Assembly (NCBI GenBank): GCA_013127575.1
Contig: CP053418.1
Span: forward strand, 1,922,001-1,986,000
Length of the DNA: 64,000 nt
DNA from: Ramlibacter terrae
GTDB taxonomy: Bacteria > Pseudomonadota > Gammaproteobacteria > Burkholderiales > Burkholderiaceae_C
Reading direction: 5' to 3'
The position numbers and the translations under genes were made by a program. Positions 1 to 64,000 of the stretch are shown one piece after another (position 1 is the stretch's first letter; every line of letters starts with the position of its first letter). Below the pieces are notes generated by a model. That model made no database searches. It was given only the letters and a program-made list of their open reading frames with translations, and was not told the origin of the DNA.

Positions 1-1224
1 GGTGAAGGCCGCCGCGATGCTCAGCGGGATCAGCATGCGCGCCATCAGCACCTGCTGGCCCAGCACCTGCCACGTGGCCTTGGACCGGGTGAGCTGGTCG
101 GTCAGCCGGGCGGACTGCTCCACGCCGAGCAGCTGGCGGTCGGTGCCCGGCTCTGGCCATCCGGTACTGGTCCATCGTTTGCTGCTGGTCGCGGCCGATG
201 ATGCGCGTGTCCAGCACGTGCAGCGACGCGAGCTTGCCGAAGTCGAAGCTGCGGTAGATCTTCAGCGGGTTCGCCGGGTCCGGCACGCGGATCGGCAGCC
301 ACTCCTGGTAGGCTGGACCGCGGCCGCACGCCGGGCCGCGAAGCTGCCGTCGTCCTCGGGATCGTGCTCGAGCGCGCCTTCGCGCCGGTGTTGTCGGCCG
401 GTCGTGGTCGTCCCACACCGCGATCATCGGCACGGTCGCATGCAGCGCCCGCAGGTCGGGGTCGGTCTTGTACTGCGCGTGGCGCTTGCGGTAGTCGTCC
501 AGCGTCTTGATCACGTGGTCGGGCTTGGAGACGCGGTCGATCGCGATCGCCAGCTGCGAGGCGTAGCCGAGCACGCCGAACTCGTAGATGTAGTCGCCCG
601 GTGCAGCGCGAAGTCGACGTCGTCGCGCCGCGCGGCGTGCGCGTACGCGTTGAAGTAGCCGGCCGGGAAGTTGGCGCACGAGAAGACCGCGAAGCGCAGC
701 TTCTGCACGTCGTTGGCGGGCAGGGTGCGCGTGCGGCCGACGTTGGACACCTCGCCGGCGAAACGAAACCGGTAGTAGTACGTCGTGCCGGGCTTCAGGT
801 CGGGCACGTCGACCTTGACGGTGTAGTCCTGGTCGGGGCCGGTGCTCACCGTGCCGTTGGCCACGGGCACGCCGAAGTTCTGGTCGAGCGCCATCTCCCA
901 TTGCAGGGAGAGCACGCCCGGTGCCGATGCCGTGACATGGGTCCACAGCATCACGCGGTCCTGCAGCGGGTCGCCGCTGGCCACGCCCATGCGGAACGCG
1001 CCGTCCGCGTTCTCGGCCGCCGTGACGAGGTCGTTGTCGCCGCCCGCGCCGGCCTCTTCGTCGCCGCCCCCACCGCCGCCGCACGCCGTGAGGCTGACGC
1101 CGGAGCCGATGCCCATCGCCATCAGGATGGCGCCGCGGATCAGGGATCGGCGCGAAACGTTCGCGTGCCGCTGCGCGGTGGCGTTGGCGATCTGGGCGAG
1201 GGAATCGGGCGGGGAAAGGGACAT
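1..1224 (-). CDS. phoD: Alkaline phosphatase D family protein, partial (3' end off window)
   Basis: Secreted metallophosphatase of the PhoD family, which releases phosphate from phosphodiesters and monoesters outside the cytoplasm. The N-terminus has a twin-arginine motif (SRRSLIRG) before a hydrophobic stretch ending in LTAC and a glycine run, so Tat export, perhaps with a lipid anchor. A fibronectin-like PhoD_N region follows, then metal-binding motifs GDYIYEFG and VWDDHD. The reading frame breaks at about 612, 399, 384, 314 and 165. The first four repair by restoring CCTGG or CCAGG (for example LH-LGDYIYEF at 612). The start at 1224 is the ATG just before the Tat peptide. The C-terminus lies beyond base 1. 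Confidence 0.85.
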
Positions 1225-1368
1225 GCGGGCTTTCGGGTACTGCGGCGCCGGCGACGCCAAGGCTCAGCGATTGAACGGCAGAGGCTTGCGCCGCACGGTC
1301 AGCGCCGTGTCTGACACGTTGTGGGAGGCGACCTACACGCGTGGCGGGGCGGGATAATCCGCCCAACC

Positions 1369-2890
1369 ATGAAGCCGAACCTCGAAGCGCTGAAGAAGAC
1401 TTTCCGCGAAGGCCGCCGCGCCGAAGCCATCACCGCGTGCGAAGCCGCGCTGGCCGACCATCCGGCCGATCGCGAGCTCCAGCGCCTGTGCGCCAACATG
1501 CAGGCCATGGTGCGCAACCACGCCCGCGCGCTCGAACTCCTGCTGCAACTGCGCGACCCGGCGCGTGAAGATCCGGAGATCCTGTTCAACATCGCCACCT
1601 GCGAGCGCGAGCTGAACGATTTTCGTGCGGCGGCCGGCCACTTCAAGATCCTCACGGAGCGCCATCCGCAGGACGTCGGCGCCGGGCGGGCTGGGCCGAG
1701 AGCAGCTTCCAGCTCGGCGCTTTCGAGGACGCGCTCACCGGTTTCGGCCGCGCGATCCAGCTGGCGCCCGAACTCGCCCGCTTGCGCGTGCTGCGCGGCG
1801 ACGCGCTGCAGGCGGTGGGCAGGCTGCCGGACGCCGCGGCCGACTACCAGGCCGCGCTGAAGCTCGCGCCCAACGACGACGCCACGCTGAAGAAGGCCAC
1901 GCTGTGCATGCTGGAAGCGGGGCAGGGCGAGCAGGCGATCGCGTTGTGCAGGGAGATCCTGAAGGTCCGCCCCGACAGCCTGACGGCCAAGCTCGGCGCC
2001 GAATGGGTCATGAGCCAGCTCGTCCCGCTCTGGCACGTGCCGATGATGAACGAGCCCGAACGCAACCGGGCCTTTCACGACGGCTGGCGTCGGCCGTGAC
2101 GCCGGAGAGCACGGTGTTCGAGATCGGCGCCGGCTCCGGCCTGCTGGCGATGATGGCGGCGCGGCTCGGCGCCCGGCAGGTCACCACCTGCGAGGCGGTG
2201 GACCTCGTCGCCGCCACCGCCGGGAAGATCGTCGCGCGCAACGGCTACGCCGACCGCGTGACGGTGCTGGCGAAGCCCTCGCAGGCGGTGCAACTCGGGG
2301 TCGACCTTCCGGAGCCGGCCGACATCCTGGTGCACGAGATCTTCTCCAGCGAACTGCTCGGCGAGCACGTGCTGCCCGCCATCGAGGACGCGCGGCGCCG
2401 GCTGCTCAAGCCCGGCGGACGCATCCTGCCTTCGAGCGCCAGCATCATGGTGGCGCTGGTGGGCGGCGATGCGCTCGGCAAGAACCTGCACGTGGGCGAG
2501 AGCTTCGGCTTCGACCGGGCGACTTCAACGCGATCCACCCGAAGCGTCGGCCGCTGTACCGCGAAGACTGGCGCCGCTGCTGCTCAGCGCCGACGTCGAG
2601 GCCTTCCGCTTCGATTTCCAGAACCAGGCCGCGTTTCCCCGGAGCGCAAGACGCTCTCCGTCACCGCGACGCAGGAGGGCCTCTGCTACGGCCTGATCCA
2701 GTGGATCCGCATCGAGCTGGGCGAGGGCGCCCGCTTCGAGAACCACCCGTCACGGCCGCGCGCCGTCTCCAACTGGCAGCACACGATCTACGGTTTCGAC
2801 GCGCCGCTGCAGGTGCGCGCCGGGCAGGTGCTGGCGGTGCAGGCGATGCACGACCGCTCGCGGCCGTGGTTCGAGCTCAGCGCCCGGTGA
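1369..2890 (+). CDS. TPR domain plus PRMT7/9-like SAM methyltransferase
   Basis: About 507 residues once repaired. The first ~230 residues are tetratricopeptide-like helical repeats (for example LFNIATCERELNDF, ALKLAPNDDATLKKA). The rest is a Rossmann methyltransferase with SAM motif I FEIGAGSGLLAMMAARLGA and a later VHEIFSSELLGE segment. That segment resembles the acidic loop of protein arginine methyltransferases of the PRMT7/PRMT9 type. The C-terminal WQHTIYGF and WFELS strands fit the PRMT barrel. Family membership is by motif only, and the substrate is unknown. Frame breaks near 1683, 2084, 2516, 2568 and 2638 all repair at CCTGG. The last bases overlap the convergent enoyl-CoA hydratase by 14 nt. 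Confidence 0.7.
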
Positions 2891-3684
2891 AGACCGGCTT
2901 GCGCTTCTCGTTGAAGGCGCGCACGCCTTCGTGCCGGTCCTCGGTGTCCACCAGCCGGTTGTAGGCCTCGATCTCGAAGCGGTAGCCGGTCTGCAGGTCC
3001 ATCTGCAGCCCGTAGTGGATGGACTTCTTGGCCTGGCGCACCGACAGCGGCGCGTTGTCGCAGATGGTGCGCGCGGTGGCCAGCGCCTCCGCCAGCACTT
3101 CGCCCGCGTCGCAGGCCTGGTTGAATGCGCCCCAGGCCACGCCGTCTTCGGCGGTGAACGGGCGCGCGGTCAGAACCAGTTCCTTGGCGCGGCGCTCGCC
3201 GACGGCGCGCGCCAGGTTCTGCGTGCCGCACCCGCCCGGCATGATGCCCAGCCGCACTTCCGACAGCGCGAAGCGCGCGGCGCGGCTGGCGTAGATGAAG
3301 TCGCAGCACAGCGCCGTCTCGAGTCCGCCGCCGTAGGCGTGGCCGTTGAGCGCGGCGATCACCGGCAGCGGGCATTCCATGATGGACACGAAGGTGCGCT
3401 CGAACAGCTCGTGCTGCGCCTGCCACTGCGCCTGCGTCATGCCGTCGCGCTCCTTCAGGTCGCCGCCCGCGCCGAAGGCCTTGTCGCCCGTCCCGGTGAG
3501 CACCACGCAGCGCACGGCGTCGGGTTCGGCCGTCAGGCGCGTGAACAGGTCGAGGAGGTCGCGCGCCATCTGCGTGTTCAGCGCATTCAGCACGGTGGGG
3601 CGGTTCAGCGTGACGAGCAGGAGATGCGCGTCCAGCCGCTGCACCGGGGAGGGTTTCGTACGAGGGGAACGTCATGGTCTCCAC
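2877..3684 (-). CDS. Enoyl-CoA hydratase/isomerase family protein
   Basis: Crotonase-fold enzyme of about 268 residues, expected to hydrate or isomerise an enoyl-CoA in fatty-acid or aromatic-acid breakdown. Visible motifs are the N-terminal VTLNRPTVLNAL strand, the oxyanion region HAYGGGLETAL with the first catalytic Glu, and LSEVRLGIMPGGCGTQ with the second Glu. Start taken at the ATG complementary to 3682-3684 (METMTFPSYETLP); a single frame change near 3648 joins it to QRLDAHLLLV. An internal start at 3644 is possible but would trim the first strand. It lies divergent from the CoA-transferase at 3726, which could share the acyl-CoA pathway. Confidence 0.85.
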
Positions 3685-3725
3685 TGCTATGCTGCTGCGT
3701 CCGCACCAGTATAAGCAGCCGACCC

Positions 3726-4970
3726 GTGACCGAACTCGACCCCGCCGACCTGCAGCTGGCCGGCATCGTCCGGGCCGGCGACCGCGTGATGTGGGGCCGG
3801 GCCTGCGCCGAACCGCTGGCGCTCACGCGCGCATTGATGGCGCAGCGCGCGGCCATCGGGCGTTTCAGCGCCTTCATCGGCATTTCGCTGGCCGACACGG
3901 TGCAGCCCGCGCATGCGGATGGCGTCGACTTCGTGTCGTATTGCGGCGGCGGCCTGAACCGCGCACTGGCGGGGCGAACGTGCTCGACATCCAGCCCGCG
4001 CATTACACGCAACTGCCCGAGCTGCTCGCCCGGCAGGTCGACGTGCTGCTGTTGCAGGTGGCGCCCGCCGGCCCCGACGGCCGCCACAGCATGTCCATCG
4101 CCTGCGACTACGGTGCCGGCCATCGCCGGCGCGCGCGTGGTGATCGCCGAGGTCAACCAGCAGGCCCCTGCCACTTTCGGGCCGCACACGCTGGGCCCGG
4201 AGGACATCGACTTCTTCGTGCGCAGCGACCGCCCGCCGCTGGAACTCGCGCGCGGCAAGGCGCATCCCGACGAAGCCGCCGTCGCGCGCAACGTGGCGAG
4301 CCTCGTGCAGGACGGCGACACCATCCAGCACGGCATCGGCGCGCTGCCCGACGCCATCGTCGCCCTGCTCGCCGATCGCCGCGAGCTCGGTCTGCACACC
4401 GGGGTCATGGGCGATGCGGCGGCCGCGCTGGTGCGCGCCGGCGTGGTCACGAATGCGCGCAAGAGCATCGACACCGGCGTCACCGTCGCCGGCGTGCTGA
4501 TGGGAACGGGCGAGCTGAATGCGCTGGCCGACCGCAACCCGGCGCTGCAGTTGCGCGAGGTGCGCTACATCCATGCGCTGCGCACGCTCGCGGCCATCGA
4601 CAACTGGTCACCATCAATTCGGCGATCGAGGTGGACCTCACCGGCGGTGAACACCGAAGTGGCCGACGGCGTCTATGTCGGCGCCGTCGGCGGTGCGGTG
4701 GATTTCATCCGCGGCGCCGGCGCCGCGAGGAACGGCCGGCCGATCGTCGCGCTGCCATCGCGCACGGCCGGCAAGGGCATCGCCCGGATCGTCGCGCGAC
4801 TGAACGGCCCCGCCGGCGCCGCCCGCAGCGACGCGCCCATCATCGTCACCGAGCACGGCATCGCCGACCTGCGCGGACTCTCGCTGCGCCAGCGGGTGGA
4901 GCGGATGATCGCCGTCGCGCACCCGGAAGACCGGGACGCGCTGCGGCAGGCGGCGCGGCCGCTCTCCTAG
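3726..4970 (+). CDS. Acetyl-CoA hydrolase/4-hydroxybutyrate CoA-transferase family
   Basis: About 414 residues, GTG start. Family I CoA-transferase-like protein that moves CoA between a short acyl-CoA and a carboxylate. Diagnostic pieces are GIGALPDAIVALL, the SAIEVDL segment carrying the presumed catalytic Glu, and ITVTEHGIADLRG-like C-terminal text (seen as IIVTEHGIADLRG). Four frame changes are needed: near 3975, 4112, 4604 (restoring CCTGG gives DNLVTINSAIEV) and 4645 (restoring CCAGG gives LTGQVNTEVADG). Donor and acceptor acids cannot be told from sequence. It is divergent from the enoyl-CoA hydratase. Confidence 0.8.
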   Translation: MTELDPADLQLAGIVRAGDRVMWGRACAEPLALTRALMAQRAAIGRFSAFIGISLADTVQPAHADGVDFVSYCGGGLNRALAGRTCSTSSPRITRNCPSCSPGRSTCCCCRWRPPAPTAATACPSPATTVPAIAGARVVIAEVNQQAPATFGPHTLGPEDIDFFVRSDRPPLELARGKAHPDEAAVARNVASLVQDGDTIQHGIGALPDAIVALLADRRELGLHTGVMGDAAAALVRAGVVTNARKSIDTGVTVAGVLMGTGELNALADRNPALQLREVRYIHALRTLAAIDNWSPSIRRSRWTSPAVNTEVADGVYVGAVGGAVDFIRGAGAARNGRPIVALPSRTAGKGIARIVARLNGPAGAARSDAPIIVTEHGIADLRGLSLRQRVERMIAVAHPEDRDALRQAARPLS

Positions 4971-5006
4971 GCGCCAGCGTGCAATCCTGCACGCCGCACG
5001 CGGCCT

Positions 5007-5025
5007 GTTAGGCATTTCACCTAAC
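5007..5025. terminator. Small hairpin after CoA-transferase gene
   Basis: A perfect 6-bp stem, GTTAGG pairing with CCTAAC around a 7-nt loop, lies 37 nt after the CoA-transferase stop and 70 nt before the M48 protease start. There is no T-run, so it may be a weak terminator or a chance palindrome. Confidence 0.3.
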
Positions 5026-5094
5026 CGCCTTCACGCAGATGGAGGATGCTGCGTCTTCCGGCCCCCGCTTGAATGGGTCTCGGAGGAACCCACC

Positions 5095-5823
5095 GTGCTG
5101 CGCAAGGTTTTCGTGATGGGCGTGTCGCTCTGCCAGGCCGTGGCAGCGGCGGCTTCCGAACGCGATGCCGGGCATTCCACGCTGCACGACCGCTGCTTCT
5201 CCTCCACCCAGCGTTCCAGCGAGCTCGGCGCCGCCGACGTGCCGCTGGCCGACCGGCTGCGCAACGCGCGCGTGCCCCTTCCCCCACGCTTCCACGACGC
5301 GCTCGCCAGGCTGAAGCCCTTCGCGCACCTGCCCAAGGGCGTCAAGCCCGAGCTGGTGGGCAGCCACGCCGTGCGCAGCGCTTCCGTGCTGAGTTCCGGA
5401 ACGATCTTCGTGTCCAGCCGGCTCTGGCGCGACGAGGACGCGCTCGACCGCGAAGAGGCCGCGGCCGTCATCGCCCACGAGCTCGCGCACACGGAGCTTT
5501 CGCACGTGAAGGACAAGCTGTGCGAAGCGGTCGCGCTCTCGGGCGACGAGAGCTTGTCGCTCAACGCCGCCGCCGGCGCGGCCCACCGCGCGATCCGTGC
5601 CGGCGACGACCAGCTCGCGGTGCGCATGATGCAGGGCAACCACCAGCGCGAGCTGCAGGCCGACCGGCGCGCGGCCGAACTGCTGCGGCTCGCCGGCCTG
5701 CCGGATGCCGCCCTGCCGCGCATGCTGGTGAAGCTGGCGCAAGGCGACGGCGGCGGCCATTCCGGCACCCATCCCGCGCTCGAAACGCGCCTCGAAAAAC
5801 CGGGCGTCCGCGTCGCCCGCTGA
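5095..5823 (+). CDS. M48 family zinc metalloprotease
   Basis: 242 residues, intact. A probable signal or anchor segment (VFVMGVSLCQAVAAAAS) is followed by a gluzincin core. HELAHTELSH supplies the HExxH zinc ligands and general base, and ELQADRRAAELL supplies the downstream third ligand in the expected ExxxD-type context. M48 proteins of this short form are usually envelope proteases or chaperone-proteases (BepA/LoiP-like). The GTG start at 5095 is chosen because a GGAGG ribosome-binding site sits 7 nt upstream. It has no obvious functional link to its neighbours. Confidence 0.85.
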   Translation: MLRKVFVMGVSLCQAVAAAASERDAGHSTLHDRCFSSTQRSSELGAADVPLADRLRNARVPLPPRFHDALARLKPFAHLPKGVKPELVGSHAVRSASVLSSGTIFVSSRLWRDEDALDREEAAAVIAHELAHTELSHVKDKLCEAVALSGDESLSLNAAAGAAHRAIRAGDDQLAVRMMQGNHQRELQADRRAAELLRLAGLPDAALPRMLVKLAQGDGGGHSGTHPALETRLEKPGVRVAR

Positions 5824-5878
5824 CAGATCGGGTCCGCTCCTAGAATGCGCCATCCCCGCGCGCCGGGAGCCCCGCCCC

Positions 5879-6601
5879 ATGCCAGTTGCCCCACCGTCCG
5901 CCGAGCTCGTCGACCAGCTCGTGCTGGCCAACCGCATCCTGTACGACCACGGCGTCGTCGATGGCTGGGCCATGCCAGCGTGCGCCACGACAGCGCGCCC
6001 GGCGTGTTCCTGCTCTCGTGCAACCGGGCGCCGGGCCTGGTGCGCCGACGCGACATCACCTGCTACGACTACGACGGTGAGGCCGTGTCGGACGCGGCGG
6101 AACGCCCCTACCTCGAACGCTACATCCACGCCGAGATCTACCGCGCCCGCCCCGACGTGGTGGCCGTGGTGCACAGCCACTCCCCGAGCGTGCTGCCGTT
6201 CGCGATCACGCGCAACGCGCTGAAGCCGGTGTTCCACATGTCGGGCTTCCTCGGCGAAGGCTCCGCCCACTTCGAGATCCGCGAAGCCGGCGGCAACACC
6301 GACATGCTGATCCGCAGCACCTACGGGCGCCGCGCTGGCGCGCTCGCTGGGCGCGCACAGCTGCGTGCTGATGCGCGGCCACGGATCGACGGTGGTCGGC
6401 AGCAGCCTGCAGCAGGCGGTCTACCGCGCGATCTACACCGAGGTCAACGCGAAGCTGCAGCTCGCCGCGCAGCCGCTGGGCGAGATCACCTTCCTGAACC
6501 GGGAGGAGGCGCAGCTCTCCTCGGACATGAACGACGGGCAGATCCCGCGCTCGTGGAACCTGTGGATCCGCCGCCTCGGCAACATCGACCTGGACGCATG
6601 A
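5879..6601 (+). CDS. Class II aldolase/adducin family protein
   Basis: About 241 residues. Zinc-dependent class II aldolase-fold protein (fuculose/ribulose-phosphate aldolase relatives or decarboxylases). The zinc His pair is in VVHSHSPSVLPF and the third His is in LMRGHGSTVVG. The frame breaks near 5966 (restoring CCTGG gives DGLGHASVRHD) and again near 6325. The next gene, a TctC-type periplasmic binding protein, starts 2 nt downstream. The pair probably forms one transcript for uptake and use of an organic acid or related compound; that pairing is inference. The exact substrate is not readable. Confidence 0.8.
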
Positions 6602-6602
6602 C

Positions 6603-7572
6603 ATGAAATCCACAGCGACGCTCCGCGCCGCCGCCCCGGTGCTCGCGATGGCCTTGCTGCCGCACGTCCACGCCCGGGGCTATCCCGCCAAGGCCGTGCG
6701 CATTGTGGTGCCGTACGCCACCGGCGGCGGCTCCGACATCCTGGCGCGCCGGTCGGCGCCGGCCTGCAGCAGCTCTGGGGCCGGGGCGTGGCCGTCGAGA
6801 ACAAGGCGGGGGCGTCGGGCAACATCGGCACGCAGCAAGTGGTGCGCGCGCAGCCGGACGGCTACACGCTGCTGCTGCAGAACAGCACCATGGTGACCAA
6901 CCTGGCCGTGACGGGCAAGCTGCCCTACGACCCGGACAAGGATCTCACGCCCATCATGCTGCTGGGCATCACGCCGATCGCGCTGGCGGCGCATCCGGGC
7001 GCCAACGTGTCGAGCGTCAGGGAGCTTGTGGCCGCGGCGAAAGCGAAGCCCGCGGCCTTCAGCTACGGCTCGTGCGGCATCGGCACGCCGCAGCACTTCG
7101 TGATGGAGCTGCTGCGGCAGGAGACGGGGATCGCGGCGGCGCACGCGGGCTACAAGGGGTGCGCGCCGGCGATGACCGACGTCGTGGGCGGCCAGATCCA
7201 GCTGGCCATCGTCAGCGCCAACCTGGTCGCGCCGTATGCGAAGAGCGGGCAGCTCAAGGTGCTGGGCGTCTCGACGGCGCAGCGCTATGCGCTGCTGCCG
7301 AACACGCCGACCTTCGAGGAGCAGGGACTGAAGCCCTTCGACTTCGCGATCTGGTACGCGCTGATGGGGCCGGCGCGCATGCCGCCGGAGGTGGTGGCGA
7401 AGATCACGGCCGACGTCACCCGGGTGCTGGCCGATGCGCGCGTGCAGGAGAACCTGTCGACCGCGGGCGTCGTGCCCTTCCACGGGACGGCGCAGGACTG
7501 GCGCGGCTGGTCAGGTCGGATGCGGCGCGCTACCTGCAGCTCGCCGGGAGCGCGAACATCAAGGCGGAATGA
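6603..7572 (+). CDS. TctC/Bug family tripartite tricarboxylate transporter substrate-binding protein
   Basis: About 323 residues with a signal peptide (residues 1-25, ending near HARG). Periplasmic binding protein of the Bug family, which is expanded in Burkholderiales and usually binds carboxylates. Family text includes VRIVVPYATGGGSDILAR at the start of the mature domain, AVENKAGASGNIGT and PDGYTLL. Frame changes near 6748 (CCTGG restored gives ARLVGAGLQQLWG) and 7498 (CCTGG gives QDLARLV). No TctA/TctB membrane genes are nearby, as is common for Bug proteins. A strong terminator follows. Confidence 0.9.
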
Positions 7573-7581
7573 GCCCACAAA

Positions 7582-7603
7582 AAACCGCCCCGGAGGGCGG
7601 TTT
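7582..7603. terminator. Bidirectional rho-independent terminator
   Basis: A 9-bp perfect stem (AAACCGCCC / GGGCGGTTT) around a CGGA tetraloop. It has A-rich sequence on one side and T-rich on the other, so it can end transcription from both the TctC gene (+) and the glycine-zipper gene (-), which converge here. Confidence 0.85.
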
Positions 7604-7627
7604 CGCGTTCACGGGGCCGGGAGCGGC

Positions 7628-8110
7628 TTAGCGGCCGTCCTTGTCCGAGTCGCCGGGGATCACGCGCTCGGCGGCGTTGCTCACGCGTTCCCACGCGTCG
7701 CGCGCGGCGGGCCTGGCATCGCCCCATTCCAGCGACGACTTGCCGCGGGCACGGCTCCAGTCGCGGCTCAGTTCGGGTTCCACTTCGTCGAACGAGCGGC
7801 CCGGATTGCGGTTGAACGTCTCGACGCCATGCCGGTAGGCGGGCTGGTAGTGCTCGAAGTCGACGTCCTTGCGGGCGTACGGGCGGCTCGCGTGGTTGTC
7901 GCGCCAGTAGCTGTCCTCGACCACCGGGTCGGCCTTCTTGCCCATCACGGCGCCGGCCACGGCGCCCACCGCGGCGCCGATCGCCGCACCCACCGGTCCG
8001 GTCACGCCGCCGGCCAGTGCGCCGGCCGTCGCGCCGCCGGCCACGCCCCCGAGCGCTGCGCCGCCCACTGCGCCCATGCCGGTCTTCTTCGCGTCGTCGT
8101 CTCTGTTCAT
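7628..8110 (-). CDS. Glycine-zipper domain protein of unknown function
   Basis: 160 residues, intact. Residues ~12-60 are almost entirely Gly/Ala/Val with GxxxG spacing (GAVGGAALGGVAGGATAG), a glycine-zipper membrane segment. The C-terminal half is polar and aromatic-rich (YWRDNHASRPY, FEHYQPAYRHG). Proteins of this build are common in Burkholderiales and are often tied to envelope stress, but no function is established here. The promoter would lie in 8111-8215, shared with the divergent PAS remnant. Confidence 0.7.
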   Translation of the reverse strand: MNRDDDAKKTGMGAVGGAALGGVAGGATAGALAGGVTGPVGAAIGAAVGAVAGAVMGKKADPVVEDSYWRDNHASRPYARKDVDFEHYQPAYRHGVETFNRNPGRSFDEVEPELSRDWSRARGKSSLEWGDARPAARDAWERVSNAAERVIPGDSDKDGR

Positions 8111-8215
8111 GCTGATTTCCTTGTGTTGGCTGGAAAGACCTGACCATACGTCCGGAGCATCCGGCGTCGACTGCGCTTGCGTCCCACTGTTGTGTCGTCC
8201 TGTGCAGACTCAACC

Positions 8216-8504
8216 ATGGACGCCCGGACGATTTGCCACAATCGGCCATCCCCGCTCCCCGTCCAGTTCTACAACGACGCCTACCGCCGCACCATCGGCT
8301 TCGAGCGCCATCCCAGCGCCCTCGGACAGGACGGGCGCGCATGCTGGGACGAGATCTGGCACATCATCGGCCGCAGATCGAGCAGGTGATGACGACGGAT
8401 CCACCTGCACGCGCACCGTGGACTTCGTCTACCAGCCGATCCGCGACGTCGACGGCCGCGTGACCGGCATCTTCGTGGACGGTTTCGACGTGACGGAGCG
8501 TTGA
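8216..8504 (+). pseudogene. PAS-domain remnant
   Basis: The translation begins like the first part of a PAS sensor domain (VQFYNDAYRRTIGFERHP then IWHIIG-PQIEQVM). It then jumps to the last part of a PAS domain (FVYQPIRDVDGRVTGIFVDGFDVTE) and stops. Two frame changes are needed, near 8373 and 8397. The middle of the fold, some 40-50 residues, is missing, and no kinase or cyclase output domain follows. I read it as a decayed piece of a multi-PAS histidine kinase. It is less likely to be an intact short sensor, because the deletion removes core PAS strands. Confidence 0.5.
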
Positions 8505-8549
8505 CAGGACGCTGCCAGAATCCGGGTCCTGACGCCAACAAGAAAGCAG

Positions 8550-9077
8550 TTGCATGTACCGGACTACGACCCGGACGACCTCGACATCCATGTCGCCGAG
8601 CTGCTGGTGGCCACCAGCGACGGCGCCGACCCCGAACTGCCGCCGGAAGTGGCCGAGGTGCTGCGCCTGCTGCGCGAACGCCTTGGCATGGACGTGGCCT
8701 TCGTCTCGCAGATCGCCGAGGGCCGCCGCACGTTCAAGGTGGTCGACAGCCGCCCGGACTTCACGGTCATCCAGGCCGGCATGTCCGACCCGGTGGAGGA
8801 AAGCTGGTGCCGGGGCATCATCGAAGGCCGCCTGCCGGAGTTGATCGAGGACGCGGCGCCCTTCGTCGCCAGCAAGCGCGTGCCCGACCCGGGCATCCCG
8901 ATCGGCACGCACCTGAGCACGCCGGTGCGCCTGTCGGACGGGTCGGTCTACGGCACCTTGTGCTGCTTCAGCCGCACCGTGCAGGCCGGCGCCGACATCA
9001 AGCGGCTGCAGTACACGGCCAGCCTGCTGGCCGCCAAGCTGGTGCCGCCGCCGCCGCTGGAGCTGCAAAGGTCCTAG
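8550..9077 (+). CDS. GAF domain protein
   Basis: 175 residues, intact. Almost the whole protein is one GAF domain: helix LPPEVAEVLRLLRERLGMDVAFVSQI, then FKVVDSRPDF and ending STPVRLSDGSVYGTLCCFS, the usual closing strands. GAF domains bind cyclic nucleotides or other small ligands, and no output domain is present. The TTG start at 8550 is the only in-frame start that keeps the acidic N-terminus; an upstream start lost to an indel is possible. The PAS remnant just upstream suggests both are pieces of one larger ancestral sensor (inference). Confidence 0.7.
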   Translation: MHVPDYDPDDLDIHVAELLVATSDGADPELPPEVAEVLRLLRERLGMDVAFVSQIAEGRRTFKVVDSRPDFTVIQAGMSDPVEESWCRGIIEGRLPELIEDAAPFVASKRVPDPGIPIGTHLSTPVRLSDGSVYGTLCCFSRTVQAGADIKRLQYTASLLAAKLVPPPPLELQRS

Positions 9078-9087
9078 GCGCCGCGCC

Positions 9088-11476
9088 CTAGGGCTCGAGC
9101 TGTCCGGCGTGCAACAAGGCAGCGCGAGTCTCCTGCACCGTCTGCGCCAGCTGCGCGCGGAATCCCTGCACGTCCGCGCCGCTCGCGCACGCGTCTTCGA
9201 GCGACGCCGCCAGCGCGCTGATGCGCGCCAGGCCGCCCATGCCGGCGGAACCGCGCAGCCTGTGCGCCGCGGCGGCCATGGGGCCGGCTTCGGCCGAAGC
9301 GGCGATCTCGTCGGCGGTGCGCTGCGCGGCGTCCATGATGCTGCGCATCAGCACCAGGAACTCGGGTTCGGTGCCCAGGCTGCGCAGCGAGGCGATCTGG
9401 CGCTCTTCCAGCAGCGGGACGTCGGCGGCGGCCGGAAGCCGCGCGGCTTCCGCTTCGTCGTCGGCCATTTCCTGCGCGGTGGCTTCGGCCGGCGAATGGC
9501 GCGCGATGGCCGCGGCCAGGCGGTCCCATTCGATCGGCTTCATCAGGCACTCGTCCATGCCCGCGCGCAGGTAGAGCGACTGCTCCTGGCTCATGACGTT
9601 GGCCGTGAGCCCGATGATGGGGATGCGCCGCTGGGCGCCGGGCAGGGCGCGGATGCGGCGCGTCGCCTCGACGCCGTCCATGACGGGCATCTGCACGTCC
9701 ATCAGCACCATGTCGAAAGGCTCCTGCTGCACGCGCGCCAGCGCCTCTTCGCCGTCGTGCGCGAACACCACGTGGTGGCCGCGCGCCGTCAGCGCCAGCC
9801 GCAGGATGTCGCGGTTGATCTCGACGTCTTCGGCCACCGGGATGCGCTGCGGCGCCACCGCCTGCAGCGCCTCGGTGCCGGCGGCGGGGCGCAGGTCGGG
9901 GTCGCCGGGCTCCAGCGGAACGTCGAGCGTGAACACGCTGCCCAGGCCGCGCGTGCTGCTGGCCGCGATGCGCCCGCCCATGGCTTCGGCCAGCCGCTGG
10001 CTGATGGCAAGCCCGAGGCCGCTGCCGCCGTACTCGCGCGCGGTGCTGCGGTCGGCCTGCGTGAACGGCGTGAACAGGATGTCGAGTTTTTCGGACGGGA
10101 TGCCGATGCCCGTGTCGCGCACCTCGAAGCGGTAGCGCACGCGGCCAGTGCCGTCCGCCTCGCCGCTCACGTCGAGGGACACGCGGCCTTTGCCCGTGAA
10201 CTTGACCGCGTTGCCCGCGAGATTGAGCAGGATCTGCCGCAGTCGCGTGGGATCGCCGCGCGCCACGGCGGGCGAGCCGGGCGCCAGCCGCACCTCGAAC
10301 GCCAGGCCTTTCTCCAGCGCCATCGGGTGGATCAGCGAGCGCACCTGCTCGATCATCTCCGGCACGCGGAAGTCGATGGTCTCCAGCGCCAGCTTGCCCG
10401 TCTCGATGCGCGAGAAATCGAGGATGTCGTTGATGACGTTGACCGGTGCCGGCCCGACGCGCGCATCGCGTCCACATAGCGGCGCTGTTCGGCGGTGAGG
10501 TCCTGCACCGCCAGCAAGTCGGCCATGCCCAGCACGCCGGTCATGGGCGTGCGGATCTCGTGGCTCATGGCGGCGGGAATTCGGCGCGCGCGTCGCTCTT
10601 GCGGCGCAACTGCTCCAGCAGCCTGTCGCCCTCGGCGCGCAGCACCGCGAAGGGCAGGCTGCACAGCACGATCGCGCCCGGTACAGCTGCAGCAGCTCCA
10701 CGCGCGCGGGCATGCCGCTGTCGGCCGGCAGGATATGGAACAGCGCGCCCACGTCGCGCGCCGCCATGAACCCGCCGGTGATGGCGGCCACGGCCATGAT
10801 GGCGCTCGCGCCCGGCAGCCGGAAGTACCAGGTGCTGAGGACGGCCAGCGGGAACGACAGCAGCATCAGCGGCGGATAGAACTCCTGCCGCGTGACGGCC
10901 ACGCAGGCCGGGCGATCAGCGTGATGCCGGCGACCTGCTCGCCGATGGACATCGCGCGCTGCTGGGGGCGCGGCTCCGGCAGGCGCAGGCTCAGGAGCAT
11001 GGGCGTGAGCGACACGTACGCCAGCATCGAAGCCGGGTACCACGTGAGCCACTGCGCGCGGAACGGCATGCCGCCCTCGGCCTGGATGAAGGCGGCCGCG
11101 GCGGCGCTGGTGAGGATCGGCACGGCGCCGGCCGCCAGCAGCAGGCGCGGCAACTGCTCGCGGCCATACCGGGGGCTGCTGAAGCCGTTGCGGCCATGCA
11201 GCACGGCGACCACGGCCAGCAGTTCGATGGCGTTGCAGGCGCCGACCAGCAGGGGCTGCGGCGCCGGGCGACGAAGCGCGCCGCGGCGGCCGCCACCCAG
11301 AGCAGGGGCACGAGCACCGGCCAGTGCCGGCGCGGCGCGAACAGCAGCAGGAAGACGCCGACCGCGTTGGCGCCGCGCAATGCGGGGTTGTCGCCGTAAA
11401 GGGACGCGGGAACGGCCTGCAGCGCGAAGTACAGCGCGGCGAAGGCGGTCCAGCGGAGGAGGTCCTTGGGGGTCAC
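9088..11476 (-). CDS. Hybrid sensor histidine kinase with REC and HPt domains
   Basis: About 795 residues after repair. The N-terminal ~290 residues are multi-pass membrane helices resembling MASE1 ([15 protein letters not shown] start). HisKA follows with phospho-His in [14 protein letters not shown], and HATPase with NAVKF, DTGIGIP and GGSGLGLAI. The receiver domain has its Asp in [13 protein letters not shown]. The C-terminal HPt has its His in [10 protein letters not shown]. All four phosphorelay sites are kept, so a full phosphorelay is expected. Frame breaks lie near 11271, 10910, 10690, 10580 and 10455. GTG start chosen at 11476 at the head of the first helix. No cognate DNA-binding regulator is adjacent. 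Confidence 0.8.
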
Positions 11477-11577
11477 GGTCGGGTCGGAAGGGCACGGCGA
11501 GGATAGCGCGGATGAGCCGGGGCGCCAGATTCTTTCGGCCCGTCCCCTGCGCGCAGCAACCGTGGCCCCTGCTGGTG

Positions 11578-12904
11578 TCATCCCCGGCGGGACGCGGGAT
11601 GCAGCCGGGGCTTCTCCGAACCGGGGTCGCGGCTAGAACTCGCGCCGGGGGCCTTGGTCACCGCTTGCCGCGCCTGCGGAAGCCGTGGCCGCCGCGGAGC
11701 TTCCGCGGGCGGCAGGTTCACCGGCGTGCGGCGCACCGCGATCGGCTGCAGCAAGGTCACCTCCGTGTCCGCCGCGCGCGCCTGCTCCGGCAGGTGGAAG
11801 CGCGACACCGAAGCGAGAAGACCTTCGGCCTGCTCCTTCATGGCTTCGGTGGCAGCCGCCGACTCCTCGACCAGCGCGGCGTTGCGCTGCACCACACTGG
11901 TCCATCTGGTTGACCGCGGCGTTGACCTGGACGATGCCTTCGCGCTGTTCCGCGCTGGCGGCGGCGATCTCTGGATCAGGGACGCGACCTGCACGGCCGC
12001 GTCGACCACCTCGCGCATCGTCTGGCCGGCGGCGTCGGCACGCTGCGAGCCGACGCCCACCTTGTCGACCGAATCGCCGATCAGCGCCTTGATCTCGCGC
12101 GAAGCTTCGGCGCTGCGCTGCGCCAGCGTCCGGACCTCGCCGGCCACGACGGCGAAGCCGCGGCCCTGTTCACCGGCACGCGCCGCCTCGACGGCCGCAT
12201 TCAGGGCGAGGATGTTGGTCTGGAAGGCGATACCGTCGATGACGCCGATGATCTCGGCGATGCGGCGCGAAGCGCTGGCGATGTCGCCCATGGTGCCGAC
12301 CACTTCGTCGACCGCGTGGCCGCCGCGCCGCGCCGGGTCGGACGCGCCGTTCGCGAGTCCCGCGGCGCGCCGCGCGTTGTCGGCGTTCTGCGCCACGGTG
12401 GCGGTCAGCTGCTCGAGGGAACTGGCGGTCTCCTCCAGCGTGCTCGCCTGTTCCTCGCTGCGCTGGGACAGGTCGACGTTGCCCTGCGCGATCTGCTCGC
12501 TGGTGCGCGCGACCGCCCGCGCCGAGCCGGCGACCTCGCCGACCAGCTGCCGCAGGTGCAGCGTCATGTCCGCCAGCGAGCGAAGCATCTTGGAGATCTC
12601 GCCGCGGCCCTCGACCGTGACTTCCGTCCGCAAATCGCCATCGGCGATGCGCCGCGCGGCCTCGGACGCGTGCCGCACCGGCCCCACCACGCCCAGTTGC
12701 GCCCAGCGGGCGACCATGGAGGCCCAGGGCCAGCACGGACACCGCGATCACACCCATCGCCACGGCGGCCGCGTTTCAGGCGGCCGCGGGCGCCTTCGCC
12801 TCGGCCAGCGCCTGCAGGCCCACCGCGCCGACGCCGGCAACGCCCGCGGCCAGCAGCGCCAGCATCAGCACCAGCTTGTGCGGCATCCTCACGTAGAACG
12901 ACAT
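11578..12904 (-). CDS. Methyl-accepting chemotaxis protein with minimal periplasmic loop
   Basis: About 440 residues. TM1 is [20 protein letters not shown] and TM2 is [15 protein letters not shown], separated by only about 20 residues. HAMP ([11 protein letters not shown]) and a complete signalling domain follow, with hairpin tip [19 protein letters not shown] and [22 protein letters not shown]. The usual ligand-binding periplasmic domain is absent. A TGA at 12776-12778 interrupts the frame exactly where CCTGG would give Trp (AAAWNAAAV). Other breaks are near 12740, 11966 and 11895. I regard it as a working receptor that senses through its membrane or cytoplasmic part, or through a partner. 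Confidence 0.75.
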
Positions 12905-13003
12905 GCGCCCGTCTCCTCGCCTGCTTGTGACTGTTTGCGGCGCAGTATGCCGTGCCCGGCCGCAGCGGCCTACCGGGGTGTCGGGCGGGTGCAACGGCGG
13001 GTT

Positions 13004-14668
13004 CTAGGCCTCCGCTTCCACGGCGCTCGCCACGGGAAAGAGCAGCGAAGCGCCGAGCGGCCGCGCCGCGCGCGAAGGATCGCTCAGGCTCGCGAGGACG
13101 GCTTCGGCGTCGAGCCCCGGGTAGCGGGCCTGCGCCTGGTCCACGAGCTGGAGCGCCAGCGTGTCCAGCAGTTCCAGGTTGTGCCGCAGCCGGTCGGCGA
13201 AAGCCTGCGGGTCCAGCGTGTCGGTCAGGCTGCGGTTCAATTCGGCGAACCGGGGCAGCGACGCACGGTCGAACATGCGCGGCACGTCGGGCTCGCGGCC
13301 CGCCTCGTCCCAGCGGCGCACGAAGTCCTGCACGGCGACGTTGAGGCCCTGCACCGCGGCCAGCGGCTTCTGCAGGCGGCTCATCGCGGAGACGTCCGTC
13401 AGCTTGCCCTGGTAGTACAGCTGGCACATCACGCCCCAGTAGTACGTGTAGTCCCACAGCACCTTCAGCGGCATCACTTCGGCGTTGCCGAAGATCCGGT
13501 ACTGGCCGGTGTACATCGGCAGCATGTTCCGGTACAGCTGGAAGTAGATCGACTGGTAGATGTCGGCGTACATGGCCACCGGCCGGCCGGCCACGTCCTG
13601 CGCCACCAGCTCGGTGATGAAGCCGTTGGAGATGGCGATGAAGTCGCTGCCGGGTGAGTAGAACGGGTCGAGGAAGAGGCCCGCCTCGCCCGTGAGCGCC
13701 CAGCGGCCCCGGCCGTCGAACACCTGCTTGCAGCCGTACGAGAAGTGGCGGAAGAAGGCGAAGTCCTGCAGCTTGCCGCGGCGCTTCTCGAGTTCCCCAT
13801 GCAGCTGGGGCTGGTGCACGGCGAACCAGTCCATCGCCTTGTCGAAGGTGTTCATCGTCTCCAGCGGATGCAGCTTCGCGTCGCACACGATGCCGACGGA
13901 ATGCGAGCCGGAAGCGAGCGGGATGAGCCACGTCCAGTAGCCGTCGCCGCACAGGTGGTTGGTGGACAGCCAGCGGTTCGGCGGGTTGCAGCGGGCGAGC
14001 CAGCCGGCGTCGCCGGACCAGTCGTTGATGTCCAGCCGGTCGTCGATGCGGAACCACACCGCATTGGCCTGGTGGTCGTTGGCTTCGGCCAGCCCCAGCT
14101 TGCGTTTGAGCAGGCCGGCGCGGCCGCTCGCGTCGACCAGCCAGCGCGCCTGCAGCGTGCGCACTTCGCCGTCCTGCTCGTAGCCCACGGTGTGCAGGCT
14201 GTCGCGCCGCTTCGGGTCGGCCAGGTCCACGGTCTTGACCGTCGCACCATCCGGGAAGGCGATCCCGCGCTCGCGGGCCAGCGTCCCGAGATGGTTCTCG
14301 AAAATGCCGCGATCGATCTGGTAGGCCGGCGTGCTCAGGAAGGTGCTGGCGCCCAGTTCGGTCACGCCGTCGACGTCGGGCCGCCGGTCGTTGAAGAAGA
14401 AGCGGAAGCCGAATTTCTTGAGCTGGTCGGCCTGCAGGTGCGGCTTCAGCCCCAGCACCTCCGAGAAGTAGTGCGCGCCGATTTCCACGGTGGATTCCCC
14501 CACCTTGTGGGCGGCGAGGGGGACCGGGTGGCGGCGCCGTTCCAGCACCGTGATCGGCAGTTCCGGAAAGCGCAGGCGCAACTGCAGCGCCAGGCTGAGG
14601 CCGGCGAGGCCGCCGCCCAGAAGCAACACTCCGGCGCCGGCGGGGGCGGGTTCGGTAAAGAAGGTCAT
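13004..14668 (-). CDS. Flavin-dependent halogenase-like oxidoreductase (first of two)
   Basis: 554 residues, uninterrupted. N-terminal FAD-binding GGGLAGLS (residues ~18-25), then GESTVE near residue 58. YWTWLIPL near residue 243-250 contains the WxWxIP signature of flavin-dependent halogenases. A later TGEAGLFLDPFYSPGSDF segment is the second FAD-binding GD-like motif. Related proteins occur in aryl-polyene and xanthomonadin clusters. Some family members are plain oxidoreductases, so halogenation is a prediction only. It is divergent from the ACP gene with 83 nt between them, so it may share control with the biosynthetic operon. Confidence 0.75.
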   Translation of the reverse strand: MTFFTEPAPAGAGVLLLGGGLAGLSLALQLRLRFPELPITVLERRRHPVPLAAHKVGESTVEIGAHYFSEVLGLKPHLQADQLKKFGFRFFFNDRRPDVDGVTELGASTFLSTPAYQIDRGIFENHLGTLARERGIAFPDGATVKTVDLADPKRRDSLHTVGYEQDGEVRTLQARWLVDASGRAGLLKRKLGLAEANDHQANAVWFRIDDRLDINDWSGDAGWLARCNPPNRWLSTNHLCGDGYWTWLIPLASGSHSVGIVCDAKLHPLETMNTFDKAMDWFAVHQPQLHGELEKRRGKLQDFAFFRHFSYGCKQVFDGRGRWALTGEAGLFLDPFYSPGSDFIAISNGFITELVAQDVAGRPVAMYADIYQSIYFQLYRNMLPMYTGQYRIFGNAEVMPLKVLWDYTYYWGVMCQLYYQGKLTDVSAMSRLQKPLAAVQGLNVAVQDFVRRWDEAGREPDVPRMFDRASLPRFAELNRSLTDTLDPQAFADRLRHNLELLDTLALQLVDQAQARYPGLDAEAVLASLSDPSRAARPLGASLLFPVASAVEAEA

Positions 14669-14751
14669 GCGTTCGGCGGCGTGCAAAGAAAGCAACCCTA
14701 CCAGAGAGATAAACTCCCGGATCGAACTGGCCCAAGGTTGCACGCCCGAAC
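14669..14751. promoter_or_regulatory. Divergent intergenic region of the polyene-type cluster
   Basis: The only gap between the leftward halogenase-like gene and the rightward operon of about 15 tightly packed genes, so both promoters should lie here. It is less G+C-rich than the flanking genes, but I cannot pick convincing -35/-10 boxes or an operator by eye. Confidence 0.35.
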
Positions 14752-15050
14752 ATGACCGCTCCCCTCTCCCCGGCGAAGACGCCCCCGTCGCCAGCGAAGC
14801 CCTTTTGCGCGAGGTCGCCGACCTCGTGGTGAAGTCCCTGAACCTCGAAGTCGCCCCGGCGGACATCCAGCCCGACGAACCCCTGTACGGCGACGGGCTC
14901 GGCCTCGACTCCATCGACATCCTCGAAGTCGCCCCGGTGGTCTCGAAGCAGTACGGTTTGCAGTTGCGCGCCGACCACGAAGACAACACCAAGATCTTCA
15001 GCTCGCTGCGCAGCCTCGCCGACCACATCGCCGCCCAAAGAACCGTGTGA
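14752..15050 (+). CDS. Acyl carrier protein
   Basis: About 100 residues. The phosphopantetheine attachment Ser is in LGLDSIDILEV, in the usual DSxD context. A helix like VADLVVKSLNLEV precedes it and SLRSLADHIAAQR ends the protein. The ATG at 14752 is one frame away from the main frame; restoring one base in a CC-GG site at 14771 gives MTAPLSPGEDAPVASEALL, so I keep this start. First gene of the rightward operon. It probably carries the growing chain for the KS/CLF and KR encoded downstream. Its stop overlaps the next start (TGATG). Confidence 0.85.
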
Positions 15051-15714
15051 TGGCCCTCGGCTTGCCAGGCGCGCGGCAGGCCCCGGCGGGCGCCGCCGCG
15101 GTGGCCGGCCCGGTCGCCTATGCGCTGGTTTCGCACCACGCCGCGTCGGCGGCCCATCCGGGGCTGCTGGAAGCGGTGATCCTGATCGGGCCGGTGATGG
15201 CTTTCGCCTTGCTGGTGGCCTGGCGCGCGCCGGCGCGCGCCGCCTGGCTCTGCCTCTGGCTTGTCGCCGCCGCGGGCCTCGTCCTGGCCCGCGACCGCGT
15301 GTTCGCGGGTTCGGCCGGGTGTTGCTGGCGCAGCACGTGGGCATCCACGCCGCGCTGTGCATCGCGTTCGCACGCACGCTCGCGCCGGGGTCCGTGCCCA
15401 TGGTGTCCCGGCTCGCCGCACGCATCCACGGCCCGCTCTCGCCGCGGCTGCAGCGCTACACCCGCAACGTGACTGGGGCCGGGTCGCGTATTTCGCGGCC
15501 ATGGGCGCTACCTCCGTGCTGTTGTTCGCGTACGCGCCGCAGGGCGCCTGGTCGGTCTTCATCAACTTCCTGTCGCTGCCGCTGCTGCTGGCCATGTTCG
15601 CCGGCGAATACCGGTGCGGGTCCTCGTGATCCCGCGCCAGAGCGCGCCGGCTTCCTGCAATCGATCGGCTCGTGGCGCCAGATGACGCGCGACAAGCAGC
15701 CGCCGCGCCCCTGA
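15050..15714 (+). CDS. Integral membrane protein of the polyene-type cluster (COG4648-like)
   Basis: About 221 residues, mostly hydrophobic. I see roughly five to six membrane segments (PVAYALVSHHAASA, AVILIGPVMAFALLVAW, AAWLCLWLVAAAGLVLA, LLLAMFAGEY among them). Small membrane proteins of this type sit next to the ACP in many aryl-polyene clusters; their biochemical role is not established. Frame breaks near 15318, 15472 and 15620. The start overlaps the ACP stop, which implies translational coupling. Confidence 0.6.
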
Positions 15715-15716
15715 CG

Positions 15717-17074
15717 ATGGACACCTTCCCGCTCGTTTCCCACGAGAACCCGCACGACGTGGTCGTCGCGGCGCCGCGGGCGCCCGGTCACCGTCGCGCG
15801 CTTCCTCGGCCGACGTCGAGGCGCTCTGTGCGGCGTGGCCCCCGGCGCCCACGTGCTGAACGCCTGCAGCGACCGGTACCGGTTCGCCGTGGGGCTCGGT
15901 GCGGCGCTGGTGGCCGGCAAGGTGAGCCTGCTGCCGCCGAGCCACACGGCCGAAGTCGTGCGGCAGCTGAAAGCCTACGAAGGCGTGTTCTGCCTCGTCG
16001 ATGGCCCGAGCGACATCGACATGCCGCGCCACCTGTACCAAGACCCGCCGGACGGCGAGGCCGCGCCGCGGCCCATGCCGGCCTTCCCGGGCGACCGAGG
16101 TGATGGCGCTGGTGTTCACCTCCGGCTCCACCGGCGTTCCCATGCCGCACCGCAAGACCTGGGGCGAGGTGGTGCTGGACGTGCGCGCCGAGGCCGAGGC
16201 CCTGGTGCTGCCGGCGCAAGGCGGGATGTGCGTGCTCGGCACCGTGCCGCCCCAGCACATGTACGGCATCGAATCCACCGTGCTGATGCCGATGCAGAGC
16301 GGCGGCAGCCTGTGCGCGGCGCACCCGTTCTATCCGGCGGACATCGCCGATGCGCTGGCGGCCTTGCCCCGGCCGCGCATGCTCGTGACGACGCCGCTGC
16401 ACCTGCGCAACCTGCTCGACGCCGGCGTGGCGGTGCCGCCGCTGGACCTCGCGCTGTCCGCGACCGCGCCCTTGTCGCCGGAGCTCGCGCAGCGCGCGGA
16501 AGCCGAATTGCATGCGCCGCTGCAGGAGATCTACGGCTCCACCGAGACCGGCCAGATCGCCACCCGCCGCAGCAACGCGACGAGCGCCACGGACGCTGCT
16601 GCCGGGGATTTCGGTGGCCGAGCGCGAAGGCCGGTTCTGGGCCAGCGGCGGGCACGTCGCCACGCCCACGCCGCTGGGTGACCTGCTGGAACTGCACGGC
16701 CCGCGCAACTTCCTGCTGCGCGGCCGCCTCGGCGACATGGTGAACATCGCTGGCAAGCGGAACTCGCTGGCCTACCTCGACCACCAGCTGCTGGCGATGC
16801 CGGGCGTGCAGGACGGCGTGTTCTTCATGCGCCCGGACGAAGCGCGCGACAGCGCGACCCGGCTCGGCGCCTTCGCCGTGGCCCCCGGCATGACCGCTGC
16901 CCGGTGCGGGCGGCGCTGCGCGATCGCGTCGACGCGATCTTCCTGCCGCGGCCGCTGGTGCTGCTCGATCGCCTGCCGCGCAACAGCACCGGCAAGGTGA
17001 CGCGTGAGACAATGGAAGAGCTGTTCCGGGAGCACCTGCCCCCGGGTGGAGGGGACCTATCCGATGGGGCTTGA
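15717..17074 (+). CDS. AMP-dependent acyl ligase (starter activation)
   Basis: About 452 residues of the ANL superfamily. A3 loop FTSGSTGVPMPHRKTW, A5 YGSTETGQIA, A7/A8 GDLLELHG...GRLGDMVNIAGKR, and A10 LPRNSTGKVTR with the catalytic Lys. In aryl-polyene clusters this ligase activates the aromatic starter acid for loading on ACP. No condensation or carrier domain is attached, so it is not an NRPS module. Frame breaks near 15778, 15820, 16095, 16600 and 16894. The last codons run past the next start at 17064, giving a 11-nt overlap. Confidence 0.8.
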
Positions 17075-17354
17075 ATCGACGCTGGAATTCGCAGCGGACC
17101 ATCCCGCGTTCGCCGGGCATTTCCCGGGTGCGCCCATCGTGCCGGGCGTGCTGTTGCTCGACGCCGCGCTGCATGCGCTCGAAGGCGCCGGCCTGAATCC
17201 CACGGGCATCGCCTCCGCCAAGTTCCTGCAACCCGTCGCGCCCGCGCAGGCGCTGGTGCTCGCCTGCACGCCCGCCGCTTCCGGCCGGTGCGCCGTGAGC
17301 ATCGCGCGCGCCGGCGAGCCGGTGGCCGTGGCGCAAGTGCAGGCGGCCGCATGA
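17064..17354 (+). CDS. Short hotdog-fold 3-hydroxyacyl-ACP dehydratase
   Basis: 96 residues, intact. The FabZ/FabA-type active-site segment HPAFAGHFPGAPIVPGVLLLD is present with the catalytic His and the PG-containing loop. It is short for a dehydratase and probably works as a dimer. It is the first of two hotdog proteins in the cluster (the other at 25518) and would remove water from the 3-hydroxyacyl-ACP to leave a conjugated double bond. The ATG at 17064 is in frame with the whole domain. The stop overlaps the next gene as ATGA. Confidence 0.75.
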   Translation: MGLESTLEFAADHPAFAGHFPGAPIVPGVLLLDAALHALEGAGLNPTGIASAKFLQPVAPAQALVLACTPAASGRCAVSIARAGEPVAVAQVQAAA

Positions 17355-18309
17355 GCGCGGGCGTCGCCGGATCCACCGACAAGGCCGTCCGCGCCGAGTG
17401 GGCGCGCCGCCCCGAGCGCAGCAACGCCGTGGCCCTGCGTTTCATGGCGTGGGTGTCGCTGCGGCTCGGCCGCCGCGCCGGCCGCGTGCTGCTCTATCCC
17501 ATCGCCGCCTACTTCCTGCTGTTCTCGGCGGCCGCGCGGCGCGCTTGCATCGGGTGGCAGGAGCGGGTCACGGGCCGGCCGGCCACGTGGCGCGCGCTCT
17601 TCACCCAGTTCCCGGCCTTCGCCTCGGTGGTGCACGACCGCATCTACCGGTCAACGACCAGTTCCACAGCTTCGACATCGAACTGCACGGCCACCACTTC
17701 GCCAAGGACCTGCAGGGGCAGGGCCGCGGGCTGATGCTGATGGGCGCCCACATGGGCAGCTTCGAGGTGCTGCGTTCGCTGGGGCGGCAGCAGCCCAACC
17801 TGCGCGTCGCGATGGCGATGTACAAGGAGAACGCGCAGAAGATCAACCAGCTGCTCAGCGCGATCAACCCCGGGGCCGAACTCGACGTCGTGGCGCTGGG
17901 CCGGGTCGATTCGATGCTGCAGCTGCACGCGCTGCTCGATGCCGACACCATCATCGGAATGATGGGCGACCGCGCGCTGGGCGACGAGGCCGTGCGCATG
18001 GTGCCCTTCTTCGGCGCGCCCGCGGCCTTTCCGCTCGGGCCGTTCCGCATGGCCGCGATCCTGCGCCGGCCGGTCGTCTTCATGGTCGGCCTGTACCGCG
18101 GCGGCAACCGCTACGAGATCCACTTCGAGCCACTGGCGGACTTTTCCGATGCGGCCGCGGGCAGCCGGCAGGCCCAGATGGAAGCGGCGATCGACCGCTA
18201 CGCCGCGCTGCTCGAAAAGTACGGCGCCATGGCGCCGGCCAACTGGTTCAATTTCTTCGATTTCTGGGCCACCGGCCCGAAGCCGTCCGAGACGGGGAGC
18301 GGGACATGA
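17351..18309 (+). CDS. LpxL/HtrB-like acyltransferase
   Basis: About 319 residues. Lysophospholipid/lauroyl acyltransferase family, inner-membrane associated. A membrane helix near the start (LLYPIAAYFLLFSAAA) is followed by the catalytic box GAHMGSFEVLR (H-x4-E) and the substrate-binding loop MMGDRALGDEAVRMVPFFGA. In polyene-type clusters such enzymes are thought to transfer the acyl chain from ACP to a lipid acceptor. One frame break at 17648, where CCTGG gives IYLVNDQF. The ATG overlaps the previous stop by 4 nt and the stop overlaps lolA. Confidence 0.8.
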
Positions 18310-18868
18310 AGCGCCGTGTAGTCCTGGCATTGGCCTGCGTGCTGGCCGTTCCGGCTGGGCGTTCGACATCGACCAGCTGATGCGCGCGTTGTCGGCGCAG
18401 AAGATCACGCGCGGGACTTTCGTCGAGCGCAAGTACATCGCCATGCTCGATTCGCCCGTCACGTCGTCGGGCGAGCTCTCGTTCACCGCGCCGTCGCGGC
18501 TGGAGCGCAAGACGCTCAAGCCCCGGCCCGAGTCGGTGGTGCTCGATGGCGGCACGCTCACGATCACCCGCGGCGAGCGCCAGATGGTGATGCAGGTGCA
18601 GGACCACCCGGCGCTGGCGGCGCTGACCGAAAGCGTGCGCGGCACGCTGGCCGGTGACCGGCAGGCGCTGGAGCGGCACTTCCTGCTGACCCTCGGCGGC
18701 TCGCTCGACCGCTGGACGCTGGCGCTCAAGCCGAAGGAGCCGCGCATCCGCGGCTACGTGCTCGAAGTGCGCATCGCGGGCGAGCGCGGCGAAGTGCAGA
18801 CCGTGGAAGTCGAGCAGTCTGACCGCGACCGCTCCGTCATGACGATCACCAAGGCTGCCGGTTCGTGA
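18306..18868 (+). CDS. LolA-related outer-membrane lipoprotein carrier
   Basis: About 188 residues. Signal peptide MKRRVVLALACVLAVPAWA, then a LolA-like half-barrel (GTFVERKYIAMLDSP, SGELSFTAPSRLERKTL, RIRGYVLEV). Cluster-linked LolA paralogues are typical of aryl-polyene loci and are thought to ferry the lipid product across the periplasm with the neighbouring MMPL protein. One frame break inside the signal peptide at 18353 (CCTGG restored gives PAWAFDID). It overlaps both neighbours by 4 nt. Confidence 0.8.
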
Positions 18869-21291
18869 GCCCGGTGCCGGGCCGGCGCTGGCTCCCCGTG
18901 TGGCTGTGGCTGGCGGCCATGGCGGTGAGTGCGCTGCTCGTGCTGCGCGCGAGCTTCACGGCCGACATGTCCGCCTTCCTGCCGCAGGCGCCGACGCCCG
19001 AGCAGCGGCTGCTGGTCGACCAGCTCAAGGACGGCCTGGTGTCGCGCCTCGTGCTGGTGGGCATCGAAGGCGCCGACGCGCCCTCGCGGGCGGCCGTGTC
19101 GCGCAAGATGGGGCAGGCGCTGCGTGCCGACAAGCAGTTCGTCGCGGTGGCGAACGGCGAGAACGTCGGCATGGAGCGCGACCGGGCGTTCTACTTCCAG
19201 AACCGTTACCTCCTCAGTCCGGCCATGAATGCGGAGCGGTTCACGGCGCCCGGCCTGAACGCCGCGATCCAGGAGACGCTCGACCTGCTGGCTTCTCCTG
19301 CCGGACTGCTGGTCAAGGACCTGCTCGCGCGCGACCCGACCGGCGAGATCACGGCCGTCCTCGATGCGCTGAGCGCGCAGTCCGCGAGCGCGCGCAACCG
19401 GCCGAACACTGTTGAAGGCGTGTGGGCGGCCCGTGACGGCTCGCGCGCGCTGATGCTGCTGCAGACGCGCGCGCCGGGTGGCGACACCGATGCCCAGCAG
19501 GCCGCGGTGAAGGCGGTGCAGGCGGCCTTCGACGAGGCGCGGCAGGGCACCCCGGCGCGGCGTCGGCGAAGCTGGTGCTCTCCGGGCCCGGCGTGTTCGG
19601 CGTGCAGGTGCGCGAACTGATCGAGCGCGAGGTCAAGCGGCTCTCGCTGGTCGGCACGTCGCTGATCGTCGTGCTGCTGGTCGCGCTGTACCGCTCGGTG
19701 CCGGCGCTCGTGCTCGGGCTGCTGCCGGTTGCTTCGGGCGTGCTGGTGGCGATCGCCGCCGTCAGCCTCGGGTTCGGCACGGTGCACGGCCTGACGCTGG
19801 GCTTCGGCACCACGCTGATCGGCGAGGCCGTGGATTACTCGATCTACCTGTTCGTGCAGTCCCGCCATGCCGGCGCCGACCGCACGCAATGGGTCAAGCG
19901 CTTCTGGCCCACGGTGCGGCTCGGCGTGCTGACGTCGATCTTCGGTTTCGGCGCCTTGCTGTTCTCGGGCTTCCCGGGTCTGGCGCAACTGGGCCTCTAT
20001 TCGATCGCGGGGCTCACCGCGGCGGCGCTCGTCACCCGCTTCGTCCTGCCGCACCTGCTGCCCGCCAACTTCACCGTGCGCGACATCTCCGCGCCGGGGC
20101 GCGCGCTGGCCTCCGTCGTCGCACGCGCGGGCATCCTGCGCTGGCCGGCGCTGGCGCTGATCGCGCTGGCCGTGGCCGTCATCGTGCTGCATCGCGACCG
20201 CGTCTGGAACCATGAACTCGCCGCGCTGAGCCCGGTGTCGGCGCAGGACCAGGCCCTCGACCAGAAACTGCGGGCCGACCTCGGCGCGCCCGACGTCCGC
20301 TTCCCTGGTCGTGATCCGGGGCGCGACGGAAGAAGCGGTGCTGGCGGCGTCGGAACGCGCGGTCGGCGCGCTGCAGCCGCTGGTGCGTGCCAACGTGATC
20401 GGCGGCGTCGACAGCCCCAGCCACCTGCTGCCCAGCGTGGCCACGCAGCGCAGCCGACAGGCCGCGATCCCGCCCTCCGGCGAGCTCGGCACGCGCCTGT
20501 CGCAAGCGGTGCAGGGCCTGCCGTTGCGGGCCGAGCGCCGGGCGGCTTCCTCGAAGACGCCGAGAAGGCGCGCACCGCGCGGCCGCTGCAACTGGCGGAC
20601 CTCGAAGGCACCACGACCGGCGTGGCCGTCGCCGGCATGCTGATGCGGCGCGAGGGCGCCGGCGGCGCCGCGGCGGAGCGCGATCCTGCCGCTGCACGGT
20701 CCGCGCGCCGAGAACGCGCCCGGCGGCAACATCGATCCGGCGCGCGTCCGCGCTGTGCTGCCCGCGGTCGACGCGGGCGGGGCGACGCGCACGCTGTTCG
20801 TCGACCTCAAGGGAGAGGCCGACGCGCTGTACAGCAACTACCTCGGCGAAGCCGGCTGGCTGTCGCTCGGGGGCCTCATCGCGATTGCGGTGGTGATCGC
20901 GGTGTCGCTGCGCTCGGTGCCACGCATGGTGGGCGTCATGCTGCCGCTGGCGGGCACCGTGGCCATCATCGTGGCGGCGCTGGTCCCGGCCGGCCACCAG
21001 CTGACGATCCTGCACCTGGTGGGCCTGCTGCTGGTGTTCGCGGTCGGCTCCAACTACACGCTGTTCTTCAGCCGCGGCCCGGGCGCGCAGGACGACGGTG
21101 AAGGCATCTCGCCGACCACGCTGGCCTCGCTGTTGTTCGCCAACGTTGCCGCGCTCCCGGGCTTCGGCATCCTGGGGTTGTCGCAGGTGCCGGTGCTGCA
21201 GGCGATCGGCATCACCGTCGGGCCGGGCGCCGTGCTGGCGCTGGTGCTGGCGGCGGTGTTCGCCGCGCCGGCGCGGAAGCGCGCGGCATGA
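18865..21291 (+). CDS. MMPL/RND family exporter
   Basis: About 808 residues. Two RND halves, each with one TM, a periplasmic domain and a TM bundle: first TM WLPVWLWLAAMAVSALLVL, TM bundle GTSLIVVLLVALYRSVPALV...LGFGTTLIGEAVDYSIYLF. The second half has GLIAIAVVIAVSLRSVPRM and HLVGLLLVFAVGSNYTLFFSR. The proton-relay Asp is plausible in GEAVDYS. Likely moves the finished lipid out of the inner membrane, with LolA as periplasmic acceptor. Breaks near 19560, 20303 (an extra C at CCTGG), 20536 and 20670. GTG start overlaps the lolA stop. Confidence 0.85.
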
Positions 21292-21947
21292 ACTTCCACC
21301 GCGAGCCGTATGCCGGCAAGGCGCGCATGCAGTGGATCCTGCTGCCCGGCGCCTACATGAAGCCCGCCGATTTCATCGCGGCCGGCTTCGTCGATGCGGT
21401 GCGCCAACGCGAACTGCCTTACGACGTCGTGCTGCTGGAAGCCACCATTCCCGAGGTGGCGGACGGGTCGGCGCTGCGGTTCCTGCAGGACTTCCTGTTC
21501 AGCGCCGCGCAGGCAGGGGAATGCCCGGCGGGCCTGTGCGGCATCTCGCTGGGCGGGCACCTCGCGCTCGCCGGTCTCGCGCGGGCGGATACGGGCGAAA
21601 CCGCAGCCCGTGCGGCACGCCACGTCGAAGCAGCCTGCCTGCTGGCGCCGTACCTCGGGCCGCGCGACATCGTCGCCGAAGCCGCCACCAACGACGGACT
21701 CCGCGACTGGCAAGCGGCGGAGGGCGTCGACGATGTCGACCGGCAGATCTGGCAGTGGCTGCAATCGGGCCAGGCCGCGGGTCGCGACCTGCACCTCGGC
21801 TACGGCAGCGAAGACCGGTTCGCCCCGGCCCACGCGCTGCTGGGGCGCGTGTTGCCGCCGCAGCGTGTCGACGTCGAACCCGGCGCGCACGACTGGCCCC
21901 ACGGTCCCGCCTCTGGACCCGCTACGGACCGCCATGGCTACGCTTGA
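21288..21947 (+). CDS. Alpha/beta hydrolase fold protein
   Basis: 219 residues. The nucleophile elbow GISLGGH (Ser) lies near residue 85, an acid is plausible in YGSEDRFAPA, and the His is in GAHDW near the end, so a complete triad can be proposed. It may release or transfer an acyl chain, acting as a cluster thioesterase or esterase. The last ~15 codons are uncertain because a frame change near 21900 could extend or shorten them. It overlaps the deacetylase start at 21934 as called. Confidence 0.65.
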   Translation: MNFHREPYAGKARMQWILLPGAYMKPADFIAAGFVDAVRQRELPYDVVLLEATIPEVADGSALRFLQDFLFSAAQAGECPAGLCGISLGGHLALAGLARADTGETAARAARHVEAACLLAPYLGPRDIVAEAATNDGLRDWQAAEGVDDVDRQIWQWLQSGQAAGRDLHLGYGSEDRFAPAHALLGRVLPPQRVDVEPGAHDWPHGPASGPATDRHGYA

Positions 21948-22753
21948 CCTCGTTCCGCCGGCGCGCTGGCGCCCTTCGCCCTTCGTGCTCGGGTCGATGG
22001 CGCTGCACGTGCTGGCGCTGGCCGCACTCGCCGTCGCGCCGGACTGGTGGCCCGAACTCCTGCTGCTGCTGCTCGGCAACCACGGTGCTCACGCTGTGCG
22101 GCCTGCTGCCGCGGTCCGACTGGCTGGGGCCGAACCTCACGCGCCTGCCGGCCGCGTCGGCCGCGCGTTCGGAGGTCGCCATCACCATCGACGACGGCCC
22201 CGATCCGCTGGTCACGCCGGCCTTGCTGGACCTGCTCGACCGGCGCCGCGCGAAAGCGACCTTCTTCTGCATCGGCGCGCGCGCCGCGCAGCACGCCGAG
22301 CTGTGCCGCGAGATCGTCCGCCGCGGCCACGAGATCGGCAACCACAGCCAGCACCATCGCCACTTCTTCTCCTTCATGGGGCCGGCGCGCATGCGGCGCG
22401 AACTGCAGCAGGCGCAGGACACACCCGGCCGCGATCACCGGCCGTGCGCCCGGGTTCTTCCGCGCGCCGGCGGGCCTGCGCAACCCGCTGCTCGACCCGG
22501 TGCTGCCGGGCTCGGCCTGCGCCTGGCGAGCTGGACGCGCCGCGGGTTCGACACCCGTACCGCCGATCCGCACGTGCTGCTCGGGCGGCTCGCCCGCAAC
22601 CTCGCCACGGGTGACGTCCTGCTCCTGCATGACGGCAACTGCACGCGCACGGCCGACGGCCAGCCCATCGTGCTGCCCGTCCTGGAGCAATTGCTCGATC
22701 TCTTCGAGGCGCGCGGACTGCGCCCGGTCACCCTCAGCCAGGCGCACGCATGA
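21934..22753 (+). CDS. Polysaccharide deacetylase family protein (NodB homology)
   Basis: About 272 residues. Two N-terminal membrane segments (SMALHVLALAALAVA and the WWPELLLLLLGN region), then the NodB core. TIDDGPDP provides motif 1 with the metal-binding Asp, and HEIGNHSQHH provides the HxxxH ligands. GFFRAPAGLRNP is motif 3 and LLLHDGN the late His motif. It would remove an N- or O-acyl group from a carbohydrate or lipid-linked sugar. Such an enzyme is not a standard aryl-polyene component. Breaks near 22083, 22425 and 22500. The stop overlaps the next start. Confidence 0.75.
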
Positions 22754-23478
22754 CGCAGCCACCGGAATTCATTCGTTCGCTCATCGCCCGCGCGGCGGAG
22801 CCTTACCGCCAGGCCGGCAAGTACGCATGGCACTTCGCTCGCGGCAAGCTGGGCGGCGACCCGGCGTTCGCCGGCCTGCTGCAGGAAGGCCTGCTCTCCG
22901 GCCGCAACCGGGTGCTGGACATCGGCTGCGGCCGGGGCTTGCTCACGGCCTGGCTGCTGGCGGCGGATGCCGAGGCGTCTGGGCGCCGGCCCGCGCAGTG
23001 GCCCGCAGCTCCCCGGCCCACGCACGTTCGCGGCATCGAACTGATGCAGCACGACGTCGATCGCGCCACGACGGCGCTGCAGGCGGACGTGGACGCCGGG
23101 CGCGCGAGCTTCGTCGCCGCCGACATGTGCCGCGCCGATTTCGGCGAAGGCAACGATGCGGTGGTCATCCTCGACGTGCTGCACTACGTGCCGATCGAAG
23201 CGCAGGACGACGTGCTGCGGCGCGTCCGCGCCTCGCTCGTGCCCGGTGGCGTGTTGCTGTTGCGCGTCGGCGACGCCGCGGCGGGCCTTCCGTTCCGCAT
23301 CAGCAACTGGGTCGATTTCGTGGTCACCACCTTGCGGGGCCACCGTCTCGGCCGCCTGTACTGCCGTCCGCTCGCCGAATGGGAAAGCAAGCTGGCATCG
23401 CTGGGCTTTCGCGTCGACGCGCGGCCCATGAGCCGGGGCACGCCGTTCGCGAACGTGCTGCTCGTCGCCCGTGTTTAG
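22750..23478 (+). CDS. Class I SAM-dependent methyltransferase
   Basis: 242 residues, intact. SAM motif I is VLDIGCGRGLLTAWLL (residues ~57-72), the acidic end of strand 2 is in RGIELMQHDVDRA, and motif II/III is AVVILDVLHYVP. The N-terminal EPYRQAGKYAWHFARGKL segment precedes the fold. In aryl-polyene and xanthomonadin loci, methyltransferases act on ring hydroxyls or ring carbons; the site here is unknown. It overlaps neighbouring genes at both ends. Confidence 0.75.
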   Translation: MTQPPEFIRSLIARAAEPYRQAGKYAWHFARGKLGGDPAFAGLLQEGLLSGRNRVLDIGCGRGLLTAWLLAADAEASGRRPAQWPAAPRPTHVRGIELMQHDVDRATTALQADVDAGRASFVAADMCRADFGEGNDAVVILDVLHYVPIEAQDDVLRRVRASLVPGGVLLLRVGDAAAGLPFRISNWVDFVVTTLRGHRLGRLYCRPLAEWESKLASLGFRVDARPMSRGTPFANVLLVARV

Positions 23479-24715
23479 TGCTATTTTCGGTCACGACCGC
23501 GAAAGATCCCCCGCCTTGCGCACCCCGCTGTACCTCTCCCACTTCACTGCCGCCTCGTGCCTCGGCGCGGGGCAAGCCGCGACGCTTGCCGCGCTGCAGG
23601 CAGGCCGCAGCGGGCTCGCCCCCTGCGACTTCGACGACGTGAGCCTCGCCACCTTCACGGGCAAGGTCGAAGGCGTCGACGACATCTTGTTGCCGCAGCA
23701 CCTGTCCGCGTACGACTGCCGCAACAACCGCCTCGCGCAACTGGGGCTGGACCGGGACGGCTTCGCGGCCGCGGTGCGTGCCGCCGCCGACCGGCTCGGC
23801 GCCGCGCGCATCGGCGTCTTTCTCGGCACCAGCACCTCGGGCATCTACGAAACCGAGGTCGCCTACCGGCACCGCGATCCCGCCACCGGCGCGCTGCCGC
23901 CCGACCTGGTCTACCGCGGCAGCCACAACCCGTATTCGCTCTCCGCCTATGTCCGCGAGGCGCTCGGCCTGCAGGGGCCGGCGGTCTCGGTGTCGACGGC
24001 GTGTTCGTCCAGCGGCAAGGTCTTCAATTCCGCGTGGCGGATGATCGAGGCCGGGCTCATCGACGCGGCGGTGGTTGGCGGCGTCGACTCGCTGTGCCTC
24101 ACCACGCTGTACGGCTTCAACTCGCTGGACGTGCTGTCGAACGCGCCGTGCCGCCCCTTCGACGCGGCGCGCAACGGCATCTCCATCGGTGAGGGTGCGG
24201 CCTTCGCGCTGCTGCAGCGGCTGCCCGCCGACGTGCCGGCCGGCGCGCTGCTGCTGCGCGGCGTCGGCGAGTCGAGCGACGCGCACCACATGTCGGCGCC
24301 GCATCCCGAAGGCGCCGGCGCACGGATGGCGATGGCGCAGGCGCTGGAGATGGCGGGCGCCGAGGCGGGCGACGTGGACTACGTGAACCTGCACGGCACC
24401 GCCACGCCTGCCAACGACGCGGCCGAAGGCAAGGCGCTCGCTGCGGTGTTCGGCGAACGCGGCGTGCCCTGCAGTTCGACCAAGGGCGCGACCGGCCACG
24501 CGCTGGGCGCCGCCGGCGGGCTCGAAGCCGTGATCTCCGCGCTGTCGCTGCAGCACGGCATGGCGTGGGCGGGCGTCAACACCGACGATCTCGATGCGAC
24601 GATCCCGGTCGATTACGTGCTGGAGAACCGCCCGCAGCCGACGCGGCTGGTGCTGAGCAATTCGTTCGGCTTCGGCGGCACCAACTGCAGCGTGCTGCTC
24701 GGGCGGGCCGCATGA
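23471..24715 (+). CDS. Beta-ketoacyl-ACP synthase (KS)
   Basis: About 414 residues, intact. Catalytic Cys in VSTACSSSGKVF, His in VNLHGTATPAND, Lys/His in TKGATGHALGAAGG and a closing NSFGFGGTNCS, so all condensing-enzyme residues are present. The frame is open from a GTG at 23471, which overlaps the methyltransferase stop. A TTG near 23515 (LRTPLYLSHF) is an equally good start and matches the usual N-terminus better. It pairs with the chain-length-factor-like protein that follows, ATGA overlap, to build the polyene chain. Confidence 0.85.
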   Translation: MFSAIFGHDRERSPALRTPLYLSHFTAASCLGAGQAATLAALQAGRSGLAPCDFDDVSLATFTGKVEGVDDILLPQHLSAYDCRNNRLAQLGLDRDGFAAAVRAAADRLGAARIGVFLGTSTSGIYETEVAYRHRDPATGALPPDLVYRGSHNPYSLSAYVREALGLQGPAVSVSTACSSSGKVFNSAWRMIEAGLIDAAVVGGVDSLCLTTLYGFNSLDVLSNAPCRPFDAARNGISIGEGAAFALLQRLPADVPAGALLLRGVGESSDAHHMSAPHPEGAGARMAMAQALEMAGAEAGDVDYVNLHGTATPANDAAEGKALAAVFGERGVPCSSTKGATGHALGAAGGLEAVISALSLQHGMAWAGVNTDDLDATIPVDYVLENRPQPTRLVLSNSFGFGGTNCSVLLGRAA

Positions 24716-25524
24716 ACCTGTCCGTCCACGTGCAAGGCATCGGCCTGGTCGGCCCCGGGGTGCCGAACTGGGAAGAGGGCCGCAAGCAGCTCCCGGGCAC
24801 GGCGCCCTCGGTCGCGGAGAAGACCCGTGTGCCTGCGCCGCAGGCCTTGCCCGCCGCCGAACGCCGGCGCGCCGGTGTCGCCGTGCGCGCGGCCCCGGCG
24901 ATCGGCTGGGAAGCGCTCGGCATGGCCGGCGTGTCGCCGGTCGACCTCGCCACCGTGTTCACTTCCTCGGGCGGCGACGGCGTCAATTGCCACGAGATCT
25001 GCGCGACGCTGGCGAGCAACGACCGTTCGATCTCGCCAACCCGGTTCCACAACTCCGTGCACAACGCGCCGTCCGGCTACTGGAGCATCTCGTCGGGCTC
25101 GATGGCGCCGTCCTCGGTGCTGTGCGCCTACGACGGCAGCTTCGCGGCCGGCCTGCTCGAGGCCGTGGCGCAGGTGTGCAGCGAACAGCGGCCGGTGCTG
25201 CTGCTGGCCTACGACACCGACTACCCGGAACCGCTGCACGGCGTGCGCCCGATCCCCGACACCATGGGCGTGGCCCTGCTGCTGTCGCCGGTCGCCGGCG
25301 CCGGCAGCCTCGGCAGTCTCGTGCTGGAAGGCGGCGCGGCTTTCGCGCGCGAGCCGGCCGACACCTTGCAGGACGCCCTGGCTGGAACAGATGCGCCGCG
25401 AGATTCCCGCCGCGCGCAGCCTGCCCCTGCTGCAGGCGCTGGCCGCGGGCGCCGAGCGCACCGTGCTGGTCGACTACCGGACGACCTGCGCGTGCGCGTG
25501 CGCGTGCGCGTGCAGCCATGCTGA
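24712..25524 (+). CDS. Ketosynthase-like chain-length factor partner
   Basis: About 270 residues. Thiolase-fold protein that keeps the KS shape (GIGLVGPGVPNWEEG, TVFTSSGGDG, RFHNSVHNAPSGYWSI) but has no active-site Cys at the expected place. It is therefore a non-catalytic partner for the preceding KS, as in aryl-polyene systems. Frame breaks at 25380 (an extra base at CCTGG; repair gives DAWLEQM) and 25478 (CCTGG gives DYLDDL). The C-terminus is an alternating Arg-Val tail encoded by a hexanucleotide repeat and ends in QPC. Confidence 0.75.
   Translation: MNLSVHVQGIGLVGPGVPNWEEGRKQLPGTAPSVAEKTRVPAPQALPAAERRRAGVAVRAAPAIGWEALGMAGVSPVDLATVFTSSGGDGVNCHEICATLASNDRSISPTRFHNSVHNAPSGYWSISSGSMAPSSVLCAYDGSFAAGLLEAVAQVCSEQRPVLLLAYDTDYPEPLHGVRPIPDTMGVALLLSPVAGAGSLGSLVLEGGAAFAREPADTLQDALAGTDAPRDSRRAQPAPAAGAGRGRRAHRAGRLPDDLRVRVRVRVQPC
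25489..25512 (+). repeat. (CGCGTG)4 hexanucleotide repeat inside the CLF-like gene
   Basis: Four exact CGCGTG units at the very end of the ketosynthase-partner gene encode an Arg-Val run. Because the unit is 6 nt, copy-number change would lengthen or shorten the tail without shifting frame. Confidence 0.8.
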
Positions 25525-25976
25525 GCCACGCCGAGATCGCGCGCCGCATTCCGCACCAGGGCGCCATGTGCCTGCTGGAACGCGTGGTGGCGTGGACGCC
25601 GGAAGAGATCCGTTGCGAGGCCGACAGCCATCACTCGGCCGCCAACCCTTTGCGCGCCCACGACCGCCTCGGCATCGCGTGCGGCATCGAGTACGCGGCG
25701 CAGGCGATGGCCGTCCACGGCAGCCTCGTCGCCGAAGCGGAGGCGGTCCCGCGCGCCGGCTACCTGGCCAGCGTGCGCGGCGTGGAACTGCATGCGCGGC
25801 GGCTCGACGACGTCGCCGGACCGCTGCTGGTGAAGGCCACGCGGCTGCTTGGGGACGGCAACCACATCGTCTACAGCTTCGAAGTCGCATCGCAGGCGGG
25901 GCCGCTCATGAGCGGCCGCGCGACGGTGGTGCTCGACGCCGCGCTGGCGGCGTCCATCCGGGAGGGCGGCGCATGA
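25518..25976 (+). CDS. 3-hydroxyacyl-ACP dehydratase, hotdog fold (second)
   Basis: 152 residues, intact. The ApeP/FabZ-like start RIPHQGAMCLLERVV has the catalytic-region His, and CGIEYAAQAMAVHG carries the helix with the acidic residue expected in this family. Longer than the hotdog protein at 17064. Two dehydratases of different size are usual in aryl-polyene loci and are thought to act on different chain lengths or as a heterodimer. The ATG overlaps the CLF stop and the stop overlaps the KR start (ATGA). Confidence 0.8.
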   Translation: MLSHAEIARRIPHQGAMCLLERVVAWTPEEIRCEADSHHSAANPLRAHDRLGIACGIEYAAQAMAVHGSLVAEAEAVPRAGYLASVRGVELHARRLDDVAGPLLVKATRLLGDGNHIVYSFEVASQAGPLMSGRATVVLDAALAASIREGGA

Positions 25977-26699
25977 CCGAGAGGAAGAGGGCGCTGGTCA
26001 CCGGCGGCAGCGGCGGCATCGGCGCGGCGATCTGCCGGCGCCTGGCGGCGCAGGGCTTCGAGGTGCTGGTGCACGCGAACCGGCAGCCCGAGGCGGCGCA
26101 GACGCTGGTGCGCGAGATCGAAGCGGCCGGCGGCCACGCATCGGCCTGCGTGTTCGACGTGACCGACGGGCCGGCCACGCTGCGGCAGCTCGAAGGCCTG
26201 CTTGCGGGCGGTCCGATCCAGTCCTGGTGAACAACGCGGGCATCCACGACGACGCGGTGTTTCCCGGCATGCAGCCGGGCCAGTGGCAGCGCGTGGTCGA
26301 CGTTTCGCTGAACGGCTTCTACAACGTCACGCAGCCACTGATGATGCCGATGATCCGCACCCGCTGGGGCCGCATCGTCAACATCACGTCGGTGGCCGGC
26401 ATCGCCGGCAACCGCGGGCAGGTGAACTACGCCGCCGCCAAGGGCGCGCTGCATTCCGCGACCAAGGCGCTGTCGCTCGAAGTCGCCAGCCGCGGCATCA
26501 CGGTCAACGCCGTCGCGCCCGGCATCATCGAGACGGCGATGAGCCGGGGCAGCTTCGATGCCAAGGCGATCGCCCAGCTCGTGCCGGTCAAGCGCGCCGG
26601 CCGGCCCGAAGAGGTCGCGGGGCTGGTGGGCTATCTCGCCTCCGACGAGGCCGGCTACATCACGGGCGGGTGATCTCCATCAACGGCGGGATGATCTAG
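25973..26699 (+). CDS. 3-ketoacyl-ACP reductase (FabG-like SDR)
   Basis: About 242 residues. NADPH-binding TGGSGGIGAAI at residues 10-20, NNAG, catalytic Ser in VNITSVAG, YxxxK in VNYAAAKGALH, and PGIIETAM. It reduces the 3-keto group after each condensation. Two breaks lie on CCWGG-like sites: 26222 (restoring CCAGG gives IQVLVNNAG) and 26668, where the written frame would end in TGA three residues before the usual VISINGG tail. It ends at TAG 26699, overlapping the next start. Confidence 0.85.
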
Positions 26700-27348
26700 T
26701 GAAGCGCGATCTTGGCCCGGCGCAGTCGGCCGCTACGCGCCGCCCTACGCGCTGCAGTTCCGCGGCAACCGGCTGGTGGCGGCGATGCTGCGGCTGGCGG
26801 GCTGGCGGCTGACGTTCCACGGGTTGCCGGCGGCGCAAGGCGTGCTGGCCGCCTATCCGCACACCAGCAACTGGGACACCGTCGTCCTGCTGTTCGCCAA
26901 GGTGGCGACCGGCGTGCCGATGAAGTTCCTCAGCAAGTCCAGCCTGTTCGAGATCCCGCTCTTCGGCCGCTACCTGCGCTGGATGGGCGGCCTCCCCGTC
27001 GACCGGCGCGCGCCGGGCGCGGTGACGCTGCAGATCATCGCGGGCATGGCGCAGGCGCGCGAGACCGGCGCCTGCCACTGGCTCACGCTCACGCCGGAAG
27101 GCACCCGCGCGCGCACGGCGGGCCTGCGCGGCGGCTTCTACCGCATCGCCGAAAACGCCGGCGTGCCGCTCGGCCTGATCCGGCTCGACTACGCGAAGCG
27201 CGAAATCTGCGTCGGCCCGTTCATGGACATCACCGGCGACCGCGAAGCGGACATGGCCGTGATCCGGCAGGCTTTCGAAGGGGCCCGGGGCCTGCATCCG
27301 GAGCAGGCATCGCCGCTGGTCCTGCTGGACCGCGGCCTCAACGACTAG
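26699..27348 (+). CDS. PlsC-like lysophospholipid acyltransferase
   Basis: About 216 residues. Acyltransferase boxes: HTSNWD (H-x4-D) for catalysis and TPEGTRAR for acceptor binding, with GLPVDR between them. Second acyltransferase of the cluster and of a different family from the LpxL-like enzyme at 17351, so two acylation steps or two acceptors are likely. The GTG start overlaps the KR stop; one frame break near 26720 at CCWGG gives LGPGAVGRYAPPY. Its stop shares CTAG with the stop of the convergent glycosyltransferase. Confidence 0.75.
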
Positions 27349-28129
27349 GAGCCGCCGGCCAGCCGGCGCCAGGCCAGCAGCGGCAGCCGCAGCAGGAAGC
27401 CGATGAACAGGCGGCTGTGCATCCACGTCAGCAGCACGTTGTCGCGCAGGTAGTTGAAGTGCGAGACGCCGCCTTCGCCCGCCGGGAAGTACTTCACCGG
27501 CGCGTCGAGGTTGACCGGCTTCACGCCGCGCCAGCACATGCGCACCGCGGCCTCCGGATCGAAGTCGAAGCGCCGCATCCAGCGCTGGCCCTGCATCACG
27601 CGGCGCAGCGGCTCGATCGGATACACGCGGAAGCCGTACAGCGAGTCGCCGATGCCGGCCCACAGCGTTTCGAGGTTGGCCCACCCGTTCGACACCTTGC
27701 GGCCGTTGACGCGCAGCGCCGGCGCGCTGGCATCGAACACCGGCTTGCCCAGCACCATCGCGCCGGGATCGCGCGCGGACGCCGCCATGAAGTCGGGGAT
27801 GAGTCCCGCCGGGTGCTGGCCGTCCGAGTCCATCGTCAGCGCGTGGGTGAAGCCTTCGGCCGCCGCGGCATCGAGGCCGTGCAGCACGGCGGCGCCCTTG
27901 CCGCGATTGCGTTCCAGCACCAGAGGACGCGCAGGCCGGGGTCCTGTTGCGCCATGGCCAGCAGGCCTTCGGCCGAACCGTCGGTGCTGCCGTCGACCAC
28001 GACCCACACGGGGTTCCAGCGGGCGCGCGCTTCGCTCACCGTCTGGTAGACCTTGGGGCCGGGGTTGTAGCTGGGAATCAGGACCCGGTGGCTGCGCGAC
28101 GCGGCCGCAGCGGGTTGCAGCTCAGGCAT
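27345..28129 (-). CDS. Family 2 glycosyltransferase
   Basis: About 261 residues. GT-A fold: VLIPSYNPG at the start, VDGSTDGSAEG, NRGKGAAVLHGL, and the metal-binding DSDGQHPAG. The C-terminal half has YGFRVYPIEPL and a hydrophobic LFIGFLLRLPLLAW, as in membrane-tethered dolichyl- or polyprenyl-type glycosyltransferases. It would add a sugar to the lipid product. One break near 27937. It begins inside the last codons of the upstream halogenase-like gene (ATGCCTGA overlap), so the two form a leftward pair. Confidence 0.75.
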
Positions 28130-29455
28130 CGGATCCGGCGTCGCTCGTGATGTTGAACCGGCGCTGGCGGGCAGCGGCGATCGACCGCCGCAGGTTGCCC
28201 AGCGACAGCATGTAGAAGATCCCCTTGAGGATGCGGATCGACCGCCAGATCGGCGTCTTCCCGTAGATGTCTCCCGCCAGCATGGAGAGCAGCGCCTCCT
28301 TGACGCGGAACACGTTGCTGGGCGCCATCAGCATGTCGCGCATCACGGGATGGGTGATGCGGTAGATGAACCGGGGAGAACTCGCGCGGCCCGTGCCGCA
28401 CACGGCGGTCGAACGCGCGCAATGCGGCCTTCGCACGCGCGGGTTGGCGCAGGCAGGTCTCGACCGTGTCGGCCGCCGGAAGCCGCCCTGCATGGCGAGC
28501 ATCACGCCGGAGGAGAACACCGGGTCGATGAAGGCGAAGGCGTCGCCGATCATGAGATAGCCGGGGCCGTGCGTCTGCCGGCTGCTGTACGAGAAGTTGC
28601 CGGTCGCTTCGACGTCGGACGCCAGCTGCGCGTCCTGCAGGCGCTCGGCCAGCGCGGGGCACAGCGCGATCGTGTCGAGGAAGAATTCCTTCAGCGGCTT
28701 GTCACGCGTCTTGAGGTAGTACGGCCACACGACGGCGCCGACACTGGTGCAGCCGTCGGCCAGCGGGATCAGCCAGAACCACCCGTGGGCGAACCAGAAG
28801 ATGGTGATGTTGCCTTCGTCGCGGCCGGGATGGCGCCTGGCGCCGGTGAAGTGGCCGTAGAGCGCGGAGCTGTTGTGGTGCGGGTTGCGGCGCTTGGTGT
28901 CGAACTTGCGGGCCAGCACCGTGTCGCGGCCGGACGCGTCGATGACCATGCGGGCGCGCCCTTCGAAAGGCGTGCCGTCGTCGTGCGTGCCCACCACCAG
29001 CGCGCCACGGCCGTCGGCGTCGAACTGCACGTCGCGCACGCGGCAGCCTTCGCGCACGTCCGCGCCCTTGGCCTGCGCGTTGCGCAGCAGGATCTCGTCG
29101 AACTCGGAACGCCGCACTGGTAGGCGTAAGGCTGGCCCTTGTCCCAGGCTTCGCCGAAGAACACGGTCTGCCGGTCGGGCTGGTGCCGGGGCGAGACGAA
29201 CTCCGCCCCCCACTTCTGCATGCCCACCGCGCGCACCTGGTCGGCGACACCGAGCTTCTCGAACAGGGGAAGGTTCGCCGGCAGCAGCGACTCGCCGATG
29301 TGGAAGCGTGGGTGGCGGGCCTTCTCGAGGACGGTCACCTTGAAGCCGCGCTCCGCGAGCAGGGCGCCGGCCGTGCTGCCGGCGGGGCCGCCGCCGATGA
29401 TCAGGACATCGCAATCCTGCGTGTTGCGGGCCGAAGAGGATGTGGGGTCTTGCAT
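28122..29455 (-). CDS. Flavin-dependent halogenase-like oxidoreductase (second)
   Basis: About 445 residues. FAD-binding GGGPAGSTAG near residue 22, HIGESLLP near residue 53, and GWFWLIPL near residue 223-230, which again satisfies WxWxIP. It ends with GYLMIGDAFAFIDPVFSSG, the second FAD motif. It is shorter than and clearly different from the first copy at 13004, so not a recent duplicate. Two breaks, near 29118 and 28480. It could halogenate or oxidise the aryl head group. Sequence cannot separate a true halogenase from a related dehydrogenase. Confidence 0.7.
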
Positions 29456-29594
29456 GGCACCTCTGGCTGACACTCGCAAGCCTGCCCTCCCGGGCGGAGC
29501 GCCGTGCTGCTGGGCGGCGATTGTAGCGGGGTGGAAGCGCGCACGACGGCGCGATGGTCGCGGATCAATCCGTCTTAGAATTCGGTCCTGAACC

Positions 29595-29668
29595 GCGGGC
29601 GTCGTTCAATGGCAGGACCTGAGCTTCCCAAGCTCAAGACGTGGGTTCGATTCCCATCGCCCGCTCCA
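29595..29668 (+). tRNA. tRNA-Gly (anticodon CCC)
   Basis: A complete cloverleaf can be drawn: acceptor GCGGGCG/CGCCCGC, D arm, anticodon stem TGAGC/GCTCA around loop TTCCCAA (anticodon CCC), T arm GTGGG-TTCGATT-CCCAT, discriminator T and encoded CCA. The total is 74 nt including CCA. It reads GGG codons. Confidence 0.95.
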
Positions 29669-29711
29669 CGTTCACTTCTGTCCCACCGCAGCGTCGCGCA
29701 GGCCGCAGTGA

Positions 29712-29732
29712 ATGCCGGGCCAGGCCCGGCAT
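29712..29732. terminator. Strong palindrome after tRNA-Gly
   Basis: A 10-bp perfect stem, ATGCCGGGCC/GGCCCGGCAT, around one base. It lies between the tRNA and the convergent small gene at 29748 and is followed by ATGACA, resembling one arm of the dispersed element at 32556. Probably a terminator or processing hairpin. Confidence 0.55.
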
Positions 29733-29747
29733 GACAGCGATGGCTCC

Positions 29748-30083
29748 TTAAGCCGCCGATCCCGCACGGATCTGCTTCTTCACCTTCGACGCTTCGTCGT
29801 GCGCGCGCTCCACCGCCTGCTTTAGGTCGGCGCTCACGTCACCGCCGGCTTGCTGGCATGCGGCCTTCGCCTTGTCGGCAGCCTGTTCCAGCTTCAGTAC
29901 GGTGTCGCGCAGCAAGGCTTCGTCGGAAGCGCCGCTCTTCTTCGCCTGGCTGGCCTGCTGGTGGAAGTCCTCGACCTGCTGGCGCAGGGCCTGCGGCACG
30001 TTGCCCGATTGCAGCGCGCGCTTGGCGTCGTCGGTGGCGTGCTCGATGCGTTCGATGGCTTGCTTCAGTTCTTGCGTTTCCAT
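29748..30083 (-). CDS. Small helical protein of unknown function
   Basis: 111 residues, intact. Almost all charged amphipathic helix rich in Ala, Lys, Gln and Asp (AIERIEHATDDAKRAL, VLKLEQAADKAKAAC), likely a coiled coil with no signal peptide. The ATG at 30083 is preferred over the longer frame because a GGAGA ribosome-binding site lies just upstream. Proteins like this are often stress-induced in Burkholderiales, but I do not recognise a named family. Confidence 0.65.
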   Translation of the reverse strand: METQELKQAIERIEHATDDAKRALQSGNVPQALRQQVEDFHQQASQAKKSGASDEALLRDTVLKLEQAADKAKAACQQAGGDVSADLKQAVERAHDEASKVKKQIRAGSAA

Positions 30084-30309
30084 GGTCTCTCCTTGAAATG
30101 GGCGAAGGCGTGGTTGCCCCCGGACAGGAGAGATCTTGCTGTTTGTCATACGACAGCCATGCCGGTACGCGGCGTCCGTCCGTGTGGGAGAACGCCGGCA
30201 CGTCTTGATCTTTTGCTTTAGGCGAAACAACTAGTTGCAGCTAGCTTTTATCTTCAGGTGCGCCGAACCGGATCTCCCAAACTTGTAGGAACACTCCGAC
30301 AGAAGTTCC

Positions 30310-30489
30310 ATGTCCAAGTTCATCGATCTGCTCAAGGCCACCATCCTGCGCGAACGCCAATGGCAAGACACCCGTACGGCCGCGGAAGACAGCGACTTCC
30401 TCGACGACCAGGAAGCGATCTGGCGAACCGCGCACACCGATGCCGGCGCCTATCCTGCAACGGTCCCGATGCCGATCGGCAGGCATTGA
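30310..30489 (+). CDS. Possible small protein, 59 residues
   Basis: An open frame that starts MSKFIDLLKATILRERQW, continues with an acidic SDFLDDQEAIW stretch and ends at TGA. Codon use looks normal for this genome, and the 226-nt A+T-richer gap before it could hold a promoter. I see no homologue family and only a weak ribosome-binding site, so the call is tentative. No transmembrane segment. Confidence 0.4.
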   Translation: MSKFIDLLKATILRERQWQDTRTAAEDSDFLDDQEAIWRTAHTDAGAYPATVPMPIGRH

Positions 30490-30808
30490 GGGGCAGGCGA
30501 CGATGCCACTGCTGTTGAACCGCTTTCGGTCCGCGGCCTTCGCACCCACCTGCGTGCTGGCGGAGGAGCGTGCCGCGCCCACCAAGGCTGGATTCCGCTT
30601 GCGTCCGTGCGGGTGCGGTTGCGCGACGCTCGTGCGCATCCGGCGAAGCGTCTGGATGCGCTGGTGCCCGTGCTCCTGCTGTACCAGTGCCGCCGCTGCG
30701 CCGCGCGCTTCCTGCATGCGCGGATCGACCCGAAGAACCGCTACGGCTACGTCTACCGTCCCACCGTGAAGGTGACGCAAGCGGGCCAGGCCCGCCGGAC
30801 GTAGCCGC
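30490..30808 (+). other. Region with an uncertain small zinc-ribbon-like frame (30607-30804)
   Basis: 319 nt between the small protein and the aldo/keto reductase. The best candidate is the frame ending at 30804, with YQCRRCAARFLH (CxxC) and a basic tail. A second CxC pair (CGCGC) lies upstream in another frame, so an indel may split a small four-Cys protein. The long antisense frame over the same bases has no recognisable features. I cannot decide between a broken small gene and non-coding sequence. Confidence 0.3.
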
Positions 30809-31862
30809 TCAGCGCGCCGCGGCCGCCAGCTGGTTGCGCCGCACTTCGCCCTGCCGCTCGAGCATCCACCCCGGATACTCCTTCGGCAGCACGCTCACCG
30901 CGTCGATGCGCGCCAGCTCGTCCGCGGACAGCCGCACCTCGGTGGCCTTGATGTTGTCGGCGAGCTGGTCGGGCCGCTTGGCGCCGACGATCACCGACGT
31001 CACCTGCGGCTGGTGCAGCAGCCGGCCAGCGCGATCTGCGCCACGCTCACGCCCTTGGCGTTGCCGATCTCGCGCATCACGTCGATCGCGTCGAACGCGC
31101 GTTCCTTGTTCACCGGCGGGAAGTCGAAGGCCAGGCGGCGGCTGCCTTCCTCGGCGGAGCCCGAAGCCTCCTGCTCGCGCGAGTACTTGCCGCTCAGGAA
31201 GCCGCCGGCCAGCGGGCTCCACACCATGAGGCCGAGGCCTTCGCTCCGGAGCATGGGCACGAGCTCGCGTTCGAGGTCGCGGCCGGCCACGGTGTAGTAG
31301 GCCTGCAGCGATTCGAAGCGGGCGAGGCCCGGGCGCTCGGAGATGCCCAGCGCCTTCATGATCTGCCACGCCGCCCAGTTGGAGACGCCGACGTAGCGCA
31401 CATGGCCATGCCGCACCAGCTGGTCGAGCGCGCGCACCGTTTCCTCGATGGGCGTCACCGGGTCGAAGCCGTGGATCTGGTACAGGTCGATGTGGTCCAG
31501 CTGCAGGCGCTTCAGGCTGGCCTTGATGCCGTCGAGGATGCGGCTGCGGGTGGCGCCGCCGCGGTTGTAGCCGGGCGCCGTTTCGCCGAAGACCTTGCTG
31601 GCCACGACGACGCTTTCGCGCGGCACCTTGAGGTTGCGCAGCGCCTGCCCGGTGATCTGTTCCGAGACGCCGCCCGCGTAGACGTCGGCCGTGTCGATGA
31701 AGTTGATGCCGGCGTCGAGGGCTGGCCCACGAGGCGCTCGGCGTCGCCTTGCTGCAGCGTGCCGATCTTTCCCCACATGCCCTCGCTGCCGCCGAAGGTC
31801 ATGGTGCCGAGGCAGAGCTCGGAGACGAAGAGGCCGGTGCGGCCGAAGGGTACGTGTCGCAT
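30809..31862 (-). CDS. Aldo/keto reductase
   Basis: About 351 residues. NADPH-dependent aldo/keto reductase of the AKR11/12-like group. The catalytic tetrad is visible: Asp and Tyr in FIDTADVYAGG, Lys in VVASKVF, and His in LYQIHGFD. The later ISERPGLARFESLQAYY, VWSPLAGGFLSGKY and VIVGAKRPDQL are typical. Breaks at 31724 (CCAGG restored) and 31022 (CCTGG restored gives LAWLLHQPQ). Divergent from the hypothetical protein at 31895 with 32 nt between starts. Physiological substrate unknown. Confidence 0.85.
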
Positions 31863-31894
31863 GGAACGACTCTATCAGCTACGCTGCGGCCACG

Positions 31895-32547
31895 ATGCCC
31901 AAGCAAAGACTCTGGTTCCTCGCGCTGCTCGGCGGCGCGGTGGCGCTCGGCTGGTGGATCGCGCAGCCCGGCCCGGCCATCGCGCTGTTCTCCACCAGCG
32001 CGAAGCAGTCGGTCGCGGGCGGCATGCCGCTCGTGATGCCGACGCCGGGCGGCAAGCTCGAGGTGTCGACGGTCACCGTCTACGAACGCTTCAAGCGCGA
32101 AGACGTGAAGAACCTGCTGGGCGTGGAACTGCCGATCCTCGGCACCACCGAAACGCACCTGCAGCTGCGCACCGTGTACCGCTATTCCATCGAGATGCAG
32201 AAGGCCGGCCGATCGAGCGCCGCGGCGATGCGTGGGTGGTGCGCGCGGGCGAGGTGAAACCGTCGCTGCCGGTCGCCTTCGACACGCGCGACGGAGCACT
32301 ACACGCGCGAAGGCTGGGCGCGCTTCAATCGCATGGAGAGTTCGGTCGACCTGCTGCGCGGCATCTCGCCGCAACTGGAGCAAAGGGCGCAGTCGCCCGC
32401 CTACCGGCAACTGGCCGCCGACGCGGGACGCAAGACAGTGGCGGACTTCGTGCGCACTGGCTGCTCGAACAGAAGCACGTGACGGATGCATCGAAGGCGC
32501 GCGTGATCGTGCTCTATCCGGGAGAACAGGTGGGGCAGCAGGAGTGA
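31895..32547 (+). CDS. Membrane-anchored protein of unknown function
   Basis: About 218 residues. One N-terminal membrane anchor (LWFLALLGGAVALGWWIA), then a soluble domain (GKLEVSTVTVYERFKRED, TETHLQLRTVYRYSIEM, ARFNRMESSVDLL). The composition suggests a periplasm-facing domain. I do not recognise the family, although the anchor plus beta-strand-rich middle loosely resembles DUF4230 proteins. Breaks near 32211 (CCTGG), 32293 and 32456. Its stop is followed by a dispersed palindromic element. Confidence 0.55.
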
Positions 32548-32555
32548 CACAGCCT

Positions 32556-32635
32556 TGTCATTCCGGGCTCGAACCGGGATCCACGCAGCGGTCGTGCGCG
32601 CGCCGCATGGATTGCGGGTCGAGCCCGCAATGACA
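32556..32635. repeat. Dispersed palindromic element, copy A
   Basis: 80-nt element with ends TGTCATT...AATGACA in inverted orientation. It has two inner hairpins: CCGGG-CTCGAA-CCGGG at the left and TTGCGGG-TCGA-GCCCGCAA at the right. The same plan recurs at 46283-46357. It sits in an intergenic space, so it fits a REP-like or terminator-like extragenic palindrome. Confidence 0.75.
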
Positions 32636-32735
32636 GGCGTGTCGGGGTAATCCCTTAGCGGGTGATGCGTAGGAACCGCGTCCCTCCCCACCCCTAAAAT
32701 GATGCACAGCAATAAGAACGCATTGGGGACTCTCC

Positions 32736-33750
32736 GTGAGCATCGCAGCAGGCACCATGGCGGCGCTGGTCCGCACCATGGTGCGCATCCGGGCCTTCGA
32801 GAACGCGGCCGAACAGGCCAGCCGGGGCGGCGTGAGCGCCTATGGCAAGGCCGCTGACGGCACCGCCCGCGTCCGCGGACCGCTCCACCTTTCCACCGGG
32901 CAAGAGGCCGTTCCCGCCGGCGTCTGCGCCCACCTCGCCACCGACGACTACCTGACCTCCACGCACCGCGGCCACGGCCACACGCTGGCCAAGGGCGCGG
33001 ACCTCACGCGCATGATGTGCGAGCTGTTCGGCAAGGCCACCGGCTTCAACGGCGGCAAGGGCGGCTCGATGCACATCGCCGACTTCTCGGTCGGCATGCT
33101 GGGCGCCAACGGCGTCGTGGCGGCCGGCCTGCCCATCGCGGTCGGCGCGGCGCACGCGCAGAAGCTGCAGGGCCGCACCGGCATCACCGTGTGCTTCTTC
33201 GGCGACGGCGCCATCAACCGCGGCCCCTTCCTCGAAGCGCTGAACTGGGCGCAGGTGTACCAGCTGCCGGTGCTGTTCGTGTGCGAGGACAACCGCTGGA
33301 GCGCCACCACCGCCAGCGGCCCGATGATCTCGGGCGAGGGCGCGTCGGCCCGCGCCGAGAGCTTCGGCATCCCGGCCACCAAGGTCGACGGCAACGACGT
33401 GATCGCCGTGCACGCGGCGGCCGAAAGGCTCGTCGCCGAAGTGCGCGGTGGCGGGGCCCGCGCCTGCTGCACGCCATCACCTACCGCGTGAAGGGCCACG
33501 TCTCCGTGGACCCTGCCGCTTACCGCGACCCGGCCGAACTGGAAGAAGCCTTGAAGACCGACCCGATCGCCCGCGCGCGCCAGCACTACCTGTCGCTGCC
33601 AAACGCTTCGTCCCGGGAACTGGAACGGATCGAGCGCGAGGCTGAAGCGGAAGTCGCTGCTGCCGTCGCAGCCGCCGACGCCGCGCCCGGCCCCAAGCCG
33701 AGGCGGCTTTCACCGACGTGCAGACCACGGGAGCCGGCACATGGCGGTGA
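32736..33750 (+). CDS. TPP-dependent dehydrogenase E1 component, alpha subunit
   Basis: About 338 residues, GTG start. The thiamine-diphosphate motif is seen as FFGDGAINRGPFLEALN...CEDNRW, and HRGHGHTLAKG is the active-site His loop of E1 alpha (pyruvate, branched-chain or acetoin type). The C-terminus ends in a helical, Glu-rich tail. It overlaps the beta-subunit start by 10 nt. Breaks near 33450 and 33703. No lipoyl E2 or E3 gene follows, so the partner complex is encoded elsewhere or the enzyme works differently. Confidence 0.85.
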
Positions 33751-34699
33751 TGACGTATGCCGAAGCCGCCGTGCTGGCGGTGACGCACGAGATGGAAGCC
33801 GACGCCAACGTCGTGGTGATCGGCGAAGACGTTGGCCGGGGCGGCATCTTCGGGCAGTACAAGGGCTTGCAGCAGCGCTTCGGCGCCGAGCGCGTGATCG
33901 ACACGCCGATCAGCGAAGCCGCGATCTGGGCGCCGGCGTCGGCATGGCGCTCGCGGGCTTGCGGCCCGTCGTCGAGATGCGCGTGGTCGACTTCGCGCTG
34001 TGCGGCATGGACGAGATCGTCAACCAGGCCGCCAAGAACCGCTTCATGTTCGGCGGCCGGGGCCGCGTGCCCATGGTGGTGCGCATGCCGATCGGCATCT
34101 GGGATTCGTCGGCGGCGCAGCATTCGCAGTCGCTCGAAAGCTGGTTCGCGCACCTGCCCGGCGTGGTGGTGGTGTGCCCCGCCACGCCGCAGGACAACTA
34201 CTCCATGCTGCGCGCGGCGCTGGCCAGCGGCGACCCGGTGGTCTACATGGAACACAAGACGCTATGGGGCGTCACCGGCGAAGTCGATGCATCCGTGAAG
34301 GCGAACATCGGCGAAGCGCGCGTGGTGCGACCCGGCTTCGACGTCACCATCGTCAGCTGGAGCAAGCAGGTGCAGGCCTGCGAACAGGCCTGCGACGAAC
34401 TGGCGCAGTGGGGCATCGCGGCCGAACTGATCGACCTGCGCAGCATCTGGCCCCGGGACCGCGCGACCGTGCTCGGGTCCGCCGCCAAGACGAAGCACCT
34501 GCTGGTCGTGCACGAAGCGGTGCAGGCCGCCGGCTTCGGCGCCGAGATCGCGGCCAGCGTGGCCGAGACGGTCGGCGGTTGCAAGGTGCGGCGCCTCGGC
34601 GCGCCGCGCATTCCCGTCGGCTACGCACCGATCCCGGAAACGCAATCGCGCGTGCTGCCGGCCGACATCGCCGCCGCCGCGCGCGGGCTGGTGGGCTGA
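33741..34699 (+). CDS. TPP-dependent dehydrogenase E1 component, beta subunit
   Basis: About 320 residues. Transketolase pyrimidine-binding domain with VVVIGEDVGRGGIF and the TPP-binding Glu in ISEAAI, then a C-terminal transketolase domain (DVTIVSWSKQVQACEQA, IDLRSIWPRD). Forms an alpha2beta2 E1 with the gene just upstream. One break at 33926, where CCTGG gives AAILGAGVGMALAG. Only 8 nt separate it from the TRAP small permease, so enzyme and importer are likely co-transcribed. Confidence 0.85.
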
Positions 34700-34707
34700 A
34701 CAAGACC

Positions 34708-35228
34708 ATGTCGCAACCCGAACTGCCCGATCCCATCCCCGGCGAACCGGAGATCCATCCCGACGAGCGCACCGTGGTGCCGCTCGCCATCGAAGACTGG
34801 CTCACCGTGATCGTCATGGGGCTGCTGGCGCTGATCACCTTCGCGAACGTGCTGGTGCGCTACTTCACCAGCCAGTCGTTCGCTGGACGGAGGAGTTCTC
34901 CGTGTTCCTGATGATCGTGCTGGCGCTGGTGGCGGGCTCCGCCGCCGTGGCGCGCAACCGCATGATCCGCATCGAGTACTTCGCCGACAACGGCCCCGAA
35001 TGGCGGCAGCGCATGCTGGCCCGCTTCGGTTCGCTGATGGTGTTCGTGCTGTTCGCCATCGTCGCGGTGCTGAGCGCGCGGGTCACCTGGGACGACTTCC
35101 GTTTCGGCGAGACGTCGCCCGGCATCGGCGTGCCGCAGTGGTGGTATTCGGTGTGGCTGCCGGTGATGTCGGTGGCGATCGCCGGCCGCGCGCTGGGCCT
35201 GTTCATCCGCCGCGGAAGGCGCGCATGA
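34708..35228 (+). CDS. dctQ: TRAP transporter small permease (DctQ type)
   Basis: About 174 residues with four membrane helices (LTVIVMGLLALITFANVLVRYF, FSVFLMIVLALVAGSAAVA, LMVFVLFAIVAVLSARV, WLPVMSVAIAGRALGLF). The WTEEFS segment after helix 1 is the family signature. One break at 34884 at CCTGG. The stop overlaps the DctM start (ATGA), as is usual for TRAP operons. Confidence 0.9.
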
Positions 35229-36522
35229 TCGCCACCCTGCTGTTCGTCGCTTTCTGGCGATGCTGATGCTGGGCGTGCCGATCGGCGCGGCCCCGGGCCT
35301 GGCCGGCGCGGTCTGCATCGCCATCGCCAATTCCGAAGTGCAGTGGTTCGGCTTGCTGGCCGTGCCGCAGAACTTCTACGCCGGCCTCGGCAAGTACCCG
35401 CTGCTGGCGGTGCCGATGTTCGTGCTGGTGGGCTCGATCTTCGACCGCTCCGGGGTCGCGCTGCGGCTGGTGAACTTCGCGGTCGCGATCGTCGGCCGCG
35501 GCCCCGGCATGCTGCCGCTGGTGGCGATCGCCGTCGCCATGTTCCTCGGCGGCATCTCGGGTTCGGGCCCGGCCAACGCCGCGGCCGTCGGCGCCGTGAT
35601 GATCGCGGCCATGAGCCGCGCGGGCTACCCGCCGTCGTTCTCGGCCAGCGTGGTCGGCGCCGCCGCCGCCACCGACATCCTGATCCCGCCTTCGGTCGCC
35701 TTCATCATCTACTCGGTGCTGGTGCCCGGCGCGTCGGTGCCGGCGCTGTTCGCCGCGGGCATGATCCCCGGCATCATGGCCGGCCTGGCGCTGATGATCC
35801 CGGCGGTGTGGATGGCGCGCCGCCACAAGATGGGCCAGCTCGAAGCCTCGCTGCCGCGCCCCGCGTTCTGGCGCAGCCTGCGCGAAGCGAGCTGGGGACT
35901 GGCGGCGCCGGTGCTGATCCTCGGCGGCATGCGCGCCGGCTGGTTCACGCCGACCGAAGCCGCCGTGGTCGCCGTGTTCTACGGCCTGTTCGTCGGCATG
36001 GTGATCTACCGGACGATCAAGGTGCGCGACCTGTTCGTCATCCTGCGCGAATCGGGCGAACTGTCGGCGGTCATCCTGCTGGTGGTGGCGCTCGCCGGCA
36101 TCTTCGCGTACTCGCTCGCCACGCTCGGCGTGATCGACCCGGTGGCGCGCGCGATCACCAACTCCGGCCTCGGCGAATACGGCGTGCTGTCGCTGCTGAT
36201 CCTGCTGCTGGTCACCGTCGGCATGTTCCTCGACGGCGTGTCGATCTTCCTGATCTTCGTGCCGCTGCTGCTGCCGATCATGCAGCACTACCAATGGGAC
36301 CCGGTGTGGTTCGGCGTCATCCTCACGCTCAAGGTGGCGCTCGGCCAGTTCACCCCGCCGTTGGCCGTCAACCTGATGGTGTCCTGCCGCATTGCCAAAG
36401 TGCCGATGGAAAGCACGATCCGCTGGGTCGGCTGGATGCTGGTGTCGATGGCGCTGGTGATGGTGCTGGTCATCGCGTTCCCCGAACTGGCGCTGTGGCT
36501 GCCGCGCACGCTGGGTTACTGA
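35225..36522 (+). CDS. dctM: TRAP transporter large permease (DctM type)
   Basis: About 432 residues, roughly twelve to thirteen membrane helices. DctM landmarks are GGISGSGPANAAAVGAVMI and AAATDILIPPSVAFIIY, and QFTPPLAVNLMV near the C-terminus. It forms the Na+-driven channel with DctQ. One break near the start at 35251 (CCTGG restored gives VAFLAMLMLG). Confidence 0.9.
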
Positions 36523-36563
36523 TTCGTTTCGTTCGTTGGTTCACTAAACACTAGGAGACAGAG

Positions 36564-37596
36564 ATGAAATTCCGCCGCACCCTGCTGGGGCTGGCCATGG
36601 CCGCCACCGCCCTCGGCTTCGCCTCCACCGCCATGGCGCAGGCCGCCTACAAGGCCGAATACAAGATGTCGCTGGTGCTCGGCCCGCCGACGCCCGGGGC
36701 ATGGCCGGCAAGATCTGGTCCGACCTCGTCAAGGAACGCACGCAGGGCCGCATCAACATCAAGCTGTACCCCGGCGTCTCGCTGATCCGGGGCGACCAGA
36801 CGCGCGAGTTCAGCGCGCTGCGCCGGGCGTGATCGACATGGCCGTCGGCTCCACCATCAACTGGTCGCCGCAGGTCAAGGAGCTCAACGTCTTCTCGCTG
36901 CCGTTCCTGATGCCCGACTACGCGGCCGTCGACGCGCTGACGCAGGGTGAAGTGGGCAAGCGCCTGTTCGCCACCATCGACAAGGCCGGCGCCGTGCCGC
37001 TGGCCTGGGGGGAGAACGGCTACCGCGAGCTCACCAACAGCAAGAAGGCGATCAAGTCGCCGGCCGACCTGAAGGGCATGAAGATCCGCGTGGTGGGCTC
37101 GCCCCTGTTCTCCGACACCTTCAACGCGCTCGGCGCCAACCCGACGCAGATGAGCTGGGCCGACGCGCAGCCGGCGCTCGCGAGCGGCGCGGTCGACGGC
37201 CAGGAGAACCCGCTGTTCCTGTTCACCGTGCTGAAGATGCACACGGTCGGCCAGAAGTTCGTGACGACGTGGGGCTACGTCGCCGACCCGCTGATCTTCG
37301 TGGTCAACAAGGAGATCTGGGCTTCGTGGTCCAAGGCCGACCAGGACATCGTGCGCCAGGCCGCCATCGACGCCGGCAAGCAGGAAATCGAGCTGGCGCG
37401 CAAGGGCCTGACCGAAGCCGACAAGCCGCTGCTCAAGGACATCGCCGGCATGGGCGTGACGGTCACCAACCTGTCGCCCGCCGAGCGTGACGCCTTCGTG
37501 CAGGCGACCCGCCCGGTGTACGCCAAGTGGAAGGCCACCATCGGCGCCGACCTGGTGAACACGGCCGAGAAGGCGATCGCCGCGCGCAAGAAGTAA
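36564..37596 (+). CDS. dctP: TRAP transporter substrate-binding protein (DctP type)
   Basis: About 344 residues with signal peptide (cleavage near AMAQA). A strong AGGAG site precedes the ATG. Extracytoplasmic solute receptor with the family's ALASGAVDGQENPLF motif and the carboxylate-clamping Arg in KIRVVGSPLF. Breaks at 36695 (T lost from CCTGG gives TPWGMAGKIWS) and 36823 (A lost from CCAGG gives LRQGVIDMAV). Ligand is probably a carboxylate, perhaps the 2-oxo acid used by the upstream E1 enzyme (inference). Confidence 0.9.
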
Positions 37597-37615
37597 GCCG
37601 TTCGGTTGCTGCAGG

Positions 37616-37638
37616 CGAGGCTTCCCGCGGGAGCCTCG
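37616..37638 (+). terminator. Rho-independent terminator after dctP
   Basis: Stem CGAGGCT/AGCCTCG, extendable inward through CCC/GGG pairs, followed by TTCCTT, 20 nt after the dctP stop. It closes the E1-TRAP operon. Confidence 0.7.
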
Positions 37639-37706
37639 TTCCTTGCGGACCCGTCCTACATCCCCAACGTGGTGCGTTGCCTACGATCACGCCCAAGGAG
37701 CCGACC

Positions 37707-37907
37707 ATGACCCACCCCCAGACGAAGCCGGACGACGCGAAGACCGAACACATCGACGTCACGTACGACTACGCGGTCTGCGCGTGGGCCCGCCACTTCA
37801 ACGTGAGCCAGGCTCGCGTGAAGGCGGCCGTGGCCGAGGTCGGGCCGGAGGCGCGGCGGGTGCGCGAGCACCTGCAACGCTCCAGCGAGCGTCCCTCCAG
37901 CCATTGA
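37707..37907 (+). CDS. DUF3606-like small protein
   Basis: 66 residues, intact. Core IDVTYDYAVCAWARHFNVSQARVKAAVAEVGPEA fits the short DUF3606 pattern (a Trp-containing helix, FxVS turn and VGP loop). Function unknown; members are small cytoplasmic proteins. It lies 19 nt before the 2OG oxygenase and may be co-transcribed with it. Confidence 0.6.
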   Translation: MTHPQTKPDDAKTEHIDVTYDYAVCAWARHFNVSQARVKAAVAEVGPEARRVREHLQRSSERPSSH

Positions 37908-37925
37908 TCCGTCCCATCCCCGCGG

Positions 37926-39038
37926 GTGAGCCCGCCCCCCCGGTTCGTCGGGCGGTCGCTCACCAACCCGCACTACCACTTCGCCACCGTGGCCGGTCGC
38001 CACGTGGTGCTTTTCTTCGCCGGCAGCCTCGCCGGCGATGGGCCGGCGGCCGTGCAGCGCGCGCTGCTCGCGCGGCGGGCCTTGTTCGACGACGTTCGCT
38101 GCAGCCTGTTCGTGGTGACGGGCGACCCGGCCGACGTGGAGGCCGGCCGCGCGGCCGACGCGATGCCCGGCGTTCGCGTGCTGCTCGACCCGGCCTTCGA
38201 CGCAGCGCGCCAATTCGGCGTGGCGGACGTGGAGGGCGGCCGCGTCACCCTGCAGCCCGCGCTGGTGCTGCTCGACCCGACCCTGCGCGTCATGCAGTGG
38301 ATCGCCATCGCGCAGGCCCCGTCCGAGGCCGCCGCGCAGTTGCTCGACCTGGTGTCGTTGCTGCCCATGCCCCTGACCGGGCCGGCGCTGCCGCAGGCGC
38401 CGGTGCTCGTCGTGCCGCGCGTCTTCGAGCCGGCGTTCTGCCGCGCGCTGATCCGGCACTACGAGGAGAAGGGCGGCAGCGACTCGGGCTACATGCGCAC
38501 CGACCCCGACGGCATCCGCGGCGTGATCGACTACCGCGTCAAGCGGCGCATGGACTGCATCGTCGAGGACGAGGCGCTGCGCCGCGCCATCGGCGCGCGC
38601 ATCGCGCGCCGGCTCAAGCCCGAGATCGAGCGCGTGTTCCGCTTCGATCCCACGCGCATGGAGCGCTACCCGGTGGCGTGCTACGACGCCGAAACCGGCG
38701 GCTACTTCCGGCCGCACCGCGACAACGACGGCGAGGGCCATCGCCAGTTCGCCGTCACGCTGAACCTGAACGCCGAGGACTACGAAGGCGGCGACCTGCG
38801 CTTTCCGGAGTACGGATTGCAGACCTATCGCGCGCCCACCGGCGGCGCCTGCGTCTTCTCGTGCGGGCTGATGCACGAGGCGACGCCGGTCACGCGGGGG
38901 CGCCGCTATGCCTTCCTGCCCTTCCTGTACGACGATGCGTCGGCGGCGCGGCGCGAGGCCAACAACGTGAAGTACGTCGACCCCAAGCACCACTACGTGC
39001 GCACCGTGCCGCCCGGGTCACAGGAACAGGAAGGCTGA
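37926..39038 (+). CDS. 2OG-Fe(II) oxygenase with N-terminal peroxiredoxin-like domain
   Basis: About 370 residues, intact. Residues ~1-150 look like a thioredoxin/peroxiredoxin fold (VVLFFAGSLAGDG, LFVVTGDPADVEAG, FGVADVEGG) without an evident resolving Cys pair. The rest is a prolyl-4-hydroxylase-like double-stranded beta helix. FRPHRDND gives the iron His and Asp, and MHEATPVTRGRRY gives the distal His and the 2-oxoglutarate-binding Arg. Substrate unknown. The 3' end overlaps the convergent antiporter gene by 21 nt. Confidence 0.8.
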   Translation: MSPPPRFVGRSLTNPHYHFATVAGRHVVLFFAGSLAGDGPAAVQRALLARRALFDDVRCSLFVVTGDPADVEAGRAADAMPGVRVLLDPAFDAARQFGVADVEGGRVTLQPALVLLDPTLRVMQWIAIAQAPSEAAAQLLDLVSLLPMPLTGPALPQAPVLVVPRVFEPAFCRALIRHYEEKGGSDSGYMRTDPDGIRGVIDYRVKRRMDCIVEDEALRRAIGARIARRLKPEIERVFRFDPTRMERYPVACYDAETGGYFRPHRDNDGEGHRQFAVTLNLNAEDYEGGDLRFPEYGLQTYRAPTGGACVFSCGLMHEATPVTRGRRYAFLPFLYDDASAARREANNVKYVDPKHHYVRTVPPGSQEQEG

Positions 39039-40275
39039 GGCGGCGATCGCGGTCGGTCCGAGCGCCCCCAGCAGCAGGCCGCCGGCGCCGATCGTCTCGT
39101 CGGCGAAGCCGCGCTTGAGCAGCGCGACGCCGGCGGGATTGGGCGCGTTGGCGATGACCGTCAAGCCGCCGCCCGCGACGGCGCCGGCGACCAGCATGTA
39201 CTTGGACTCGTCGGAGATGCCGACGATGAGCGAGCGGGTAGGTCAGCGCCGCGTTGTCCGTGATGGCCGTCAGGCCGAGGGCGCCGAGGAACAGGGCGAC
39301 CGGCGACAGCCCCGAGACGATCGGCTGCAGCCACCACTGCTGCATGCCGCCGAGCACGACCAGGCCGGCCGGGAAGAACCCGACCAGCAGCGCCTCCTTG
39401 ACGATCAGCGGGCTCTGGTGGCGCTCGTAGGCCTGCGCGAAGCCGAGGAACATCAGGAACAGGCCGAGGAACACCACGGGGTGGTGCGCGAACAGCACCA
39501 CGCCTGCCAGCAGCACGAGGTGGACGGCGACCACGCTCAGCGGCACCCGCGCTTCTTCCGGCAGTTCGTCGTTGCCCGCGGGCGCCGGCCGCAGGTGCGC
39601 GCGCAGGAAGTACGTGGCGACGGTGGCGTTCACGAGCACCGCGATCGCGGCCTTCCAGCCGAAGTTGGCGAGCATGAACGCGCTGTCCCACTGCCGGTGG
39701 AGCCGACCATCAACACCGGCGGCGCCGCGTACGAGGTGAGCGTGCCCCCGATGGACACGTTGACGAAGAGCACGCCCAGCGCCGGTACTTCACGCCTTCG
39801 GGCACGCCCGGGCGGAAGATCTGCGGCGCCAGCATCAGCGCCGCGATGGTCATCGCCGCCGGCTCGGTGATCAGCGAGCCGAGCAGCGGCACCGCCGCGA
39901 GCCCGAGCCACGCCGTGGCCAGCGGCGTCGGCACCGGCGCCAGTGCGCGGTCTTGTTGACGACCGACATGACGGTGCGCAGCACCGGCCGCGAAGCCGCG
40001 ATCACCATCACCACGAAGACGAACAGCGGCTCGGTGTAGTTGCGCGACTCGGCATAGTCCGGGGCCGCGCTGCCGCCCGCCACGAGGGCCATGACCACGA
40101 CGAGCACGATGGCCCAGAAGCCGAAGACGACCTCGACCTCGCCGAGCAGGTGGAACAGCCCGGCGTGGCGCGGAAAGCGGTGGGAGAGGCGCTCGAACTG
40201 CTTGGCACTGAAGGTGTGCAGCAGGGCGATGGCGAAAATGGAGGCGGCGATCCACTGGATCGAGAGTTCGGGCAT
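39018..40275 (-). CDS. Putative Na+/H+ antiporter
   Basis: About 419 residues, around ten to twelve membrane helices. The family-like SLITEPAAMTIAALMLAPQIF, TDNAALTYL and TVIANAPNPAGVALLK segments match the putative Na+/H+ antiporter group (Pfam Na_H_antiport_2 type, arsenical-pump-like fold). Start taken at MPELSIQW. Breaks near 39948, 39782, 39702 and 39240 scatter the protein over three frames. Role would be sodium or pH homeostasis. Confidence 0.7.
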
Positions 40276-40363
40276 GGCAGGACGGACGCAGGAAGGCAGC
40301 GAGGCGGCCCGACCTTCGCTGTTCCCTGGCGTGCCCGAAGCGGCATGCCACCCAGCCCGCATC

Positions 40364-41556
40364 TTACGCGGACGGCGCCGGGACCTCGAACACCTGCCGC
40401 AGGTAGGCGAGGAAAGTCTCGTCCGCTGCCAGCGTCTTGCCGGGGGCGTCCGACAGCTTGGCGACCGGCTGGCCATTGGCCTCCACCAGCTTCATCACGA
40501 TGTTGAGCGGCTTCAGGCCGACGTCGTTGGTCAGGCTGGTGCCGATGCCGAAGCCCAGCTGCGTGCGGTCGCCGAAGTGGCGGTACAGCGCCACCGCCTT
40601 CTCGATCGTCAGGCCGTCGGAGAACACCAGCCGCTTGCCGTGCGCGTCGATGCGCAGCCGCGCATAGTGCGCCAGCGCCTTCTCGCCCCACGCGACGGGG
40701 TCGCCCGAGTCGTGGCGGATGCCGTCGAAGAGCTTGGCGAAGTACAGGTCGAAGTCGCGCAGGAAGGCGTCCATGCCCACCGTATCGGTCAGCGCGATGC
40801 CCGGTCGCCGCGGTATTCCTGCACCCACTCCTCCAGCGCCGCCCGCTGGAAGTCGCGCAGCCGCATGCCCAGTGCCGGAAGGTCTGCAGGTATTCGTGGC
40901 CCATGGTGCCGATGGGCACGATGCCCGTGTCGCGCGCCAGCAGCACGTTGGACGTGCCCTTGAAGAACCGCGGCACCTCGCGCACCAGCGTGGACACCAC
41001 CTCGCGCTGCCACTCGCCCGCGTAACGCCGGCGCACGCCGAAGTCGAAGAACTCGAAGGGATGGGCGAGCTGGGGCTCGCCGCCGAACGCCTTCAGCGCC
41101 TCGATCTTCTGCTGCAGGCGGCGCCGGCCTTCCTCCTGCGCCGGCGGGAAGCGGCGGAAGTAGAGCTCGTTGACGATCGCCAGCACGAAGATCTCGAAGC
41201 CCATCACGTGCACCTGCGGGCCGACGGCTTCGATCACCGGTCGTCGCCCTCGGCGCGCGCACGGATGAAGTCGCGCTGGAAAGAGAAGATCCGCAGGAAG
41301 TCCACGAAATCGCTGCGGATGAACCGCAGGCCGCCCACGTAGGCAGGTCGTCCTTCCGGAAGCACAGCGAACAGAGGTGGTCGAGCTGCGCGTTCACTTC
41401 CTCCAGCAGTCCGGCCAGCGCGAACTCCGGCGGGTTGCGGCAGACGAAGCGGTAGTGCGCCTGCGTCTCCGGATGCCGGTGCAGCATCGGCTGCCACATC
41501 GTGAACTTGTAGAGGTCGGTGTCCAGCAGGCTGGTGATGACGGGCGTGAAGGGCAT
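40364..41556 (-). CDS. pncB: Nicotinate phosphoribosyltransferase
   Basis: About 400 residues. Converts nicotinate and PRPP to nicotinate mononucleotide in NAD salvage. Landmarks: DTDLYKFTM near the N-terminus, GTMGHE (the loop with the phosphorylated His), [19 protein letters not shown] and GIGTSLTND. Breaks at 41346, 41236, 40878 and 40808 are all CCWGG sites (for instance QTFQALGMRL at 40878). Start at the ATG of [11 protein letters not shown]. It lies 14 nt downstream of the aldehyde dehydrogenase stop, same strand. Confidence 0.9.
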
Positions 41557-41570
41557 GGGACGCCGTGCGC

Positions 41571-45748
<4,178 letters not shown>

Positions 45749-45752
<4 letters not shown>

Positions 45753-46257
45753 CGACCTCGCGCCGCCTGGTCCTGCATGCGGCCGCGGCGACCGGCGTGG
45801 CGCTTGCTCTGCCCGCGCGCGCCGCGGAGATCGTGCAGGCGCCGGCGGGCGGGCGGCTCGCCGGTTTCAACGCACCCGACCTGCAAGGCGCGGCGTCGCC
45901 CATCCCCGCGACCGGCAAGCCCACGGTGGTCAACTTCTGGGCCACGTGGTGCCCGCCTTGCCGCGCCGAGATGCCGCTGCTGCTGCAGATGGCCGACCTC
46001 TACGGCGACAAGTTCGTGCTGCAACTGGTCAACTTCAAGGAGCGCGCATCCACGGTGCAGCGCTACATGCAGGCCTCGGCTGGACGCACCCGGTGCTGCT
46101 CGATGCCGCTGGCGCCGGCGCGGCCGCGTGGGAGGTGAAGACCTTCCCCACCACCTTCGGCTTCGACGCGCAGGGCCGCGCCCGGTGGCGCGTGCGGGGC
46201 GAGTACGACTGGAGCTCGGCCGAGGCCGGCAAGCTGGTCGAAGGTCTCTGGCGCTGA
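45749..46257 (+). CDS. TlpA-like thiol:disulfide oxidoreductase
   Basis: About 169 residues. Secreted thioredoxin-fold protein: signal peptide to LPARA, redox motif [15 protein letters not shown], cis-Pro region in [14 protein letters not shown]. Periplasmic disulfide reductant, as in cytochrome c maturation or general thiol repair. GTG start overlaps the alaS stop (GTGA). One break at 46080 (CCTGG restored gives ASGLGWTHP-like text). Confidence 0.85.
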
Positions 46258-46282
46258 CGCTGTCATCCCCGGCCCCCGGACC

Positions 46283-46357
46283 TGTCATCCCGGGCTTGAC
46301 CCGGGATCCATCTTCGTTCCACCGCCGCACGGATTGCGGGTCGAGCCCGCAATGAGA
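46283..46357. repeat. Dispersed palindromic element, copy B
   Basis: Same plan as 32556-32635: TGTCATCCCGGG-CTTGA-CCCGGGATCCA, a spacer, then GATTGCGGG-TCGA-GCCCGCAATGAGA. Identical right hairpin, variable spacer. A further half-copy lies just before it (46259-46280). It sits between two convergent genes and can act as a two-way terminator. Confidence 0.75.
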
Positions 46358-46359
46358 GG

Positions 46360-48373
46360 CTAAGAGCGCTGCCGGTACGCCTCGGCGAACCGCACGAACC
46401 AGTCGATGCTCTCCGGCTGCGCCATCGCGTCGCGCTTGACGACTTTCTCCAGCGGGTGCCCCAGCATCAGCTTCTTCACCGGCAGCTCCAGCTTCTTGCC
46501 CGTGATGGTCTTCGGGATCGCCGCCACCTGCAGGATTTCGTCGGGCACGTGGCGCGCCGACAGGCCCGTGCGCAGCGCCTGCCTGATGCGCTTCACCAGC
46601 GCTTCGTCCAGCGTCGCCCCGGGCCGCAACTGCACGAACAGCGCCATGTACGACGGCCGGCCCGGTACTCGAGGTCGACCACCAACGTGTCGACCACTTC
46701 CTCGATGCCCTCGACGACGCGGTACAGCTCCGACGTGCCCATGCGCACGCCTTGCCGGTTGATCGTCGCGTCCGAGCGGCCGTAGATGGTGCCGCCCACC
46801 GCCTCGGGGCGCGGCACCAGCCGCAGCCAGTCGCCGTGGCGCCACACGCCCTCGAAGGTGTCGAAATAACTCTCTCGGTACCGGGCGCCGTCATCGTCGC
46901 CCCAGAAGAACAGCGGCATCGAAGGCAGCGGCCGCGTGCACACCAGCTCGCCCACTTCGTCGAGCACCGGGCGGCCTTCGTCGTTCCACGCTTCGACGCG
47001 CGCGCCCGGGGTGCGGCACTGCATCTCGCCCATGCGCACGGGCAGCGTCGGCAGGCCGACCAGGAAGCCGCCGGCGATGTCGGTGCCGCCCGCCACAATG
47101 TTGAGCCAGAGATCGGGTTTGACGCCTTCGTAGAGCCACCGGTACGCCTCGGGTGAGAGCGGCGAACCGGTCGAGCCGACGGTGTGCAGCGCCGACAGGT
47201 CGGCGATTTCGCGCGGCACGATGCCCGCCTTCAGGCACGCGTGGTGGATCGCCGCGCCCACGCCGAAGGCGTTCACGCGCTGGCGGCCCGCGAGCTTCCA
47301 CAGGTGGCCCCAGTCGGGTTCCGCGCCGGCGCCGGTGACGCTGCCGTCGTACAGCACCAGCGTGCCACCGCCCAGCAGGCTGAGCACGTGCGCGTTCCAC
47401 ACCATCCACGAGGTGTTGACGGCCCACAGCACGCGGTCGCCGGCATGCAGGTCGTTGTGCAGCACCATGTTGACCATGCCGTTGACCATCACGCCGCCGT
47501 GGCCGTGCACGATGGGTTTCGGCAGGCCGGTCGTGCCGGACGAGTACAGGATCCAGAGCGGATGGTCGGCGGGCAGCGGCACCGGTTGGGGCGGCGCTTC
47601 GTTCTTCAGCGCTTCGCTCCACGGCACCACGGTGCGCGACGCGGCTTGCGGCGGCGGCGCGGCGGCCGCATCGAGGTGCGGGATCCAGAGCACGCCGGTC
47701 ACGCTCGGCAACTGCCCCGAGATTTCGTCGAGCGCGCCGCGCCGGTCGAAAGGCTTGCCGGCGAAGCGGTAGCCGTCCACCGCGACCAGCACCTTCGGGC
47801 CGACCTGCCGGAAGCGGTCGCCGACGCTGACCGGGCCCATGTCGGGCGCGCACAGCGTCCACACGGCGCCCAGGCTCGCGGCCGCCAGGAAGGCGATCAC
47901 CGCTTGCGGAATGTTGGGCAGGTAGCCCGCGACGCGGTCGCCCGGCTGCACGCCGAGCGCGCGCAGCGCCTGCGCCACCGCGCCGACCTGCAGCCGCAGT
48001 TCGGCGCCGTCCATGCTGCCGTCGCCGCCGGCTTCGCTCTCCAGGGCCAGCGCGGGGCGGCCGGGCTGGGCATGCCGCAGCACCTGGTCGACGAGGTTCA
48101 GCTTCGCGCCTTCGAACCAGCGCGCGCCCGGCATGCGGTCATCGGCCAGCATGCGCGTGGGCGGCGCCGCGAAGGGCAGTTCGAAGAAGGCGAGGATCGA
48201 GCTCCAGAAGGCTTCGGGCTGGTCGACCGACCACTGCCACAGGCTTTCGTAGCCGTCGAACTGCAGGCCGCGCTCGCGGGCGAGCCAGCCCTGGTAATGC
48301 GTGATGAGCGCGCGCTGCTTGCGCTCGGCGCTCGGGGTCCACAGGAGGGGATCGGGGGAGGAGGTGTCGGCCA
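46360..48373 (-). CDS. Acetoacetyl-CoA synthetase
   Basis: About 671 residues. ANL-family ligase that activates acetoacetate with ATP and CoA. Motifs: WILYSSGTTGLPKPIVHGHGG (A3), NIVAGGTDIAGGF (A5), WRHGDWLRLVPR and YGRSDATINRQGVRMGTSE (A7/A8), and TITGKKLELPVKK with the catalytic Lys. Length, the N-terminal acetyl-CoA-synthetase-like cap and SVGDRFRQVGPKVLVAVDGYRF fit the acetoacetyl-CoA synthetase subfamily. One break at 46672 (CCTGG gives LEYLGRPSYMALF). It could feed polyhydroxybutyrate or ketone metabolism. Confidence 0.9.
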
Positions 48374-48417
48374 TGGGTGGCGGCAATGCTAATCCAGTGG
48401 GGCCCCGATAATGGGGG

Positions 48418-49521
48418 ATGCAGACCCGTCGCCACTTCCTCCATGCCGCGGCCGCCGCCGGCGCGCTTTCGTCCCTTCCGTTCGCCGCTTCGGCCCAGCA
48501 GCAGGAGCGCCGCTTCGCCCCGCAGCCCGGCGGCTGGCGCACCTTCGAGCTGACCACCCGCGTCACGCCGGCCATGGCGCAAGGCGCGCACCAGGTCTGG
48601 GTGCCGATCCCGTCGGTCAACACCGACTGGCAGCGTTCGCTGGAGAGCAGCTACAGCACCAATGGCAGCGCCAAGCGCGTGGCCGACCGCGTCGACGGCG
48701 CGCAGATGCTGCAGGTGAGCTTCGACGAGTCCGTCGCGCAGCCCTACGTGGACGTGACGAGCCGCGTGCAGACGCGCGACCGCGCCACCGACTGGTCGCA
48801 GCGCAGCCCGGCCCGGGAAGACGCCGCCACGCTGGCTTACTGGACGCGTCCCACCGCGTTGATCCCCACCGACGGCATCGTGCGCGACACCGCGCGCAAG
48901 GCCGTGGGCGACGCCCGCACCGATGCCGACAAGGTCCGGCGGATCTACGACTGGATCGTGGCCAACGCCTGGCGCGAGCCCAAGGTCCGCGGCTGCGGCG
49001 AAGGCGACATCGCCACCATGCTGGAGACCGGCGACCTCGGCGGCAAGTGCGCCGACATCAACGCCCTGTTCGTCGGCCTCTGCCGTTCGGTGGGCGTGCC
49101 GGCGCGCGACGTGTACGGCCTGCGCCTGGCGCCTTCCGCGTTCGGCTACAAGGAACTGGGCAGCGGCTCCGCCAACCTCAAGGGCTCGCAGCACTGCCGC
49201 GCCGAGGTCTTCCTGCAGTCGCAAGGCTGGGTGGCGATGGACCCGGCCGACGTGGCCAAGGTGATGCGCCAGGAAACCGCCGAGTGGATCAAGACCGTGC
49301 AGCACCCGGTGGTGGCGCCGGTGTACCGCGGCCTCTACGGCGGCTGGGAAGGCAACTGGGTGGCCTACAACACGGCGCACGACGTGCAGTTGCCCGGTTC
49401 GAAACTGGGCAAGCTGGGCTTCCTGATGTACCCGATCGCCGAGGACAAGCAGGGGCGTTTCGATTCCTACGCGCCCGACGATTTCAAGTACACGATCTCG
49501 GCGCGCGAGCTGAAGGCCTAG
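48418..49521 (+). CDS. Secreted transglutaminase-like domain protein
   Basis: 367 residues, intact. Tat-type signal [15 protein letters not shown] with cleavage near ASAQ. Transglutaminase/cysteine-protease core: Cys in [11 protein letters not shown], His in QHCRAEVFL, Asp in AMDPADV. The N-terminal ~150 residues form a beta-rich domain ([15 protein letters not shown]). Probably a periplasmic peptidase or transpeptidase. Its stop codon shares CTAG with the convergent trmB stop, inside a 16-nt palindrome at 49512-49527. Confidence 0.85.
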
Positions 49522-50220
49522 GCCTTCCGGAACACGAGGTCCCAGACGCCGTGGCCCAGCCGGAGGCCGCGGTTCTCGAACTTCGTCAGCGGCCGGTAGT
49601 CCGGCCGCGGCGCATAGCCCTCCGCGGTATTTCGCAGCCGCGGCTCCGCCGACAGCACCTCCAGCATCTGCTCCGCGTAGGGCTGCCAGTCGGTCGCGCA
49701 GTGGATGTAGCCGCCGCTCGCCAGCTTCGGCAGCAGCAGCTTGTCGGGAAGGCAGGCTGCAGCAGCCGCCGCTTGTTGTGGCGCGCCTTGTGCCAAGGAT
49801 CCGGAAAGAACAGGTGCAGCCCCGCCCGTGGCGCCGTCGGCCAGCATGTGGTCGAGCACCTCCACGGCGTCGTGCTGCACGATGCGGATGTTGGTCAGCC
49901 CCAGTTCGCCCACGCGCTTGAGCAGCGCGCCGACGCCCGGCGTGTGCACCTCGCAGCACAGGAAGTTCGTCCCGGGCATCACGCCCGCGATGTGCGCCGT
50001 GGCTTCCCCCATGCCGAAGCCGATCTCCAGCACGGTGGGCGCATTGCGGCCGAAGAGCGCCGCGAGGTCCACCGGCTGCGGCTGGTAGGGCACCGGTACT
50101 GCGGGCCCAGCGTTTCGAGCGCGCGCGCCGGCCGACGGTGGTGCGGCCGGTGCGCAGGACGAAGCTGCGGATCGGGCGGCGGGGCGGCACGCTCTCGGGC
50201 GTGTTCTCGGGGTCGGTCAT
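49518..50220 (-). CDS. trmB: tRNA (guanine-N7-)-methyltransferase
   Basis: About 233 residues. Makes m7G46 in tRNAs. [16 protein letters not shown] is SAM motif I, then [31 protein letters not shown] (family signature), [14 protein letters not shown] and [17 protein letters not shown]. Breaks at 50136 and 50095 are CCWGG (repair gives [22 protein letters not shown]); others near 49830 and 49750. The start overlaps the gluQ stop as ATGA, so the two tRNA genes are coupled. Confidence 0.9.
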
Positions 50221-51088
50221 GCCCCGATTGTCCCCCACGCGCGCGCACCGCTGCCGCCAGCCAGTCGGGTTGCGACGGCGAGGGCGGCACGTCCAGTCCG
50301 AGCACGGCCGAGGCCGCCTGCAGCGCACGCAGCGGATCGTCCAGCACCAGCGGCGTGGCGCCGTTCTGCTTGGACAGCTTCTCGCCGTTGGGACCGAGCA
50401 CCAGCGGCGTGTGCAGGTAGGCAGGCTGCGGCAGGCCCGGGGCGCGTTGCAGCAGCAGTTGCCGCGCGGTGTTGTCGGTCAGGTCTTCGCCGCGCACCAC
50501 GTGCGTGATGCGCTGGTCGGCGTCGTCGACCACCACGGCCAGCTGGTAGGCGAACAGGCCGTCGGCGCGCTTCAGCACGAAGTCCCCGACCTCCTCGGCC
50601 ACGTCCTGCGACTGCGCGCCCAGCCGGCGATCGGTCCACGCGACCACGCCGGCCGGCACGCGAAAGCGCCAGGCGCGCGCTGCGCGGCCGTGCAGGCCAT
50701 CGCGGCAGGTGCCGGGATAGACCAGCTCGCCGTGGCGCGGCTTCTCGCGTCCCGCCGCATGCAGCGCCTGCGCGATGTCCTTGCGCGAACAGGCGCACGG
50801 GTAGGCGGCGTCGCGCGCGGCCAGCCGCTGCAGCGCCGCCTCGTAAAGGGTCTCGCGCTGCGATTGCCACTGCGGCGGTTCGTGCGGCCGCAAGCCGCAG
50901 GCGGCGAGCTGCCGCAGGATCTCCCGGTCGGCGCCCGCCACGCAGCGCGGCTGGTCGACGTCTTCGATGCGCACCAGCCACTGGCCACCGTGCGCGCGGG
51001 CGTCGAGCCAGCTGGCCAGCGCCGCCACCAGCGAGCCCGCGTGCAGCGGCCCGGTGGGCGAGGGCGCGAAGCGTCCGCGGTAGGCCAT
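50217..51088 (-). CDS. gluQ: Glutamyl-Q tRNA(Asp) synthetase
   Basis: About 290 residues. Truncated GluRS paralogue that attaches glutamate to queuosine 34 of tRNA-Asp. [18 protein letters not shown] carries the HIGH-like motif, EKLSKQNGA the KMSKS-like motif, and the zinc-type segment CACSRKDI follows. It lacks an anticodon-binding domain, as expected. One small frame change near 50250 leads to the end RAWGTIGA. Upstream partner of trmB. Confidence 0.9.
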
Positions 51089-51093
51089 CGCGC

Positions 51094-52033
51094 TCACGCC
51101 GCCCGGTGCCGCTCCAGCAGCGCGCTGCGGGTGGCGGCGCTGTCCATCTGCGCCAGCCACCACTGCAGCGCGCGCCCCGGGCCCAGCGGCCCGCCGTCGC
51201 GCCAGGCATAGCTCATGCGGACGTTGCGCGTGGGGCGCTGCACCTCGCGTTCGACCAGCCGGCCGCTCTCCGGTAAGGGCGCGCCAGCGGCTCGGGCAGG
51301 AAGCCGCCGCCCATGCCGCGCAACTGCGCATCGAGCTTGGCGCGCATCGTGGAGACGGTCAGCACGTCCTGCCCGGCCAGCAGGCCCATGGTCATCGCGC
51401 CGCCGCGCTGCGTGGAGTCGGCGACGGCCACCGCGCGGTGCTTGATCAGCACCTCGTCGCGGACCGGTTGCGGCAACGCGGCCAGCGGATGGTGCGGCGC
51501 GACGGCGTACACGAAGGCCACTTCGCCCAGCACGCGGCTTTCGACGCCGGCCGTGGTGCCAGGCTCCATCACGACGCCGAGCGCCAGGTCGGCCTTGCCC
51601 GCGAGCACGGCGTCCAGCGTGCCGTGCAGCGTCTCCTCGCGCAGCCGCAGCCGCGTGGTAGGCGACAGGGCGTAGAAAGCCTCGGCCAGTTCCATCACGG
51701 TCGAATACGAGAGCACGCCGTCGACGGCCACCGTGAACTCCGCCTCCCAGCCCGTGGCCACGCGGCGCACGCGGTTGGCCATCGCGTCGATGTCCTGCAG
51801 CAGCTGCTGGCTGGCGCACAGCAGCTCGTTGCCGGCGGCGGTCAGCCGGGCTGGCGCGAGCTGCGGTCGAACAGCAGCACGTCGAGCGCGTCTTCGATCT
51901 GGCGGATGCGGTAGGTGACGGCGCTGGGCACCAGCCCCAGCTCGCGGGCGGCGGCGGCGAAGCTGCCGTGCTGCGCGACGGCCTGCAGCAGGCCGAGCGC
52001 GTCGGGGGTGAGGACATCGCGGGGAGTGGGCAT
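51094..52033 (-). CDS. LysR family transcriptional regulator
   Basis: About 313 residues. N-terminal winged HTH ([29 protein letters not shown]), then a periplasmic-binding-like effector domain ([27 protein letters not shown]). Breaks at 51848 (CCAGG restored gives [13 protein letters not shown]) and 51276 (CCTGG gives [13 protein letters not shown]). Divergent from the pirin-DoxX-flavodoxin genes, which it probably controls. Five bp separate its stop from the gluQ start. Confidence 0.85.
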
Positions 52034-52135
52034 CCGGAAAGCGTCACTTCAGTTCTTTTGAATGATGCCATCAAACGCCGCCACCTCCCCGGTGGGGCCG
52101 CCGCGCCTACATTCCTTCATTCGAAAGGAGTTCCC
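52034..52135. promoter_or_regulatory. Divergent LysR/pirin control region
   Basis: 102-nt gap, A+T-richer than its flanks, holding CTTCAGTTCTTTTGAATGATG near 52046 and CCTTCATTCGAAAGGAG before the pirin start. The TTCAGT..TTGAA stretch has the loose dyad shape (T-N11-A) of LysR sites, but I cannot assign the operator firmly. Confidence 0.4.
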
Positions 52136-52840
52136 ATGCTCACCCTGCGCAAATCCCGGGAACGCGGCTACGCCGACCACGGCTGGCTCAAGTCCTTCCA
52201 CAGCTTCTCGTTCGCCGGCTACTACGACCCCCAGCACATGGGGTTCGGCAACCTGCGCGTGATCAACGAGGACCGTGTCGCCGCCGGCAAGGGCTTCGGC
52301 ACGCACGGCCACCGCGACATGGAGATCATCAGCTACGTGCTCGAAGGCGAACTGGCGCACCGCGACACGCTCGGCAACGTCAAGGGCATCCCGCCCGGCG
52401 ACGTGCAGCGCATGAGCGCGGGCCGCGGCGTGCAGCACAGCGAGTTCAACCACGCGCAGGACCAGACCACGCACTTCCTGCAGATCTGGATCGAGCCGAA
52501 CGTGACGGGCATCGACCCGAGCTACGAGCAGAAGAGTTTTGCCGAAGCCGAAAAGCGCGGTCGCCTGCGCCTGGTGGCTTCGCCCGATGCCGCCGAAGGT
52601 TCGGTGCTGATCCACGCCGACGCGCGCATGTACGCCGGCCTGCTCGACGGCACGGAAAGCGCTACGCTCGCGCTGGATCCGCAGCGGCAGGCGTACGTGC
52701 ACCTGGTGCGCGGCGAACTGGCGGTGAACGGCACGAAGCTGGTCGCCGGCGACGCCGCCAAGCTGCAAGGCGAGACGAAGTTGACGCTGGCCGATGGCAA
52801 GGATGCCGAAGTGCTGGTGTTCGACCTCGCGGCCGACTGA
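52136..52840 (+). CDS. Pirin family protein (YhhW/quercetinase-like), first copy
   Basis: 234 residues, intact. Bicupin with the metal ligands in THGHRDMEIISYVLEG and GVQHSEFNH (three His and a Glu). Pirins of this type can act as quercetin 2,3-dioxygenases or redox-sensing regulators. Ribosome-binding site AAAGGAGTTCCC before ATG 52136; the DoxX gene has nearly the same leader (AAGGAGTTCCC). First gene of the block divergent from LysR. Confidence 0.9.
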   Translation: MLTLRKSRERGYADHGWLKSFHSFSFAGYYDPQHMGFGNLRVINEDRVAAGKGFGTHGHRDMEIISYVLEGELAHRDTLGNVKGIPPGDVQRMSAGRGVQHSEFNHAQDQTTHFLQIWIEPNVTGIDPSYEQKSFAEAEKRGRLRLVASPDAAEGSVLIHADARMYAGLLDGTESATLALDPQRQAYVHLVRGELAVNGTKLVAGDAAKLQGETKLTLADGKDAEVLVFDLAAD

Positions 52841-52873
52841 CCGATTGTTTTTTATTTCAACGAAGGAGTTCCC

Positions 52874-53308
52874 ATGGCAACGCACACCTACCCCACGACC
52901 CAGACCACCGCGCACGACACGATGGCGCTGATCGGCCGCGCGCTGATCGCGCTGCTGTTCATCCCCGGGGGTTGGCCAAGATCGGCGGCTTCGCCGGCAC
53001 GGTGGGCTACATCGCCTCCAAGGGGATCCCGCTGCCGGAGGTGTGCGCGGCGATCGCCATCGGCGCCGAACTCGGCCGGGCATCCTGCTGCTGGTCGGCT
53101 TCCAGACGCGCTGGGCCGCGCTGGGCCGGCGATCTTCGTCGCGGTGATCACGCCGATCTTCCACGGCTACTGGGCGATGCCGGAAGCGCAGCAGATGATG
53201 CAGAAGCAGGCCTTCTTCAAGAACCTCGCCATCGTCGGCGGCCTGCTCGCGTTCTCGGCCTTCGGCGCCGGCCGCTTCAGCATCGACGGCCGCAAGTCGC
53301 TCGCCTGA
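52874..53308 (+). CDS. DoxX family membrane protein
   Basis: About 145 residues, four membrane helices (LIGRALIALLFIPAGL, VCAAIAIGAELGLGILLLVG, ALGLAIFVAVITPIFHG, LAIVGGLLAFSAFGAG). DoxX proteins take part in thiol or quinone redox at the membrane. Breaks near 52968, 53078 and 53123; the last two fit CCTGG (AELGLGILL, ALGLAIFV). It lies 33 nt after the pirin gene and 3 nt before the flavodoxin-like gene. Confidence 0.85.
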   Translation: MATHTYPTTQTTAHDTMALIGRALIALLFIPGGWPRSAASPARWATSPPRGSRCRRCARRSPSAPNSAGHPAAGRLPDALGRAGPAIFVAVITPIFHGYWAMPEAQQMMQKQAFFKNLAIVGGLLAFSAFGAGRFSIDGRKSLA

Positions 53309-53311
53309 CGC

Positions 53312-53864
53312 ATGCCGGACATCGTCGTCGTCTACCACTCCGGCTACGGCCACACGCAGCGCATGGCGCAGGCGGTGGCGCAGGGAGCCGGGGCCCAGCT
53401 GCTGGCCATCGACGCGGAAGGCAACCTCCCGGCCGGCGGCTGGGAGTTGCTGAAGGCCGCGGACGCCATCGTCTTCGGCTCGCCCACGTACATGGGCAGC
53501 CCCAGCTGGCAGTTCAAGAAGTTCGCGGATGCTTCGTCGAAGCAGTGGTTCGCCCGGGAATGGAAGGACAAGATCGCCGCGGGCTTCACCAACAGCGCCG
53601 GCATGGGCGGCGACAAGCAGGGCGTGCTTACCGCGCTCTGGACGCTCGCCATGCAGCATTCGATGGTGTGGGTGAGCCGGGGCCTGATGCCCAGCAACAC
53701 CGGGGCCGCGCAACGCAACGACATCAACTACCCGTGTGTCGTACAGCGGCGCGGTCGCGCAGTCGCCCTCCGATGCGGGCGCCGACGCGATGTCTCCGGG
53801 AGACACGGAAACCGCGCGCCTGTTCGGGGCGCGGGTGGCGGAAGTCACTGCGCGGTTCAAGTAG
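53312..53864 (+). CDS. Flavodoxin-like NAD(P)H-dependent oxidoreductase
   Basis: About 184 residues. Flavodoxin fold: FMN phosphate loop YHSGYGHTQRMAQ, then SPTYMGSPSWQFKKF and FTNSAGMGGDKQG. Related to WrbA-type quinone reductases and NADPH-dependent FMN reductases. One break near 53745. It ends convergent to the second WrbA-like gene with a strong hairpin between. Confidence 0.8.
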
Positions 53865-53868
53865 CCCT

Positions 53869-53896
53869 CGTCATTCCCGCCTCCGCGGGGATGACG
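53869..53896. terminator. Hairpin between convergent flavodoxin-like genes
   Basis: Near-perfect stem CGTCATTCCCGC/GCGGGGATGACG around a short loop (one mismatch). Its TCATTCC...GGATGA arms resemble the dispersed elements at 32556 and 46283, though this one is a single hairpin. Probable two-way terminator. Confidence 0.6.
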
Positions 53897-53899
53897 GCT

Positions 53900-54497
53900 T
53901 CAGCCGAACAGCTTCGTCGCGATCGTCGCCACGTGCTTGCCCCGGAAGGCGGCCATGCCAAGTTCCTGCTCGCTCGGCTGGCGTTCGCCCGCGCCGCCGG
54001 CGATGGTCGAGGCGCCGTACGGGCTGCCGCCCTTGATCTCGTCGAGACCCATCTGGCGGGCTTCGGAATAGGGCAGGCCGACGACGACCATGCCGTGGTG
54101 CAGCAGCGTCGGGTGGAAGGTGAGGATCGTGCTCTCGGCCGCCGTGCTGGGTGGCGCTGGAAGCGAAGACCGAGCCGACCTTGCCGATCAGCGCGCCGGA
54201 TGCCCAGAGGCCGCCGGTCTGGTCGAGGAAGGTGCGCATCTGCCCGGTCATGTTGCCGAAGCGCGTGCCGGTGCCGAAGATGATCGCGTCGTAGTTGACC
54301 AGTTCACCGGGCGTGGCGACGGGCGCGTCCTGCGACTTGCCGCCGGCCGCCTTGAAGGCGTCTTCCGGCATCGTTTCAGGGACCCGCTTGACGTCCACAC
54401 GGGCGCCCGCGACTTCGCGCGCGCCCCGGGCGACGGCGTTGGCCATGGTTTCGACGTGACCGTAGAAGCTGTGGTACAGGACCGGGATCTTTGCCAT
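53900..54497 (-). CDS. wrbA: NAD(P)H:quinone oxidoreductase, WrbA type
   Basis: About 200 residues. FMN-binding [32 protein letters not shown] and [14 protein letters not shown] are diagnostic for WrbA. It reduces quinones by two electrons, avoiding semiquinone radicals. One 2-nt loss at 54145, where CCAGG gives [13 protein letters not shown]. It faces the flavodoxin-like gene at 53312, so the locus holds two paralogous quinone reductases. Confidence 0.9.
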
Positions 54498-54643
54498 TGC
54501 GTGCTCTCTCTTTGGGAAGGGGAAGCCTGCACTCTAGGCGGGGGCCGCGCTGGCGCCGCCCGCACGCTTTGACGACACCGTTCAATCCATTTCAATGCGA
54601 ATCGTGCTGGAGGTGGAACACTAGGGCATCGGAGGATCAACCC

Positions 54644-55454
54644 ATGACCAGCACGCGCTTTCCCGTCTTCTTTCTGTCCCACGGCGGCGGGCCGTGGCCC
54701 GGGTGGACGGCATGAAGGAGGCTTTCGCGAAGACCGCGCGCGCGAGTTCGCGCAGCTGCCTGCGCGGCTGCCGGCGAAGCCCAAGGCCGTCGTTGTGATC
54801 ACGGGCCACTGGGAGGCTCCGCGCTTCTCCGTCTCGACTTCGGAACGGCCGCCGATGGACTACGACTACAGCGGTTTTCCGGCGCACACCTACCAGCTCC
54901 AGTACCCGGCGCCGGGCTCGCCGGCCGTGGCGCGCCGCGTGCAGGACCTGCTGGGGGCGGCCGGCATCGCCAGCGACGGCGACCCGGCACGCGGCTTCGA
55001 TCACGGCACCTTCGTGCCGCTCAGCCTGATGTACCCCGATGCCGACGTTCCGGTGGTGCTGCTGTCCCTCAAGAGCGACTACGACGCGGCCGAACACATC
55101 CGCGTGGGCGAGGCGATCGCGCCGCTGCGCGACGAAGGGGTGCTCATCATCGGCAGCGGCCTCACGTACCACAACATGTCCGGCTTCGGCCGCCCGAATG
55201 CGACGCCGGTGGCCGCGGCGTTCGAAGGCTACCTCGAACAAGCCGTCAGCCAGCCGGACCCGGCGCAGCGGACGCGCATGCTCTTGGACTGGGAGTCGGG
55301 CCCCGCGGCGCGGTTGGCGCACCCGCGCGAAGATCACCTGCTGCCCCTGATGGTGGTGGCCGGCGCGGCCGGCGCCGACCGCGGCGAACGGCTGTTCGTG
55401 GACCACGTGATGCAGGTGACGATGGCGTCCTACCGGTTTCCCGCGGGCGCGTAG
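54644..55454 (+). CDS. LigB-type extradiol ring-cleavage dioxygenase (DODA/YgiD-like)
   Basis: About 271 residues. Class III extradiol dioxygenase subunit B fold; relatives cleave catechols such as DOPA. FFLSHGGGPWPWVDG provides the first metal His, ITGHWEAP the second, and FDHGTFVPL and GLTYHNM further His residues. Breaks at 54705 (CCTGG gives PWPWVDGM) and 54745. A GGAGG site lies before ATG 54644. It fits a phenol/quinone-handling role with its neighbours. Confidence 0.85.
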
Positions 55455-55482
55455 GGGCGCCGCGTTCCTCCACAATGCATCC

Positions 55483-56380
<898 letters not shown>

Positions 56381-56384
<4 letters not shown>

Positions 56385-59300
56385 GGCGCGCGCGGCGCCG
56401 GCCCGGCCGCCAGGCTGACCAGGGCCCAGCGGAACCACGGCGCCTGCAGGTGGTCTTCCGACAGGTGCCTGCGCTGCTCCTGCAGGGTCCTGGCGCCTGC
56501 ATCGGCTTCACCCATCGCCACGTGCGCGGCGACGGCCGCCAGCGTGGCGTAGGCACGCGCCGTCTGCGAGAGGGAAGGGTCCTCGGCCAGCACCTTCGCC
56601 GCCAGCGTACGCACCTGCGCGGCATCGCGTGCGCCGGTCGCCGCGAACAGCTCCAGCCACGTGCGCTGCACCGGGCTGAACGCCTTCCGGCAGGGCCCGT
56701 CGGCCACCGAGCGCCAGAAGTCGCGCGCCGCATCCTTGCCCAGTGCCGCGTTCACGTCCGATGCCACGTTGACCATCGCGCTCCACGGAATGCCGGTGTC
56801 GCGCGGCAGCGTGCAGCCCGTGATCCAGCTGCGCACCAGCTCGTAGTCGAGGACGTAGGCGCCGAGGTACTCCATGTCGGCGGGGCCCGGGGTTTCGCCG
56901 CGCAGCAGGCGGTGTCCGTGCCAGCCGCTGGCGAGCTTGCGGACGTGCAGTGGCATGTGCGGCGAGGCCTGCTTCACCAGTCCCGCGTAGGCCGGCGGCC
57001 CGGCGGTGAAGTCGAGGACCGGGACCGGCGCTTCGCGCAGGGCGAACAGTTCGCCGGCGCGCCGCCCCCGGAACCGGTCCTTCGCCGCGCGCTGGTCGAC
57101 GACGGGGAAGAAGTCGGAGTTCGGGGCGGTGCGGTACGACTCCGCCAGCATGCGGATCGCACCGGACGGCCCGGTTTCGTGCGCGGCCAGCATCGCGGTG
57201 TCGGCGATGCCCAGCGACTGCAGGTGCTGGCGCATCCGCGGCATGCCGTCGAGCGCGCCCGGCAGCAGCATCGGCGGCTTGCCGTCGTTGCGCGCGACCA
57301 GCGCGATGTCCACGGCGTTGGTCGCGTAGGCCTTGAATTCCGGGAACACCGTGGCGTAGGCGCGGATGATGGAGCCGGCCAGCTCGGGCCCCGCTTCGTA
57401 CAGGTGCAGCCACTGCACGAAGTGGCCGTCCGGCTGCAGGTGCGCCGACACGTGCCGGTAGAACTCCACGGTGAACAGCCCGGCGACCCCGCTCACCCAC
57501 GGATTCGACGGCTCGGACACCACGAGGTCGTAGCGGGCGCCGCTCTTGGAGAAATGCGCGCGCGCGTCGTCGATGACGATGCGGCTGCGCGGGTCTTCGT
57601 ACACCGGCGACACCCGCGGCCGGAACAGCTGCGCCGCCTCGACCATCATGGGTTCGATCTCGATCGTCTCCACGCTCTGCAGCGTGGGCGAGGCGAGCAG
57701 CACGGCGCTGGTGGTTCCGGTGCCGAGCCCGATCACGGCCGCTCGCCGGCCTGCGGATGGTGCGCCGGGCCCGGGGCGCCCAGCAGCACCATCGTGTGGT
57801 CGTCCGGTCCCACCATCTTCGCGTAAGGGTGGGTGGAGCCGTCCGACTTGCCGTTGGTGAGCAGGCTGCGGCCGCCGTTGGAATCCAGCACGGTCACCGT
57901 CGCCGTCTTGCCGTCGCGGTGAAACACCACCTCGCCGGCGCGGATGCGCGCCACGCCGTGCCGGAACACGCCCGAAGCGAGGCGGTCTGCCTCCAGCGGC
58001 GCGACGACGGTCAGGCTCACGAGCAGGGCCAACGCGGCCACGGAAATGGCGGCGAGCTGCCGCCGTGGCGTGGCCCATGCGCGCGAAGGCGTCGCAGCCG
58101 CGCCGCGCTGCGCCAGGACACCGCGCCAGAGCGCGATGCCCAGCACCACGTCGACGGCCGCGCCGGCCGCCAGCGCCCACTTCAGTCCCAGCAGCGGGAT
58201 CAGCACATGCACCGCCACCAGCACGCCGGCGATCGCGCGCCGAAGGTGTTGACGCCGTACACTGGCCGACCTGCCGCTCGCCGAAGCCGCGCCGCAGCAG
58301 CAGCGAGGTGATCAGGGGCAGCGTCATGCCGGCGCAGACGGTCGCGGGCAGCATCACGGCCGCGGCCATGGTGCCGCTGGTGAGGTTGAACAGCAGGTAG
58401 CCGGCCTCGTTGCGCACCAGCGCCTGCAGAGCGAAGGCCATCGCGTCGTACAGGCTGGCGTACAGCGGCAGCGTGGCGACCGCGAGCAGGCCCATGGCGA
58501 CCGGATGCGCGCCAGCAGCAGCATGGCGTCGCGGCTGGTGTCGATGCGGTTGCGGATCCACCAGGCGCCGATCGCCAGCCCGAGGATGAAAGGCGCCAGC
58601 ATCAGCTCGAAAGCGTGCGTCGCCGCGCCGAGCACCAGCGACAGCATGCGGATCCACACCACTTCGTAGATGAACGACGAAAGGCCGGTGAGGGCCGCCA
58701 CCGCCAGCAGCAGGCGCAGCTCGCCGGGCGCGACCGCCGGTTGCGGTCGCGAGGGCAAGGCCTGCGGCGCCGTCGTGTCGCGGCCGCTGGCCCGCACCGT
58801 CAGCCAGGCGGCGAGCGCGACCGCCACATTGCAGCAACCCGCCAGCAGGATGGTGCCGGGCAGGCCGAGCGCGGGGATCAGCAGGAAGCCCGAGGCCAGC
58901 ACGCCGAACGCGGCGCCGGTGCTGTTCAGGAAGTACAGCAGGCTGAGCCCGCGGCCGGGCGCGACGCCGAGGCGGATGACGCCGGCGCTCATGAGCGGGA
59001 AGGTGGTGCCGAGCAGGATCGAGGGCGGCAGGATCAGCGCCGCCGCCACCAGCCAGCCGGCGCTGCACGCGCCGCCGCCGTCGCCGCAGAACGCGGGCAG
59101 GAAGTAGCTGGTGGACCGGGCGGAGACCGACTCGAACACGCCCCGGAACGCGAAGGCCATCACGGCCACCAGCGCCTCGATGGCGGCGTACCAGAGCACC
59201 GGCTGCCGGATGCGCTCGGAGAAGCGTCCGGCGATGGACGCGCCGGCCGCGAGGCCGCCGACGAACACCACCAGCACCACCGCCTGCGCATAGGCGGCGT

Positions 59301-59448
59301 GGCCGAGGAGCAGCTTGAGGTAGTGCGACCAGATCGATTCGTAGATCAGGCCGCAGAAGCCCGAGACGAGGAAGATCGCGTAGAGGACGGCGATCTGCCG
59401 GCCGTGGGCGGCCACCGGGCCGGCTTGGGGTTGGTCCATGCGGACCAT
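56381..59448 (-). CDS. Large membrane-fused spermidine-synthase-like protein
   Basis: About 1020 residues. The N-terminal ~480 residues form 10-14 membrane helices (IAVLYAIFLVSGFCGLIYESIW start, the hallmark of fused synthases). A Rossmann domain with VIGLGTGTTSAVLLAS and VETIEIEPMMVEAA, and DLVVSEPSNPWVSGVAGLFT follow. A further ~350-residue C-terminal extension ends in alpha-helical repeats (ARAYATLAAVAAHVAMGEADA). The polyamine product is not certain; many fused members have unknown substrates. Breaks at 58502 and 58248 are CCWGG; another near 57742. Start could also be the ATG at 59439. Confidence 0.8.
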
Positions 59449-59456
59449 TCTAGTTT

Positions 59457-60206
59457 TCAGCTCAGCCGTGGAACAGGGGCGGGCAGCAGGTCGGCGTGCA
59501 ATGCCTCACGCTCGTCGAAGACAAAACAGCTCCCGTGGAAGTGGGCGCCGCCGGTTTCCTCGAAGTACTTCAGGATGCCGCCTTCCAGTTGCCACACGGC
59601 GTCCGGCCCGCCTCGCGCATCACCAGCGCCGCCTTCTCGCAGCGGATGCCGCCCGTGCAGAAGCTCACCACCGTCTTGCCTTGCAGCTCGGACAGGTGTT
59701 CCTGCAGGGCTTCGGGAAAGTCGCTGAACTTGCCGAGGCGCGCCAGTCGATCGCGCCTTCGAAGGTGCCGTAATCCACCTCGAAGGCGTTGCGCGTGTCG
59801 AGCGTCACCACCGGCCGGCCGGCGTCGTCGTGCCCCCTGGTCCAGCCAGCGCCTGAGCGTCGGCGCGTCCAGCGCGGGCGCGCGGCCCTGCCGCGGCTGG
59901 ATCGCCGGATGGTTCATGCGGATGATCTCCGCCTTGACCTTCACGCGCAGCCGGCGGAAGGGCGTGGCGGCGGACCAGCTTTCCCGGCCTGCAGCGGCGC
60001 GAAGCGTTCGTCGCCGCGCAGTCCGGCGAGGAAGGTGCGCACGTTCGCCTCGGCGCCGGCCACGACCGGTTGATGCCTTCCTCGGCCAGCAGGATCGTTC
60101 CGAGCAGCCCCAGCGCCTGCGCGCGCTCGTGCAGCCGATCGCGCAGCGCGTGCGCATCGGGCAGCGCGACGAAAAGGTAGGCGGAAACGTTCAGGACATT
60201 GTTCAC
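59457..60206 (-). CDS. trhO: tRNA uridine(34) hydroxylase (rhodanese fold)
   Basis: About 249 residues. YceA/TrhO family, which makes 5-hydroxyuridine at tRNA position 34. N-terminal ferredoxin-like domain ([13 protein letters not shown]), then a rhodanese domain with [18 protein letters not shown] and active Cys in [12 protein letters not shown], ending [20 protein letters not shown]. Breaks at 60075, 59984, 59829 and 59609 all fit CCWGG (for example LEEGINLVVAG at 60075). Divergent from dnaE with 52 nt between. Confidence 0.85.
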
Positions 60207-60258
60207 GGACCCGCGATTCTAGGAAAGTCAAGGGCCGCGCGTTTTCTACAATGCAGCC

Positions 60259-63200
60259 ATGTTCGTCCACCTGCGCCTGCACACCGAGTTCTCCGTCGTC
60301 GACGGCACCAACCGCATCGACGAGATCGTGAAGGCCGCGGCCGCCGACGCGCAGCCCGCGCTGGGCATCAGCGACCTGAACAACCTGTACGGCGGCATCA
60401 AGTTCTACAAGGAGGCCCGCGGCAAGGGCCTCAAGCCCATCGTGGGTTGCGAGGTGATGCTGCAGGGCGTCGGCCCCGATCCGGTGGCGATCTCGCGCGT
60501 GGTGCTGCTGGTGCAGAACCACGCCGGCTACCTCAACCTGTGCGAACTGCTGGCCCGCGCGTGGACGCGCAACGTGGTGCGCGCGCAGGCGGTCTGCAAG
60601 CTGGAGTGGCTGCAGGAGCTGAACGAAGGCCTGCTGATGCTCGCTGGCGCGCAGGCCGGCCCGGTGGGCCAGGCCTTGCTGCAAGGGGATGAAAGCCGCG
60701 CCGCCGAGATCGCGCTGCAGCTCGCCGGCATCTTCCCGCACCGCTTCTACATCGAGCTGCAGCGCGCGGGGCGCAACGACGACGAGGCGCATGTCGCCGC
60801 CGCCGTGCAACTGGCCGCGCGCCTGAGCCTGCCGGTGGTGGCGACGCACCCGGTGCAGTTCACCAAGGAAGACGACTACGAGGCGCACGAGGCGCGCGTC
60901 TGCATCTCCGACGGCGAGATCTGGGCAACCCGCGGCGGGTGCGGCGCTTCACACGCGAGCAGTACTTCAAGACGGCGGCGCAGATGGAGGCGCTGTTCGA
61001 CGACCTGCCCTCGGCCATCGCGAACACGGCGGAGATCGCGCGCCGCTGCAACCTGGTGCTGCAACTGGGCAAGCCGCGTCTGCCGAACTTTCCCACGCCC
61101 AACGGCATGCCGATCGAAGAGTACTTCCGCTTCGCATCGCACGAGGGCCTGGACGAGCGGCTGCTGCAGCTCTACCCCAAGGAAGCCGAGCGCGAGGCGA
61201 ACCGCCAGCGCTACGTCGACCGGCTCGAGTTCGAGATCGGCACCATCCTGAAGATGGGGTTCCCCGGCTACTTCCTGATCGTGGGCGACTTCATCAACTG
61301 GGCCAAGCAGAACGACTGCCCGGTGGGGCCGGGCCGGGGCTCCGGCGCGGGCTCGCTGGTGGCGTATGCGCTGAAGATCACCGACCTCGACCCGCTGCAG
61401 TACAACCTGCTGTTCGAGCGCTTCCTGAACCCGGAACGCGTGTCGATGCCCGACTTCGACATCGACTTCTGCCGGGGCAACCGCGACCGCGTGATCGAGT
61501 ACGTGAAGGACAAGTACGGCCGCGATGCCGTCAGCCAGATCGCGACCTTCGGCACAATGGCGGCGCGCGCGGCGGTGCGCGACGTCGGCCGCGTGCTGGA
61601 CATGAGCTACACGTTCTGCGACGGCATCAGCAAGCTGATCCCGAACAAGCCGGGCACGCACATCACGATCGCCGATGCGCTGAAGCAGGAGCCGATCTGG
61701 CGGAGCGCTACCAGCGCGAGGACGAGGTCAAGACGCTGCTCGACCTGGCGCAGAAGCTCGAGGGCTTGACCCGCAACGTCGGCATGCACGCCGGCGGCGT
61801 GCTGATCGCGCCGGGCAAGCTGACCGACTTCACGCCGCTGTACCAGCAGCCGGGCAGCGAGTCGGCCGTGAGCCAGTACGACAAGGACGACGTGGAGGCC
61901 GCGGGCCTGGTCAAGTTCGACTTCCCGGGCTTGGCCACGTTGACGATCCCGGAGCTGGCCCGCAAGTTCATCGTCGGCCGCCACAAGGGCCGGGGAGAAC
62001 TTCACCTTCGAGGCCATCCCGCTCGACGACGCCGCCACCTACAAGCTCTTCTCCGACGGCAAGACCGAGGCGGTGTTCCAGTTCGAATCGCGCGGCATGC
62101 AGGGCATGTTGCGCGACGCCCGCCCGACGCGGCTGGAAGACCTGATCGCGCTGAACGCGCTGTACCGCCCGGGCCCGATGGACCTGATCCCCAGCTTCGT
62201 CGCCCGCAAGCACGGGCGCGAGGACGTCGAGTATCCGCATCCCGCGGTGGCGCAGATGCTCGGCGAGACCTACGGGATCATGGTCTACCAGAGCAGGTGA
62301 TGCAGACCGCGCAGATCCGGGCGGCTACTCGCTCGGCGGCGCCGACCTGCTGCGCCGCGCGATGGGCAAGAAGAAGGCCGAGGAGATGGCCGAGCACCGG
62401 GAGCGCTTCCGCGCCGGCGCCGACAAGACCCACGGCATCCCGCAGGCCAAGGCCGACGAGATCTTCGACCTGATGGAGAAGTTCGCGGGCTACGGCTTCA
62501 ACAAGTCGCACGCCGCCGCGTACTCGCTGCTGGCGTACCACACGGGGTGGCTCAAGGTCCACTACACGGCGGAGTTCTTCTGCGCCAACATGACCGTGGA
62601 AATGGACAACACCGACAAGCTCAAGGTGTTGTTCGAGGACGCGCAGAAGAACTTCGGCATCACCTTCGAGCCCCCGGACATCAACCGCGGCACCTACCGC
62701 TTCGAGCCGATCTCGGACAAGGCCGTGCGCTACGGGCTCGGCGCCGTCAAGGGCACGGGCCAGCTGGCGGTGGAGGCGATCGTCGCCGGCCGCGCCGACG
62801 GCCCGTTCACGAGCCTGTACGACTTCTGCTGCCGCGTCGACCGCACCCGCATCAACAAGCGCACGGTCGAAGCGCTGATCAAGGCCGGCGCCTTCGACAA
62901 CCTGCACCGCAACCGCGCGGAGCTGGTGGCTTCCATCGACCGCGCCTTCGACTTCGCCAACGCCTGCGAGGCCAACGCCAACCGGGGCGGCCTGTTCGAC
63001 ATGGGCGACGACTCGCACGGCGCCAGCACGCAGGAGCCCGACCTCGGTCGAGGCCACGCCCGGGGGTGAAGGAGCGGCTGACGCACGAGAAGACGGCCAT
63101 CGGCTTCTATCTCTCGGGCCACCTGTTCGACGAGGTGGAGCGCGAGGTGCGCCGCTTCTGCAAGCGCCGCATCGACGAACTGGTCGACAGCCGCGAGCCG

Positions 63201-63717
63201 ATGCTGCTGGCCGGCATCGTCACCGACCTGCGCTTCATCAACGGCCAGCGCGGCAAGCTCGCGCTGTTCAAGCTCGACGACAAGACCGACGTGATCGAGG
63301 CGGCGGCCGACGAGTCGGTGTTCGGCCCGCACCGCGGCTGGTTCAAGGACGACGAGCTGGTGGTCATGATGGCCAAGCTGCAGCCGGACCGTTTCTCGGG
63401 CGGCTTCCGCCTGAACGTGCAGCAGCTCTGGGACCTGGCGACGGCGCGCTGCCGCTTCGGCAAGTACCGGAGGTCGCCGTCAACGGAACGGCGCCGGACA
63501 TCCCGCGGCTGCTGCGCGAGTTCCCGCCCAAGAAAGAGATGTCGGAGCAGGGCGAACTGGTGCGCGGTCTGGGCGTGCGGCTGCTGGTGGAGCGCGACGC
63601 GGCGCGGGTCGCGCTGCAGCTGGGCGAGCAGGCCCGGTTCTTCCCGAGCGATGCGGCGCTGGCCAGCTGGCTGGCGCAAGCGCACGGGGGAAGGCGCAGA
63701 TCGTTTACGAGGGGTGA
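60259..63717 (+). CDS. dnaE: DNA polymerase III alpha subunit
   Basis: About 1153 residues. Replicative polymerase. PHP domain from the start ([14 protein letters not shown]), the catalytic palm with [16 protein letters not shown] and [16 protein letters not shown] (two catalytic Asp), finger segment [18 protein letters not shown], and a C-terminal OB domain ([20 protein letters not shown]). Breaks at 60926, 62294, 62311 and 63470 repair as CCWGG; others at 61695, 61994, 63047 and 63065. It ends directly against the convergent rhodanese gene. Confidence 0.95.
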
Positions 63718-64000
63718 CTACTGCACCGCGGCCGCGTCGAACTTCATCCCCGACGTGCGCCACTCCGGGAAGCCGCCGCGGAACCAGTTGACGTTCTTGT
63801 AGCCGGCCTTGAGCGCGGCCTGGCTCGCCTTGAAGCTCTTCCAGCACTCGGGGCCGTTGCACGCGAAGATCAGTTCCGCGTTGCGGTCGCTCCCCAGCTG
63901 CGCCACGTCGAACTTGTCGAGCGCCGCGTCGAAGTCGGCTTCCTTCGGGCTCTTCTCGTGGTACGGCACCAGCTTGGCGCCGGGCACGTGGCCCGCCTTG
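63718..64000 (-). CDS. Rhodanese-like domain protein, partial (5' end off window)
   Basis: The visible C-terminal ~94 residues of a rhodanese fold. GHVPGAKLVPYH is the strand after the first helix, FACNGPECWKSFKAS carries the active-site Cys loop, and WFRGGFPEWRTSG is the closing strand. Sulfurtransferase or thiol-redox role; a CNGPxC loop is found in secreted rhodaneses, but the signal region is outside the window. The stop (TAG) abuts the dnaE stop. Confidence 0.8.
   Translation of the reverse strand, partial: KAGHVPGAKLVPYHEKSPKEADFDAALDKFDVAQLGSDRNAELIFACNGPECWKSFKASQAALKAGYKNVNWFRGGFPEWRTSGMKFDAAAVQ

Follow-up and report, generated by a model that had tools for sequence, protein, structure and literature searches.

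Frame Breaks in the Window and Their Sequence Context

The many broken reading frames in this stretch of DNA raise the question whether they are mutations or errors of the assembly. The original prediction placed roughly 60-70 frame breaks in the window, i.e., the whole stretch of 64,000 nucleotides analysed here, put the great majority of them on CCAGG or CCTGG (together CCWGG), and explained them by Dcm-like methylation misread during basecalling.

The window was compared with five genomes of the same genus by means of a codon-aware, frameshift-tolerant alignment, in which 41,774 window bases (41.8 of 64 kb) were codon-aligned to at least one relative. Simple blastn gap counts were abandoned, since gaps that compensate one another made them too noisy. 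Window and flanks together gave 343 raw pairwise events, of which 71 with weak flanks were removed and 272 were kept, 217 of them in the window. When random single-base deletions were planted in a relative, 61 of 64 were recovered, and 3 of the 65 resulting clusters touched CCWGG wrongly.

In the window, 90 break clusters were found in the aligned bases, the earlier estimate being 60-70 for the full 64 kb. Forty-three of these breaks are unanimous against at least two relatives, 31 come from one relative, and 16 appear in some of the aligned relatives only. A CCWGG lies exactly at the gap in at least one relative for 46 of the 90 (51%), compared with a chance mean of 4.9 and a maximum of 13 in 2000 relocations, and in the majority of relatives for 42 (chance mean 3.3, maximum 10, also in 2000 relocations). 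The corresponding figures for the unanimous breaks are 29/43 and 25/43. A further 20 window breaks fall within a CCWGG remnant (CCGG, CWGG, or CCWG), which brings the share to 66/90 (73%), but this class is only about twice the chance level (mean 9.7, maximum 20, 1000 trials). The other 24 comprise 21 breaks with neither CCWGG, remnant, nor homopolymer and 3 with a homopolymer only; in the flanks, 19 of 47 breaks are likewise unexplained. The enrichment of the window breaks at CCWGG is not in doubt, and to this extent the claimed clustering stands. Because the strict share is 51% and 9.7 of the 20 remnant cases are expected by chance, “great majority” is too strong a wording.

Twenty-one single positions had also been named. 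For 19 of them, the string given is present on one strand or the other no more than 6 bases away, such 4-mers being common, and a break lies within 20 bases of 16. For twelve of these 16, one or more relatives carry CCWGG at the gap, and for four (42557, 60075, 63470, and 20303) none does. The codon-aware method found no break at 45733 and 25380, both of which are aligned, and 58502, 58248, and 12775 lie outside the aligned regions.

Comparison with Relatives and Control Motifs

Among 5-mers with at least 7 events in the window or at least 4 in the flanks, CCAGG/CCTGG is the most enriched by fold, accounting for 93/217 window and 23/55 flank pairwise events. Over the window and flanks, the present genome is frameshifted at 120 of 974 pairwise CCWGG sites of the relatives (12.3%) compared with 10 of 690 CCSGG sites. 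With the relatives taken as a guide to the true sequence, the errors thus concentrate on CCAGG/CCTGG, which is the pattern expected of Dcm-type errors and agrees with what had been predicted for such a tabulation. The same pattern is absent from the relatives when they are compared with one another (0/1323 pairwise CCWGG sites), a control that does not separate the enzyme from the sequencing platforms of those genomes. The frameshift density is 2.23 per kb here and 0.21 per kb among the relatives.

At nine other 5-mers of similar composition, the frameshift rate is 0.5-4.6%. GGWCC has a mild excess (17/367, flank-tolerant count) and lies at the gap in just 2 of the 71 non-CCWGG clusters of the window and flanks. 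A second error motif was sought among these 71 clusters and none was prominent; a one-mismatch neighbour of CCWGG stands at the gap in a relative in 38 of them, compared with 25% of single positions.

Forms of Error at CCWGG

At the 46 CCWGG breaks of the window, the central base is lost in 23, a G in 10, and a C in 5, together with 4 insertions, 2 two-base losses, and 2 ambiguous cases. These are the forms originally described, namely, loss of the central A/T, of a C, or of a G, and an extra base. In the flanks (20 CCWGG breaks), loss of the central base is not dominant (5, equal to the 5 losses of G).

Another class of error was missed in that description, i.e., the reading of the central W as S, which affects 93/871 pairwise sites compared with 13/1347 in controls. 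CCTGG appears as CCCGG at 53/556 sites (51 nonsynonymous; controls 5/902) and CCAGG as CCGGG at 40/315 (39 nonsynonymous; controls 8/445). These substitutions are blind to codon phase. The view that miscalling explains every excess substitution did not hold at CCTGG, where the position-4 G-to-C changes (95/98 synonymous) and the position-2 C-to-G changes (39/45 synonymous) respect codon phase. At CCAGG, the same two changes are about doubled, with 20/315 vs 14/445 at position 4 (11/20 nonsynonymous) and 13/315 vs 9/445 at position 2 (13/13 nonsynonymous); given the doubled rates and the many nonsynonymous changes, some of these may be miscalls.

Distinct sites were tallied where all aligned relatives, at least two, carry CCWGG. 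The 59 such sites of the window include 22 frameshifts, 7 W-to-S changes, 9 intact sites, and 21 other substitutions, whereas 107 sites treated in the same way in three relatives gave 0 frameshifts, 1 W-to-S change, 80 intact sites, and 26 other substitutions. About 60% of the true CCWGG sites that can be recognised appear to be miscalled.

Genes Affected

According to the original prediction, many of the breaks hit essential genes. The gene dnaE (DNA polymerase III alpha, 60193..63711, plus strand), for which the intact frame of a relative scores 1436 bits to NF004226 (cut-off 1002), carries 10 breaks, 7 unanimous against at least two relatives and 6 with CCWGG at the gap. The alanine-tRNA ligase gene alaS (43097..45746, plus strand; TIGR00344) carries 9, of which 7 are unanimous and 6 have CCWGG. 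With such numbers in these two genes, real mutation is not credible.

Other genes of the plus strand belong to a TRAP transporter: the large permease, taken together with the upstream portion of the relative's open frame (34430..36516; TIGR00786), has 2 breaks, both unanimous and both with CCWGG, and the DctP solute-binding protein (36460..37587; TIGR00787) has 4, of which 1 is unanimous and 2 have CCWGG. On the minus strand, nicotinate phosphoribosyltransferase (40390..41559; TIGR01514) has 4 breaks (3 unanimous, 2 with CCWGG), the tRNA m7G46 methyltransferase gene trmB (49523..50235; TIGR00091) has 4 (2 unanimous, 3 with CCWGG), and a TrhO-type sulfurtransferase (59513..60228; NF003703, NF001133) has 6 (3 unanimous, 1 with CCWGG), one of which lies where its alignment overlaps that of dnaE. 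Three further minus-strand genes have breaks seen against one relative only: a succinate-semialdehyde dehydrogenase family gene (41576..43053; TIGR01780 over cut-off) with 5 breaks, 3 of them with CCWGG; part of a PhoD-like phosphatase (6..1345; PF09423) with 6, of which 4 have CCWGG; and a hybrid sensor histidine kinase (9117..11470) with 4, of which 2 have CCWGG, and which reached no cut-off among the best 25 of 86 families.

Candidate Methylation Locus

One C5 methyltransferase was found in the genome and is Dcm-like, so that the search proposed for a Dcm/M.EcoRII-type enzyme had a positive outcome. The gene adjoins those of a Vsr protein and an R.MvaI-like nuclease at about 5.3-8.2 kb of the same contig (G000:C1), outside the window (G000:C1:1922001-1986000). 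The methyltransferase exceeds the cut-offs of TIGR00675 (dcm superfamily, 319.4 vs 100.65 bits) and PF00145 (280.7 vs 22 bits) and stays below that of NF007772/PRK10458, the E. coli-type Dcm (418.9 vs 710 bits). It is 59% identical to Dcm of E. coli K-12 and both contain the block TLSARYYKDGxEIL, whereas the extension at the N-terminus of E. coli Dcm is mostly missing. We infer a specificity for CCWGG from this similarity. PF00145 found no such enzyme in the relatives G022, G017, G005, and G002 and a distant one in G011.

Vsr (TIGR00632, 145.9 vs 97.85 bits) adjoins the methyltransferase as in the E. coli Dcm-Vsr pair; unlike in that pair, a restriction nuclease of the MvaI/BcnI family is also adjacent. 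This protein of 444 aa matches PF15515 over its C-terminal 315 residues (129.5 bits, cut-off 25). The nuclease sequence by itself retrieved no relative of solved structure, whereas a profile built from six homologues found R.MvaI (PDB 2oa9/2oaa, E 4e-9) as the only one in the PDB. In the present nuclease, about 180 residues precede the segment similar to R.MvaI. M.MvaI, the methyltransferase that goes with R.MvaI, is of the N4 type, whereas the enzyme beside the nuclease here is of the C5 type. The GC content dips at this restriction island, which suggests a recent arrival; the dip also speaks against a long-resident restriction system.

Origin of the Breaks

With high confidence, we regard the majority of the breaks as errors of the consensus at probably methylated CCWGG sites in nanopore reads and not as mutations, the platform, the 5mC, and the missing short-read polishing being presumed. 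Both feasible checks, the tabulation against relatives and the search for a Dcm-like gene, support the methylation and basecalling reading of the original prediction. The inner C of CCWGG is very probably the base that the Dcm-like enzyme methylates, as the sequence and gene neighbours of this enzyme suggest. The methylated site would alter the current in nanopore reads of native DNA, and the basecaller would then omit the central A/T or one C or G, insert a base, or put C/G in place of the central A/T. These errors would have been left uncorrected in the assembly, and would account for the gene breakage and, as estimated here, for the greater part of the apparent shortage of CCWGG.

True frameshift mutation in a decaying genome would fit the low estimated completeness (63.72%) and the broken frames found in window and flanks alike. 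It is nevertheless highly improbable, as the breaks focus on one 5-mer and strike dnaE and alaS 10 and 9 times, the W-to-S changes ignore codon phase, and low completeness is itself to be expected from miscalled frames. Ordinary nanopore errors in homopolymers or GC-rich context, with methylation uninvolved, could produce those window breaks that have no CCWGG-type context (24 of 90), 3 of which are homopolymer only. As a general account they are very unlikely, given the low frameshift rates of the nine composition-matched motifs compared with 12.3% at CCWGG and the prevalence of a lone central A/T among the losses in the window (23/46).

A CCWGG modification other than 5mC, e.g., N4-methylcytosine made by another enzyme, is brought to mind by the N4 methyltransferase of the MvaI system. 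We regard it as very unlikely, since the methyltransferase adjoining the nuclease belongs to the C5 family and PF01555 (N6/N4), the only N-methyltransferase family searched, has no match in the genome. Genuine hypermutation at methylated CCWGG, through deamination of 5mC or Vsr repair, would draw on the encoded Vsr and Dcm-like enzyme, and at CCAGG the position-4 G-to-A change is about doubled (14/315 vs 10/445). However, CCTGG shows no excess of position-2 C-to-T (5/556 vs 7/902), and loss of the central base is not a product of deamination, which leaves this explanation with a negligible probability.

Misreading of methylated CCWGG is an already known kind of artefact. In native DNA of K. 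pneumoniae, default models left about 70% of the consensus errors in Dcm motifs, with an error of about 0.4% (Wick, Judd and Holt 2019, PMC6591954), compared with 51% (strict) to 73% (remnants included) of frame breaks here. That work had a reference, whereas the present case concerns a GC-rich member of the Burkholderiales without one and is judged from relatives, with the W-to-S class measured as well. The genes are most likely not damaged, and the main value of the case is as a warning. Assemblies of this kind raise the apparent number of pseudogenes, probably lower completeness estimates, as for the value given above, and can mimic restriction-site avoidance. Conversely, motif-specific breakage of conserved genes can hint at a methylation motif without raw signal.

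Scarcity of CCWGG

The window retains 120 CCWGG sites (1.88 per kb), compared with 5.15-7.33 per kb in the corresponding stretches of the relatives. The observed/expected ratio is 0.36-0.58 in all 8 separate 20-kb samples of the present genome and 0.74-1.04 in 16 samples from 14 relatives. With about 60% of the recognisable true sites apparently miscalled, CCWGG looks avoided, and miscalling is estimated to account for most of the deficit. A wholly genuine avoidance was rejected because the W-to-S changes are phase-blind and nonsynonymous.

Under the miscalls, it is conceivable, if rather doubtful, that genuine avoidance of CCWGG through synonymous codon choice exists in this lineage as well, as would fit a CCWGG restriction system of long residence. 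Under-representation of a motif is given as a possible sign of such residence in a survey (PMC4687349). Losses at position 1 of CCWGG are not raised (0.316 vs 0.320), which argues against true avoidance. In its favour, at distinct C|Leu|G positions, with frameshifted sites excluded, the present genome has 106 CTC, 46 CTG, and 36 probable miscalled CCG codons, whereas the relatives have 63 CTC and 234 CTG.

Genomes and Alignment

The genome, a single contig of 5.28 Mb with a GC content of ~70% and an estimated completeness of 63.72%, was compared with five genomes of the same genus, picked by best DNA match and searched with the window. Within the matching stretches, every open frame of a relative with mismatches against this genome concentrated on third codon positions was then aligned with a codon-aware aligner permitting frameshifts. 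Only events flanked on either side by 8 or more aligned steps, and by 5 or more identical residues within 10, were retained, which removed 71 of 343. The codon alignment covered 41,774 of the 64,000 window bases and 34,173 bases out of the 80 kb flanks. On calibration in a relative, 61 of 64 random deletions were recovered, and CCWGG (W being A or T) was touched by 3 of 65 clusters.

Frame Breaks at CCWGG

The original prediction that frame breaks cluster on CCWGG is borne out by the comparison. Among 90 break clusters in the window (43 unanimous against at least two relatives, 31 resting on one relative, and 16 split, that is, seen in only some of those aligned), 46 had CCWGG exactly at the gap in a relative, whereas 2000 random relocations averaged 4.87 such clusters and reached 13 at most; in the flanks, the fraction was 20/47. 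The tabulation of indels by 5-mer, proposed earlier as a check, was run as an unbiased scan, and CCAGG/CCTGG gave the highest fold enrichment both in the window (64-fold, 93 of 217 pairwise events) and in the flanks (70-fold, 23 of 55). A remnant of the motif (CCGG, CWGG, or CCWG) was present in the genome's own sequence at 20 of the remaining 44 window clusters (relocation mean 9.7, maximum 20, 1000 trials). This leaves 24 of the 90 with neither, 3 of them homopolymer-only (at least 4 bases) and 21 unexplained, and no second error motif was found among the clusters without CCWGG.

Broken genes were named via the intact open frames of relatives. They include dnaE, encoding DNA polymerase III alpha (10 breaks, 7 unanimous), alaS, encoding alanyl-tRNA synthetase (9, 7 unanimous), the gene for nicotinate phosphoribosyltransferase (4, 3 unanimous), and trmB (4, 2 unanimous), besides further genes. 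The products of dnaE and alaS are essential; therefore, these breaks cannot all be real, as had been argued from the sequence.

Control counts are pairwise, and a given site may be counted more than once, against different relatives. At alike mean identity (79.9 vs 80.3%), relatives compared with one another, whatever their sequencing platform, kept 570 of 1323 CCWGG sites without a single frameshift, whereas in this genome 125 of 974 were kept and 120 frameshifted (86 and 95 of 696 in the window alone). The comparison motif CCSGG (S being C or G) was nearly normal, with 299 of 690 sites kept and 10 frameshifts, so frameshifts are indeed commoner at CCWGG. Overall, pairwise frameshifts per kb amounted to 2.23 in this genome vs 0.21 among relatives of whatever platform.

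Substitutions and Motif Depletion

A further class, absent from the original list, is the change of the central A/T to C/G, observed at 93 of 871 aligned CCWGG sites vs 13 of 1347 in controls. Since 90 of the 93 changes are nonsynonymous and those at CCTGG are spread over codon phases (36, 15, 2) like the sites themselves (406, 138, 12), this class is error and not evolution. A little of it is natural, because three relatives show 16 such changes, and 0 frameshifts, among 907 CCWGG sites.

Distinct window positions with CCWGG in some relative numbered 467 (45 intact, 48 frameshifted, 30 with the central change, 338 otherwise substituted, and 6 codon gaps), and those in the flanks 255 (33, 22, 29, 170, and 1, respectively). 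With otherwise-substituted positions set aside, the miscalled share is 78/123 (63%) in the window and 51/84 (61%) in the flanks. Corrected for this share by our own arithmetic, the 120 CCWGG sites remaining in the window would represent some 330 (5.1 per kb), close to the low end of the 5.15-7.33 found in relatives.

In the window and flanking loci L152, L153, L154, and L158, C-Leu-G positions swap CTG for CTC more often than in relatives. Synonymous changes of this kind, which remove CCTGG, are more frequent than in controls. At this genome's own CTC codons, relatives carry CTG in 62% and CTC in 24%, resembling the control (58% and 19%), and these codons therefore look genuine. The change rate of the first CCWGG base is not raised (0.316 vs 0.320). 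The artefact may overlie a modest true avoidance of CCTGG.

The Dcm-Like Methyltransferase and Its Neighbours

The best reading is a putative native-DNA nanopore assembly uncorrected for putative Dcm-type 5mC. As described in PMC6591954, every ONT basecaller with default models performed poorly on Dcm motifs, which held about 70% of consensus errors, equal to about 0.4% error.

The proposed search for a Dcm-type enzyme returned one C5 methyltransferase, which shares with E. coli K-12 Dcm 59% identity and the block TLSARYYKDGxEIL. It passed the dcm superfamily model, not the stricter PRK10458 model, and its closest matches among genome contigs are Burkholderiales/Comamonadaceae/Betaproteobacteria records. 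Judged by its sequence, it is the likely cause of the CCWGG errors. It lies outside the window in a low-GC island (same contig, locus L183, about 3721-8188), after the apparent end of gyrB (named by eye from translation). Adjoining it are Vsr and a 444-residue MvaI/BcnI family nuclease, whose profile matched only R.MvaI among solved structures; these three frames are uninterrupted. Profile searches matched an additional neighbour, HNH-like by eye at its C-terminus, to type IV restriction enzymes (E 4e-16). CCWGG is the target of MvaI, EcoRII, and Dcm. EcoRII and MvaI are described as neoschizomers, and BcnI as cleaving CC↓SGG (PMC4081073). The GC dip (0.55-0.60 vs about 0.70 for the genome) suggests that the island was acquired. 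Across 84 methyltransferase loci, which take in this one, count two G007 loci twice, and in many cases fall short of flank, Vsr was found at 35, the nuclease at 3, both at 3, and neither at 43; Vsr is thus common beside such enzymes.

No PF00145 match was found in relatives G022, G017, G005, and G002, and G011 gave a distant one. The same-genus genome G007 (completeness 100%) has two Dcm-like homologues (G007:C1, about 3147843-3148865 and about 2171246-2172331). In both cases Vsr accompanies the gene and the GC of the stretch is 0.59-0.60; the ratio of observed to expected CCWGG in G007 is nevertheless 0.80-0.94, without a deficit of this genome's size. A Dcm-like enzyme alone, therefore, does not create the deficit, and the contrast agrees with an artefact arising from the sequencing of this one genome.

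Within the window, both on the minus strand, an nhaA-I riboswitch match (40300-40353) lies immediately upstream of a gene (PF07399, about 39023-40251) for a putative Na+/H+ antiporter.
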